Shown here: one piece after another, positions 1 through 64,000 of the stretch
Position numbering within the stretch: the stretch's first letter is position 1
How the letters are laid out: each line of letters opens with the position of its first letter
DNA from: Ulota crispa
Lineage: Eukaryota; Streptophyta; Bryopsida; Orthotrichales; Orthotrichaceae
Assembly (NCBI GenBank): GCA_963920765.1
Contig: OY987244.1
Span: 8,000,501-8,064,500, forward strand
DNA length: 64,000 nt
Reading direction: 5' to 3'
Position numbers and translations under genes: made by a program
Notes under the pieces: model-generated
What the model saw: the letters and a program-made list of their open reading frames with translations, nothing else
Database searches by the model: none
Told to the model about the DNA's origin: nothing

Positions 1-797
1 TGGAAATAAAAATTCAAAAACATTAACCGCACAAATTGCAAGATATTTGCGTTCAAAGTGTAAAAAACAAGCTTTTTTGCACCTTGCACAATTAGATTAT
101 TTGACTTTGAACTTTTTTAACTTAAAATTTTTGCACCATGAAGTTTTGAGGTTTTTTTTTGTATGGTGGGGAATTGAGTTGAGAATCTTCGGAAAAAAAC
201 CAAAACAAAAATTACTTAATTTTCATTCTTAAAAAAAACATTAAATAGAAGAAGGTTTGAGATTGAACAAAATCTTACATTGTTAATAACCTTGCAATGG
301 AATTGAATCACAATAATCCCAATGGTGAGATTGTTCTAGCAAGCAATCTTCAACCTTTCCAATAGTTTTTTTTTTTTTTTTTGCAAAAATGTTAAATTTG
401 CACTCAAAAATGAAGTTTATAAGTTATTTTTTCAAAGCAAACCCACACCTACCCGCAAACTAAAGCTTTTCATAACTTTCATCTCATCTATCAAAATTCA
501 ATGATTCAAAGCTCCCCATGTCTATATAAGTCTAAAGAATCTATTTCAGATTTTTATTTTAAAAAAATGGAATTTTTAAAGAAGTTTTTGGCTGCCCAAT
601 CTCGCCTATTTTTAGAAATTCATGCATAACTTCTTCAATAAATGTTGGAATGAAGAAAAAATTACATTCCCACATAGATCTTTGAATTCCTCACCTTCAA
701 TAAAAGTTTCAAAAAATCACGCAAATTAGTTTAACCATAGGTACATGCCCAAAATCCAATTGTCCCCCGAGGGGATAGTTGGTCCTTTAGGGGTTAA
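1..797 (-). mobile_element. TTAA-flanked piggyBac-like element, cut by window start
   Basis: The right end reads GGTCCTTTAGGGGTTAA, with the TTAA target at 794-797. Just inside it is the subterminal block shared by the family (CATAGGTACATGCCCAAAAT, then a GTCCCC/GGGG palindrome). The stretch from 1 to 797 matches, in reverse orientation, the element starting at 11366, so the copy continues left of the window. No coding capacity is visible. Assignment to the piggyBac superfamily rests on the TTAA target and CCC-type ends, not on a transposase. Confidence 0.72.
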
Positions 798-897
798 AGA
801 TCTGCAAATCTGATTGGTGAGTTTCCCACCAGCAAGTAATGCCATTTGCTAGGGACCTTGGTATTGGGGGAGCAAAAGGGACTCCCCCCAGTGTAGG

Positions 898-1260
898 TTA
901 ACCCTTAAAGGACTGACCCTCAACCCATGGCTCTACCCAGGAGTGTGCATTGTTCATGGGCAGCCAACAGCCTATGGCATGTGTCCAAGAGAGGTAATAT
1001 TCTCCTCAAAAGAAGGAAAAGTCAATAGTGTATCCTGCCCTCACAAAAAGGGCAGTAGGGACCTTGTACATCTCTTTACAAATTGGTGTTTTTAAAAATC
1101 TGGAGGCATTAAAAGCAACTACCTTTGACATTCAGTGATGTGATACACCTCTCTGACCACTTTCAAGAAAAAAAATTTGAAAAAAAAGTAATTTTCCACC
1201 CTCTGGGAGTGTTTTGGCACTGAAAGGACGATTTTCGTCCTTTGGACGGTTAGGGGATAA
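898..1260. mobile_element. Short TTAA-flanked piggyBac-like element, GGACG subfamily
   Basis: The left end is TTAACCCTTAAAGGACTGAC and the right end is GGACGGTTAGGGGATAA, giving imperfect TIRs with TTAA on the left and ATAA on the right. The 363-bp copy matches the 353-bp element at 59815-60167 in opposite orientation. They share the ends, a block like TTCATGGGCAGC / TACATGGGCACC, and a block like CCACTTTCAAGAAAAAAA. It is non-coding and non-autonomous. Confidence 0.65.
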
Positions 1261-2516
1261 CAATGTTATGCAAGATTCATTTGTGCGCATCACGATTCAC
1301 GCATACAGTAGTAAGTTAGTAAGTTTGTTTGTGGATTGTGCACTTCGCAGGCACGAATTGCTGCTTATCGGCCCGTCCCAGATTCCCAGTGATCTCATTT
1401 CGACCAATGATATACCTTCTCAGTTCTCACGTCAGGAGTGCCCACGACACGGATGTGTGAAATCCAAAACTGGTGACTTCGAGAATTTGCTATGGATAAT
1501 TTTAAGGGTTTGCTGATGCAACTGTGACACACGGAAAAGTCTTGGTTCATTTACGGATTCTAAATGGTAAGGAAGGAGCACCCATTCCCAATCATTTAAG
1601 CTTGTGCAGGACAGCACATAAGAGTAACAATGTAGCGCAAATTTTTTTTGGTGGTTTCATACAAAATATTGTGACATAATTTTTTTTGGAAATTTTCAAG
1701 CAAAACTGAGTTAAATACAAATTTTGAAGTGTATAAAGTATTTTGAACCCATAAACAACCAATAAACTCTTCTAATCCTGTCATAGCCAAAACACTTCTT
1801 GCCCACTACTTCTTACTTTCTTTTGGGACACATGTCATGACCTTGTTGGTCTTAATCTTGAAAAGGGAAAAAATATGCATTCCAAGGCTTCGAAATAGGC
1901 TGGTTGGAAATAGCACACCCTAGAGGTTGGGTTTGGATCCCTGGTTGGGAATGGGTGGTCCTACCTTACCACATTGTGTTTCATTATTAAGTCAACATTT
2001 AAGTCAAACCATGTATTCCTACTTTAAGAATAGAGATGCATGGCAAATTGGCAATGTTGTATTTGAAAAACAATGAATATTCTTTTGTTGGTAAACTAAG
2101 GGCATCTTTAGTCCAGAGCCTACATTAGGGTTGGCTAACGAGGCAATTAGTGAGCTTTGTTGCATGGTCTCAACCGACGCAGGCGACGCACTAGCTTGAC
2201 CCAATGCACATTGGTAGCAGGAGATGTAAACTTTATTTCTACCAAGCTTGTATAGTAGGCTTTTTTGACAAGATCTCTATTTTTGACATGCAAAGTAGTC
2301 ACCATCATTTCTTTGACATACAACAATATACAGAGTAATTTGAAGGACTCTTGAGGACCACTAAATCTACCAAGTGTGGGCTAAGTTTTGTCAACCCCTC
2401 AAAGATCATGTCCACTTGCAGGGTGCATTGGACTAGGTTTGCAGTTCTCAAGCTAGGACCCAATGTGAGAGTGCAATTACAGAGTCAATATACCCGCTAG
2501 ATTGAGGATGATCTAA
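1261..2516. other. Intergenic, nothing recognised
   Basis: About 1.25 kb of AT-rich DNA. The open frames are short and have no recognisable protein similarity or codon signal. No RNA gene or clear TIR pair was seen. Confidence 0.5.
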
Positions 2517-3296
2517 GGGCCTTTACACTAGGAGTTAAGGCCATGAAAACTTGGGGCCAACCCAAATGGCCTCAAGAACAACCTCAAGTGCCCATTGTAC
2601 TATGAATGTAATGGGGGCTAACTCTTTTGTGTGTAAAAGCTTTGAAGCCAAAAAGTTGAGACTAGAATGTTGAGGTCACTAGAGTAAACTTTGAGAATTT
2701 CAAGAGAAAACTAGTTTGCTGCCCTATTTAGGAAGGCCAAATGAACAATGATGACTCCATTTAGCATATATTAGGATTTGTATAATAAAAATTCATTTAG
2801 CGTAGGTTAAGTATATATAAAAAATAATCCATTTATGAATTGCACTTTTACTTTTGAACTCTACTCTATTTTTAAGTGGACATTGAGCTAATTTTTTTAT
2901 ACTTCGGTTAAATTTGTACTCTACTCTTGTTAAACTTGTATTCTACTTTATTTTTAAGTGGACATTGAATTAAAAATGGTGATTCACTAAACCAAAAATG
3001 GATTCATCAAATTGACACATACACAACCCTTTTTTATTTAGAGGTAGAAGGATAAAAGAAGATACCAAAGATAATTCTTGATATTTTTACTCCATCATAT
3101 GGTGTTGAATATCTCAAAACAATGTTTTTAATTCAAAAAGTAACATTTTAATAAAATTTGACAACGACCCTAGAGCCAATAATTGGCTTTGTATTTATAA
3201 AGGGCCCAATTCTCGAGTTAGGGCCGTGTTGGATTTTGTTTTTTAAATATTAAAATATTTAAAAATAAATAAACCTTGACTCCTAGTGTAAAGGCC
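2517..3296. mobile_element. TIR element, possibly PIF/Harbinger-like
   Basis: The ends form inverted repeats of about 23 bp. The left end is GGGCCTTTACACTAGGAGTT and the right end reads, as reverse complement, GGCCTTTACACTAGGAGTCA. The flanks are TAA on the left and TAG on the right, which could be a decayed 3-bp TWA duplication. A diverged relative lies at 10857-11275, sharing the left block AGGCCATGAAA-CTTGGGGC. Inside is an imperfect direct repeat of about 30 bp (TTTTTAAGTGGACATTGA at about 2870 and 2952). No transposase is visible. Confidence 0.6.
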
Positions 3297-4515
3297 TAGA
3301 GACCATTTTCAGAATATGAATCAATCAAATTTCAATATTAGGCTGGAAACCAATCTTGACTCATATTGTAAAGCGGCCCTAATTTCTAGTAGTCTAGTTC
3401 TTGCATTTTTGGAGTTCAAGAGATCTTCTCGTACAATGTTGAATAAAATTCATTGAAGAGCTTAGAAGTGATTCACAGCTTGGTACGTAGACCATGTTCA
3501 ATTATTGGCCTAACCACTCACTTTACCACAAGCCAGTTTTTTTTATAAGAGTTGAAGAGCCGTAAAGAAAGGTAACGTTAACAAGATCTAGGAAAATTTG
3601 ATGCATTTTTTTTTGGGATGTACAAAATCATAAGAAGTAAAATGAGTCATTTGATAAAATGTCATTCTTTTAGGCATTACATAACTATTGCTAAAGAATA
3701 AGTTTTTAAATGTTGTTCTTTGTATAGTATTTGAAGAATATCTTTCTTTGGTACATTGGAACCTATTTTCATTCACCATCAAGAACATTGACCATTGATT
3801 CAATAAAATTTCTTCAATTAATTAATGGTCATTACGGTCAAGAGCAAAAGTAGAAATTGTGGATTCTTGTACCCTAGAATAACATGGGTTTTATAAAACT
3901 CCTTATTTATATGACGCAAAAAAAAAACTATTCAAAAATTCATGGGATTGGATATTCAATAATATACTAGTGTATTGAGTAGGAGTACTTGATGCTAACA
4001 TTGAAAAAATGTGACACAAAATATTATGACTATAAGAATTTATCAAGAAAGGTGAATAAGGATACTAGCTATTTTTGCATCAAGGCCCATAAACCTTAAT
4101 TCCCATAAACATTTGAAATAATCCAAGTGTTCAAAATATGTAAAGATGCATTTTTGAGTGCATCTAAGAAAAATAACCCAACTATGATATTCAATAAGAG
4201 GTTCTAAATTACGACCTCTCACATACACATTTGAGCCTACTACTATACAAACCACATTATTCATCATTATTGAATGAAACCTAACATTCAAAATACCTTC
4301 TAAAAATTAATTGTAAATTAAGCACTAATGATTTATGCAAGATACTTTTTGGAATGAATTCAAAATGTGTAATTCTAATTAAAGAGATAGAGTAAGATTT
4401 CATTGTTACTTGTTTATAGTAGTCATATTTGAAAAATCAGTTTTCAAATTGAATATACTAGTTCTTGAGATAAAATACTCTTGAGCCTTGTAAATTGTAG
4501 AACATTCTCAAAGAG
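3297..4515. other. Intergenic, nothing recognised
   Basis: AT-rich sequence. The few open frames (at most about 80 codons) look random in composition. No repeats with clear ends were found. Confidence 0.5.
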
Positions 4516-4524
4516 GAGATTCAA

Positions 4525-4803
4525 GAGAAAGTTTTACGGATACCCCTAAAGTTTACAACACTTGTATAGATACCCTTGGTTTTTCAGAAATTGCACAAAT
4601 ACCCTTGGACCATAATTTTTAAGCGTTTATTTTGTTGTGCACGCTACTTCCTTCATGACCAATGTTAAAGCAAGAAGTGCAATAGAACTAAAAAGAAGCA
4701 ATGTGCACACAATGGAGACTAAGGATATTTGTGCAATTTCTGAAAAACCAGTGGTATCTATACCAATATCATAAACTTTAGGGGTATCCCGTAAAATTTT
4801 CCC
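4525..4803. mobile_element. Mutator-type MITE with perfect 9-bp TSD
   Basis: Long inverted repeats run from each end: left GAGAAAGTTTTACGGATACC, right (reverse complement) GGGAAAATTTTACGGGATAC. A second inverted block ends in CAGAAATTGCACAAATA. The flanking 9-mer GAGATTCAA is identical at 4516-4524 and 4804-4812, the TSD length of Mutator-like elements. It is the same family as 17993-18294. At 279 bp it is far too short to code for a transposase. Confidence 0.88.
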
Positions 4804-4812
4804 GAGATTCAA

Positions 4813-6309
4813 AGACCCATATCATACAAAAGATAACCGAGCACCACTAGAATAAATTTAAAAAAAAGGGGGGTTGCATGGGTCAAAATGGAAGTTGTGA
4901 AAAGACAAAGTGGGGTGTGTAAAGGATGAAAAACGAGTCAAAGTAGGTCCACTGGGCGTTCTGAAGTTAAAATGTATAATACTGAACAGGAGTAACTACC
5001 GAAGGGGCTGCTGTACGAATGGAAGCCACGGCCATAGGGCAGGCTTCTCCAACACCGTGGGCGTGACTGACCGACGCGCTGTTGACGGCCACTTCACGTC
5101 GTCTCTCTTGCAAGCAAAAGTAGTTTGTTTTTAGCCCCCCCGTGTTTGCGCCCTCCTTTGCTTCCTCCCCCTGCCTAGTTTTTCAAACTCCCTCAATGAA
5201 TTCGCACCCCAAGACGGCTATTCGTCCCCTTCGCACCGCCAATCCCCCTCTCAAGTACCACCTTGCATGCTCAGATTCCTCAGATTGATCTCAGCATTTT
5301 CTCGCTCTCAAGCATCATCTCAGATCTCTCTTCCGGCGCTCTCCAGCCACCTTTTCTGTTGGGGGATCTCCTCGATCGCATGCTGAGAAGAGCGTCTCCT
5401 AGATGGGCTCTATTCAAGGAAGGCAGACGTGGGGAGCTCTTGTGAACTGAAAAGCGCTAGGGAATTTTTTAGAAGATTCTGATTTTGACGAGTGGGAGAT
5501 TTTGGAGCGCATTGCGGTGGTGTTGGATTTTGCCGCTGGTGTTTTTTCAGGTATGACTAGAAGCTTACGTTTTGGGGGAAACGTGGGTGGGATTTTTTTT
5601 TTTATACATGAGCTGGGAGATAGGGCGTAATTTTTGTGGTTGTGATCCTTCTGTTTGTGACGAGATTGCCACTCGCTAGGCTATGTACCATTCGAGGAAT
5701 GCACAACCGTTAAAAACGGATTTTTTGGCACATTCTTCTGAGAAATTTTGAGCTTATTCATCTCCCAAAGTTTCAGTCGTCAGCTTTAGCCCTTGCATTC
5801 ATTGGTGGAAGATTCACCGAACGAGATTGGAATCCATTGGAACTCCCTCCGGGACCCTACCAACATTGGATATCGTCCAAAGTGCATTTTTTCTAGGTTT
5901 GTGCAGCCCGGAGCAGATTCTGGAATATGAGGTGCTTGCAGTCGGGGTTGACACGGTTTTCCACAATCCTAGAGATCGTTCCTATCAATGTTTGAGTTTA
6001 TTGGTAATCCAGGAATTTGTTTTCTTTAGGCAGTCCGGACGTGTACCATATGAGTTGGTTGTTTTTTCATTTGTGAGATGCTTTTACCTTCCAACTCTGA
6101 AAGCTTTGTATTTTGAGGGCTTTGATGAAATTCTGCATCCTGACTTCGAGGTTTGGATACCTGGTGTCTGAAATGAGTATGTGCAATATTTTCAGCTGCG
6201 GCGCTTTTGAGGGATGGAGGGTTGGAGGATCAGACGGTACTTATAGTAGGAGGATTTGAGAGCTGCATGAGTTATTGGAGATTCTTGCGGCTGTGACAAT
6301 TCTGGGCTT
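4813..6309 (+). promoter_or_regulatory. Upstream region and probable 5' leader of the sulfotransferase gene
   Basis: Around 5130-5450 the base composition turns C/T- and GC-rich, as in a plant promoter or 5' leader. A good splice donor (TTTTTTCAG|GTATGACT, GT at 5551) and an acceptor (ATATTTTCAG|CTGCGG, exon from 6196) suggest a leader intron at 5551-6195. This is inferred from splice-site quality only. No confident TATA box or start site can be assigned. A long open frame at 5827-6171 lies inside this proposed intron and resembles nothing I know. Confidence 0.4.
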
Positions 6310-9048
6310 ATGGTGGACAAGAAAGCATGCAAAGCTGGACTGTCTTCTTCACCACGTCCTGGCGGTGTTTCTGCTGCCAATGGAGTCCACAAGGTGACCA
6401 CTCTTCTCACTTTTTTTTGGTTCAAGTACTTCCAGATAATTGACTTTCATCAAATTCGTGGTGTTAGACGGACACTAGTTTAAAATTCATTTGACTTTTG
6501 CTAAGTGAGTGTTAAACGTAATTGTTTTCGAGCGGTTTGTGCACCAAAAACGATTATGAAGAGTCTCGGCAAAACCTAACTTTTCGTCATTTTGTCAGAA
6601 ATACAAGTATGACTATTTACATAACAATAAGGTAGAAAATAGCCTTTTGCTGGTTTGGCGAGTTTGGTGTGGTAAGAAGAAAGGAGTCAAGTGCAAAACC
6701 ATTTGATCACACGGAAACTAGTAAATTGTTGGTAATTCTGCTGAATAATTAAAATTGGCTGCCACACATGCAAGCGTCAGATAAGACTTAACTGACTTGA
6801 AGAGTTTATGCTGACTTTTGCAGGTAGTCACCAGTCATGTCGATACAAAACTTGAAGGGGGCTATGACTTCTTGGCTGGTAATATGAAGGTAAACATCCC
6901 ATTCAGTACTAGTTTCAGCTTCTCTAACATGTTGAATCGGACAAAGCTTCTAAATTGGTCAATTGTGCGAGTTAAGTGTACATTCTTATCGACCGTTTTC
7001 TTTGCAAGAAATGAAAAATGAAAAAAAATCGCAATCACAATAGATTCAACATTGAAGGTTGTTCAAAGCTTTGTGCACTTGTTGGTAGGATGTCTTTCCA
7101 AGTCCGATTTGGTAGATTATATTCTTGGGTGCTGCCTTTCTGGCTGAATTGTCATATTGGTGGGGCAGGATATATGCAGCGGAAAGGAGTGGAGAAAGAT
7201 ATCGTCGGTGTGGAAGCTGCTTGTTTTGGTAGTGATAGGAATTTTTGGAATATACACATGCATGGTGGGCGTGGGTACGAGACAGTTCCCATACGAGTCT
7301 GGGGCAGAGTTGGTGTTCCCAGACTGGAGACGAGAAGATGCTTCTTGTGCTCAACGTGGCTCTTCAGTGGATTTTTACCAACACTTTCCACTTCCGCGCA
7401 CTTATGACAGGTCTCCACTATAATAGATTGTTTTGGGAAAACCCCAATCCAACATCATGAAGAGAATCTTTTCCATGATGATGTTGTCCACAAGTTCTGA
7501 AACAAGCATTTCTTTTCTTCTGAAAGCCCTGTCAAACTGTTCGTGGGTCATGTGAAAGTGAAAGGGTGATGCATTTGCAAGTAACTTACTTTTTGCTTTT
7601 TCCATTTAGACTCCATGTGTCGAGCCAGCCGTCCTGACGTGTCCTCGGGTTCTGTTTGCAGGCGAGAGTGCAAATGCACACCTGTACACTATTTTGTAGT
7701 ATTGTCGATGCAAAGATCAGGTAGTGGGTGGTTTGAGACACTTCTTAACAATCACCCCAATATCACTTCCTATGGTGAGGTTTTCTCCAAGGCACCCCAA
7801 CGCAGGGCCAATTTTTCAGCTGTTTCGGCAACCTTGGACAGAGTCTTCAATTTGGACTGGCAAAACAGTGCTGCCAAAAATGAATGTACTGCAGCTGTTG
7901 GCTTTAAGTGGATGCTCAACCAGGTTGGTCTTGTTCGAAGATGTGGAATGTGCTTTTGCTTTGATCAAGATCCTTTGATCCGGCATCAATTCTGGGATCG
8001 TCAGCCTTGCAGATTTTTCATATTGTTTTTTTTTTACTTTCTGTAGTATGGTTCTTCTAAGCGGCCATCAATCAAGCCTTGTTCAGTGCCATTCCTCTTC
8101 TCTGATCCTTCACTTGTTTTTATCGCAGGGGCCGATACAATACAACACGGAAGTTAGAGACTACTTTGAGAGGATGGGCGTTTCGGTCATTCTGCTACTT
8201 CGACGGAATCTGTTGAAGCGGCTCATATCAATTCTGGCAAACGAATATGATCGTCTTTCAAAGCCCCTGAATGGCACTCACAAGGCACACGTCCACTCAG
8301 TGGAAGAGGTACCGGCCCTGTCAAAAATTTCCAAATTCACTGCATTTGCGGCATGAGGGTGAACTATTGCATGTAAGAATTATGTTTGACTGATTTTTTT
8401 TGCGGTTTGGCTTGCAGGCTCTGAAACTGGCAGAGTACAAACCAGTGATAGACGTGAAGCATCTTGTAGATGATCTGGCGCGAGTTGAAAACACTACCAA
8501 TAATGCTCAACTTTACTTCAAGAGTACTCGTTTCCGAGTTGTTTATTATGAAGACCTTGTAATGGGCACAAAGGTTGGCGTGAATATCATACTCCAAACT
8601 CTGAAGCATTCGAACGGAGGAAAATCTCCCAAATTTAATTTTAAAAGAAAACACAGTTGCACTAAATCTTACGACAGTAACAATGCCATGTGAAGGCAGT
8701 TTCTAATGTTGATACTGCCAACTGTAATGCGGCTACGTTTTTTGTAGTACTTTTTTTAGTGGTGGATTCTTCATTATCGAAGTAGAAACTTGAGCACGTA
8801 CAAGATCTTCAGTGTTGACTAATTTTGGTTTTCGTCATTTTTAATTTTAGACCATTTGGAATGCTGTGCAGCACCTGACTGAGATCCAAGAGTTTTTGGG
8901 AGTGCCACCGCGGAAGTTAGAAAGCCAGCAAGTGAAGATCCACACACGTCCATTGAGTGAACAAATACAAAACTGGGATGAGGTACTAGCCTGGCTCAAA
9001 GGGACTCAGTACGAGGTTCTAGTCAACGATGATGATTACGCTGGATAA
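6310..9048 (+). CDS. Membrane-anchored NodH-like sulfotransferase (P-loop family), 7 exons
   Basis: A plant PAPS-dependent sulfotransferase of the NodH-like/P-loop group. It probably transfers sulfate to a carbohydrate or peptide in the secretory pathway; the substrate is unknown. Proposed exons are 6310-6393, 6824-6889, 7169-7410, 7662-7923, 8129-8308, 8418-8573 and 8872-9048, and all phases agree, giving 388 aa. The ATG at 6310 follows an in-frame stop at 6268. Residues about 66-86 are one hydrophobic segment after a basic stretch, fitting a type II Golgi anchor. LSMQRSGSGWFETLL (145-159) is the 5'-phosphosulfate loop and LLLRRNLLKRLIS (240-252) the 3'-phosphate region. The conserved ECTAAVGFKWMLNQ, NGTHKAHVHS and HLTEIQEFLGVP blocks follow in the usual order. 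The last intron has a second in-frame acceptor at 8851 that would add seven residues. The match to my memory of Arabidopsis homologues is co-linear across the lumenal domain. The least certain part is the first two exons. Confidence 0.87.
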
Positions 9049-9368
9049 GTTCCGCATATGCGAGCATCCAATTTTACTTCAGTTTTTCCTTATTTTTTTC
9101 TGAACACTAAGAATGGTGATCTTCATGTGCGTTCACAATGATGGAAACTTAGATGGTGAAGGTTGGGTTCTGCGTGTCCAGCAGTGCCCAGTGCCGCCCA
9201 TGTCAATAATTGTTCAACAGCCTTAGACCTTCCCCTGCAGAAAGCGGGCGATATTTTTACCTGGCTCTTTGAAATCATGACCGTAGTCCTGGTGCATATG
9301 ATTGCCATGTACAAGGCTTGGTTAGAACTTTAGGCCGCAATATACACTCCTGGTGTATAATAGTGCGT
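9049..9368 (+). other. 3' flank of the sulfotransferase gene
   Basis: Probable 3' UTR and spacer. No canonical AATAAA is seen close to the stop. Nothing else was recognised before the inverted repeat that starts at 9369. Confidence 0.4.
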
Positions 9369-10241
9369 TGTACAGTACCAGGCAAGCATGAATTGTCGGG
9401 TGCCTTGCTGCAGTTCAAAGAACTTCTCATAATACATAACAGAATTGAGATTTTGTTGTTTTGAATCATAGAGATTGATTCTTGTGCAATCCAAACCAAG
9501 CATACCAAATTTTAATTCCAAAAAACCAAAACCCTATTTTTGGTGGATTATTTTGTATTAAATTCATGATTTTACATGAAAATGATTGAAGAAAATTGGT
9601 GATGAATTTTTTAGATTTGATTGCATGGGTATGTTGGAAACATCCATACGCACATTTTCCCTTCTAAAAAGAACCCCCTTAAGTAACAAAATTATAATTG
9701 ACAAAGAGTTCAATATGAGGTGTGGTAAGACCAAAATTTGTAAAATAGATATTTCTTTATGATAATCAATTTTTGTTATTTGATTCATACATTGTGACTA
9801 AATTTGTACCTTTGAACATGACAATATGTTTACTAAGCCAAAAACCAGTTAAAAAATAGAAATATCTACTTTACAAATTTTTGTCTTCTCACAACCCACA
9901 TCGAACTCTTTGTTGATCATAATTTTGTTACTTAAGGGGGTTCTTTTTAGAAGGGAAAATGTGCGTATGGATGTTTCCAACATACCCATGCAATCAAATC
10001 TAAAAAATTCATCACCAATTTTCTTCAATCATTTTCATGTAAAATCATGAATTTAATACAAAATAATCCACCAAAAATAAGATTTTGGTTTTTTGGAATT
10101 AAAATTTGGTATGCTTGGTTGGGATTGCACAAGAATCAATCTCTATGATTCAAAACAACAAAATCTCAATTCTGTTATGTATTATGGGAAGTTGAACTGC
10201 AGCAAGGCACCCGACAATTCATGCTTGCCTGGTCCTGTACA
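9369..10241. repeat. Long inverted repeat (two arms of about 390 bp)
   Basis: The sequence from 9369 to about 9760 is repeated as its reverse complement from about 9852 to 10241, with roughly a 90-bp spacer. The arm ends match: TGTACAGTACCAGGCAAGC on the left and GCTTGCCTGGTCCTGTACA on the right. Inner blocks such as TTAAGTAACAAAATTATAAT pair with ATCATAATTTTGTTACTTAA. By eye the arms differ at only a few percent of positions. No TSD is evident, so it may be a foldback transposon with lost flanks or a local inverted duplication. It starts 320 bp after the sulfotransferase stop. A read-through transcript would fold into a long hairpin. Confidence 0.9.
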
Positions 10242-10856
10242 TTCTTCGTTTTAATGAATGGCAATTGTGTCGGTTTCCATGAGATCGATCGATGGATCTT
10301 GTCGAAATAAATCTTCGGTGTGGGCTGTTACTGAAAGCGAGTCTGATGGTCCGAGAGCGAATTGTAGTGTAGATAGTTGAAGTAGTTGCATTCAATGAGA
10401 ATAGTGTGGGTCTCAATTGTTATGGATTTACTTTGCAGAAATCAAAGGACGAAGCTTATGGCAAGTAAGTGTACCGCACTCTGTGGCATGTCATAACTCA
10501 TAAGGACGTACAACTGATTTGAATTTTGCACTGGTTTTCACAAATAGTGCGGGTTTGGTAATTAGTGTGAGGTTAAGATTATTGTAGGCCACACTGATTA
10601 TGAGAGGTGGTGTGAATCCAACATTAGTGTTTTGTCTAAATTGGCGATCATTTGCAACAGAGGTCATTCTTGACTTGTTATGGAAAGTAAGATTTAGATT
10701 CCACGATTGTGACTGTAGAGCACACTTGTGTTAGTCGGAGCGTGTTTTGCATCTCTACTATGCTCCTGCAATAGTAGTAGAAGTGCTCAAACAGTGTAGG
10801 CCTAACTCTAATCCTAAATTCTTTTGCAAATACGGCGAATAGCAAAATCCAATGCT
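10242..10856. other. Intergenic, nothing recognised
   Basis: About 600 bp with no supported gene, RNA or bounded repeat. Confidence 0.45.
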
Positions 10857-11275
10857 GGCATTGCAAAGGACAATAGGAGTTGAGGCCATGAAACCTTGGG
10901 GCTATCTAAAAAAACGTGTACTCTTTATGATAAGAGTATAGCAAGGGTCCATTCTCTTGTGTTGAGAAGCCTAAATGGCAAGAAAGGAAAGTTCAGGTCA
11001 ATGGTGCTAGTCTTTGAAAACTTCACTAGAGAAGGAAGGAAGACAATCAAGCAAAGTTGTTGAGATTTCTATTTCATCTTATAGTTTCAAATATCCAAAG
11101 TATTGTTTTTTATTCAAATATATGTATTAATGAAGCATGACAATGGGCCATAGGACATTAAATGGCTTTCCATTGTTGGCCAACCCAATTTTTCTAGTAC
11201 GCCTTATCACTATTTGGCATTTTTGATATTAAAATATATTTTAAAAATTTGGCCTTGCCTAGTAATGCAAAGACC
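10857..11275. mobile_element. Diverged second copy of the 2517-3296 TIR family
   Basis: The left end (GGAGTTGAGGCCATGAAACC then TTGGGGCT) aligns with the left end of the element at 2517. The right end (GGCCTTGCCTAGTAATGCAA then AGACC) aligns with its right end. The middle is shortened to about 420 bp. The TIRs are badly eroded and the TSD is unclear, so this is an old deletion derivative. Confidence 0.5.
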
Positions 11276-11365
11276 TTAAGTCTATTTCTAAAGAATTAAC
11301 TAATGAGGCTAAGATTTGACATACAATAATTCCAAAACTACCTCTATTCCTAGTTTAAGTGGCCC

Positions 11366-13234
11366 TTAACCCCTAAAAAAATCTATTGTCCTTTCAAGGG
11401 ATAAATGAGATTTTGGGAAGGTGCCTATGGCCTCAATTTTTGTCTTGATTTTTTGAAACCTTTTTTGAAGATAGAAAAACATATTAGCTTTTGGGGAATT
11501 TTTTTTTTATTCCAATCTATACGTGTGAGCAAAAGTTATGCTCAAATATGCACAAATTTGGAGAGTTTGGGCAACAATTTTTTTTACAAAAACTTGAATT
11601 TTTTAAAATTTGTTTTTCTCATAGATGATATCTTTGTTTACATCTTAAGCTTTGATTCATTCCATTTGGACTAGTATGAGAAAGCTATGGACAATCTTGT
11701 TTTTTGGGCAATTTAAGCATCTTCTTGAAAAAATAACTTATAAACTTCATTTTTGAATGCAAGTTTAACATTTTTTCAAAAAAAATTGTTGGAAAGGGTG
11801 AAGTTTGCTTGCTAGAATAATCTCACCATTATGATTATTGAGTTTCAATTCCATTGCAGGGTTATTAGCCATTTAAGTTTTTGTTCAATCTCATACCTTC
11901 TTTTACTTGATGTTTTTTGTAAGAATGAAAATTAAGCATTTTTTGTTAAAATTTTTTCCCAAAGATTCTCAATTTAGTTTTCCACTATAAAGATTTAAAC
12001 CTCCAAACTTTGTGGTGCAAAAATTTGAAGTTAAAAAAGTTCAAAGTTAAATAATCTAGTCAAGCAAGGTGCAAAAAGTGTGTTTTTTACACTTTAAATG
12101 CAAACATCTTGTAATATGTGTGGATAAAAACTTTGAATGTTTTCTTACACATCCTTATCCCCTAAAGGCCCAAGCAGTTTTCTGTAGTGAAAGTCATTGT
12201 TAACTGCCATTTTGGGGGGAATGAGTAGAAAAGTAGGAAATAAAGTTTGTTTTGCAAATCCAACCGTAGGATCTTGCCTTAGACTAGAAGAGGTACTTGT
12301 GGGGAAAAACAAGGTCATTCTAGATGGAGAGGAGGGAGATATTTACATCTAAAGTGAAAAAAAAGAGGTTTTATTTTGTGGGGTTTAAGATCTATCAGAA
12401 GCCTTTGTCCACACTTACATGAAAAAAAAAACTCTACACAAAGTTGAGGTTTATTTTTTCCATGTAGCAAACCAAGTTTGGTATGTGTGGGAGAATTTTC
12501 AAATCAATTGGAACTATACAACACATGCAGGAAAATAGTAAGTAAAACGAAGTAGAGAATGAGTCAAATCACTAAATTGTTAAGAATTTAATTATTAAAA
12601 TGAAAAATGAAAGTCCCAACGGTTATGATGTTGTGATAAACAATCTACTTCCTTAGGTTTAGTTTTTTTTTCCAAAATATTAAAAATTGTGGAAAATAAA
12701 GGACTTCAAAGTTTATTTTAGAATAGAGAATCCATAACTGCCCACAAACTAAAACATCTCATAACTTTCATCTCATTGATTGAAGTTGAATGATTCAAAG
12801 CTTCCCACATATGAAAAAAATCTAAAGAACCAATTTCAGATTTCTATTTTTAGAAAATACAAATTTTTAAGAAGTTTTTGGGCTGTCCAAATTGCCCTCC
12901 CTCCCCCGGGCAGCAGAAATTCTTGCATAATTTCTTCGTCAAATGTTAGAATGACAAAAAAATTAGATTCCTCCGTGGGTCTTGGAATTCCCCACTTTTA
13001 ATAAAAGTTTAAAAAAATCACAAAAACTAAATTACCTATAAGTACATGCTTGAAATCTCAATTGTCCCCCCAGGGACAGCTGGGCCTTTAGGGGTTATAC
13101 TAGTATAGTACAAAATCCTATGGTTAGATAATTATGCAAAAGTACAAATTGCCAAACTTTTTTACTCTTTGTCATAGAAATGGCAGTTTTGAGTGTTTTT
13201 GACAAAATAAAAGCCGCGATCCTTTTAGAGTTAA
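11366..13234. mobile_element. TTAA-flanked piggyBac-like element, split by a nested copy
   Basis: The outer element begins TTAACCCCTAAAAAAATC (TTAA at 11366-11369) and ends CCGCGATCCTTTTAGAGTTAA (TTAA at 13231-13234). Its right subterminal block, TGGCAGTTTTGAGTGTTTTT, matches the right end of the element at 29287-30245 (TGGCAATTTTGAGTGATTTT). A second complete element (12155-13098) sits inside it. Without that insert the outer copy is about 925 bp, like its relatives. Positions 11366-12154 match the partial element at 1-797 in reverse. No transposase reading frame is present. Confidence 0.75.
12155..13098. mobile_element. Nested TTAA-type element, flanked by TTAT on both sides
   Basis: The left end is TTATCCCCTAAAGGCCCAAG (TTAT at 12155-12158) and the right end is GGGCCTTTAGGGGTTAT (TTAT at 13095-13098). 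The flanking tetranucleotide is the same variant, TTAT, at both ends. Internally it matches the element at 34177-34777 over long stretches, for example TTAGACTAGAAGAGGTACTT and GGAGAGGAGGGAGATATTTA. At 944 bp it appears fuller than that copy. It is non-coding. Confidence 0.78.
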
Positions 13235-14229
13235 TCCATCTGTCAACTTAACGACTTAGTGCTGAAAATTAACATAGTCTCGCTCTATGTGAATGTATGC
13301 TGACCGTTCCAATTGGAATGGTAGTCGTGAGTCTTGACCACTGTCGTTCGGTCATGAGACTTCGTCTCTACCACGGTCATGGGGGTTACCCAACACTCTT
13401 TCAAGCACTACTGTAGTAGCGCGCCACCGGTACCGGGCCTCAACCCAAGTACGTTGGATCTAGAAACAATCGTGTCTTTTCTACGGATCTGAAAAGGTGG
13501 TCTGCAATAAATGCTGTCCGCGGCAGGATCATTTCCCCTGCATATCGGCGATCAGCGATCATTTGCAAGGCCTTCACTTCTGCCATTCAAAATCGAGAAG
13601 CAGATGTAACTTTGCATATAAATTTTCCATCGATTCATAAAGGTCGGTACATTTGTTATGTCAAGGTTGATGCTTCCGATCACAGTTCTTTTGCTGCTAC
13701 TTGTCATGTTTTCTTTGACACAGAAACGATTGAATAGTTGGTTCAACAGTCAATCAATCAATTACCGAGACAACCAGGCTGGAATGTAGGATATTTGCGT
13801 TGTGAGTCTTGTTGAGGTGCCTGGGGTTCAGTGATTTGAGCTACTTATTTCACCCTCGCAAAGAGTCTTGAGTCGAGGATCCACATCCTGAATGATATTC
13901 TAGATTTTAGGGTTTGGAAGATAATATCACATGTTAAGGGTCTAGCTAGTAGCGGCAATATGGGTATCTCCTTACTACGAGATTAGCAGTCTTTCGAATC
14001 AAGGCTAAAGGCGGACATACTAATGCCGAGTTGAAAGCCCTAATTCAAGTCTATTTGCAGATTTGAGATTGACTTGGTCTTAAATAGTGCACACATTTGG
14101 AAGCTGAACGGTGGGTATGTCGTTACTATGGGATTAGTAGTGTTTGAATTAGGGCTAGAGAGGCGATTTAAAAGATCCTTTTTGAGTTTTTTTTGCAGGT
14201 TTGGATTATCTTAGCAACTCAGAGCCTCA
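13235..14229 (+). promoter_or_regulatory. Upstream region and leader of the DRT102-like gene
   Basis: There is a strong splice acceptor at 14198 (GAGTTTTTTTTGCAG|GTTTGG) with no start codon before it. This suggests a leader intron ending there, with the last 5' UTR piece at 14199-14229. A diverged direct repeat of about 54 bp lies at 13957-14010 and 14112-14166 (GGGTATCTCCTTACTACGAG and GGGTATGTCGTTACTATGGG). The repeats fall in the proposed leader intron or promoter. No TATA box or named motif can be assigned with confidence. Confidence 0.45.
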
Positions 14230-17037
14230 ATGGCGGAGGAGGCACAAGGACGAGTAGTGGCGGGAGCGGATGGGTTCGGATCCGACTTGAAGGACACCCT
14301 TGTTGCATATCTGAAGGAAAAGGGCATCGAGGTGGAGGATTTGGGAGTGGACAAGTACTACTCCATTGCAGTGAAAGTGGCCTCGGAGCTGGCGAAGGAG
14401 AAGAAAGCTTCCCTTCAAGGGCAGCCTCTCTCACGAGGCTTGTTGGTGTGTGGAACGGGTGTGGGCGTGAGCATCTTTGCCAACAAGTTCGGGGGCGTGT
14501 ATGCGGCGCCTTGCAACTCTGTCGACGAGGCTTTGAATGCTCGGTCCATCAACAACACCAATGTGCTCACACTCGGAGCTAAGGTCTTCTCCGCTCCTGG
14601 TGTCTGTCAATGTTGTGATTGTTACTTCCTGCAACTTGGCATTAGCCCTACTTGTACTTTATGACCTATATTATGTTTGTGAACATGAGCATTATGTTTG
14701 TGAACATGAAACACCATATTAGGTGAATTGGAAAAAACGGAGGGACTATTTTGTACTCCACCTTAATCTTACATACAGTAAATGTAGGCATAGCTATAGC
14801 TCAAAGTTGTAATTGTTTGAAATTCTTGGAGGCAATCACTGAGACTTCACTATTATACAAGAAAGTGCACGCTTGTTTTTTTTTGGTAATATGCTAAATT
14901 GTACATAATGGCCGAAATAGTGAAAGTCCCGTAATGTACTGTTTCTCCCAATTGACCTAATATGGTGTTAATTGAGCATTATGTTTGTGAACATGAGGAT
15001 TATGCCTTGTGAACATGAGCATTACGTTTTGCAGGACCGTTTGGTCGAGGTACATAGCAAAGAGACCGATCCTTCAAACTGTTGTGTTCATTTTCGCAAC
15101 TTTTCTAGTTGCCCATGCTTACAGAGACGGCAAAGTATGTTGTAATCGAGTGATTACGGTGTTGATGTTAAGATTGCGTCTGCGGAAGAGGGAAAGAAGA
15201 TCTTGGACGCATGGCTGGAAACGCCATTCAAAGCACCGTGCCCTGCAAGCGATGGATGCGCTTGGAATAGCGAAATTGACCAGTTCCTGGATGCATCTCT
15301 TCAAGAAATGGAGAGGATCTCTCAGGCAGCGCTAGAGAATGCTGAAGTCCCAGTTGCAAGCTCGGCATCCCTCAAGAAGGACGTAGGTGTGGTGGAGAAA
15401 CCCTCGCCGTCGCCCCGGTCCCCCATCGACCTTCTCAACAGTTTACTTCATAACATTGCTGTTGCACCTTCCAGTGACCACACACTCAGTAAGTCATTTT
15501 GCATTCTAATATGTCTTATTTGGTGGCACTTGGATCTCACTTTCTCACTGTCGTAGATCCCTCATTAGCTGTGGTAGTAACATACGGATTTGCAGCTTTC
15601 TTTGTGATTGTATCATGGATCTCACATTTGCTGCACCAAGGTGAAGTTTTAAAGTTATAAATCTAGGCAAAGGTGCTCGCATGTTTTCGATTCCATCATT
15701 TTATGGTAATTCCAAGCATGGTAAAGATTGGAATGCTCTAGTGTGCTGTTATGGTGAATCTGGCAGGTTCAGTCCCACACTCTGAAGCAAGAGCCGGTGT
15801 GGGACTAGGCCTCACAGCCATTCATGCACAAGTTTCAGGCCCTGATAAATCTAGAGCCGGCGTGGGAGAAGGCCTCCTGTCTATCCACGCACCAATCAGT
15901 TCACAACTGTCTACTGCACTCTCTACATCGGATTTTGAGCTGCCCGAGCTGACAGCAGTCAGTGAGCAAGAGCCATCACAAAGCTTTGAAGAAAGTAAGT
16001 TCTATAAACCATTGCACCCGTCATCGTTATACAGGCCTGGACGTATCATTCCTCTCGTTTTTATGGCCCTACCCGCACCTACCAAGTACAGTGATTTAGC
16101 TAACTGCTGCTACTTGGTTGGTGCTGGTGGATTTAGCACTTCAAACCATTGGTACAAGCGCAATCTAAAATTGGAGAGTTGGCACCAATTGGCCATCTGA
16201 CACACAACTTGTGCAACATGGACATTTAGTAACTAGGTTATTAATAGGTAAGTGTCTCATTTAGTTGGGTTTTCTTGAAACCATTTGGAAAGCTTTGAGC
16301 GTAAGATAACTACACCTAATTGTTACACCTACCTACATGCGCCACTTCAAATTCCTGCACCTTGAGTAGATGTTGCTTTTAAGAATGTACCGTACCTCAA
16401 CCTCAGAACTTTTGGCTGGCTAGTTCGGATCATTTACAAGTATAGCTTTGAACTCTTTCTGAATTTGCACATGGTTTCCAAATATTGCATAGTCTGGTGC
16501 GTTGGAATCGTCTTCTATTTGTCAACAAGAAAAATTAAAGATCTGGCCATTCTGACAACAGAAAGTATGCAATTAGACCTGATGTCCTGGTTGGTGACAG
16601 GAGCGGATGAAGAAGGGAAGGCGGGGAAGCACGGATGCGCAATATGTGCGCTGGCCAGTGGGCGAGAGTTCGAGGAGGTGAGTATCATGCCAGGCGGGTC
16701 ATGGAGAATTGTGCGTGACGACCCCACATCGGCTGTGGTGAGGTTCAAAGCAGGGAGCGTGGAGCCAGCGCATCATCACACATTCGGTCACGACTTGATC
16801 GTCACGTCTGGAAAGAAGACGGTGTGGAACTTGACCACCAAGGAGAAGTTCCACCTTCTGTCTGGCGACTTCCTGTACACACCTGCTGGGGACATACACC
16901 GCGTCCAGTACCATGACGATACCGAGTTCTTCATCAAGTGGGATGGTCATTGGGACATCTTGCTCGACGAAGACCTTGAAACTGCAAACGCTGCTTTATC
17001 TACCGACCCTGCGAGCTCGTCATACAAACCCTCTTAG
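14230..17037 (+). CDS. DRT102: DRT102-like protein: RpiB/LacA/LacB domain fused to a C-terminal cupin, 4 exons
   Basis: The N-terminal domain belongs to the RpiB/LacAB sugar-phosphate isomerase family and the C-terminal domain is a cupin. This is the plant arrangement named for the Arabidopsis DNA-damage-repair/toleration protein DRT102; its exact reaction in plants is not settled. Exons are 14230-14583, 15173-15488, 15767-15994 and 16601-17037, phases consistent, 444 aa. The isomerase part shows GLLVCGTGVGVSIFANKFGG with the family's cysteine, then SINNTNVLTLGAK. Exon 2 has AWLETPFKAPCPA, typical of DRT102. The cupin has the metal-binding cluster PAHHHTFGHD, TPAGDIHRVQYH and FIKWDGHWDIFL-like WDGHWDILLDEDLETA. 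Introns 2 and 3 use A|GTAAGT donors. Intron 1 could instead use 14602/15192, which gives a linker of the same length. Exon 4 could start at 16562, adding 13 aa. The protein is much longer than the roughly 300-aa Arabidopsis form because the inter-domain linker is expanded and partly duplicated. The stop codon TAG overlaps a transposon edge. Confidence 0.92.
14687..15020. repeat. Intron 1 minisatellite, about 22-bp unit
   Basis: The unit GAGCATTATGTTTGTGAACAT is repeated imperfectly: about twice on the left (14687-14708) and about three times on the right (about 14974-15020, including AGGATTATGCCTTGTGAACAT). The array is separated by the TIR element at 14710-14969. The same motif on both sides suggests that the element landed inside an existing tandem array. 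It lies wholly within the first intron of the DRT102-like gene. Confidence 0.7.
14710..14969. mobile_element. MITE in DRT102 intron 1 (ACACCATATT family)
   Basis: TIRs: left AACACCATATTAGGTGAATT (14710-), right reverse complement AACACCATATTAGGTCAATT (ending 14969). Weaker pairing continues inward for about 20 more bases. At 260 bp it is non-coding. Relatives with the same start lie at 56898-57154 and 58644-58764. The TSD cannot be read with certainty because the target was itself repetitive. Confidence 0.75.
15790..15900 (+). repeat. In-frame duplication within the DRT102-like coding sequence
   Basis: Two copies of a 16-residue motif, RAGVGLGLTAIHAQVS (15790-15837) and RAGVGEGLLSIHAPIS (15853-15900), are spaced 63 bp apart. 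They are in frame and in the same exon. The DNA copies differ at many third positions, so the duplication is not recent and has probably been under protein-level constraint. It lies in the linker between the RpiB and cupin domains. Confidence 0.85.
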
Positions 17038-17328
17038 AGCATCTCCACCGCGGACGCAAGCACACACGCAACCGTGATTGTTGCGAGAGCAAGCAACAAC
17101 GCTACTTCGCTCCGTGCACGCCAGAGTTCCGTCCACACAACAGCTAACGCAGAAGACTATTCCCTTTCATTTCCGTCTACGCAACAGCTAACGCGGAAGA
17201 CTATTCCCTTTCATTTTGCGCAGGGGTTTGCCAATTGTTTGCGCCTCAGTGATTGCCTAGTGGTTGCCGGGTGGTAATGCGTGAGCTGCGTTTGAGTTCC
17301 TGGTTACGTCTACGGGGTAAAGATGCTC
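17037..17328. mobile_element. Tourist/PIF-like MITE at the DRT102 stop codon
   Basis: TIRs: left GAGCATCTCCACCGCGGACG, right (reverse complement) GAGCATCTTTACCCCGTAGA. The 3-bp target duplication TTA is at 17034-17036 and 17329-17331. Internally it has a tandem duplication of about 39 bp (AGCTAACGC-GAAGACTATT at about 17142 and 17181). It carries the CAC/ACGC-rich interior common in such elements. The first base of the MITE is the G of the host stop codon TAG. Copies of the same family lie at 28534-28928 and 52182-52543. Confidence 0.87.
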
Positions 17329-17331
17329 TTA

Positions 17332-17983
17332 ATACCAGCATCTGCTTCCAAATCTCTTGTGTGTTGTATCATGTGTAGATTTTTGGTATACCTTGGTAAT
17401 GTTTCCACGCAGCCTATTCTTTTAGAGCAGCTGCAGGACGAGCTCCTTCAACAGGACTCAACCTAGGTCTTAGATGGAATTCCAGCATTTCCATTCTGGT
17501 AGTTTTGGACCAATTTCATGTGCACTTCCAACCACGCTGGTATCGGACAACAACTAGTCAACATGTTCGCAGAGGCCAACGGGCTCGGAGTGTTAGTTGG
17601 TATTGGTTCTATAGGCCACTTTTGCAGAAAAGTTCGTTGTGTTTGGAGTGGTGAGGTAACTCAAGTGGAGGCCAACAAACTTGAGAATTTTCTTGTTATT
17701 TTATATTTTTGTGCCAACCAAGTGGACTTCGCAATGCAAACAAGCTGACCTATTGCATGTTACTTAGTCTCATTGCCACGCATCTACCAGTCATGTTTAG
17801 CTTGAAATCATCCTTGCTTCATAAAATTATGTTTATTAGTTTGGAGTCTGATGGAACCACCATAACACTTTACCGTTCACATCTGCTGCATTGTGGTTGG
17901 CAGATCTTATATTTGGCCATGATATCGGGTAGTTGGCTTATTGGTTTGAACTTGAAAGAAAGATGTTAGGGACATGTAGCCTC
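17332..17983. other. 3' flank of the DRT102-like gene, nothing else recognised
   Basis: This stretch follows the MITE and would have been the original 3' UTR and spacer. Short open frames at about 17518-17970 have no recognisable features. Confidence 0.4.
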
Positions 17984-17992
17984 TTCTTGAAA

Positions 17993-18294
17993 GGGAAAAT
18001 TTCATGGATACCCCTGAAGTTTGCCATATTTTCATAGATACCCCTCTTTTTTCAGAAATTTCACAAATACCCTTGGACCAAAATTTTCAGGTTTTGTTGT
18101 GCATGTCACTTCCTTCTCCCTTTCTGTGCACACTACTTTCTTGTTATGCATGCGCATGAAAGAAGAAGCTAAGTGGCATGCACAACAAAACAAACACCTG
18201 AAAATTATGGTCCAAGGGTATTTGTAAAATTTCTGAAAAAGAGGGGTATCTATGAAAATATGGCAAACTTCAGGGGTATCCATGAAATTTTCCC
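17993..18294. mobile_element. Mutator-type MITE, near-perfect foldback
   Basis: Left end GGGAAAATTTCATGGATACC; the right end is its exact inverse. The arms pair over roughly 120 bp, including TTTGCCATATTTTCATAGAT and CACAAATACCCTTGGACC-type blocks. The 9-bp flanks TTCTTGAAA (17984-17992) and TTCTTTAAA (18295-18303) differ at one position. It is a sister of 4525-4803 with better-kept arms. It lies between the DRT102-like gene and the next gene. Confidence 0.88.
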
Positions 18295-18303
18295 TTCTTT
18301 AAA

Positions 18304-18576
18304 TTAGCAAGTAGACTGGGAATGTTTGCAGCGTCTTTCAAGCAACTCTCTGCTGGAGAAACCCAACCCAAAAAGTAAAAGTATCTAAAGTGGCTTTTGA
18401 AAAGGTAAAAAACAAAAGGATGGGCCACTGAGGAATGAAGCTGCAGTGGCTGCACTTGTCAATCTCCCCATCTTCTTTCGCGGCGTGTGCGTCTCGCTCA
18501 TCGGGGGTCACCTCCTCACCGCGTCAGCTGCTCACAACTCTCATTGACTCAATTTTTTTCGCATACGCCTGTCGTC
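18304..18576 (+). promoter_or_regulatory. Upstream region of the small plastid-protein gene
   Basis: A short intergenic space with GATGGGCCACTG at about 18419, which contains TGGGCC, the core of the plant site II element often found before genes for organelle proteins. Assigning it a role is inference. The MULE MITE forms the upstream border. Confidence 0.35.
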
Positions 18577-20530
18577 ATGGCGTTGCCAATTGCAGCAATG
18601 CAGTTGTGGAGCACTGCCGCAGCAGCAGCAGCAGCTCCAGCCGTTCGGCACTCGAGCTTGAATGACAGCGGCCCCTCCTTCTCGGCTCCGGCAGCAGTGC
18701 GCTCAACCTCCTCAGGTTTGTGAGGTTTGTGAGACGCCTGTGAATGCTCGGATTGATTGATTGATTGATTCAATTTGGTTGTATCTTTAGTAACCATAGC
18801 CAAGGTCCGTCCAAGTGGCACTCTGGCACGACATTGGGCCGCATCAGAATTCTAAATTGCCACCATTTCAACAATTGAATTGTTCATTTTGGGTCATTTT
18901 AGGTTATTTTTGGGTCATTTTTGGGTTATTCTTTTTACACCACGAATCCTTGGTGAAGACTGGTTGCGCGTGAGGCGATGAGATGTTGACAGAGGAGCGA
19001 GTGAGTCGTGTGGCAGAGAACGGGAGGGGGAGGAGGGGGTCGTCAGTGAGGACGGGAGTGGGAGGCGGAGGCAGCGGTGCACCTGGGTCGTTTCTGACGA
19101 TGGAAGAAGCCGGCCTTGTCGAAATGGCCAACATCGACATGCACGAGAAATTCTTGTGTCGCCTCACGGTACGCCATCTTCCCACACCCACATATCTCTT
19201 TTTAGGGCAACCAGGAATTTGAAAAGCCTGATATGTGCTGAATTCCACGCAGTCGTTCCATTGCTCGCTTTCAAGCACTGCAAATGTGTTTCTGCAATGA
19301 CCTAAAATAGAGTTTGCCAGTGATGGACAAGTGGATGCCTCTGGCTTGTAAGGTCTTGCACAACTGCGTAGTTTATCAACATTGCTGTGTTAGTTTTCAG
19401 CACAATTTGCATTTTGAACTTCACAACTGGTCAAAATGTCATCCTTCGATTCTGAAAACTTTGGAAAAAAAAGACCTTTTTATTAAATTTGAGTGTTCTC
19501 AAGGAGCTCAAACATCCAGGAATTTTATTTGCTTTTATAGTTTGGGTATCGTTCTGCTTCAAACTTTGCTGAATGCTCTACCAAACCGACCCATGTGTGT
19601 AGGGAATGCCAGCCTGTTTGATTGTAAAAGAGGATAGAGTACAAATGGGTGTAAACTGTTGAGTGCGAGATGTTACGAACTCGAAAGAGGCTCAAAGCTC
19701 TTCCTAGCTTGTTTTAAACCAAACATGACTTACATGATAAACTTTAACAAGCTTTTGTAGAGCAGAAGCATGACACTGGATCTAGTAGGCTAGTTTGCTT
19801 CATCCTTAACCGTTGAGCATTTTCCCTCATTTCTGAGGGTCATTATTGTTCTCTCCTTTTTCATATTTCTACAAAACTGCTTTAAATAAAGAGACTATGC
19901 CAAAATGAAGTAAAAAAATACTTGGTCTTGATTATTGAATCCTAAGTTTTAGTTTTTTTCTAGACAAGATAAATCCAACATTACATCATTTTGAATAACA
20001 TACATAAAAACATGCATTTGACATGCTTGGATTAGAATGAGAATCCATCATAATGAAACCGCACCCTCATGGATTTATGGACAACCAAATATCTGTGGAC
20101 CTTTCAAAAGCTGCATTTTCTTAATGCTCACATCTTATCGAATTCTACTCATTGTTATGATTTAACCACAACGACAGGAACTTGACAGAGGTCCCTGGAC
20201 TAGAATAATCATCACAAGGCAATAAATTCGAATTGTGTGACTTCGAATATATCTGAGAATCAGGCGTTAATGTCGAAACTAATGAAAGCAATCCATCCCA
20301 GGAAACTTGTGTGTTTTGCATAATCAAGACATGGCAGAGGCTAATTGCTCTGCCGCTTTTGCTTGCAGATCTCATCCTTGAATTTGCTGAGAGTGATCTC
20401 AGAGCAAGAAGGCGTGCCCATTGAAGAGCTCAACGCCGGCAGAGTGTGCGACTGGTTCCAGAAAGACAAGGTAAAGCGAGAGTCCGACATGGAGACCGCC
20501 ACTTTGAAATGGGAGAGCAACGACTGGTAA
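18577..20530 (+). CDS. Small predicted plastid protein of unknown function, 3 exons
   Basis: I do not recognise the family. Proposed exons are 18577-18715, 18993-19168 and 20369-20530, in agreeing phases, for 158 aa. Residues 1-46 start MALPIAAMQLWSTAAAAAAA and are rich in Ala, Ser, Pro and Arg with few acidic residues, as in a chloroplast transit peptide. A Gly/Arg-rich stretch (about 55-80) follows, then a compact C-terminal part. That part runs MEEAGLVEMANIDMHEKFLC, RLTISSLNLLRVISEQEGVP, IEELNAGRVCDWFQKDKVKR and ends in a short acidic, Trp-containing tail. The two exons join exactly inside RLT|ISSLN, with donor ACG|GTACGC and acceptor CTTTTGCTTGCAG, and the joined block reads like a conserved soluble domain. 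A shorter model could start at the ATG at 18983 without the first exon. The first intron acceptor (GTTGACAG) has a poor pyrimidine tract, so the transit-peptide exon is the less certain part. Confidence 0.66.
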
Positions 20531-20900
20531 TGCCGCTTCTCACAACCAAATTTTCCCTGCAATACCTCATCTCTGGATCCCAAGCTCGCGCTGCGTCTCC
20601 GAGGATGACGAACCACGGAGCTGGTGAGCAACGCCGGGTTACTCATACCCGTGCTTGGGATTGCCCTGCGCAGCTGCTCCTGCCGATGACTCTGTCGTCA
20701 GTCACATTTTCTCAGTCACATTCACCTTTTAGAGAAGCCGAGGTTTTTGCCTTTGTGAGTGGGGTCATGGCTCCCTGGAATCTGTGTCTTTGAAGTCTCT
20801 TGCATCTTTCGAGCTGGCTGAGATTTGGTAGAGTGTATACATGCGGCTATTTTGCACATATGGCGTTCTTTTAATGTACATTCTCAATGTCTGCTTCGAT
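20531..20900 (+). other. 3' flank of the small plastid-protein gene
   Basis: Probable 3' UTR and spacer. The composition is still moderately GC-rich to about 20800. No further exon could be supported. Confidence 0.35.
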
Positions 20901-20971
20901 GTCTTCTCTTTTTCTTTCTTTCTTTCTTTCCCTTGCTCTTTCTCTTGCTCTTTCTCTTTCTCTTTCTCTTT
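20901..20971. repeat. Polypyrimidine microsatellite (TTTC/CTTTCT)
   Basis: An uninterrupted C/T run built from TTTC and TCTTTC units. It gives long artificial open frames rich in Ser/Leu or Lys/Glu on the two strands. Confidence 0.9.
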
Positions 20972-22856
20972 TGAGTGCCTTGAGAAAATTCCTTGGTTGC
21001 TGTGTAAACGGAATGGTTGAGAGTGAGCATCAACGCTGTCAGCTTCTTGCAAGGTGGCATTTGTTGAACAGTGTCAAGGTTGGTAGCTTCTCAGCTTTCA
21101 TGTGGGAAATGTGTGTGTTAGGAGGGTTACGTTGGTGTTTGGTCTTGTCTTCTCTGCCAAATGTTTCAGTTTTATATTTTGGATTCTCTTTGAACGATTT
21201 TGATGCTATAACTTACTTGAGCTTCCTGCCCTAAAAACTGTACTGTTTGGGTCTGTTTGGGTCTTCTTGGGGTTTTTTTTAGAGTGGTGATAAGGACTTT
21301 TGGAGTGACGAGTATTATTTTGAACCTGGCTGGGAGAAGTTCTTGTTCTCTGTCAAAAGCATTTTACAGTTGTAGTTAGTGAATATTTCTATTGCTTTTG
21401 TTTTTTGTTTTGGGGTTCAAAATTTAGCACAATTGCTATTGCATTTAACTTGTGACAACCATTTAGTAGATTTTTCTAGATTTTTTGATGGCTTTGTAGA
21501 AGCCTATAATATTTGGTACAGTATCGGTTTGTTCAGATGTGTTTTTTAAATAGTAATTTGACTAACTTCACCCTCTAATGACGTTCCATTAATATAACTA
21601 GTTAACAGTTCTCTCTTCAAGACATTTAGCTCAAGCTTATGCAAAAACATTTAGTGATTCTAGTGTTTTGGAGAAAGATAATGTAGATTTCAAAATGTTT
21701 TTTTTGCATGCTTCGGTATGGCCCTTAAAAAAACACGAGACACGTTAAAATAGTAACGACATAGGTAGTTCAAGGACCCTTTAGGACCTTTTTAGTTTAC
21801 GGTTCAAGTTCAAAACTTTTCTTATGTAGACTAAAACACCCTATGAAAGTGGCATGTCTTGCATTAGATAGGGAATCCCAATATACAAAGCATACCACAA
21901 GTATTTCAAATGTCACCACTACAATAATTTGATCCGAATCTCATATTCAAATGTGTAAGGAAGGGCATTTTCTACCCTCAATGTATTGCACATTTCATTT
22001 TCAGATGAAACAAATAATATATCAAATCTTGTACTACATCTCAAGAGGAACTCAAAGAGCCAAAGCTAATCTTCTAACTCGAAACAATTTGTGCACAATG
22101 AACATTTGAAATTGGGTGTTCTTTCACTTGGTTTTTGCTAATTTTTGGTGATTGTTAACACAACATGCAACCTCTTCAAATCTTGTAAATTCTATTATAT
22201 AAACAAAGCACTTGCAATCCTTTTTTAATGAGACCTTACTTACTTTTAAAGTCTCAAAACTGCGCAAACAATGAATGATTCTCAGGACTTGGGCAAACTC
22301 TAGTAGGTAGTGGTAATGAAGGGAGACCATGAGGCTTGCATGCAACAAAGGGGTTCCCACATCAATTGGACGCTCATAAGAGGTACAAATGCACCTAGTT
22401 ACTTTCAGAAATGGCCTTGAGAACCTAGTTTAAGAAAATTACACCACTTGGCGTTTGAGGCTTAAGGTAGGAAAATCTATAAGCGTTAGTTTAAGGGTGT
22501 TGAACATGATGACTATTAATAAACATCTTGCAAACTATAGGATCTTGTTAGCAACAAAAAAAATAATGAGTTTGCACTTTTGAATGTATTATTTGGATAC
22601 TGTGAGAATAAGTTGTGAATTTTCAAAGAGCAATCTGCAATTGCACCTAATACCAACACTAAGGTTTCATGTTCACATGTTGTACATTCTTGTAATTACA
22701 TCTATTTACTTCTACAGATTTTTCAAGGTAACAATTATGGGGACACTAATACTTATGGGTGTTCCTACCTTAACTCACTTTGACATACATTGAAAAGAAT
22801 GGGCTCAAACTCTTTAGGTTAGTTGTTGTCACTCTCATAAACAAAATTATATATAC
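20972..22856. other. Intergenic, nothing recognised
   Basis: About 1.9 kb of AT-rich DNA without a supported gene, RNA or bounded mobile element. Confidence 0.45.
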
Positions 22857-23415
22857 GGGCCGTAGTGAGATTGACAAGAGGCCGCGGGATTGAGTGGCCA
22901 TACTTGGTTGAGATGCCAAATAAATAGGCTAAAAATAGGCATTAAATTTTTTTTTGAAACCTTTGGTTGGCCTTGATGTGAAGCTTTCAAAGTCCAAGTC
23001 CAAAGACCAAATCCAAAATCCAAACTTGTGGCAATGGACTTCTACAACCTCTCAACCTAAATAGCCATAGTGTAAAGCCTCTAAAGGCCAAGCCCAAAGT
23101 CCAAATTCATATCATTTATTAGACCTTTCAAAGTTCCAATCTAATGACCGAGATCTTGTTAGTTTTGTATTAATTTATGAAAAAAAAATTGACAACATCT
23201 TGACCATAGTTTGGGTCTCCATTTTTGCTTGACCAGCCCAAACTTCTGGTAAGAGGCTATAATTTTGGATGAAAAAACAATATCTTGTTGGTAGTCTGGA
23301 AGTACTATATTTTAGACTTTGGCCTTAGTGAGAAGGGTTAAGTGGCCAAATTCTTAATTTCTTACAATGTAATTGGTGAAAATTGAGTACTTCTCAACCT
23401 TTGGCCATAGTGTGA
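22857..23415. repeat. Region with repeated GGCC(A/G/T)TAGTG motif
   Basis: The motif GGCCGTAGTGAG / GGCCATAGTGTAAAG / GGCCTTAGTGAGAAG / GGCCATAGTGTGAAG occurs at about 22858, 23069, 23321 and 23401. Runs of CAAAGTCCAAG-type short repeats occur at about 22985-23110. It may be a decayed transposon or several stacked ones; I cannot draw its ends. Confidence 0.3.
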
Positions 23416-23471
23416 AGTGGTCCTAAGTAGTATAAAATAAAGTACAAAAGTGCTATTGCTAGAGTTGTTTA

Positions 23472-23588
23472 GAGTGTGTTCACACTTGATGTTAGGAGGG
23501 GTATTAGCAATATGAATGCAGTCTAAAGGTGTGTTCAAATACATCAATTATCCTTAGCTACAACCATTCACCAAGTGTGAACATACTT
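23472..23588. mobile_element. Short Tourist/PIF-like MITE (GTTCACACTTG family)
   Basis: TIRs: left GAGTGTGTTCACACTTGATG, right reverse complement AAGTATGTTCACACTTGGTG. TTA flanks lie at 23469-23471 and 23589-23591. The 117-bp copy is a sister of 56984-57105. Confidence 0.75.
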
Positions 23589-23600
23589 TTATAATGGTTA

Positions 23601-23834
23601 CAGTAGAACTCATCTAAATCAATATCCTCTAAACTGATATCCTCTATAATCTAATACATAACACAACTCTCAATGTCAGACCATACATTAATCATAAACC
23701 AAAGCAATTAATTCAATAGTAATAATACTCATTGGTGGTATCCTGGCACTAACCGAAAGGTAATTCACTAATAACTTACTTAAATTAATCTAATTCTTCG
23801 GTCCCAACCATATCAGTTTAGAGGAGTTCTACTG
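23601..23834. mobile_element. Emigrant/pogo-like MITE (Tc1/mariner)
   Basis: TIRs: left CAGTAGAACTCATCTAAATC, right reverse complement CAGTAGAACTCCTCTAAACT. The TA flanks at 23599-23600 and 23835-23836 fit the TA target of Tc1/mariner elements. The end sequence resembles the CAGTAAAACCTCTATAAATT start of the plant Emigrant/Lemi1 (pogo) group. At 234 bp it is non-coding. It begins 10 bp after the preceding MITE's TSD. Confidence 0.82.
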
Positions 23835-23836
23835 TA

Positions 23837-26201
23837 CCATGTTGTGGACTAATCACTGATGGGGACAACTGCGGCACATGCAAAACTCAGTTTGACAGAA
23901 AAATCTCATACCAGATCTCAAGGTGAATCAACAGGCAAAGTACAAGGCAGGCAGTAAGCAGTTGGTTTGGCTTGCCAAGTGCATCATCCTTTCCTACCAA
24001 GTACTGTAAAGTATAAATATCAGCAGTGCCGTCCTTGGGCTGTTCCTAATTTGTCCTAATCGTACCAAACGTGTACACAATGTGTACAAAGGGCTGGCGC
24101 GTTATTCAAGCAGCAGGTGTTGCAGGCCAGTTCCGTGAGAGGTGCAGAAACAAGCACAGTGTCCTCTGTCCACCCTACACTCCACCGTATGTGGTGAGAT
24201 CTTTACCACCGCACTGAAGTACTAACTGAACCCATCAATTCATCGACTCAACTCCTGAGAGCCTCAGAGAGCCAACGTCCCTTTGCAATAAGTTAATGAA
24301 TAGACAGACGGCTTCAAAACAACGCGACTTTTCATTGTAATGGATAAATTTTCGTTCTTCCAACTCACTTTTACACAAAAGCCATTGAGACGTACTTTGC
24401 CTTTGTGTTGCCAGATTGGCAGGGATATTACATTTTTGAAGTCTTTTTGATTAGATAAGATGCCATGTCTACAATTCCACTGGCTACTATTTCAAGTTAA
24501 TTCTTTGGTTACCATTGTATGGACAACACCAAAAGCCCAAAATCCATATGAGGCATATTTCAATTGAATAAACGCATGTAAACTTAAGAACCATATGAAG
24601 CACTTGGTCCATATTCTCCCCACAACTATGAAAATTTTATTGTCAAGTGCATGCAGTTTCACTAAGATGAATTCCAGTTTCTCTTTGAGGGTGCCACACA
24701 TGAAAGCCTATTTATACAAGAGACTGCATCAAGGTCATATGATTGTGACACAAATAGTGGGCTACAAAACATACTCCTTGAAGGTGTACTCCATACAACA
24801 TCAAAGCATCTCCACCACTTCAAGAAAACTTCATCTATGTCACAATAATAAAAGCATAAAGCACGCTTTTATTTTCCAAGAAATTGAAAATACATAGACT
24901 GAAATGCTTAGAAACTATGCTAAAGTGATGGCAAGTAGCATAAAATACAACATTCCAATTGAATGCCCATTTTGAGAACTACATAACCAATTTGCTTGAT
25001 AGATGTCACCCTCAATCCTCTAGCTCACAATAGTGGTGTTAGAGGAGAGAGAGGCCATAACCTCCTAAAGAATGCTATGATCACCCCCATGATTGGGAGG
25101 AAGAATGAAAATTGTGTTCCAAGAACATGGTTCCTTCGCCTTTTAAAAAATATCGGTATTTTGGAGAGAAACTTGGAAAAAATCTATCCATAATTACTCT
25201 AAGGGAGTGAGTTTCTCAATGAACAGTAGAATGGAAACTGAAAAGTGATACTGACAACAATGAAAGAGGTCTGGAGGGTATTAGGTTTTGTTTTGCTGCC
25301 CTTGAATTCGCAGCACTGAAATCTTTTGCTCTCCAGTTCAGTGGCATGCGTTGATATTTTGATTGTGTTAATTCATGTCTCCTTTTGTTTTATCTCCATA
25401 CCATTTTCAGTTGAAGCTTTTGTACTTTACTCTAACAATAAATTTCTTTCATTTGTGTCAAAAAAAATTGCATAAACTGTGAAGCATGAGGTGAGCCAAA
25501 TTTGACAAGAGAGGACAAGGTGGTAGATCATGGGCCGGGTGGCAGATCGTGGGCCGGGTGGCAAAAGGATCCAAGAAGGCACCGGCCATTCAGATCGAGG
25601 GTGTACGGCCCGTACCCACGCCTTTGTACTGAACGTGAGGACAGTTGGGACACTGCTTAAGGGACGGCGAAGGACGGTAGTTGTCAGTTGTCACGGGCAG
25701 CTACACCTACCCCGGTTATGCTACTCGCACTAGCCAGTCGCCAGCAGGGTTTTTTTCATTTTACGACTACGAGGCAGGGTTTAAATTGCTGGCGAATTCT
25801 GACAGATTTCCTCCATAGGTTTGGTTTCCTTCCGGATTTCCTCCAATGTTGAGGGGACATAGCAGCACGCATTTGCCAGAAATTTAAATCTTGCTATGAG
25901 GGTAGAGTGCAAGGTTTTTTTTTTAAGATATCAACTTATGAAAATACTGGCAATGATTTTGGATAGTAAATTTACTTAGGTGGCTATTTTGGAAAAACAC
26001 TTCAAGAAGAACAATTTGTTTAGGAAGAAAAGTGGACAAAATATTGGTGACAAATGGTTATTTATTACACAAGTAGGAGGCGATATCACATATTTTGCAA
26101 CAATATATTTGGCCATGACCATAATTTAGGCGTATTTGTTTTTGGCATTCTTTGCCATTAAGTTGGTGAAGTGTAGCAATGCATTAGCAACTTGTCTTGA
26201 T
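23837..26201. other. Intergenic, nothing recognised apart from a short tandem repeat
   Basis: About 2.4 kb. There is an 18-bp tandem duplication (GGTGGCAGATCGTGGGCC and its neighbour) at about 25521-25562, within a locally GC-rich patch (25500-25760) that has no convincing exon. AAAGCATCTCCACCACTTC at about 24804 resembles a Tourist TIR, but its partner was not found. Confidence 0.4.
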
Positions 26202-26927
26202 ATAACCCCTAAAGGATCACTTTTCCCTACGGGGGACAAATGGGATTTCATGCATGTACTTATGGCTACACTACTTTGTGTAATTTTTTGAAACTTTTAT
26301 GGAAGATGGGAATTCAGAGATTTGTGCAGGCATCTAATTTTATCCTCATTCCAACATTTATTGAAGTAGTTAAAAATGAATTTATGAGAATTTTAGTTCA
26401 GCGGGTAGCCCAAAAACTTCTTTAAAATTTGCATTTTTAAAAAATAAAAATTTGAGGTTAGTTCTTTAGACTTGTATATATGTGAGAAGCTTTTAATCAT
26501 TCAATTCTAATTGATGAGATGAAATTTATGAGAAGTTTTTGTTTGCGGGTAGGTGTGGAAAATCTCAAAACTATGCCTACATGCAAATTAAAACTTCTCA
26601 TAGCTTTTATCTCATCAACTAGAATTGAATGATTCAAAGCTTCCCACATATATATAAGTCTAAAGAACTAACCTCAAATTTTTATTTTCTAAAAATGCAA
26701 TTTTTAAAGAAGTTTTTGAGCTGCCTGATTTTGCTTGCATTTGGAAATTCATTTTTGACTTCTTCAATAAATGTCAAAATGAAGAAAAAATTTAGATGCC
26801 CACTTAGATCTTTGAATTCCCCACCTTCAATAAAAGTTTCAAAAAATCACAAAAAGTAGATTAGCTATAGGTACATGTCTAAAATCCATTTGTCCCCCCA
26901 GGGGATAGTTGGTCCTTTAGGGGTTAA
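26202..26927. mobile_element. Palindromic TTAA-type piggyBac-like element
   Basis: Left end AACCCCTAAAGGATCACTTT preceded by ATA (target ATAA, 26202-26205); right end GGTCCTTTAGGGGTTAA (TTAA 26924-26927). Almost the whole element is one inverted repeat centred near 26,565: CTCATAGCTTTTATCTCATC pairs with GATGAGATGAAATTTATGAG, and TTTGAATTCCCCACCTTC-type outer blocks also pair. The arms are about 330 bp. Both ends are of the GTCCCC...GGGGACAAATGGG type. Confidence 0.82.
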
Positions 26928-27384
26928 TACAAAACTATACTTCCAATAAATTGATGGCTATAAGAAATCAAGGATTTCAAAAAATATAATAAAAATTTGC
27001 ATCAAAAAACTTAAAAACTCTTAAACAAACAAGTGACCATAATCATAGACTGCATAACTAAGAATGTAGCTAAGGGAGTAATGGCACAAATGAAGTGTTC
27101 TAGCCACAACCTCTCAAAAAATAAAGCAAATCAAGTGTGAGAGATGAAATATGTGGTAAGCAAAACACTTATATTATTTTGGTTGGAGATTGTATTGGTG
27201 ATGCCAACCAATTATTAAGAGAGTATATATACGGTCCTCAATGGAAGTTTGGCCACAGGGCTGTCAATTACTAGTGAACATTGGCTACATTGACATTAAT
27301 TTTCACCTTTTTTTCCTTCAGCTATATTGAAGCACACTTCTCTAAGTCAAAATTTGGCTATATTTCACCAATAAAAAAATCCTT
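26928..27384. other. Intergenic, nothing recognised
   Basis: About 450 bp of AT-rich DNA without supported features. Confidence 0.4.
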
Positions 27385-28392
27385 GGTAGAGCAACCCGTA
27401 CCTAACAATGCAAGCAAGTAAGAAAAAAATGGTCAAAATTGGTTAGAATTGTCAACATGTGCACATTCATTCAAAAACTGTTTCAATATTAGTAACCTTC
27501 ATCCAAATTTTGAAGACTTTGATGTTGGTTTGGGGAAGAATTAGACAATTTCATCCATTTTCACCTTATTTTTTAGTGTTGTGGTAGTAAGTGACCATTT
27601 AACCCCTAAAAGCTCACTTGTCTCTTCAGGGGACAAAATGGGTTTTGGGCAGCTCACTCCAAGTGGAATTTTTATCTTTTTATTTTGAAAATTTCACACT
27701 TAATGTGTCCAAGGAGCAGCTTTAAGGCCCAACAATTTTCATAACTTTTGATTACATGATTCAAAAGTTATTGCATAATATGTTGTTTTTTTTAAAACTC
27801 CGGGCAACATGGGCAGCTCAGAAAATTTCTTTAAAAATTACATTTTTTTCAAGTTTTTTTTTGAAATTGGTTCTTTAGACTTATATGTACCTAAGAAGCT
27901 TTGAATCATTCAATTTTGATTGTTGAGATGAAAGTTATGAGAAGTTTTAGTTTGTGGGTAGGTATGGAGTCTCTCAAAACCATACCTACCCACAAACTAA
28001 AACTTCTCGTAACTTTCATCTCATAAATTGAAATCAAAACATTCAAAGCTTCTCACTTACACATAACTCTAAAGAACTAATTTCAAAAAAAAAAAAAAAC
28101 TTGAAAAAAATGTAATTTTTAAAGAAGTTTTTTGAGCTGCCCCTACTTGGAGTTTTAAAAAAACAACACATCATGCAATAACTTTTGAACCATGTAGTCA
28201 AAAGTTATGAAAATTGCTGGGCTTTAAAGCTACTCCTTGGACACATCATGTGTGAAAATTTCAAAATAAAAAGATAAAAATTCCACTTGCAATGAGCTGC
28301 CCAAAATCGCTATTTTGCAAAAATACAGTGCTTGGGCCTTTAGAGGTTAAGGTAAGATTTAGGCAATTTTTTGCTAGAACTAAACATCCTAC
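27385..28392. mobile_element. Dispersed GGTAGAGCAAC element, interrupted by a TTAA element
   Basis: The left part (27385-27602) and the right part (from 28351, GGTAAGATTTAGGCAATTTT) together match the uninterrupted copy at 61952-62224 and the diverged copies at 31989-32270 and 51921-52178. Shared blocks include GGTAGAGCAACC, a GCAAGTAAGAAAAA block and a TTCATCCA block. The TIR in the best copy is GGTAGAGCAAC / GTTGCTCCACC. The family is not known to me. Confidence 0.7.
27599..28350. mobile_element. Palindromic TTAA-type piggyBac-like element, inserted in an older repeat
   Basis: TTAACCCCTAAAAGCTCAC at the left (TTAA 27599-27602) and GCTTGGGCCTTTAGAGGTTAA at the right (TTAA 28347-28350). The element is a giant hairpin centred near 27,975: ACCATACCTACCCACAAACT pairs with AGTTTGTGGGTAGGTATGG. 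Outer blocks such as TCCAAGGAGCAGCTTTAA pair with TTAAAGCTACTCCTTGGA. The arms are about 360 bp. The host repeat gives an independent view of the empty target. Confidence 0.88.
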
Positions 28393-28533
28393 TCACCAGT
28401 CTTGCTCTTTGCAATTCGCATTTGTCTTCCTTTCCCTAACTGCTTGTGTTCCCTCCCTCAAATACTCGCAGTTCTAGGTCATGAACGTGGTTACCACGAG
28501 TCATCAGCAAATTTGGTGGGCTGAGGAAATTCA

Positions 28534-28928
28534 AGCATCCGCACCCTTGCACGCAACTTGGGGCTCTCAAAAGCAGGCATTTAGGCCTTTAGGGTACATC
28601 CACAATCAAGGGTTTGCTTGCTCAAATCTCAAATATCCCTCCTTTGCACTCAAGCAAGTACTAGCAGGCATTAAGAGTGTATCGTAGAGGATAGGTAACG
28701 AGCTTCAATCATGGGCCTCTTATGTCAACCAATTAACAAGTTTCAATTGTCCTAAATTTGTGCACGGTAAGAATTCATCAAACCTTGAACATTCTAGTTT
28801 TTGAGCTACAATTGAGCTAGCTCCGTCTTGTATAGGACATTGGTGAATTTGCAATGAGGAGCATGAGACAAAGCAGATGCACCAAGTGCTCTTGTAGAGC
28901 TCTTGAGTGTTTGTGGGTGCGGATGCTC
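28534..28928. mobile_element. Tourist/PIF-like MITE (GAGCATCC family)
   Basis: Left end AAGCATCCGCACCCTTGCAC; right end, reverse complement, GAGCATCCGCACCCACAAAC. The right flank is TTA (28929-28931) and the left flank is TCA (28531-28533), probably an eroded TTA. Same family as 17037-17328 and 52182-52543. Confidence 0.65.
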
Positions 28929-28931
28929 TTA

Positions 28932-29286
28932 GAACTGACTGTCACATACTCCTGGCGCAATACATTTCTTATGGAGAACGCTAAATCCTTGTTCTTAATT
29001 GCTCTCACACCCTTTGTGGGGCCAGGTTTTTTACATGCCTGAAAATTTATGAGTTTAGAAATTTATTCATTCGGAGACTAAATTTGAGAATTTTGGATTC
29101 AGAAACCCTGATTTAGTTCAGAAGACATGGAAGGATATAAAATTGACCAACTCCAAAGTAGAAGCAGATTTTTCACTTCTGTCCTTGTTTGTAAAGTAGC
29201 AACAGTTTTCCACATTGGCCCCACGGAAAGGATGTTAGAGCAATTCAGACCAGCAAACGTTTTAGTGTTCTCCATTTTCTACCACG
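28932..29286. other. Intergenic, nothing recognised
   Basis: About 350 bp between two mobile elements. No supported feature. Confidence 0.4.
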
Positions 29287-30245
29287 TTAACCTCTAAAGG
29301 CCCATTGTCCCCGCGGGTGACAAATGGGATTTTGGGCAGGTCCCTATGGCCAAACAATTTTTTGTGGTTTTTTGAAACTTTTATTGAAGGTGTGCAATTC
29401 AAAGATCTACATGGGCATCCAATTTGTTCTTCATTGAGACATTCATTGAACAAGTTATACATGAATTTCTGAAAAAGGGCAAGGGCAGGTAGTCCAAAAA
29501 AAAATTCAAAATTGTATTTTTTAAAATTAAAAATCTGAAATTGGTTCTTTAGATTTTTATATACAAGGAAATCTTTGAATCATTCAATTTTGATAAATGA
29601 GATGAAAGTTATGAGAAGTTTTAGTTTGCGGGTAGTTATGGGACTCCCAAACCTCCATTCCTTTTTCCCCTTGTAAAACTTATTGCTTTACTGTTCTGAG
29701 CTCTTTGTGTATTTGTTTTTTGACCTTTTTTGGAAGTTGTAGTAGACTAAGATTCCTTGGTTTTCACCATTTGGATCAAAGTAATTTGGGTTTTTGAATT
29801 TTACATAAATCCTCCAATTATGCTTAGCGTATATGCAAATTTCATGACCTTACAGCGTTGCAAGATTTTACAAAGTATGATCCACATCTCCGTTTCATTT
29901 GAAAATTCTCCCACATTTACCTAACTTGGTCTTCTACATGGGAAAAATAAACCTCAACTTTGTGTAGAGCAATTTTTTTGATATAAGAGCCATCAAAGGC
30001 TTCTGAAATTTCTGGGCAGCAGTGAAAAAAACTTTTTTTTTCACTTCTTATGTGAATATCTCACTCCTCACCATCTAGAATGAGCTAATTTATTTTCCGT
30101 AAGTACCTCCCATTGTCTAGGGCGAAATCTTACAGTTGGATTTCCAAAAAAAAAAAAAAAAAAAAAACATTTCTCCTCACTCCCCCAAAAGTGGCAATTT
30201 TGAGTGATTTTCACAAAAAAAAAGGCTTGGGCCTTTAGGGGTTAA
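29287..30245. mobile_element. TTAA-flanked piggyBac-like element with two distinct ends
   Basis: Left end TTAACCTCTAAAGGCCCATT followed by GTCCCCGCGGGTGACAAATG. Right end GGCTTGGGCCTTTAGGGGTTAA (TTAA 30242-30245), preceded by GTGGCAATTTTGAGTGATTT. The two ends differ inside the first ~16 bp, so this is the asymmetric type also seen at 11366-13234. It is 959 bp long with no coding region. Confidence 0.83.
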
Positions 30246-31185
30246 CCCCTAAAGGTTTTTGACTATGTTTTCACTGAAACTGCTACAAAATTGCAATTTC
30301 TACTACAAGTACCAAATATTAGAAAAAAAACATTTGTGGACAAATCTAACCTTAAGATCTTGTACTACACTAATTTTAGAAGACGTGGATATTTTTCAGA
30401 ATCTTCTACCAAGTAGATTGTAAGATGATTGAGTTTGAATTGAAAAAAAACCATTTTTTGTCCTTGCAAAAATTTGGGCAGCTACACTTCACAAGGTCAT
30501 ATTTGTATGAAATAATTCCCAAAATGGTTGAAATTTTTTGGATTTGTTCTTCAGAGCAAGTTGGGTACACACTTGAAAACTTCCCATCATTTGGAATTGT
30601 ACAACACATGGGAAAAAAATAGTAAGTAAAAAGAAGTAGAGAATGATTCAAACCACTAAATTGTTAAGAATGTAATTTTGAAAATGAAAAATGCCAATCC
30701 CAATGGTTTTAATGTTGTAATAAAATATCTACATCCTTTGGCTTTAATTTTTTTTCAAACTATTGAAAATTGAGTAGAATAAAGGACTTAAAAGTTTACT
30801 TTAGCATAGATAACTCATAATTGTCCATTAACAAAATCTCCTCATAACTTTCATCTCATTGATATAAATGGAATGATTTAAAGCTTCCCACATTTATAAA
30901 AATCAAAAGAACCAATTTTAGTTTCTTCTTTTCTTTAAATATAATTTTTGAAATTTTTTTTTGAGCTACCCACACTTCCTAGCAACAAAAAAAACTTTGT
31001 ATCATGCAATGACTTTTGAACCATGTAGTCAAAGTTTTGAAAATTATTGAACCTTAAAGCTACTCCTTGGGCACATCATGTGTGAAAATTTCAAAATTTC
31101 TTTTGAAATAATCATGTGTAATGAGCTGCCAAAAATTGCTATGTTGCCAAAAAGAAAAAGCATTGTTGGGGTCTTTAGGGGTTAA
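30242..31185. mobile_element. TTAA-flanked piggyBac-like element, abutting the previous one
   Basis: Starts TTAACCCCTAAAGGTTTTTG at the same TTAA (30242-30245) that ends the preceding element, and ends GGGGTCTTTAGGGGTTAA (TTAA 31182-31185). The interior shares blocks with 12155-13098 and 34177-34777, for example TTGGAATTGTACAACACATG and AAGAAGTAGAGAATGA. The right subterminal block (AATGAGCTGCCAAAAATTGC) matches the right end of 27599-28350. Confidence 0.83.
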
Positions 31186-31247
31186 CACTATGAGAACTAC
31201 GCGGAAAATGGGGATGATAGTGTCACATCCATCTAAAAGAAACATTA

Positions 31248-31388
31248 CACTACAAGGAAAAGGCCATTTTTGTACTAAGCACCATGACTACCGTGAGTCA
31301 TTTTGGACACATTTGGACACAAAATATGTCCAAAATGACTCACGGTAGTCATGGTGCTTAGTCAAAAAATGACCTTTTCCTTGTAGTG
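31248..31388. mobile_element. CACTA-type MITE
   Basis: A 141-bp element that is almost a full hairpin. It starts CACTACAAGGAAAAGGCCAT and ends ATGACCTTTTCCTTGTAGTG. The flanking TTA at 31245-31247 and 31389-31391 is the 3-bp target duplication of CACTA (En/Spm) elements. The inner arms pair through ACCATGACTACCGTGAGTCA. Its arms are nearly identical, so it is probably young. Confidence 0.92.
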
Positions 31389-31391
31389 TTA

Positions 31392-31988
31392 TGATCGCCA
31401 ACATGGACAGATGTTGCTACTCATTGGAAATTCTATGGATGGACTTGCACTCATGGATAGTTCTGTTTATTTTTTTAGCATACCTTCATACATTGTAGTG
31501 TGCATATCACTTAAATGGTGCAATTGGGAAAAACTTTTATTACATCTTTCAAATCAAAGGATGTAGAATTGTTCAAATAATTGGTAGGGCCTAAAATGCA
31601 CTGGTACAAGGAAAACACTTGAAATTTTACCACGTTCTTTCTACATTTAGCAAGTTTCAAGTTTCAACTGCCATAAGATTGGAATTTTGGATTGTTACAT
31701 GGGTAGGAAGAAATACACAGGTGGGCAGGTATCAACCAGTCATTGGGTTTAGGGTTAGGGCCTTGCTTCCCACTTCCGCTCTCTAGCTTTGATGCAGTAA
31801 CTTGTTCATTGACTCATGCGCGGACAAACGCTATTTGGTCAGGGTAAAATGGTGGGTCATGAGCGGGGATTCATGATTTTGTGAGTAAGAACGGTTTTTA
31901 ATTTTAATACAAGGGAATAACTAAAAAGAAGTAATGTTTGAAAAAATTGATAATTTAAAATGCACAATTATAGGGCCTTGTGTAAAGG
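31392..31988. other. Intergenic, nothing recognised
   Basis: About 600 bp. GGGTTTAGGGTTAGGGCC at about 31746 is a single short telomere-like stretch and not an array. Confidence 0.4.
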
Positions 31989-32270
31989 GTTTAATTTTTG
32001 TTCTTTCATTGGCCGCGCAACAGGCACCTACCAATGCCAGTAGGTAAGAAATTTTTGGATACAAATGGGTGGAACCAACAAAAAGCGCTTATTCATCCAA
32101 ATACTACACTAATATTAGCATCTTTCATCTGTATTCTAGCAAATATAGTGCACTCTTGGCCAGCCACTAGGCAAATTCATCCAGTTTTCCACTTAATATT
32201 TATAGTGTTATGGTCGCTGGGGACAAATTTAGGTAAATTTCTAGCAAAAATTCACCAAGAATTTAAACCC
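31989..32270. mobile_element. Diverged copy of the GGTAGAGCAAC dispersed element
   Basis: Aligns with 61929-62224. The shared left flank is TTTAATTTTTGTT, followed by GCAACAGGCACCTACCAATG, GCCAGTAGGTAAGAAATTTT, and near the right end TTTAGGTAAATTTCTAGCAA. The ends are too eroded to read TIRs here. Confidence 0.55.
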
Positions 32271-33666
32271 GGCATGTGTACACAATTGTTGGTGAAATTT
32301 ATCCTGTTAACAAAAACATCCCAAATCACTGCTCACGGATCCGCGCTCATGAAATAGCAATCCCTGTGCAACAATCTTTCAAAGTTAGCCTCTCATCTTG
32401 TTTGAATTGCAAAATTGCACAGCTGGTACCGTCAAAGCCTCTGTCAGTTGACTTGTTGCAATTAATCTTCTTGCCAGGGATTTATCTCTCGTGCTCGCAA
32501 GTCTTTATTGTTTGCACCTTTAAATTATGTTGGCTATAATTTGCATCCAAATATGGTGGTGCATTTAACAATATATATGGGAAGTGTGACCATCTTCCCT
32601 TGAAAGTACATGAAATGGGTATACATATGATAGCATTTGTTGCAAAATACCAAATTCACTGCTCAGTCATAGCAACCTTCCTAGAACAGCCTCAGAAATG
32701 GGGTACAATGTCTGAAATCATGTTTACTTGCATAGAAACTTAGGGCCATTCACTCTCTGTCCCAAGTCCCAAATCTCACCGAATTTTAAACTTTCACTTG
32801 TTCCAAAGTAGGGGCAGGGCAAATTTTCAAATGGTTCCCAAATTGGAAAATCTAGAAAACAATTAAACAAGCAATTTTACATTGAAATCTAATTTGTTTG
32901 TTTTTTTTTTTAATGATTTTTAGTGTTCTAAAACAGCATGGAAGTTCATCCTTATACCTTCTCAACATGTCCAAGTCCTCAATCATTTGGAAGTGCCTAT
33001 AAAGCAATAGATTTTGACAATTTGGTGCCAAAAATGTGGTACTTTACTCTAGGAACTAGGCCATGGATATAGAAAAGCAACTTGGGAGCCAAATACAAAT
33101 AATCTTGTTTGCATAAATTATTCAATTTTTTTTTGCACAAGTCCTTTTTGTCTCTTTACAATCCAACAAAGTTGGAACTAGGGCTTATGGAGTTCAAACA
33201 TGAGGCATAAGGTAGACACACCCATTCCTGATCGCTCCCCAATTCTACACCCTATTTTTTATGCTTTCATCACACACTCTTGAGCCCATACTAGAGCAGT
33301 AAACATCCTTGCACAAGCAAAGCTTGTCACATGTTAGTTGTTGAGCTCCTTTGAGATGGTTGAGATTGGGACCATGAAATGCCATTATAGGAACACATTT
33401 AAGCAGTTTCAAGGTTAGCCTAAAGTCGCTAATAGGGACCCAATGAGCTGCAACTTTGCCCTTTCATAAAAAAAAAAATCTACAATACCTTTTTCTACAA
33501 AAATTACGTTCCATGATAGCTTGTTGAAAGGCTAAGCCTACTGATTTTTTCCTGATTTCTTTGAGACCTTGAGATACCCCAAACCCTTAAATGGTCGGGT
33601 ATGGGTGTGTCTACCTTAGCGCAAATGCCTCCTTATACCCGTATGTGTAAGTAGAGAACTCATCTT
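32271..33666. other. Intergenic, nothing recognised
   Basis: About 1.4 kb of AT-rich DNA. Open frames are short and unremarkable. Confidence 0.4.
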
Positions 33667-33915
33667 TTAACCCCTGAGCGCCGAGCAGACAATATATTGT
33701 CTCTCTAAAAGCTAGGTCAACACAAGTTTGATTGATGTTATCTCATTACTCCTTTGGTCAAACCACCTCCAATTTAGGCCATCACAATGAAGATGCTTTC
33801 TACTAACAATTTGTGTGGTCCAATCTTATAAATTGTATTTTTCAGTTCACAGGGGTATTTTGATTGCAAATAGGTCAGGTTTTCTTGGTTTCAAATCTGG
33901 GCGCTTAGGGGTTAA
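33667..33915. mobile_element. Short TTAA-flanked element, GAGCGCC subfamily
   Basis: TTAACCCCTGAGCGCCGAG at the left (TTAA 33667-33670) and CTGGGCGCTTAGGGGTTAA at the right (TTAA 33912-33915). The TIR of about 15 bp after TTAA is clean. The 249-bp interior is unrelated by eye to the larger copies. It is the smallest member in the window. Confidence 0.82.
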
Positions 33916-34176
33916 AGAGCTTTCTGCATACATTTTGTTTTGCCTGTAAACTCGGCATATCCCGTGGTAGTTGAGAACCTGAACTGCCCTGGGCCATGAG
34001 CATTGCACAGCCTCATGGTCAGTGAAGCATGCTGACGAAAACAAGGATGTGCACGACCGCAATTGCAGCCACAATTTGTTTCTGTGGTTGGTTGCAGAGC
34101 AAATGTTTGTGGTCAAAAAACGTTGCTATTCAAGCAGGTTTCTGTCTGCACAACTGTACCCACTTTCTTCACAATA

Positions 34177-34777
34177 TTAACCTCTAAAGGACCAAGCCCT
34201 TTTTTCTGCCGGAATCACTGAAACCAAGCCCTTTTTTCTGTCGGAATCACTGAAAACTGCCACTTCTGGGATGAATAAGAAGGTAGATTTTTTTTACTTT
34301 TTTGGAAATCCAATCATAGAATTTTGTCTTAGACTAGAAGAGGTACTTGTTGGAAAAAAAATCAAGTTGTTCTAGATGGAGAGGAGGGAGATATTTACAT
34401 TTGAAGTGAAGGGAAAAAGTTTTATTTCCTTATTGTTAGTAAATTTCAAAAGCCTTTGACCACTCTTATATGAAAAAATTGCTCTACCCAAAGTTTTATT
34501 TTATTTTTCCATGTAGGAGATCAAGTTAGGTATATGTGAGAGAATTTTCAAATCAATTGGAACTATACAACACATGGGAAAAAAGTAGTAAGTAAAAAGA
34601 AGTAGAGAATGAGTCAAAACACTAAATTGTTAAGAATTTAATTCAATGTCCATGTAGATCTTTGAATTCCCCACCTTCAATAAAAGTTTCAAAAAATCAC
34701 ACAAAGTAGCTTATCCAAAAGTACATGCCCAAAATCCCATTTGTCCCCCAGAGAAACAATGGTCCTTTAGGGGTTAA
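34177..34777. mobile_element. TTAA-flanked piggyBac-like element with internal deletion
   Basis: TTAACCTCTAAAGGACCAAG at the left (TTAA 34177-34180), GGTCCTTTAGGGGTTAA at the right (TTAA 34774-34777). It matches 12155-13098 along its left two thirds, then jumps to the terminal block, so it is a 601-bp deletion form. A 32-bp tandem duplication near the left end (ACCAAGCCCTTTTTTCTG twice, about 34191-34254) is specific to this copy. Confidence 0.85.
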
Positions 34778-35485
34778 ACTAATACATTTACGTATTACCT
34801 CCAATTGTATGCTCATTTGTCTATCTATTTATTTATTTATTTTTTACTTTTATAGTTGCTCTTATGATCTTTGCAACCATGGTAGAAACTAGGGAGTTCC
34901 TTAATACAATTTGAAAGCCCTTTCCCTCAACTTGGAAATATGCATACCCACAATTGTTGCTCCTATAGCACTTACAAAGCAAGAGGTTTTTTGTTTCAAA
35001 TATCTATTGTAATTAAACCTATGAAAACCCAGAAAATAATACAAAAAGAATTGAATTATAGAGGGGATGGAGGTTTTATTCATATTGTAGAAAACTCAAT
35101 AAAGTTGTGCGTACTAAAGAGTTTATACAAACGGAGCTTGGATGGTAGATGATATATTTTTTAATCATGAAAATTTATTGAAAGTAGTAAAATTATAAAT
35201 AAATGAAATTTCACGTAAATCGGATTGTAATGGTTTTTCCTGATAACATCTGTTATACTCTAACACAATTTCAACACATAGCAATAATATCAATTGCTGT
35301 GGTGCTTTACCGTTTTTTGATGTTTTTTTGTCACAAAAAATCCATACATTTTACAATGAAGGATATATAAACAATGCCCCCAATATTTTATTTATAAACA
35401 TACATCTACAATGATTTAATATGTTTTTTGAAAAATTATGGATTATAAGCTCCTGTCAAGTACAAGTGGTAAGATGATCAAAAGT
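34778..35485. other. Intergenic, nothing recognised
   Basis: About 700 bp of AT-rich DNA before the LTR element. No supported feature. Confidence 0.4.
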
Positions 35486-35489
35486 CACG

Positions 35490-35841
35490 ATGTCACGTGA
35501 TGTGGCATCGTGGCTATGCCACATTGGATGTATTTCTTTAGTGGATGATCTTTGTTTTTAGTAGTTTTGGGGAAGGTTAGGGCCTTTGGCACCTCATTCC
35601 ATTTGACATCTCATTTGTGGTCACTTAGGGTTTGGGGTTAGTTAAGGCACGTTACTTCCCTAATTTGGCATTATTTGTTAAGTCAAGTCTTGTGAGGTGT
35701 TTTTGAGAGAGTATGTTTGTTATGTTTTCTTGAGTTTTATACTATCTTCCACGTTTTCTCCTTGCACTCTTGGATTCTCCCGTGAGCGGTGTGAGAGGTA
35801 GCTTGATTGACGCTTAAGTGCTTAGATTTTGTATCTTATCA
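35490..35841 (+). repeat. 5' LTR of the Gypsy fossil (outer part missing)
   Basis: Matches 45247-45577 with blocks such as GGCACCTCATT, AAGGCACGTTACTTCCCT and AAGTCAAGTCTTGTGAGGTG, ending GATTTTGTATCTTATCA. The first ~110 bp of the LTR as seen in the 3' copy are absent, so the 5' boundary of the element is not an intact terminus. Confidence 0.82.
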
Positions 35842-35999
35842 CTTGGTAAAAAATCTCCTGTTTTGTTGTGTTTCTTGAAATTTTTGCAATTTTGCAAAAC
35901 TTTGAGGGTTTCTAGTTTGCTGGACTTGTGAGTGGGAGCTTAAGGCTGTACGGAGAGCGAGGGCCCAACTTGCGGTGATTGTGACAAGCTTCGGGATTA

Positions 36000-36650
36000 G
36001 GGTTTTGGAGTCCTGGAGCGACGGTGAGAGTGCTGGAGCTCTCGGGCAGAGCAAACGGCAGAGAGGCTGGGGCAGCGCCGGGAGAGCCTAGGGTTTCGGA
36101 AGGTGAGTCCGCACGGGTAGAGGCGCAGTGACAGGCGCCGGTGCAGCAGACCGACGAGAAGAATTAGGGTTTGAGATTCGGAGATCAGCACGAAGACGAC
36201 GAGCTTCAGAGCGGCGAGCTGTGGAGTAGAGTCGCGCGGGGCAAGATCCGGCAGGGCGACGTGAGCAACTGCAAACGAAAACTAGGGTTTCGGAGAGAAG
36301 TCGGAGCAGGTGCCGGAGGCGAATCCGGCAGCGCGGGCGCAGGCGCGCATCGTCGACGAGCACAAGGAGGCTGAGAATTAGGGTTCGGTTCGGGAGGCGT
36401 GGGCCGCGACTGCAGGCGCGGCGTCGGAGCCAGCCAGGCGCCGGAGTGAGGAGCGAAGGAGCAGTCGCCGGCAGCGACAGGGCTCCGGACCCCGACAGGA
36501 GCCAGGTCGACGGGGAGCCGAGTGCCAACAAGTGCCGGCAGAGTCAGGGCAGGTGCTTAAGAAATTAGGGTTTCGGTGAAGAATACCCAGCCTACAGGCC
36601 CAGACCAACCCGGGAGAACCACGAGTTAACAAGAAGCCGTGCAGCCGGTG
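36000..36650 (+). other. GC-rich leader of the Gypsy fossil with repeated TTAGGGTTT motifs
   Basis: A sharply GC-rich island in an AT-rich element, between the 5' LTR and the gag-like region. It contains about six copies of (C/T)TAGGGTT, at about 35996, 36089, 36162, 36283, 36378 and 36565, several followed by TCGG. This is the complement of the plant telo-box AAACCCTAA. Long open frames on both strands here are explained by the base composition and look non-coding. Confidence 0.6.
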
Positions 36651-39600
36651 GCTAGGGCTCCTCCCAGGGCCTCGAACCCCAAAATTTTCATCATCTCATG
36701 TTATTCTTCTTGAATTCAGCGTTGTTTCCCACAACCGGCAGACCATGAGTACTTAAGGAGGTGTTTCTCATCTTCACATTCACGGATCTCTCAATTAAAT
36801 CTGAGGGAGTGGAACTTCAGAAATTTGGTTGGATCTCATTAAAAATTTGGTTCACTTAAATCATTTGAATCTTTTGAAATCAACCCAATGGATTTTCTCA
36901 TAACCTAAATGCCACAACTAATTTTACAGAAGATTGTCAAAACTTCTTGTGAGATTGTTGGATATTGGGTTTGGGGGCATTGGATTTGCAAGTTGTTGCA
37001 TTCCAATTTGTCACTTATCACCAACCGCGAGCGTGTGTCGGTTGTATGATTTTCTTTTTTACTTATCTGTTGTTGGATGATAATTTTGGGCCGAAAAGAG
37101 GGAGCGAATGTGGATGACAATGCCGTCTAACACGCAACCTTTTGGCGGAGTGGCGGTAATCTTTTAGGGAAGCGGCAAAGGGTTAACACGTTTAAATCCT
37201 CAATGTAGAACAACGTGACCCATTCTTTAATTGTTGTTGACTAGTTGTGCAGGTTTCATTATTGCTTATCTGTTGTTTGGAGAAAAGGATCCAAAATTTG
37301 TATTTTGGATTCTATCTTTTAGCATCTTCCTTGTTTACGGACATTATTGTCCCATTTTGTATTTTGTTGGAGTGAACATACTGTAAGGATGAGACCAAAT
37401 TGATTGTCTGCAAGCCTTTTTTGTATGTGTTGGACTTGTGTTTACCAGATGTTATTATCGATGAACCATACAATTTGGTGGTGATTGTAAGTTAGGTTGC
37501 CATAAGTCTGTAGATAGTTGCAAGTATCTAGGTAGTTTGTTTATGGTACTGACTAGGAACCAATATTATCGGTCTCCTTCACCAAACTACTTGTAGGATG
37601 ACCACACTGAGGACTTTGAACTAGCCGTAGATACCAACGAGGCTTTTTACCCAGATTCAATTTTGCATACTACTAGTAGATTTAAGGTCTTGAATGTACA
37701 CACGTTTGATGAGATGGAAGACAATTACCGCGGTACAGTGCGTGATTATTTCTCAAAACGCGCAAGGGGAATTTCCCTTCTTAATTGAAGGCTTTGCTTC
37801 TGCACATAACAGAAAAAGAAGCGCCAGAGGTCACCCAATTTTAACGATTGATTTACTTTTGAATTTTTGCCTTAGCATTTGGAATTTGAGGCCCTTTAGA
37901 CCTATGAGCAGGGTATTCATGCTCATCAGCTTGAGCTTTTACTTTGTCGCATTTCTTCAATACGAATACAATAACAGTCATAATAATCTCCTCTGGTACC
38001 TACGGGTACATTGAAAATCAATTGGTTATAAATATTGTAAAGTGCTGATTTTTGCAAATCCCAGCTTTATTGAAAGACGCAAGTAGAGCTTATTTCAGCT
38101 CTCAAAGATGGCGCGGTAGCTGCTTCTAGTTCTTCATCTGTAAATGTGGAGGAGAAACCTAGCAATGATGATGGATTGGCTTTTAAAAATTCTAAGGACA
38201 AAGCGATAGCCTTGGGACCTAAGACAGAGAGTGCTACGCCACCTATCAATTTGCGCATAGCACATGCTACTCAAGCGGCACTAGCCTCAGTTGGTCCCTC
38301 ATCTCAGTTTGATCCACTAGCGCAATTTATTACGCATTTAGAGGTGGAGTATGGCGGATTCCACCGTAATCAGATGCAGCGTATCCAGGATTTTTGGAGG
38401 GAGAAGAAGGATATAGTACGCAGCATGTATACCTGTTTGACACGGTTTGCTGTGGAGTCTAGTGGAGTTTTCATTGAGAATCAGCATGTAAAAATCTTTT
38501 TGTCAAAGATCGACAAGCGATTGCTGGATTTAGCATCTTCTTGGATTATCTTTGATTATGAAGGTATGACTATTTTGGCTAAAACTTTTTCTGAAGTTGA
38601 GAGGTGTAATCGAACATTTTGTCATCATAACGCCACGGATATGGTTATTTTCATGACAAATTCTTCCAAATTTAAAAAGACCTCTACTATCACTAGCAAT
38701 TTGGCGGACACTAAATCAAAGAGAACCTTATATTGTTGGAAATCTAGGCAAGATGAACATGCCAAAAAAGATTGCATAGAAAAACCCAAGACTCCTTCTT
38801 AGCCATCCAAGGCTACTAAGAAGGAAGAAGCGAAGGGTGAAGCTAAAGCCAAGAAGAAGACTTTGAAGTGCAACATTGTGGTGGCACTAACCAGTATGAG
38901 GATCACTGCTTTCAGCTTCATCTTGAGATAAAGCCAGCTAGTTTTGTGGCTGCAAAGGCATAAAAGGAGAAGACATTTAAGATCAAGATAGTAGAATTAG
39001 AACAAAAGTTCAAGACCTGTGCATCACTAGCTTAAGCTTCTGATTCTGGGGCATCTTCTAAAAAGATGGCTGGTTATTCTAGCTTTGAGCATTATATATT
39101 TGGTACATCTAGAGAGTAAAAAGTTGCAGCTGCTACCCGATTTCAGACTACTAGAGGATCAGTTGGTTTTTCAATAGCAGATGTCATTGCTGTCTCACGC
39201 GCATGCTATACTGGTCTTGCTGATTCTATTGGCCAAGTACGCCTACTATTATCTTTTGGTTTGGCTAATGCTGTTGTTATAGATAAACGCCCAGTTGTTG
39301 CACTTTCACATTTTGGAGGTTCTGCCTCACCTGATTTACTGCAAACCATGATTTTCAAAGTTATGCATATGCCAATATTTTCTAGTTCAAAGTTGATGGC
39401 ACTAGGCTTTCAGGCCTCTGAGGTCTTCCATACAGTGAAAAATGTTTTAGAATGGAAGACAAACATGCCATCTCTATAGATTTCTCAGGCTGTTGCCAAT
39501 ACCTCTTTAGTTCAAGATTTAAATGCTCAAGCAAAGCTGCGTGCTTAGTTTGCAGCTGAAACCATTGCTGCATTTGGTGAGCATGTAGATAGCCATACAT

Positions 39601-42600
39601 TGCATCATTTTTCTATGGATGCACCTCTAGCGGTGGGAGCAACTTATCTTGCTGACGTTTCAGCAAGATCCGCTAGAGAGCAACAGGCTGTACATCCAGG
39701 AGTTGTTCGTTTGATAAACAACAATGGAATGTTTTGGTTTCATGTAGTGAAAAACACGGTCATTGAGCTACTCCATTTAGGGTGATGATGGACTCAGGTG
39801 CTCAGCCAATTATAATTGGCAAACATTTGACGATAGAACTTGGTTTGATTGCTAAGGACTTGGTGCCTTGTTCATTCACTATTGTCACTTTAGTTAAAGG
39901 CATGGAGCGTGCTATAGGCTACACAAAAGAGTTTCTACAGCTAATTTTTTGAGTGGGTGGAAGATCTACCTATTCTCACTTTTCTTTTAGGTGCGCTATC
40001 ATTAATGCTACTAACTATGATATTTTAATTGATCAGCAAACACTTTACCCTCTTGGTTTTGGTATGAATAGCTAGATCGAAGACGTGGATTTGATCAGGA
40101 TGGTCTTCTGGCGATGGCCGGAAAGAACTGATATTAGTGGCATTTGCAGCATTGACAATATCTATGACTACTAACGCTATATTTGGATGTTCGGCATCTT
40201 TGGAGAGCTTTCTATTTGATCTTTCATTTTTAGAGGAAACGTTGGTGTTTGCTACCGTTTTTCCAGAAGACCGATGAGAGTTACCAATTTTAGAGGCTAC
40301 ACCTCAACATTTCAAGGATGTTTTGTCACCTTGGACTAGCCGTTAGGAGTTGTTCCGACAATATAGGAACATTGCAGCTTCTGTACCTTTTAACACTTTG
40401 ACTTCTACTTCCATTAGCTCTATATTTGGGAGACCAATTCATTGGCGTCTATTCCCAGACAAGATCACTTTTGTAGAGCTTTTTGGAGGCATTGGCTCCG
40501 GATTGACAGGCTCATGATTTGGTAGTATATTCACGTTGATAATAGTTATGTGCATATTAGAGCAGCCCGACATCATCTTCAAAGGTGGATGGTTTAATTT
40601 CTTGAATAGTTGCCTCCATCATCCATTCATGGATATTTTGGTTACCTTCCTCGAGACGTTATTCTTATTAATGATGAAGATTAGAAAAGGTTGGACCACG
40701 TTGATTTGCTTGAGGCAGGATGGCCTTGCCATGATCACTTACGAGTATGTGCAGGTCAAGAATTAGGTGACCCAAGATCCAACATTTTTATAGAGTTGGT
40801 AAGGATTATACAATGGTGGTATAACCACCAAACCACCAAACTACCAAACCACTCCACCTGAGTATATTTTTGATTATGTACCTCTGTTGGGCGATGATCG
40901 GCGAAAGGTAATGGATGATAGCCATTATATTTGTTAAATACTTGGCCTTCCAACCTTTGTGGATGCTACAACACTGAGATTATTTGTCCATCGACGACGT
41001 TGATTTTGGATTAATATGATGTCCAATTCTATGTTGGTCAAGGCATTTTCACAGGTTATTATACCTCTAGGACGTGTGGTGAAGGATATTTTAGATGACT
41101 ATATGAAACCTTAGGCTGTGACTAAAGATGATTCACTTCTCTATGCTTTGGTCAACAAGGTTGAGAAGCCTTGTAAGACATTACTGACTTTTATTATATA
41201 TCATAAGTTTTTTGCATTTTGAGCACGTGGACTTGGTATGGTGTAGAATTCTCACTGTCACATTTATGAGGAACCCAATGCATATGAGCGAAAGTGTGTC
41301 ATGGTTTTTTCTATTGACACTACAGCAACTCATGATCTCACTAGAGGTCAACGACGTTTTTTATTGAATCAAGTTATGGATCTTTATACCATGGTTTGGA
41401 CTATTGGCAATTATCTTGCTATTCAGCAACAATATAGCCATTTATTCACTTTGGGGGCAAAAGACTATAGTCAGGTGGCAACATGAACGCCAATTGTTAC
41501 AATTTGAGAGGATTTTGAGCATCATTTTCATTTTCAGTGGCAAGCTTTGAATGAGCTTGAAGCTCAAAAAATCTTTGTTGATTTGATTTTAAATAGCAAT
41601 GTTAAAATTAGTGATATTGTCCCTTCCTCTTTTTATTAGCAACCACAGGTTATGTCCACATCTGGTGGTGGTCTTCTAATAGAGAAGACTACCGCGGAGT
41701 TTGATGATTAACTTTTGACTATATGTCATTATCTCACAAATGTTGAAGCACATGGGATGCAAGCAATTATTTATTCGTACCGGAGCTACTTTGTTTTTAA
41801 CCTTCATGATTTGGAGGGTTATAAAAGCAAGCCTATTCATATTCAGCTTGAGGATGATCATCCCATATTTTGACGTCCTTACAAGTTGAATAGTTATGAG
41901 AGAACTGATGTTCAAGCTCAATGTCTGGAGCTTTTAGCTATGGATTTAATAGAGTTATTCAATAGTAAGTACGCGTGTGCTACGGTGATGCCTTCTAAGA
42001 AGGATATTTTTAGGAATTGGATTGAAAAGATGATGTGTGGAGATTACTGTCCGGTCAATAAAAATACCAAATCAGACCGATATCCTATGCCAACGCCAGC
42101 GGTGCTATTTGATGCAGTGGGATCAGCTCAAATTTTTAGTATATTGGATTTGAGATCTTGATACTATCAATTGTCACTACGATTCGAAGATTGTGTGAAG
42201 ACTGCATTTTGGGGAGTGGATCATGATGGTAAAGATCTACTCTATCATTGGAAGTTTCTTTCATTTGGTCTTAAAAATGCACCTGCTGAGTTTCAGAGGG
42301 TGATGGACCGTATTTTGATTAGATTGCCATTTGTTTGGTGCTACATTGATGATGTTATTGTCTTTAGTAGTTCACCTTAGGAGCATGTGAGGCATTTGCA
42401 AGCCGTTTTTTGAGCAATTGCGTGAGTAGAGATTGTACTTGCATCATGGCAAGTACACATTTTTTCATGACTGGTTGTTGTATTTGGGACACATGATAGT
42501 TCCAGGAAGACTTGGCGTACAGCAGGCAAAGGTAGATGTTCTTCAAAAACTTCCAGCACTTTGTAATATTCCAATGTTGCGTACATTCTTGACTTAGTGA

Positions 42601-44599
42601 ATTATTATTGCCGTTTTTACAAGAGCTTCAGCTTGATTGCCAAGCCTTTAATTATGGTCATTGGCAAAGACCAGATTTGGACATGGAACCGTGAGCAGTA
42701 GTTGGCTTTTGACACATTGAAGCAGAAGTTGAGCTCAGCACCTATACTTCAACGTCTTGATGTTACCAGGCCTTTTCAACTACACACGGATTAAAGTGCA
42801 GTGGGATTAGGTGTAGTTTTTACTCGGAAAGATGAGGAAGGACAGGAGTATGTTATTACCTTTGTTTCAATGAGTAACAACTCGGAAGAGTCCAATTATT
42901 TGTCTTACAAGGGGGAAGCTTTAGCTGCAGTATGGGTTATTTCACATTTTTGGTTTTATTTGTATGGACAATGGTTTACATTGGTGACAGATCATGAACC
43001 TTTCAAGTGGCTTATGGAGTCAGATAAATTCACCGGCAAGCTTGTTAAGTGGGCTCTATTGCTTCAAGAGTATGACTTTGAAGTTATTCATTGAACTGGT
43101 ATCTCTAACTTAGATACGGATGGGCTTTCTCACAATCCAAGTCCTTCTGATGAGGATTTGACTAGTGCTAGATGGCATGGGGATTGCGAAAGAGATGCAA
43201 TCCTAGGCTAGCATGCAGTTGTTTATTTGACTTTGATGTCAAGCTCTGCTACCAAAGCGACTGATCTAGGTTTAGATGATGAGTCTGATAAGTTTCAGGG
43301 TAATGAAGACGTGTGGGAAGACAAAATGGTGTTGCACAAACTCCAGCATGGATTATTTCTTTTGAGTATTTTCACCATAAAGCGAGACAGAGTTTACCAT
43401 CAAATAACAAGGTTCCGTTGGGATAATGGCTTGTTGCTTCGAGTTTGGCTAGATAGAGCTAAGCGTATAGTTCCTCGGTTGGACCAGAGAGCTTCTTTGA
43501 TATGGCAAGTGCATGAGGAGCTTGGTCATTTTGAAGTGCGCATGACGCATTTTATGTTGCGCAACCAGTATTGATGGACTAGCATATATCAGCAAGTTTG
43601 TATCTATATTTCTTGGTATGAGGTGTGTGATTGAGTGAGATCAAGTTTTAATACCTTATTGTCACAGTTGAGGCATTTACTTATCATGGGTTTAGGTTAT
43701 TGTTGGTCTTTGGACTTTGTTGGGCCGCTTGTTGTCACCCCACGTAGAGCCAAATACGTGTTTGTAATGGTAGAGCATTTTAGCAAATAGATTGAGTTGG
43801 TTGCTTTGCCTCAGAACTCTTCAGAATTAGCAGCTATGGCATTTCTTGACCGGGTATTGGCATGCTTTGGAGCACCGATTAAAATCTTGACAGATCATGG
43901 TCAAGAGTTTCTAAAGGCTTTTGAAACTCTATGCACTAAAGCCTTGATTGATTACCGCACCACCTCTAGAGATCACCCTGAGGCGGATGGTTTGGCTGAA
44001 CGTGTTGTTCAAACAGTCAAATGTGGTTTACGTAAGTATGGATTGCTTTGTGGAAACCATCGGGATTAAGATTTGATGTTGCCATAGATTGCCATGGGTT
44101 ACTGTTTTAGTAGACAGGCTTCTTTGGCTTCTTACAGCCCTTACCAATTGTTATATGGACAGGAGTCTATTTTACCTAGCTCCGTGCAGGAGAAGCTGGC
44201 TTTAGTCGTGGACTTGGATAGTCCAAATGTTTGGACTCAATGCCTATATGATCGGGCTGAGTTCTTTAAGAAGGCCATGCCTATGGCTTTGGAGAACTTA
44301 CACATAGCCCAACATCAAAATTCTTTGCGTTATGCGCACATTCGTAGCGGTTCTTATTGACCTCAGCTGCGAAGGTTCTCTCAAGGAGATTATATGTATT
44401 TGCAGCATGAAGCGCCTACCGCATTGGATGTTAGAGCAAAACGTACCATTCTTCGCGTGAAAAACGTCTTGCCTAATGGCATTCTCTTATTGGAAGGCAA
44501 GGATGGGCGAGAGTGTAGGGAGCATTCTAAAAATTGTGCCCCGTGTCATTTGCCCGTTGATGATACCATGCAGCTGGAGTTGGCAATGGTGCCACAAAG

Positions 44600-44765
44600 T
44601 TTATTTTGTTTTATTTGTGGAGAGAAAAAAGGCGCGGCTACTATGCTTTTGTGTGACCAGTGCCAACGTAGTTGGCTTATAGCATGCTTAGTTCCGCCCT
44701 TGTCAACTCTGCCTCCCAGAGATTTGATTTGTCCTTGTTGTAGGAGGTCTTTAGGCCATGCTACG
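44600..44765 (+). other. PHD-finger-like segment at the C-terminus of the Gypsy pol region
   Basis: Downstream of the integrase core, the + strand frame shows the spacing FCFICGEKKGA...LLCDQCQRSW...CLVPPLSTLPPRDLICPCC. A C-x2-C pair, a CDxC pair followed by an aromatic residue, a C-L-x-P-P-L stretch and a final CPxC pair are the layout of a PHD zinc finger. It lies where many plant Gypsy elements carry a chromodomain. Fossil sequence; only the domain identity is claimed. Confidence 0.68.
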
Positions 44766-45136
44766 TCTTTGGACGAACGCTGATAATCTCTTGAGGCCAA
44801 GCCTCTTATGTACAAGATGACAGCATTGTCACCTTTGTTGACTAGGCACCAGATTTGCAGTACACAAGATTGGACTAATGGAATATTAAATAAGAGATTG
44901 GTACTGAAAACTTGCCAAAGTCAATTAACGATGGGACTCATCATTGCACACGACCTACAATTTTTTATACATTCTTTTCGTCATATTCACTTATCATTGT
45001 CGGTCGCTGACAACATCACCTTTAGTGTGGATAGATGCTAAGGACCTTTATTCATCTTAGCTTTTGGATTTAGCTATACTTTTAGTATAGTCCTAGTTGA
45101 CTCGCGGGTCTCTATTAGCCAATTAGGGGGGGCAAT

Positions 45137-45577
45137 TGAGAGCATATTTTTATGTATATTTTTGGGTTACATTTTTGTTTTTATCTACTGATAGTGATAG
45201 TACACAATGTGTTGTGTTTAGCGATATCTATTTATACGATAGCTGTCACGTGATGTAGCATTGTGGCTATGACACATCGAATGTATTTCATTAGTAGGTG
45301 AACTTTGTTTTTAGTAGTTTTGAGGAAGGTTAAGGCCTTTGGCACCTCATTCTATTTGGCACCTCATTTGAGGCCACTTAGGGTTTGGAGTTAGTGAAGG
45401 CACGTTACTTCCCTGACATGGCATTCTTTGCCAAGTCAAGTCTTGTGAGGTGTTTTTGAGAAGGAATACGTTTGTTGTGTTTTCTTGAATTTTATACTAT
45501 TTTTCACATTTTCTCCCGTGAGCAGAGTGAGAGGTAGCTTGACTGACGCTTAAGTACTTAGATTTTGTATCTTATCA
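45137..45577 (+). repeat. 3' LTR of the Gypsy fossil
   Basis: Begins TGAGAGCATATTTTTATG directly after a G-rich tract (AATTAGGGGGGGCAAT) and ends TATCTTATCA, giving the usual TG...CA limits and about 441 bp. Confidence 0.82.
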
Positions 45578-45578
45578 T

Positions 45579-45690
45579 TGAGAACATATTTGTATTTATG
45601 TTTTTGGATTACATTTTTGTTTTATCTGCTGATAGTGATAGTACACGATATATTGTGTTTAGCAATATCTATTTACACGACAACGATCAC
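45579..45690 (+). repeat. Extra partial LTR copy directly after the 3' LTR
   Basis: TGAGAACATATTTGTATTTA and the following 90 bp (through GATAGTGATAGTACACGATA) repeat the first ~110 bp of the 3' LTR, starting 1 bp after its end. This is the same LTR segment that is missing from the 5' copy. Confidence 0.8.
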
Positions 45691-46839
45691 CACTAAGAGT
45701 TGAAGTGCCACTTTGTGGATCATAAGTCCCAAAATATGGATGATTGCAAGAATGACATGTACTACATTTTGTCCCCCTCACCTTGTGCGGCTTATTTTTT
45801 GCTTGTAACTTTTACAAAAGAAGTCATATTGACTTGTCCTTTTAGAATAATGTGAACATGCAAATTATTGACATTCAATGATTTTTTGGTGTTTTTTAAA
45901 ATTATTTTTCTATTTTTAAGCAGCCTCCGAATGGGTGTCTACCTTGGTTGTTTTGGGGGTTTTTAGTACTATTTTGGGTCCAAAAAAGCATTTCTAGGGC
46001 TATAAATCAAGGATATTGTATATGGAACATGCGTACACACATTTGTAGAAGAAGTTTGCAAAATTATAAATTCCATGGCATCTACATTGTCTCAAAGTGG
46101 GCATCCTATCTCCCTTCATTGGCAAAATACAAAGAAATTCCTCAGTAAAGCAATTATACCATGTGAATGTATTTAATGGGTTTTCAAACAAGCAATTTTT
46201 ATTTTATTTTTTTGAATTATTTTACTATTTTCTAAAAAGCAAGAAAAAAATTGGCTTTTTAAGGTGATTTTGTTTTGCACATAACTTTTAGAATAAAAAA
46301 TTTCTAGGCCTGAATTTTCACAAGTACGCTATTTTATGTGCTTTAAAAATTGTCAATATTTTATTTTATTTTTAAAAAAAATATTCCAAAAGCTCGGTAG
46401 TACTATGAGTACTACCAGTACTAAGGGTGTTTGAGACAAAACAGAGAGGTCATTCTTGCCACTACCCATATAGACTATCATGTGAATAGTTTGAAGTTTT
46501 TTTTCAGAAATATTATCAAACTGCAAAAAGTAAATATTACGGATGCATGTGTTTAACAAGAAATTTAATAAGTGAAAAGAATGATGTACCACATGTTACA
46601 TTGTTGGGTGGAAGGAAGTGTTTTGGTTCAATGGATGAGCTTTTGGAAACACTTTCAATAGATGACAAACTTGCCCAATGAATAGATCTCTTATATAGTG
46701 TCAAAATGTTGAGAGGAGATCATTTGCAAAGACTTGAGTGTTACAATTTACAAAGATAGAATCATGAATTTGTAAATCATGATTTGCAACTTTTATTCAC
46801 AACTTTGACATGTCACAACCTCAAATTCTAACTCAGGCT
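45691..46839. other. Intergenic, nothing recognised
   Basis: About 1.15 kb, very AT-rich. No supported feature. Confidence 0.4.
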
Positions 46840-47490
46840 TTAACCCCTAAATGCCCAAGGCCTTTTTGAACTTCTTGGCATTTTCAGGAAAGTGAACAAT
46901 CAACCAACTTTTTTATAAATCTCATCAAGTTTTTTCAATTGTAACAGTACAAATTTAAACTTGACATGTTAGAAATTACATGGAAAAAGAAAACACAACA
47001 ATGTCACTTATAGTTTGAAAGATTATAACATTTGAACATGAGGGTGTTAAAACTACAAAAATGACTTGAAGTTATCTAGTCCTCAATTCAAATGTCAAAT
47101 CTAAAAAGTTGGTCATCCAAAAAATATGAGGTTTAAGGTCATTACATGTTTAACTTTAGTCAATTTACAGCGTTCAAAATCTACTCTTGTATTTTTTTTA
47201 AATAGATTTCTAATGTGGATTTTTCTCCAAGCTCTAGTGTATTTGAGGCTCATTTTCAAGATCTTCCAACACTAGAAAACTCAAGATTGCAGTGGACACC
47301 CTTGTACAAATTCTTGAATAGAAAAATCATGAACTTTCATTTTCAAAATCAGATTTTTGATACTAAAAATAGACTTCAAAACAAACTTGTATTCAAAAAA
47401 AATACCAAAAATAGTGATTTAATAAGATTTTATTCATCTTCAAAATTCTGCAAACACCCAAATTGGGTGCCTTGGGCATTTAGGGGTTAA
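46840..47490. mobile_element. TTAA-flanked piggyBac-like element, AATGCCCAAGG subfamily
   Basis: The left end TTAACCCCTAAATGCCCAAG and the right end (reverse complement) TTAACCCCTAAATGCCCAAG are identical for at least 21 bp, including the TTAA (46840-46843, 47487-47490). The 651-bp interior is non-coding and not palindromic. This is the cleanest TIR pair of the family in the window. Confidence 0.9.
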
Positions 47491-47970
47491 GTACATCTAA
47501 CCTTACGATTGATCTAACCAATTTCTGCTTACGAAAACCACAGTTTAAGTTATTTTCTCATGGTGATTCTGACTTGAATATTAGCAACTTCCAGGAAAAA
47601 AATTACGACTTTAAAACGTAAAATCTTAATTAGTGTTGTTTCTTAAGAAGAATTGGGACAACTACACTCCACGTAACGTTGATAACTCAGCTTTTGGCAG
47701 CCTGTAATTATCCTACCAACTGTAGCGAAAGCTTCACCATCTCTGTTATGTGCTTGCATCATTGCATGACAAGGCATGCGTAGAAGGGTATGTACGCTTA
47801 AACCCGACCTTTGTAAATAACCAAGTTTGGTTTGAATTATTAAATTGTGTAGGTTTTCATTAGATATTGCTAATAATTGGAAAAGAATTTTTTAATTTTT
47901 TTTACCATATTTGTTTTTAATATTGTATAAACAATATTATGAAATTGTGATGCATTGATGATAGGTGGTT
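47491..47970. other. Intergenic, nothing recognised
   Basis: About 480 bp. No supported feature. Confidence 0.4.
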
Positions 47971-48506
47971 TCAACCCCTTAAGTACCACAAAATACTATA
48001 TATTTTCAAAAAATATGGTAATGTAATAATATTTAACTGAAGTGTCATTGATTATTTTAAATCATATACCCACAATCAAATCTGCCATTGTACCCACCAA
48101 CATATCTCAACAAATCTTGAAACAAAAAGTTCAAAAGTCCTTCTAACTCGACCATGGATTGAAAATTGATATTTTTCACAAAAAAATAAAGTATTCTATT
48201 CAAAATCTAATTGTGTTTTAACTCTTTGAGAAAATTAATCATATCCGCCATTTGCAGTCATTTTTGAAGAGCCACATGTGAAATTAGGAAAGCTAGTTCT
48301 TGAGGTGAACTATACACGCACTTTTTGAACTATAATGTATATGCATAATTTTTTTTTGGAAATCCACAACACAAAAATGTTAGAGAACCAACATAAGAAT
48401 CTAACACCATATGAATGAACAAAAAGATCAAGTTTCTAAATTCATGGGACCTATTAGCATTCATTCATCATTATAAAATGAGGATGGTTGGTCCATAAGG
48501 GGATAA
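47971..48506. mobile_element. TTAA-type element with eroded targets
   Basis: Left TCAACCCCTTAAGTACCAC and right (reverse complement) TTATCCCCTTATGGACCAA share CCCCTTA-G-ACCA. The flanking tetramers TCAA and ATAA are each one change from TTAA. It is 536 bp and non-coding. Less certain than the other members. Confidence 0.6.
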
Positions 48507-50640
48507 AAGGGATGTTGGTTTTCATTTTCAAGTTGTGTAGAATTTAGGCAATAAAAATGGTAAGCTTCGACTTTGTAATAAAGTTTTTGTGCAACAATGT
48601 TGGATTTCATAACAAATTAGATCATAATCAGATTTGTAACAGAAATCTCAAGAAGTGTTCTACCATCTACCTGCCTAGATCACCCATGGAAATAGGTTCC
48701 AACTGTGAAATTTTAGATCACCCATGGATGTAGGCTCCAAGTGTAAAATTTTGAAACATTTATTTGTCCTATTAGCATGTGTGACATAGATTGACAATTG
48801 CTTTTACATAACAATCATCAATGCCCTCTGAATTTGTCACTACAATGGGATTTGCTGCATGCATGATTTCTTCTAACTCTGCAGCTGTGCTGAAATAAAT
48901 AGTGCAATTAGGTTGCCTTAGGTTGCCTTAGGTTGCCTTACCTTGGCAAAGCTACCTCATGACTCATCCTTGGTCGCCTAGAGGAGCATGCAACTCTCTC
49001 TATACTACAATAATTCTTAGTTTTGTTTAGAGTTCTAAGTTCCCTACTCCCTAACTTTGACGCTTGTTGGTGCGCCCAACCTCTCCTTCCTTCTTCAATT
49101 ATTTATCATAGTAATTATTAACAAAAATTACTATAGTCATGATAAATATTTAAATAGTGTGTAATGTTGAGAAATTTGTATGGGACAACCTAAATGCACT
49201 ATTTGGTGTAATAATTATATGATAAATTTAGAAAATCTAGCATGCCTTGCACATACTTTGTAGTGTCTCTTAATTTTGATGACTTTTCAAGTAACTTTTC
49301 ACTCTTCCTTTCATACTTTTTCCTCTCCCTCTCTCTTTTTGAATTTTGAGTGACAAATAGACACGCAAAGCTTCGTAACATGGAATTTTGAATTTATGAT
49401 GTTAATGGAGAATTACATGTGCATGACAGAGGGACACTTGAGGCTTTACAATATAGATGGATAATAGCCACGTAATGATAATAGATGTGATGGATGAATG
49501 GTTCTATTCTCTATCTGCTGTATTTTCTGTTCGTGCATGCATTGAGGGGTGCGTGTGGCTTGCTCCACCTACAGGGACCAAACAAATCCCATGCATGGAC
49601 CCATTCTACAGTTCTACCATATATGTTCAGAGTCAAGGAGAGATGCACTGTGGATAACTACAGATCCATGAGAAGCAGCTCAGATTATTATTAGCTATGG
49701 AGCCGACCCCCATCATGGGCCTTGGGCATTGGGCCCTTGGCATCCTGGCAAGAGTTGCCCATTCCAGTACTCCATTCTACCCGTAGAATGTGGAGATACT
49801 CTATCACTGGTAGCCTCACTAATGGTATGCAACACTTCAAAGGAACAAATCATTCAAACCATTCAATATCTCAACATTTACAAGTAAGCAAGTCACTCAT
49901 TATATCACATATCCTTTGGATACTTGTTATCAACGATACGTAAGAGTTTGTTTATCTTCAATTGGACATAATTATAGACAGCCTTCAAACATACCTCCAC
50001 ATTGAAAACTTTCAAATGGTACTAAGATACCCTTGCATTATAGAGCGAGGTTGTCTAGTAAGTTAGATGAATGGGACTGAAGTAATGTTGTGAGAGAAAT
50101 TTTAGTTTCACCGGTTGAAATCCGGCATTTCACAGGTTCAACCGGATTTTTGGTAGCATGCACCAGTTATTTTCTGTAAGAGTTTTATATTTATGCTGAA
50201 ATTAAGTTCTTTTGAAGAAAATTGACCAGTTTTTAATTAATTTGATAATTTCAAATTTCAACCAAATATTTTGCAATTTCAATTGGATTTTTTGCAATTT
50301 CAATTGGATTTTTTGCAATTTCAACCGGCTGACAATCCACTAACCGCCAGTTCTCCCCGAACACTGACTGAAGCATTGTTCAATGCATGGTCATTCACGG
50401 GCTATTTGAACTAAGTCTGAAGTCCCACTTACCTCTTGAACCCTAATTGGTTAAGAGGTGGAAAATGGGGACTTGGGACTTGCAACTTCACATCCTATTT
50501 CAAGTTCCAACTGGATCACTTAGAAACGTCTACGTTGTAGTATTTTGGATTCATTGACTCTTTTTACATTGATATGTATAACTAAGCTGCTCCTAGCTGA
50601 AAAAAAACAAAAAAAAAACAAAAGAAAAAAAACAACATCA
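48507..50640. other. Intergenic with two simple tandem repeats
   Basis: About 2.1 kb without a supported gene. AGGTTGCCTT is repeated three times at about 48911-48941. Around 50262-50330 the phrase TTTTGCAATTTCAATTGGAT recurs two to three times, in a stretch where (A/C)ACCGG-type motifs also repeat from 50105. Open frames at 49457-49943 are overlapping and unremarkable. Confidence 0.4.
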
Positions 50641-51359
50641 TTAACACCCAAGTGTCCCCTAAAGGGACAAATGGGATTTTGGGCATGTACTTGTGGCTAG
50701 ATTACTTTGTGTGATTTTCTAAAACTTTTATGGAAGATGGGGAATTCAAATATTTGTGTGGGCAACTATTTTTTTTCTTCATTCTGACATTTATTGAAGA
50801 ACTTAAATTGATTTTTTGAAAAACAAGGGAGGGCGGACAGCTCAAAAACTTTTTAAAAACTTGCGTTTTTTAAAACAAAAATTTGAGGTTGATTCTTTAG
50901 ACTTATGTATATGTGGGAAGCTTTGAATCATTCAATTTTGATTAATGAGATGAAAGTTATGAGAAGTTTTAGTTTGTTGGTAGGTGTGGAAAATCTTAAA
51001 ACCATGCCTACCAACAAACTAAAACTTCTCATAACTTTCATCTCATCAATCAAAATTGAATGATTCAAAGCTTCCCACATATACATAAGACTAAAGAACC
51101 AACCCCAAATTTTTGTTTTAAAAAAAATGCAATTTTTAAAGAAGTTTTGGGCTGTCCACCCTCCCTTTTTTTTTAGAAATTAGTTTTTAACTTTTTCAGC
51201 AAATGTTGGAATGAAGAAAAAAAAGGATGCCCACACAAATATTTGAATTCCCCATCTTTTCTAGAAGTTTAAGAAAATTATACAAAGTAGTGTAACCACA
51301 AGTACATGCCCAAAATCCCATTTGTCCCCTTAAGGAACATTTGGGCCTTTAGGGGTTAA
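50641..51359. mobile_element. Palindromic TTAA-type piggyBac-like element
   Basis: TTAACACCCAAGTGTCCCCT at the left (TTAA 50641-50644) and GGGCCTTTAGGGGTTAA at the right (TTAA 51356-51359). A giant hairpin centred near 51,000: ACCATGCCTACCAACAAACT pairs with AGTTTGTTGGTAGGTGTGG, and GTACATGCCCAAAATCCCAT pairs with ATGGGATTTTGGGCATGTAC near the ends. The arms are about 350 bp and very similar, suggesting a fairly young copy or recent arm correction. Confidence 0.88.
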
Positions 51360-51920
51360 ATGTGAGAGCTAGGTCTCAACAAAAAAACACATAAAATAGT
51401 CAATGCTTTTATACATTTATTTTTAAAAAATTGATTTGACTCTTTATATTTCAACTAAGTTGGAATATGAAATTGGACCTTATACACTTGGGAAGTGGGA
51501 CATAGTATGAACAGCCCCTTATTTATATTGTGATGGTTTACCAAGTTGATGGGGGCAAAACCTTGTGTAATTGTTTCATGTGAATCTTACACAACTTCCA
51601 AGGCTCCAAGCTATACATGTAGAGCATGCAAGGGAATGATGCTATTTGTGATTCTCAATCATATGTGGCCCCACTAGTGGGATCCTCTCGAGAAAGAAGC
51701 CCACAATAGGAGGAAAGGGAATGTAAGTTATGTAACCTTTACTATTATCAAAGGGTTTGGACGAATGATTCTGTGGATTTGTGGTGGTGGACTGGTGGTA
51801 CTGGTGTCTATCCAGAAGTGACAGGAAACCCACTGCAAGCCAAGAATTTCCAATTCAGAATTCCGGACCCTACTACTGTAGCCAGTTCTTTTTTTGGTTT
51901 TATTTGGTCATTTCATTGTT
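51360..51920. other. Intergenic, nothing recognised
   Basis: About 560 bp. No supported feature. Confidence 0.4.
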
Positions 51921-52178
51921 GGTAGATATCCACCCTAGAATGCATGCAGGTAAGGATAATGAACATAAATCATCCACGTGTGCCCGGTCATCTATAAATC
52001 AGCGATTTCATTTTAGCAACTTTCATCCCAGTATCGGGATATTTATTTAATTTGGAAGAGAGAGAGGGTGATTTCATCCATTTTTGGCTCCATGATTTTT
52101 TGTGTTGAAGTAACCAATGTCAAAGTGAGGTCAGATGAATTGGCAAAATTTTGGCGGAACAAATTTAGCGGTTACAAA
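51921..52178. mobile_element. Diverged copy of the GGTAGAGCAAC dispersed element
   Basis: GGTAGATATCCACC at the left, GCATGCAGGTAAGGA next, then CAACTTTCATCCCAGTAT and GATTTCATCCATTTTTGGC. These correspond in order to blocks of 61952-62224. The right end is cut or obscured by the MITE at 52182. Confidence 0.45.
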
Positions 52179-52181
52179 TTA

Positions 52182-52543
52182 AAGCATCTCCTGCCACTTG
52201 CTTATAGAAGCACCTAGAAACTAGATTTGGAGGGGACTGGAGCAAGAAGTAGCAAGATATGGCTTGAAGTTCTCATGCAACTTAGCGCAAAGTCCCTGTA
52301 AAAGAGCAACAACAACGCAAGGGAGCTCTCATACCCTAATTTCTTTATTTTTGCTTCCAAGTGCATGTTAGGGGCCATGAAGGGGTCTGGCCAATACAAA
52401 GCTATAATTTGCCTTGAATGTGGCTCAGCCTGAAAGGCCTTGCTCTTGCACATCAAAAAGTACAATATTGTTGGAAACTTGAAACAAGAAACCGTTACAA
52501 GTTGAACCTGCCGAGCTCATTTGACTGCTGGCAAGAGATGCTC
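52182..52543. mobile_element. Tourist/PIF-like MITE (GAGCATCTCC family)
   Basis: Left AAGCATCTCCTGCCACTTGC, right (reverse complement) GAGCATCTCTTGCCAGCAG. TTA flanks lie at 52179-52181 and 52544-52546. It is 362 bp with no transposase. It belongs with 17037-17328 and 28534-28928. Confidence 0.8.
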
Positions 52544-52546
52544 TTA

Positions 52547-52953
52547 CCAAGTAAAGGGCCTTTCATTTGGAGTCAAAATAGCGGGAGTGTGAAGTTTTGT
52601 AAAGTGATGTTTGAAAATTTTGCAAATACAGTTGGCTCTAAGCAGGTTTTCCCAAAAAAAAATTCAAAAGTACGTGATGAAACTATTGGAAAATTCTTTT
52701 CAAAACAAATTATTTGTGTGCCAAAGAAGAAACAAAGGGTTTCAAACAACAATTCAAAGTGGTGAACGTCCGTAATGGTTTGGAAAACATTAATTTTTTT
52801 TGTTTTGGATTTGATAAAGCTGCTATTCTCCTACCCAAAGAATACTCATTACGAGAATAATTAGCAAGTTCAGCTTGAAATCTCTTGACGTCAGAATACG
52901 ATTTTAAGGTTTTTGTTGGGTGTTGTAGATTGATTTTTAATTTTTGGTGTTTA
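52547..52953. other. Intergenic, nothing recognised
   Basis: About 400 bp. No supported feature. Confidence 0.4.
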
Positions 52954-53874
52954 TTAAACCCTAAAGGCCAAAGGAGCCCACTTTGGGCCTTATGAGAACT
53001 CGGGCAGGTTCTATTGATTTCATAATTTGGAACTTTTTCATGAAATTTTCAGGATGGATGCTATTCACCATAATCTACATGTGAAGTTTTATTTCATGTC
53101 ATTCCGATTAGTAATGCCAAAGTTATAAGGTTTTCTCAATTTCAATGTCAAACCAAGCAGCAAAAATTATATTCTAAAACTTTTACTTTTATTTTTATAT
53201 AATTTTATAGAATGATACCTACTCAAAAAAATTTGAATCACTCAATTCCAAATAATGAGGTAAGAGCTAAAAGGAGTTTTATTTTGCAAGCAATGAAGGT
53301 AGGAAGAGGGTAGAAAAAGCATATAAAGTTATCTTTTACTCTCAATTTTGAAAATTTTCAAATGAAAATGAAAATTAAAGTTACTAATTGTCTGTTGGAG
53401 CATTCTCACCATTGGGATCAACAATTTTCAAATTCTTCCAAAACTTATTAGCATATTAGTTATATCTTTCATTCATCAATACCTTTCACTTTACAATTTT
53501 TGTAAAAATGAATCCAAAGTTTTTTTTGGTTAAATTTTTTTATATATGCTTTCAACCCATTTTCCAACATATTGCAAAAATTGCACAAGAAATAAAACAT
53601 ACACATTTTTCTCTAACAAGTTTGAAAAACAAAACTTCACCTTCTAGAAGGATTAGAAAAGCCTACATTTTGAAGTTTGGGCACATTGATCTTGCAATTG
53701 GTGAGGATGTTCATTTTGAAATTTTGGGACAACGTAGTTGTGCAAGTCAACTAAAGGATCCTATGGTTGGATTTGTGAAAAAGTAAGTTTCAATGAATAT
53801 TTTGACTCTAGTTTGGGGACTAGTATTTTGAAGCAGTTTTGGGCCTCTAAACACAAAAGAATTTTAGGGGTTAA
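52954..53874. mobile_element. TTAA-flanked piggyBac-like element
   Basis: TTAAACCCTAAAGGCCAAAG at the left (TTAA 52954-52957) and AAGAATTTTAGGGGTTAA at the right (TTAA 53871-53874). Just inside the right end GGGCCTCTAAACACAAAAG keeps a second, weaker copy of the terminal motif. It is 921 bp; short open frames at 53508-53786 look like chance frames in AT-rich DNA. Confidence 0.7.
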
Positions 53875-54883
53875 CACAAATTTGGAAATTAGTTATTATG
53901 AGGTAGAATGTGTTCTCTAAGATTTTGTTTCATCTTCTTCTATCAACCTTCTTCAAGAGTTTGGTCTCAATTATGGTATTTTCACATGAAATTAAGTATC
54001 TTAAAAAAATTGCATCATCAACAATAACCATAAAGTTATATGTCATTTTTTCTCTTGTGTCACCAATCATGTCATAATTTATCCAAATTGATGTTTTCCA
54101 ACTTGTTGTTGAAGTACCTTATACATTTAGATGTCATTGTATTTTGCAAGTACTTTGTGGTTATGACCTTTTGCACATCAAGGTGAAATTTAGAATATGT
54201 GAGGTTTATCACCATAATTTGGATTTGATGGTAAACCGACATTGGTGATTTTTGAATATATAAGCAAGTTATTGAAAATGCAACAAAGATCAAAACATTA
54301 GATATTTAGTGGTGGATGAGCCTTTAAGGATAATAGATGTTCAAAATTGCAAAGATGTATTAGAAACAAAATTTTAGAATTATCATTTAATAATAATTTC
54401 AGAACAAAAGTCTTAGACAATGATGTGCAAATCATAATGATTTCATGCAATTGGATCTATCAATGTATTCACCAGTGTTTATTCAAAATAGTTGAAAGAA
54501 ACTATTCATAACTTCTACTAATCTAGACATAGATTGGATACCTACAAATTTTACAATAATTGGTTTTCACTGAGTATGCAATATCTTAGTGGTTCTAGTT
54601 GTTGACTTCTAGGTTTCAAACGTATACAATTCTTTCAAATTCTTACCATACTCACTTAGTGATGTCAATTTTGAAGGGCCGTTTTTAAAATGTTGAAATT
54701 TTACTCGTGAGGTGATTTTATTTGTACTTTTCAGAAAACAATCTAGATAGCTAAACGTATCTAACAGATATACATTGATCTAACAACATCTTCTCTACGA
54801 GAAGCCTAAATGATACTCCTTGAACACCAATGGGCATTTTTTTATTCCGAAGGTTTTTTTTGAAGATCTATTTTGAACAAATG
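53875..54883. other. Intergenic, nothing recognised
   Basis: About 1 kb of AT-rich DNA. No supported feature. Confidence 0.4.
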
Positions 54884-54892
54884 TTAGAAATT

Positions 54893-55183
54893 ACAAGAAT
54901 TTACAAATAAGGGCAGAAAAGCAAAAAATAATACAGATAGAGGTATAGATTCAAATTTTTTTGTAAATTTCAGTACAATTTTAGTTTGGACATTGGTTGA
55001 TTTAGATACATTGCATTAAATGTTGACTAACTTCCAAAAAACTTGGAGGCCTCTCCAAATTAAGCCTTAAGTAAAGAAATTTTAGTAAAAGAATCCTGAA
55101 ATTGTGCTCCTATTTGTAATTTTTTTGAAAGTCTGCCCCTATCTGTAATTTTTTTGGTGTGGTGCCCCTATTTGTAAATTCCC
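54893..55183. mobile_element. Mutator-type MITE with perfect 9-bp TSD
   Basis: Right end, reverse complement, GGGAATTTACAAATAGGGGC; left end AGAATTTACAAATAAGGGC after a few extra bases. Inside the right arm the phrase CCCCTAT(C/T)TGTAA(A/T)TT is repeated three times. The 9-mer TTAGAAATT is identical at 54884-54892 and 55184-55192. It is 291 bp and non-coding. Confidence 0.82.
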
Positions 55184-55192
55184 TTAGAAATT

Positions 55193-55534
55193 CACATAAA
55201 AATCTAAAAAACATACGGAAGAATGAAAGATTCAAAGTGTTTGCTTGCATGGCCCATGTTTATGTTCCTTCACTGCTCAAAATTTGAATGTTACGGGATT
55301 AATAACAATCTGTGGTTTCTTGATTTTCTTACCCTCACTTGCACTGTAATAGGGTTTAAGAAGTGAAATAACCCCACCTCTTTTTGAGATTGGCGAAAAT
55401 TAAAAGCTCGTTCGTTCCAGGCCCCGTGTCAAAGCCCTAGTTAGGTTTTTTGGTGCAATATTACCCTTAAAAAATTGAGTGACCAGAATGCTACTCTACA
55501 GCATAAGGTATAGACTGGCTGGGCAGAGAGGGGT
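55193..55534. other. Intergenic, nothing recognised
   Basis: About 340 bp. No supported feature. Confidence 0.4.
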
Positions 55535-56449
55535 TTAACCCTTTAAAGACCACAGACATTTTCCCAAAATTCACTAGAAATTGGGGCGATAAAATTAGAT
55601 GTGCATTTGAAACAAATATGAACCCAATTTGAATAATTCAATCATACAAATGTGAAGGACATCTTGTTTGTTGTAATGTGTCAAAATTTCAGCTAGATTT
55701 ACCATTGGAGGTGAAATATTATAATGATTGGGTGAGCTGTATATGGAAAATCTCCAGTTTTTCATGCTTGTGTGGATTTGAATGTTAACGCTTCATGCAA
55801 GCTTTGATTGAGAAGAGCCTTACATTTCTAAAAAGCAAGGTTTCCCACTTTTCCAACAAGACTAGTTTCACTCAAAATAAACAAAAACAGCAATCACAAG
55901 GTGTAGCTAAGTGAACAAAAAGGGTCAAAAATCCCATCTTCTTTGCTACCCTCAAACGGTTCTACAAGAAATTTGATAATTGTTACAGAAAATTCAACTA
56001 GTGAAAGAAATCAAGAATTGGCCTTAAATGTAGGATGTTTTTTTTTATAAATAAATTGATAGCATCATTTCAATGGATTCTCAAACAATACAATTGTACT
56101 ACTACCGTATAGAGAAACAATGCAAGCGTATTTCTTATGCAATTTGAATTTTTTAAAGATTACACAATTGAAATGTGGCATTCTTCTTGGATGTTTGATG
56201 TATTGTATTGTTGCTTTGATCCATCTGTGACAAAATATGGATATGAACTTTGAGGTCATGATGTATAAACACCGTTATTTAACAACTCCCATATCCAATT
56301 CTATTGTTGTTTTTTGGGTTGGATGCAAAATTCATGTGATCACAAGCGTTCTTCAAAATCCTTTTCTAAATTGTTGAACGATTCTACTGTATAGGCCAAA
56401 AACTACTCTCCCGAACCAAAATATGGTTGGGTGGTCTCTACAGGGTTAA
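55535..56449. mobile_element. TTAA-flanked piggyBac-like element, AGACCAC subfamily
   Basis: Left TTAACCCTTTAAAGACCACA (TTAA 55535-55538), right (reverse complement) TTAACCCTGTAGAGACCACC (TTAA 56446-56449). The 915-bp interior is non-coding and shares little with the CCCCTAAAGGCCC group, so it is a separate subfamily. Confidence 0.8.
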
Positions 56450-56897
56450 GTGAATTTCTTGGCGTCCCAATCAGTGGTCCCAAACGTGACTTTCCTCGAT
56501 CATCTCAATTAGTTAAAAATATCGGTAAACGTGCTAAAAAAACAGATTTAGAATTAAGGTGTTGCAATTTGTGTAACTACGTACAATGGTTTGGTAGACA
56601 TTTTTTAAACTCAGTCACGCTTGTAAACACTGGTCCCAGTTGTTTGCAGTGTTTGTTGGATGTTAGATGCAACACCAAAAATCATGGGTCAGTATTGCAT
56701 TTAAACACTAGATTTTGGCCTATAAACATTCTTCCCTCACAGGCAGTTCCTAAAATGTGCACCATGGTTTTGTTTAATTGATGTGTTAGCATGTGCAAGC
56801 TTGTCCACATGCATATCTCTGAAATCCTAAAATGAGAAGTATTTCTAATTGCTATTTGCAAAATCAACCCATCTATATTCTTGCTGAAATTGTATAC
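56450..56897. other. Intergenic, nothing recognised
   Basis: About 450 bp. An open frame (56431-56781) begins inside the preceding element and has no recognisable domain. Confidence 0.4.
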
Positions 56898-57154
56898 AAC
56901 GCCATATTCATTAAATTGGGAAAATCAGATTCCCAAGTTGTACTTGCTTTACACCTAGAGCTCGGTTTAAGGTGGTCACCTTAGAGTATGTTCACACTTG
57001 GTGTTAGGAGGGGTAGTAGCTAGCAAAATTAGATGCATTTGGACACATATTTAGACTCCATTTGTATTGCTAATACCCCTCCTAACACCAAGTGTGAACA
57101 TACCTTTAAACCCCCAAAATTAGGGTTTCTTCCCAAATTAATAAATATAGTGTT
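56898..57154. mobile_element. MITE of the ACACCATATT family, split by a second MITE
   Basis: Left AACGCCATATTCATTAAATT, right (reverse complement) AACACTATATTTATTAATTT. It aligns along its length with 58644-58764 once the nested 56984-57105 element is set aside. Related ends occur in DRT102 intron 1 (14710-14969). Confidence 0.75.
56984..57105. mobile_element. Nested Tourist/PIF-like MITE (GTTCACACTTG family)
   Basis: GAGTATGTTCACACTTGGTG at the left; right (reverse complement) AGGTATGTTCACACTTGGTG. TTA flanks lie at 56981-56983 and 57106-57108. At 122 bp the arms pair almost fully (TTAGGAGGGGTA with TACCCCTCCTAA). The uninterrupted sister of its host at 58644-58764 reads GATACCTTAATCCC (reverse complement) at this point, supporting TTA as the target. 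Confidence 0.85.
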
Positions 57155-57600
57155 ATACTTTCTTAAGAATATGAGAGTTTAGGGATTGATGTTATGTACG
57201 CCCTTAATCAGCAATTTAGAATCCATATTTTTTTCTACTTTAGTTGAATAGCCTCATTTGGGGTATGCTAAATTGTGAGCGAGAACCAATAAACGGGGAG
57301 GTGTGAACCTATATTTTTTAATCAAAATATTAAATTTCATCTATAAAGGTCTTATAATTGTGTAACACTTTCATTCATCTCTTGAAAAGCTTGCTATGTT
57401 TTGAGTATTTTCTTTGATTTTGAGCTCAAAATTGGTTTTAGCCCACAAAATCTCAACTCTCTGCTCATGGGCTCACCATTTTGTGCTCACAACATAGCGT
57501 TGTCTTCTCACACTGAAGTCCACATGACTTAGGTAGGATGTCTCACATTTCAACAGTTTCACTGACCTTTTGGTGAGGAAGTCAGAAGAAATTCTTATTA
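57155..57600. other. Intergenic, nothing recognised
   Basis: About 450 bp. No supported feature. Confidence 0.4.
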
Positions 57601-58221
57601 GGGGGTTTCATATATGTCGTTTAGAGGCAATTTTGTTCACGTGAATGAAATTGGTGAACAAGTTAGCTAGGCCACCATTCATGTCCTCGCGATCACCCAT
57701 TCAAATATTTGAATTGCAGTGAACTACTCACCACCCTTTCAACTCTGCCCACAATCACTAATTCCGTACGGATCCCTTGAACTCCACCATAGTTGCTTCT
57801 AATCTGGAACCCTTTGTCTCCCCAGTTGTCCGCTTCTAATCAAGATCTCTTCAGCTCCACCATTGTCGCTTCTCGCGCATTGCAATTCCTTGGATGACCT
57901 TGACCTAGCAATCAACTTTGCATCCAAACTGTTTAGAGACATTGAGCAAGAGCCAGAGGCGCGAAGCGAGAGCCGAGAGGCGGGCAACAACACAAACAGG
58001 CACGGCATGGGCGCAAGCACGGACGCGGGAGCAAGAACACAATTGGAGTTAGCGAGAGAGGCAAGAAGGGAGAGGCTTCACGTTGTTCATGCGTGAACGA
58101 GCCATGAAGACCTCTCGGAGATCCTCATGGCTCGTGCACTTTTGTGACTTCACTTTCACCATGAACAAAAACTTGTTCACTACCATTCGTTCACTGTTTT
58201 TTTGAGATATATGAAACCCCC
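57601..58221. mobile_element. TIR element with a GC-rich interior, possible Pack-type
   Basis: Ends GGGGGTTTCATATATGTCG and (reverse complement) GGGGGTTTCATATATCTCA. Subterminal inverted blocks around GTGAACAAGTT / AACTTGTTCAC lie just inside. Between them (about 57720-58100) the sequence becomes GC-rich and carries an open frame with LDDLDLAINFASKLFRDIEQ followed by a charged tail. That suggests a captured host fragment, but I cannot name a source gene. A short hairpin (ACGAGCCATGA / TCATGGCTCGT) lies at about 58097-58135. The TSD is unclear. Confidence 0.62.
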
Positions 58222-58546
58222 TATTATTTAGAGAGATTTCCTTGTGAATGAAGACTGCTGGGCCTTTTCAAAAAAAGTCCAAACTGATTGTACCCAGAGC
58301 TGGTATGTGTTTACTTGGTAAGGCACTGGAGCAGACCATGTGTCTTGCATATGAAAATACAATAAGTGTGGGCAGTGTTAGAAAAGCCCAGCCCAGCTCA
58401 ATATTTATTACTCTAAGAAAAAAAAAATTGAAAAATGCCTAAATAACAAATATTTTGGGAGTATTTCTTTTCACCATAAAAACATTTAACACAAAAAAAT
58501 CCAGTCTACTTCTATTTGTTGCTTTTTTTGTAGACTCTACAGACTA
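58222..58546. other. Intergenic, nothing recognised
   Basis: About 320 bp. No supported feature. Confidence 0.4.
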
Positions 58547-58555
58547 TTTAGAATA

Positions 58556-59075
58556 GGGAATTACTACCGCGACACCCTAAATTGCTAACGGGACACCCCC
58601 TATGAGCATGAAATGTGATTTTAATGTTGATTTTTTAAATTTGAACACCATATTCTTTAAATTGGGAATTTTGTAACATTTTGGGATTAAGGTATCCACC
58701 ATAAACCAAGCATTAGGGTAGAACTTGGGAATCTAGTTCTCCCAATTTAGTGAATATGACGTTTTTGGGTCAAAAGATTTGTTTCATTTTTATCATTTTA
58801 AGGCTATACTAAAAAAAAAAAAAGAGGTGTGCTTAAATTTGAAACTAAAAATATAGGACTTTTGAGTTACGTAAAGCAAAACTACATTAAAAAGTAGTAT
58901 TGATGCAATAATATTTCAACAAAAAAATTGTGTATGTCATGTTTTCTTTCAAGAAGGTTGTAATGCCATGATTGAATGAATGATGAACCATTAAAAAAAT
59001 AGCACTAAATTATCAAATTTCATGATCACAAGGAATGTCCCTTTAACAATTTAAGGTGTTGCCGTAATAATTCCC
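58556..59075. mobile_element. Mutator-type non-autonomous element with perfect 9-bp TSD
   Basis: TIRs of about 44 bp: left GGGAATTACTACCGCGACAC, right (reverse complement) GGGAATTATTACGGCAACAC. The 9-mer TTTAGAATA is identical at 58547-58555 and 59076-59084. A smaller MITE (58644-58764) sits inside. It is 520 bp and non-coding. Confidence 0.9.
58644..58764. mobile_element. Nested MITE of the ACACCATATT family
   Basis: Left AACACCATATTCTTTAAATT, right (reverse complement) AAAACGTCATATTCACTAAA. It lies within the MULE-type element at 58556-59075. About 121 bp; the sister copies are 56898-57154 and 14710-14969. Confidence 0.7.
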
Positions 59076-59093
59076 TTTAGAATATGTCATAAT

Positions 59094-59479
59094 TCAACCC
59101 TTAAATAATGAGTTGGTCTCTGTGGCAAAAAGTGGGCTGCTGTAAACTGAAAACTACCCGCTACAATGGTGTGGCCAAGTGTCAACACAATTTAATATTA
59201 TTGCTCAAGGCTGCATAAACTAGCACTGCATGCTGACCACATGGAAATTGTGAGAACAACATGGGGCTTAACTCTATCTCTATGAATCTTCTCACAATTT
59301 GAGACACCTCAAAATATGAGTGCGTTCAAAGAGGCTATTTTTGACTTCCTTGATAAACCACGTTTCCATGATCATTTTTTAAGAAAAAATTGAATGAAAA
59401 GTGACTTTCTTACATCCAAAAGACTGTTTTTGTATTCCGTTGGACGAAAAATGCATGGATTAACATATTTAAGGGTTAA
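59094..59479. mobile_element. Possible TTAA-type element, CCCTTAAATA subfamily
   Basis: Left TCAACCCTTAAATAATGAG, right (reverse complement) TTAACCCTTAAATATGTTAA. The shared end is only about 12 bp and the left target is TCAA, so this pairing may be chance. Confidence 0.4.
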
Positions 59480-59814
59480 AGCTTGATGGTTTGTTATACA
59501 AAGGATTCTATTTAATGTAAGGTAGCCACATCAATCACCACCAGTTTAACAGTTTTATATTCGTATACAATGGGATGTAAATCTGTGTTGAAGAGTGTAT
59601 GCCACTTGTACATGAGGATGAAATTGAGTTGTAGATGGTAACGGATATTTACAGGATGAAGCACCTTCTCAAGGGCCAAAAGAAGGTGCTAAAACGCCTA
59701 AAACCTCAAGGCTAAGCGCAACCGTAGGGCACCTTATTTTTGGAAAGGCCAAAGAAGATAAGTCTTAAATAATGCGTAATATCCCATGTTGAGAGCATTT
59801 CTACAAGGTTTTGA
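59480..59814. other. Intergenic, nothing recognised
   Basis: About 330 bp. No supported feature. Confidence 0.4.
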
Positions 59815-60167
59815 TTAACCCCTAAACGTCGGCAGGGACGAAAAACGTCCGTTGCCTTTGAAAAAAACTGTGTCCCAAAAAAATACCAATTTTGATCTGA
59901 TTTTTTTCAGAAGTGATCATAAAAGCGTAGTGCATCATGGAAGGCAAAAATTTACCTCTTGATATACATTCATTTTATTTTGTAACTCAAATTGTGATAC
60001 ATGGTGTTAGCTCCCAAGCTGCCCTTCTTGCAATTTTCATGAGGGCACCATGCACTGTTGACTTTTCCATCTTTTTGAAGCAATACTACTGGTGCCCATG
60101 TACAAAACACTGTAGAATGCTACAAGTGGGGCAAGCCACAGTGATCCATCCGTCCTTTAAGGGTTAA
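59815..60167. mobile_element. Short TTAA-flanked element, GGACG subfamily
   Basis: Left TTAACCCCTAAACGTCGGCA (TTAA 59815-59818); right (reverse complement) TTAACCCTTAAAGGACGGAT (TTAA 60164-60167). A subterminal hairpin GGGACGAAAAACGTCCGTTG corresponds to AAAGGACGATTTTCGTCCTT in its sister at 898-1260. Both targets are intact here. Confidence 0.82.
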
Positions 60168-61951
60168 CCAAGCCTTTTGGACATAAGTTGCCCCTAGAAA
60201 CCAAGATCATTGAGGCGAGCGGGTTTTAAGTCTACATCCCTAATGCCGGGGTCACACATGCCCAAAACTCGCAGTTTGAAACAGATGAAGAAGTGATTTT
60301 TTGATTTGGAAAACTAGGAGACAATCACTTTTCCAAGTTTTCATCTACTATTCACTTAACTTGTGAACGGCCCATCGGCCATCTCTGGCCGTATGTACGG
60401 CCGTATATACAACCGTGTTTGAGCTGCTTTGAGGGCTTTCCAAAAATATATATGCACCCACCATTGTACAACCCTTCAATATGTATGGTTGTAACACTTA
60501 ATTTCCAGCTAATTCAAACTTCTGAATATTAATTGCAACCGTATTTGGTACCGTATCTCTAAAGCCCAAGGGCCCTTCAGGGGTTAAAGATAATACTTCC
60601 ACCATTCTAGGGCATGAGGTTTGAGACGCCAATTTGTGAACTCTCAAAACTAGTAGTTTTGAATAAACCAAAAAAGTGGGCCTTAGAAAATCAAAGAATC
60701 TGTTTTCACAAACATGTAAAGTTCACCACCTATTTTTTACAAACTTTTGTTTGAAATGCCAATTTTGGCTTGTGTGGCCCGGCCTTGAAAGATGTTACCT
60801 ACCAAAAAAGTTGGCTATATTCATACAAGGACTATTTAGTACTAAAAGAAATGGCTTTCTAACAAATGTGAAAAATTCCCCAAAAAACCCTAGTTGACCA
60901 ATACTATGTCGTGACTTGGCTTAAAATTTATAGCTCCAATGGGATTCATGTGCTACCCAAATACTCCATACTTATACAACACAGGAGAGCATATATGATA
61001 CAACAACATCCTTTAGGGTTCAATTGCGCTCTTAAGGTAGCAACACCCATAAGCCTGAAACTAAGGATTTTGGAGTAGGAAGTTAATTGATTAACTTTGA
61101 AAAAAAATTATTAATTAAGGAAGAGGAAACCAAAAATATTGGCATTAATTTCAAAGTTCCAATTGCAAGCACTTGTTCACAAATATTTTTCAAAGTCTAG
61201 AATCACTAAAAGTGTACAATTTGTGTGTATGAGATGCTAAAACAATGCTTATTGAAATCATTAGTGTACTCATATGCTCATAATACTAACTTAGAGAGTT
61301 CTAAAATAATGAGATGAGGCACTCAAAACCATCATGCCAATCACCTAAAATCATCACTTTATCACCCATAACAAAAAAAATTGTATATGTCATTCACTGA
61401 CACAGATTGACACGTAGGTAACGCCTATGGGGACACTCATGAAGAGGGGTGTTACTATCTTACGTGTGGAAATTGTCCCATATGAGCACAACAGACAAGT
61501 TTCTTTGATTGTAAGTTATAGGGAATGTGGAACCATGAAGTGTGCAATTACAAAGGATTCAGTGAGTTGTTAAGGCCTTGCATTGTAATCATTTCTTCAA
61601 TTTGGTAAACCAGCTGATGGGATTGGATTGGATTGAAAGTGTGGATCATGCAAATGGCAAGGCAAGGCAAGGGGGATGGACTGGGGACATCATGCCTTTC
61701 CTTCCATGGAGGTCCTGCAAAGAGGCTGTATGTACAAATTGTATGGTCCAGTGGTACTTAGCAGGACACAAAGCTGTCCTTCACGGTCCCTGTGCTTTCT
61801 CGGTTGGTGAGCTTTATCAATCACTGCCTGTCCAGTTCACCCCATGGGCATCTCCACCGGTCTTTGCATGTTCAAAGGTTTCTATCTATTTTTGAAAGGG
61901 CCCTCACGCTTCTTGATCTCCACCCCAAGGTTTAATTTTTGTTTTTGTCTA
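60168..61951. other. Intergenic; unpaired TTAA-type right end
   Basis: CCCAAGGGCCCTTCAGGGGTTAA at about 60566-60588 looks like the right end of another TTAA element, but no matching left end was found. CATCCTTTAGGGTTCAA at about 61009-61025 may be a second lone end. An open frame at 61578-61895 in a locally GC-richer patch has no recognisable domain. Confidence 0.4.
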
Positions 61952-62224
61952 GGTAGAGCAACCTGCACCCCAATATGCAGGCGGGTAAGAAAAATTTAAC
62001 TAAAATTGGAATAAATGAATGATCTACTGAAGTTTGTTCAAAAAATTACTAATATAAGTTACTTTCATCCAATATTTGGCAAATGGGGATTTTGCTTTGG
62101 AAGGATCTAGCATTTTCATTTTCATCCAATTTTTCAAGTGGATTTCTTAGTGTAACGATGGCCGATTGACTTTCAAGGTAAGATGTAGGCAAAAATTTGC
62201 CAACAATTTAAACGTTGCTCCACC
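61952..62224. mobile_element. Intact-looking GGTAGAGCAAC element
   Basis: TIR GGTAGAGCAACCTG at the left and CGTTGCTCCACC at the right. At 273 bp it is non-coding. Similarity to the 31989 copy extends a little further left (TTTAATTTTTGTT), so the true left end is uncertain. It serves as the uninterrupted reference for the copy split at 27599-28350. Confidence 0.6.
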
Positions 62225-64000
62225 CATGCTCTTCAAAAAGCTAGCCTTGCACTTCAACATACCCCATAAAAAATAATTAGACTATTTATCAAGGAAAGTG
62301 GAGGATAAAGTTCACTAAACTTAGGATGAATAGTGTCTTGGAGGGCCCTTGCCAAAAACAATAAGACAAAGCAATGAACGGGGAGAGCCAAAAAACAATA
62401 GAAAGTCAGTCAAATGAATTGTGCAAAAAACCAATTGAAATCTAAAGAAATTGGCTAAAAACCAACTAAGTTTTTGGAAAATTTTCAATTACAGTGTAGG
62501 TATATGATGAATAGCCGGTGCATCCATTGAAAAAACCGGATGAAAAAGAGAAATGTAGGCTTTTAACCGAAAAAGCTCAAAATCTCCCCGTACACCGGGT
62601 CAAAGTGTCTTGAGAGGGTTTTGAAATGGCCCTTAGCACTTTTCATCCACTTTGGACATGTATCAAATCTTGGGAGGGCACCAATAAAGATGCTCTAAAC
62701 ATTTTATGCTATAACTTCCCTTCCTAAATTTGATTTTGTCAATTTGGATCATTTGTGGTGTTAAAATATACATCTATATACTTCACAAATTAGCTCAAAA
62801 CTGTAACATCTCCAAACCATTTTTTGGGTAGAGAATAGGGTGATTGCCTCAACATTCTTATCAAAGGAATCAACATTTTTCAATTTAACATGATGAATTT
62901 TTTTGTTGATTTAAATTATTCTTTAATCAAGTACCTCCTACTTTATATTATTGCCAAAGACGTTTTCAAATTACAATACCAACCAAACTTTTGGGTTAAA
63001 ATTTCTAAGTCAATTATCTTTACTCCAACACAATTTAACAAGTTGAAGCCTCTACACATTGTCTTACACAAACCATACAATGTAAAATGTAAGGCCTAAT
63101 TGCATCTTAATTTAATCTTGAAACATGCCAAATTTGCCTAAAATTTCATTGTCAATACAAACAACTATATTGATGTAGTGTTAAGTCTCCAAAGGAAAGG
63201 CTTTAGTGATGAAGAGCCCTTAAGGACATGTGGCAAAATCTTACAAGGGCATGTGGGCATCCTTTAGAAGGGCGCGTTGGCATCACTTATAAGATCGTTT
63301 GAAGGACTCAACGCACTTATGAAATACGTACCTGAGGCTTATGATAAAGATGCTATTTTGAAGTGTTTTTCCGTACATTTTGTATGCAAAATTTTGGTAC
63401 CCATGATACCTACCATCAACTTCTTTCTGAAAAAGCAGGCATATGTGGATGCAGGACTATTGACCTTGATATTTTACAGAACCACGAGTTACCCAAACTC
63501 AAACACGTTGCACCCCTGAGCGTAGCATTCATGATACCATGTCAGTACTAGAGTTTTACATCTCCCTCTAACCAAGTCCCTGCCATACAACACACAGCCC
63601 CAGCGGGAATCTTTGTCAAGCTCGCACCCAGATAAAAAAATGGGGCAACAATATCACAAAGCCATCTGCCTTGTACTCAGACGCATCAAAGCCCTCAACT
63701 TTATTTGAGCCTCCTACTTATGTCTACCACTTTTCCAAGGAGATATGTACACATGGAGACGAGTTGGCTAGTCAAAAGGAAAGGAATTATGCCCATGCAA
63801 CTAATGCCATGACAACACTTGGCAATCGCTAACCCATCATACCTTACCATGAAGTACCATGGCCAGTACAACAAGTATGCTACCCGTTTGAAAAACCTTA
63901 ATAAAAAACAATTAAAAACAAAAGAGAAAAAAACCCATTGAGTTCGAACTTAGAACTTCTCAGCCAGAGCCGTGGGAATGAATGCCCATCTAGAAATCTA
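62225..64000. other. Intergenic, nothing recognised
   Basis: About 1.8 kb. GATGCTCTAAAC at about 62687 resembles a Tourist right end without a clear partner. Open frames near 63277-63551 overlap in two frames and show no known domain. No tRNA or other RNA gene was seen. Confidence 0.4.

Follow-up and report, generated by a model that had tools for sequence, protein, structure and literature searches.

A cluster of short TTAA-flanked elements

The window, by which we mean the whole 64-kb stretch of DNA analysed, contains 14 two-ended elements of 249 to 959 bp that sum to 9,094 bp (14.2% of its length) and two one-ended copies, with all 16 together occupying 10,680 bp (16.7%). The first-pass annotation had described fifteen two-ended copies and one cut copy making up about 18% of the window; the group is real, and it is the counts and coverage that are revised here. 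Being short and multi-copy, with inverted terminal repeats (TIRs) and an apparent target duplication, and lacking a recognizable transposase, the elements are MITEs. They are as follows, with no strand assigned to any of them:

1 to 797: one-ended copy; its right end, TTAA/CCCCTAAAGGACCA, is at 797 and its left end lies at the window edge or beyond it
898 to 1260: E01, 363 bp, TTAA/ATAA; TIR 8/12, the weakest pair
11366 to 12154: one-ended copy; left end TTAA/CCCCTAAAAAAATC; E02 starts at 12155
12155 to 13098: E02, 944 bp, TTAT/TTAT; TIR match 14/14
26202 to 26927: E03, 726 bp, ATAA/TTAA; palindrome across the whole element
27599 to 28350: E04, 752 bp, TTAA/TTAA; 664 of 752 bp palindromic
29287 to 30245: E05, 959 bp, TTAA/TTAA
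30242 to 31185: E06, 944 bp, TTAA/TTAA
33667 to 33915: E07, 249 bp, TTAA/TTAA; ends CCCCTGAGCGCC and CCCCTAAGCGCC
34177 to 34777: E08, 601 bp, TTAA/TTAA; a shorter relative of E02
46840 to 47490: E09, 651 bp, TTAA/TTAA; perfect 22-bp inverted repeat counted from TTAA
47971 to 48506: E10, 536 bp, TCAA/ATAA
50641 to 51359: E11, 719 bp, TTAA/TTAA; whole-element palindrome, left TIR lacking about 10 bp
55535 to 56449: E12, 915 bp, TTAA/TTAA; ends CCCTTTAAAGACCAC and CCCTGTAGAGACCAC
59094 to 59479: E13, 386 bp, TCAA/TTAA
59815 to 60167: E14, 353 bp, TTAA/TTAA

Target duplication is judged from the edges only: identical 4-bp edges are present in 10 of the 14 two-ended elements (nine TTAA/TTAA and one TTAT/TTAT), and the two sides differ by one or two bases in four (E01, E03, E10, and E13). 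A single TTAA at 30242-30245 is common to E05 and E06. The one-ended copies are related to each other (8-797 aligns with 12142-11366 in inverted orientation over 806 columns at 74%), and no second end for the copy at 11366-12154 was identified in the window.

Six-frame Pfam searches (E ≤0.1) of about 51 kb containing all 14 elements (1-14998, 17501-32499, 32400-35482, 45600-49000, and 49001-63999) revealed no transposase, and the sole matches in those stretches are LacAB_rpiB and Sulfotransfer_3. The window has 28 stop-to-stop open reading frames of at least 110 aa, ten of which were scanned singly. An RpiB exon is followed within the window by a cupin exon, an arrangement that resembles a plant gene and is consistent with a probable land-plant origin. 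Rfam at gathering scores returned nothing for the window, and no tRNA is present in it. The pattern TTAACCCCTAAAGGNCCAA, with 18 specified bases, has no matches among viral contigs and six among bacterial and archaeal contigs, which is near chance (about 7 estimated); a 23-base interior piece likewise has no matches among viral contigs.

Common ends, varied interiors, and palindromic members

Alignment of 29 ends, a set that excludes the deleted left end of E11, gives the consensus TTAA-CCCCTAAAGGnCCA. Conservation spans TTAA and about 14 bp and is low beyond, though several interiors are unrelated, and because the ends were chosen by TTAA (≤1 mismatch) and a CC start, conservation at those positions is partly by construction. 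With that selection, the first three TIR bases are CCC at 26 ends and CCT at three; position 4 is C at 23 and T at six, so that only 6/29 ends carry the strict form of the piggyBac motif, CC[C/T]T. The plant telomere repeat, CCCTAAA, is contained within the end motif, which we judge to be a coincidence.

Related copies, at about 72 to 92% identity, lie in both orientations at several places in the window. E13 and E14 share a 97-bp match (71%), and E01 has a 42-bp stretch matching E14 in inverted orientation (83%) and a 40-bp stretch matching E04. Sequence shared with the main group is limited to 18 bp in E10 and to about 28 terminal bp in E09, and E07 and E12 have no detectable stretch in common with it. 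Common ends with unrelated interiors are as expected under one shared transposase.

Three elements are near whole-length palindromes. E03 aligns with its own inverse over 735 columns (80.5%), and its predicted DNA fold is −238.6 kcal/mol, compared with a mean of −68.2 for 20 shuffles; E04 is self-inverse over 27643-28306 (85.8%) and E11 over 50647-51345 (85.6%). The probable origin of these forms is repair in which one half was duplicated in inverted orientation, and they may have stayed mobile since both ends would still be functional.

Facing ends are paired far above chance

We compared the number of facing ends starting CCCC, CCCT, or CCTC within 1 kb of each other with that in 200 shuffles. 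Allowing one mismatch per edge and requiring at least 8/12 matching bases, there are 14 pairs in the window (shuffle mean, 0.485; maximum, 4), which correspond to 13 of the 14 elements plus the pairing 59815-60587; with TTAA exact and a 9/12 minimum for matching bases, there are nine (mean, 0.005; maximum, 1), made up of eight elements and that same pairing. The test misses E11 owing to the absence of about 10 bp from its left TIR. The right end at 60587 scores equally with that at 60167 (9/12 each) as a partner for the E14 left end, and we left it uncounted as an element; no partners were found by eye, in the end listing, or in the pair test for the right ends at 23341, 37186, and 53874. The motif TTAACCC[C/T]T occurs at 22 sites (mean, 1.74; maximum, 5; 100 shuffles), of which 16 edge two-ended elements, two mark the one-ended copies, and the remaining four are the unassigned right ends just named. 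A 19-base end consensus with up to two mismatches has 17 matches and none in 100 shuffles, a comparison that is circular since the consensus was drawn from the same window.

These pair counts, together with the related copies in both orientations, refute for the group the explanation that chance TTAA sites and simple palindromes have been mistaken for the products of transposition, and we give it virtually no credence. Several observations do lean its way. The four TTAACCC[C/T]T ends without an assigned element compare with 1.74 sites in shuffles, and the 51 loose single ends (shuffle mean, 36.9) fall within the shuffle maximum of 52 and carry no evidential weight. Moreover, without demanding CC ends (5 kb, 10-of-12 test), TTAA is not outstanding (23 of 12,076 pairs, compared with 51 of 45,983 for AATT, 8 of 4,254 for AGCT, and 5 of 1,523 for GGCC), because long palindromes are abundant in the window. 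Individual weak members, E01 or E10 for example, could still be chance pairs. The initial description is borne out in that the group is dense, targets TTAA, has inverted ends starting with CC, and comprises several subfamilies, with pairs far above shuffles.

Assignment to a superfamily

By their ends alone, the elements fit piggyBac best among the known superfamilies, and the piggyBac signature claimed in the first-pass annotation holds to this extent; no transposase was found in the scanned stretches, and membership is putative. A cut piggyBac element carries a TTAA overhang. The transposon duplicates TTAA at insertion and restores one TTAA at excision, and rice cells support transposition of moth piggyBac (PMC10905368), so plant cells permit this chemistry. 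TIRs usually open with CCC, and TCAA is one of the rare variants seen at the edges (PMC10813416); the variants listed in that paper do not include ATAA and TTAT, which counts against piggyBac here. The terminal motif is given as CC[C/T]T, and a CCCC-starting coral family is still filed as a piggyBac MITE (PMC2872659).

We therefore weighed piggyBac against other superfamilies, some of which we set aside. PIF/Harbinger (Tourist) duplicates 3 bp (TAA/TTA), and flanks counted from CCC with symmetric ends match at no more than 2/3 positions; such an origin would require ends shifted by one base. Target duplications of hAT and Mutator are 8 or 9 bp; 8-bp flanks match at no more than 5/8, and 9-bp flanks reach 7/9 only in the AT-rich E03, with the others at 5 or fewer. 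A Tc1/mariner (Stowaway)-type origin, with a TA duplication, an A-CCCC terminus, and a strong T-TA-A target preference, is harder to dismiss, and we regard it as improbable. It is workable only if the TIR starts A-CCC, in which case TTAA/TTAA edges are identical under both models and E03 (ATAA/TTAA) fits with zero mutations, a point against piggyBac. E02 does not fit: its off-consensus site is repeated on both sides, at a cost of two changes under a TA duplication and none under a 4-bp one. Over the five off-consensus elements the changes total six (TA) and five (4 bp), and the edges hardly decide; a weak point against TA is that the inner edge base (conserved at 26/29 ends) falls below the first two TIR bases (29/29, but selected) and is similar to the outer base (27/29). 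The TTAT/TTAT element and the lack of consistent longer repeats favor what would be a 4-bp duplication.

An alternative that we consider unlikely, yet less so than Tc1/mariner, is that these TTAA MITEs are moved by another or undescribed plant TTAA superfamily, for example Sola3, which uses TTAA, or a plant-specific group. TTAA with CC ends is not exclusive to piggyBac, the scanned parts of the window have no Pfam-recognizable transposase, and most ends are CCCC rather than CC[C/T]T; in the fern Ceratopteris, Sola occupies 1,565,090 bp and PiggyBac 122,417 bp (PMC6890710). Against this alternative, Kolobok, which shares the TTAA target duplication, has ends of the form 5′-RR...YY-3′, opposite to the 5′-CC...GG-3′ here (PMC9587614). 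We rejected Kolobok itself, as the 29 ends start with CC (chosen so, yet with pairing that exceeds shuffles).

On balance we lean toward a piggyBac-superfamily source. A single cut-and-paste transposase, or a small set of closely related ones, would recognize the approximately 14-bp end and insert elements at TTAA with its duplication; the enzyme, most likely of piggyBac type, would be encoded elsewhere in the genome by a putative autonomous partner and would move the non-coding MITEs in trans. A broader and more tentative proposal is that a land plant harbors a high-copy, long-lived TTAA/CCC MITE superfamily, with several end subfamilies and palindromic members and its own transposase, either piggyBac-class or TTAA-specific and undescribed; across the plant kingdom, elements of this sort have been counted as trace components.

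Comparison with described systems

The statement that piggyBac is not a usual component of land-plant annotations proved overstated. PiggyBac is one of seven angiosperm MITE superfamilies (PMC10004981), is among the superfamilies present in all groups studied (PMC4438587), and is assigned in Ceratopteris (PMC6890710); PMC3680318 does no more than name it in its method, and a moss paper (PMC10619864) was discarded as a lead, the matches in it being to the word 'piggybacking'. PiggyBac in plants is thus already in the literature, and the surprise is local density. Within one window, this is a well-defined new MITE group and not a new kind of system. If the whole genome were equally dense, it would represent a clear piggyBac-type expansion in plants, an autonomous plant piggyBac would become a search target, and repeat annotation would benefit where TTAA elements go unclassified.

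The coral CMITE elements (PMC2872659) resemble those described here in their TTAA edges, short non-coding structure, several CCC end families (coral ends include CCCTTTAAGCCCTA and CCCCTCAGTGTCCG), terminal repeats of about 14 bp, and the adjacency of some copies. They differ in being about 100 bp long with conserved interiors and less conserved ends, whereas the window elements are 249 to 959 bp with conserved ends, varied interiors, and three palindromes; CMITE family I also has a matching autonomous piggyBac copy, and none is known for the window elements. Ceratopteris is likewise a land plant genome with PiggyBac assigned, but there 1,230 copies amount to 122 kb and 0.00% of the genome (PMC6890710), in contrast to 14 to 17% of one 64-kb window here.

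A dense group of TTAA-flanked elements

The window (64,000 bp, 38% G+C, no N) carries a real, well-defined, and locally dense group of TTAA-flanked MITEs with piggyBac-like ends. There are 14 two-ended elements (E01 to E14, numbered from left to right), each having TTAA or a one-base variant on both sides and terminal inverted repeats (TIRs) starting CCC or CCT, with about 10 bp missing from the left end of E11. Two further copies are one-ended: one, close to the edge of the window, has its right end at 797, and the other has its left end at 11366. The two-ended elements total 9,094 bp (14.2% of the window), or 10,680 bp (16.7%) with both partial copies, close to the 15 two-ended copies, one cut copy, and 18% of the first-pass annotation. 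E14 (59815-60167) has an alternative 773-bp reading, 59815-60587, in which the E14 left end pairs with a lone right end at 60587; this end and E14's own right end each match it at 9/12 positions.

The motif TTAACCC[C/T]T occurs at 22 sites, counting both strands, whereas 100 dinucleotide shuffles average 1.74 (maximum 5). Facing ends at most 1 kb apart and starting CCCC, CCCT, or CCTC form nine pairs when exact TTAA and at least 9/12 matches are required (mean 0.005, maximum 1; 200 shuffles), and likewise nine with any CC start (mean 0.045, maximum 1; 200 shuffles). With one mismatch per edge and 8/12 matches there are 14 pairs (mean 0.485, maximum 4; 200 shuffles), representing 13 of the 14 elements plus the 59815-60587 reading that competes with E14; E11 is absent because its left end is deleted. 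Dropping the CC requirement gives 20 TTAA pairs within 1 kb (mean 3.8, maximum 9), a tally that takes in palindromes unrelated to element edges. When all 256 4-mers were compared at up to 5 kb and 10/12 matches, TTAA (23 of 12,076 pairs) was not enriched over GGCC (5/1,523) or AGCT (8/4,254); AATT gave 51/45,983. Single loose ends (51) stayed within the shuffle range, which averaged 36.9 and reached 52. TTAA and single ends thus being unremarkable alone, the evidence rests on the CC-ended pairs and the sequence relations among copies.

The consensus of 29 ends, which include both one-ended copies and omit the E11 left end, is TTAA-CCCCTAAAGGnCCA. Information content is 0.04 to 0.20 bits in the outer flank, 0.5 to 2.4 from the first TTAA base to TIR position 14, and 0.05 to 0.39 at TIR positions 15 to 20; as TTAA and the first five bases of the TIR served to select the ends, independent conservation is that of positions 6 to 14. 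In our reading of the main-group ends there are two types, combined differently, one with a GGGGACAAATGG stretch and the other with CCCAAGCC followed by T-rich sequence. Two ends facing outward at 2538 and 3276 (TTAA/CTCCTAGTGTAAAGGCC and TTGA/CTCCTAGTGTAAAGGCC) are perhaps a further subfamily.

Edges and probable target-site duplication

Nine of the 14 elements have TTAA on both edges and E02 has TTAT/TTAT; the remaining four are unequal (E01, TTAA/ATAA; E03, ATAA/TTAA; E10, TCAA/ATAA; E13, TCAA/TTAA). With the TIR read from CCC, flanks of 2 and 3 bp do not match, and those of 8 and 9 bp match at no more than 5/8 and 5/9 positions, except for E03 (7/9). These results leave a duplication of 4 bp, or one of the TA inside a preferred TTAA target, the terminus then being A-CCC. 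E03, on its own, points to TA, whereas E02 points to 4 bp, and by our own count the edges require five changes for a 4-bp duplication versus six for TA. From these sequences we prefer the 4-bp reading. E05 (29287-30245) and E06 (30242-31185) adjoin and have one TTAA in common at 30242-30245, the pattern expected if one had inserted at the edge of the other.

Element interiors and palindromes

The main group (E02 to E06, E08, E11, and both partial copies) has interiors 69 to 92% identical, in both orientations. E09 (46840-47490) has only about 28 terminal bp in common with E05 and E08, and E10 has 18 bp in common with E05; E13 matches E14 over 97 bp (71%), and E01 shares 42 bp with E14 (83%) and 40 bp with E04 (88%). 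E07 and E12 show no shared stretch at E values up to 1e-3. A single transposase cross-mobilizing the elements would give the same ends on unlike interiors, as found.

E03, E04, and E11 are palindromic over most of their length (self-inverse identities of 80.5%, 85.8%, and 85.6%), the E04 palindrome spanning 664 of 752 bp. Folded as single-stranded DNA, E03 reaches -238.6 kcal/mol, whereas its 20 shuffles average -68.2; for the nonpalindromic E09 the two values are -88.0 and -59.2 kcal/mol. Other repeats in the window are:

4523-4803 and 17991-18296, a pair of related snap-back palindromes not flanked by TTAA, their ends close to AAGGGAAAATTTCATGGATACCCCT
9369-10241, near-perfect 873-bp palindrome, about 90% self-inverse, with TGTACAG ends and no TTAA edge
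31243-31393, hairpin of 151 bp whose 72-bp arms match at 93%, lying 57 bp past the E06 right edge
35491-45577, putative LTR retrotransposon with paired repeats (each about 350 bp, 84% identical) that start TGTCACGTGATG and end TCTTATCA

The last is probably an LTR retrotransposon, containing a weak Integrase_H2C2 match (43212-43574; E = 0.0099) and, downstream of it, a PHD finger (44361-44783; E = 2.7e-05), which may be unusual at such a place.

Coding content

Pfam was searched in six frames, with stops as X and E values up to 0.1, over 1-14998, 17501-32499, 32400-35482, 45600-49000, and 49001-63999. These stretches contain all 14 elements and yielded two families, LacAB_rpiB (1.9e-24) and Sulfotransfer_3 (0.0038), with no recognizable transposase remains, so the mobilizing enzyme cannot be named from the window. 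Exons noted are:

7585-8046, sulfotransferase-like exon (E = 4e-05, below the Pfam cut-off)
14215-14664, RpiB domain, isomerase-type exon, preceding the cupin exon (the pair spans 14215-17037)
16366-17037, cupin domain exon, after the RpiB exon

The RpiB-then-cupin arrangement resembles plant DRT102, which is compatible with a green-plant source without pointing to a particular lineage.

Relationship to known TTAA elements

Judged by their ends, the elements are somewhat likely to belong to piggyBac, although the strict piggyBac motif CC[C/T]T occurs in just 6 of 29 ends, which counts against it. Sola3, which likewise uses TTAA, is a further candidate. The literature examined describes two groups with this target, piggyBac and Kolobok. 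Kolobok, as PMC9587614 defines it, has 5'-RR...YY-3' termini and is ruled out on that definition, as the elements here end CC...GG.

The first-pass annotation regarded piggyBac as unusual in land-plant annotations, a view that four papers show to be overstated: PiggyBac is one of seven angiosperm MITE superfamilies (PMC10004981), has 1,230 copies (0.00% of the genome) in Ceratopteris (PMC6890710), and is among superfamilies present in all groups studied (PMC4438587), and PiggyBac-like elements are said to occur in plants (PMC8086355). The surprise, if true, would be a plant in which piggyBac is abundant and has its own transposase. Among the matches listed, from a search mostly outside the subscription literature, no paper described a dense plant family of TTAA/CCC MITEs. 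According to PMC10813416, piggyBac ends generally begin with CCC, and the coral piggyBac MITEs, as presented in PMC2872659, have ends similar to those of the window elements and likewise TTAA edges.
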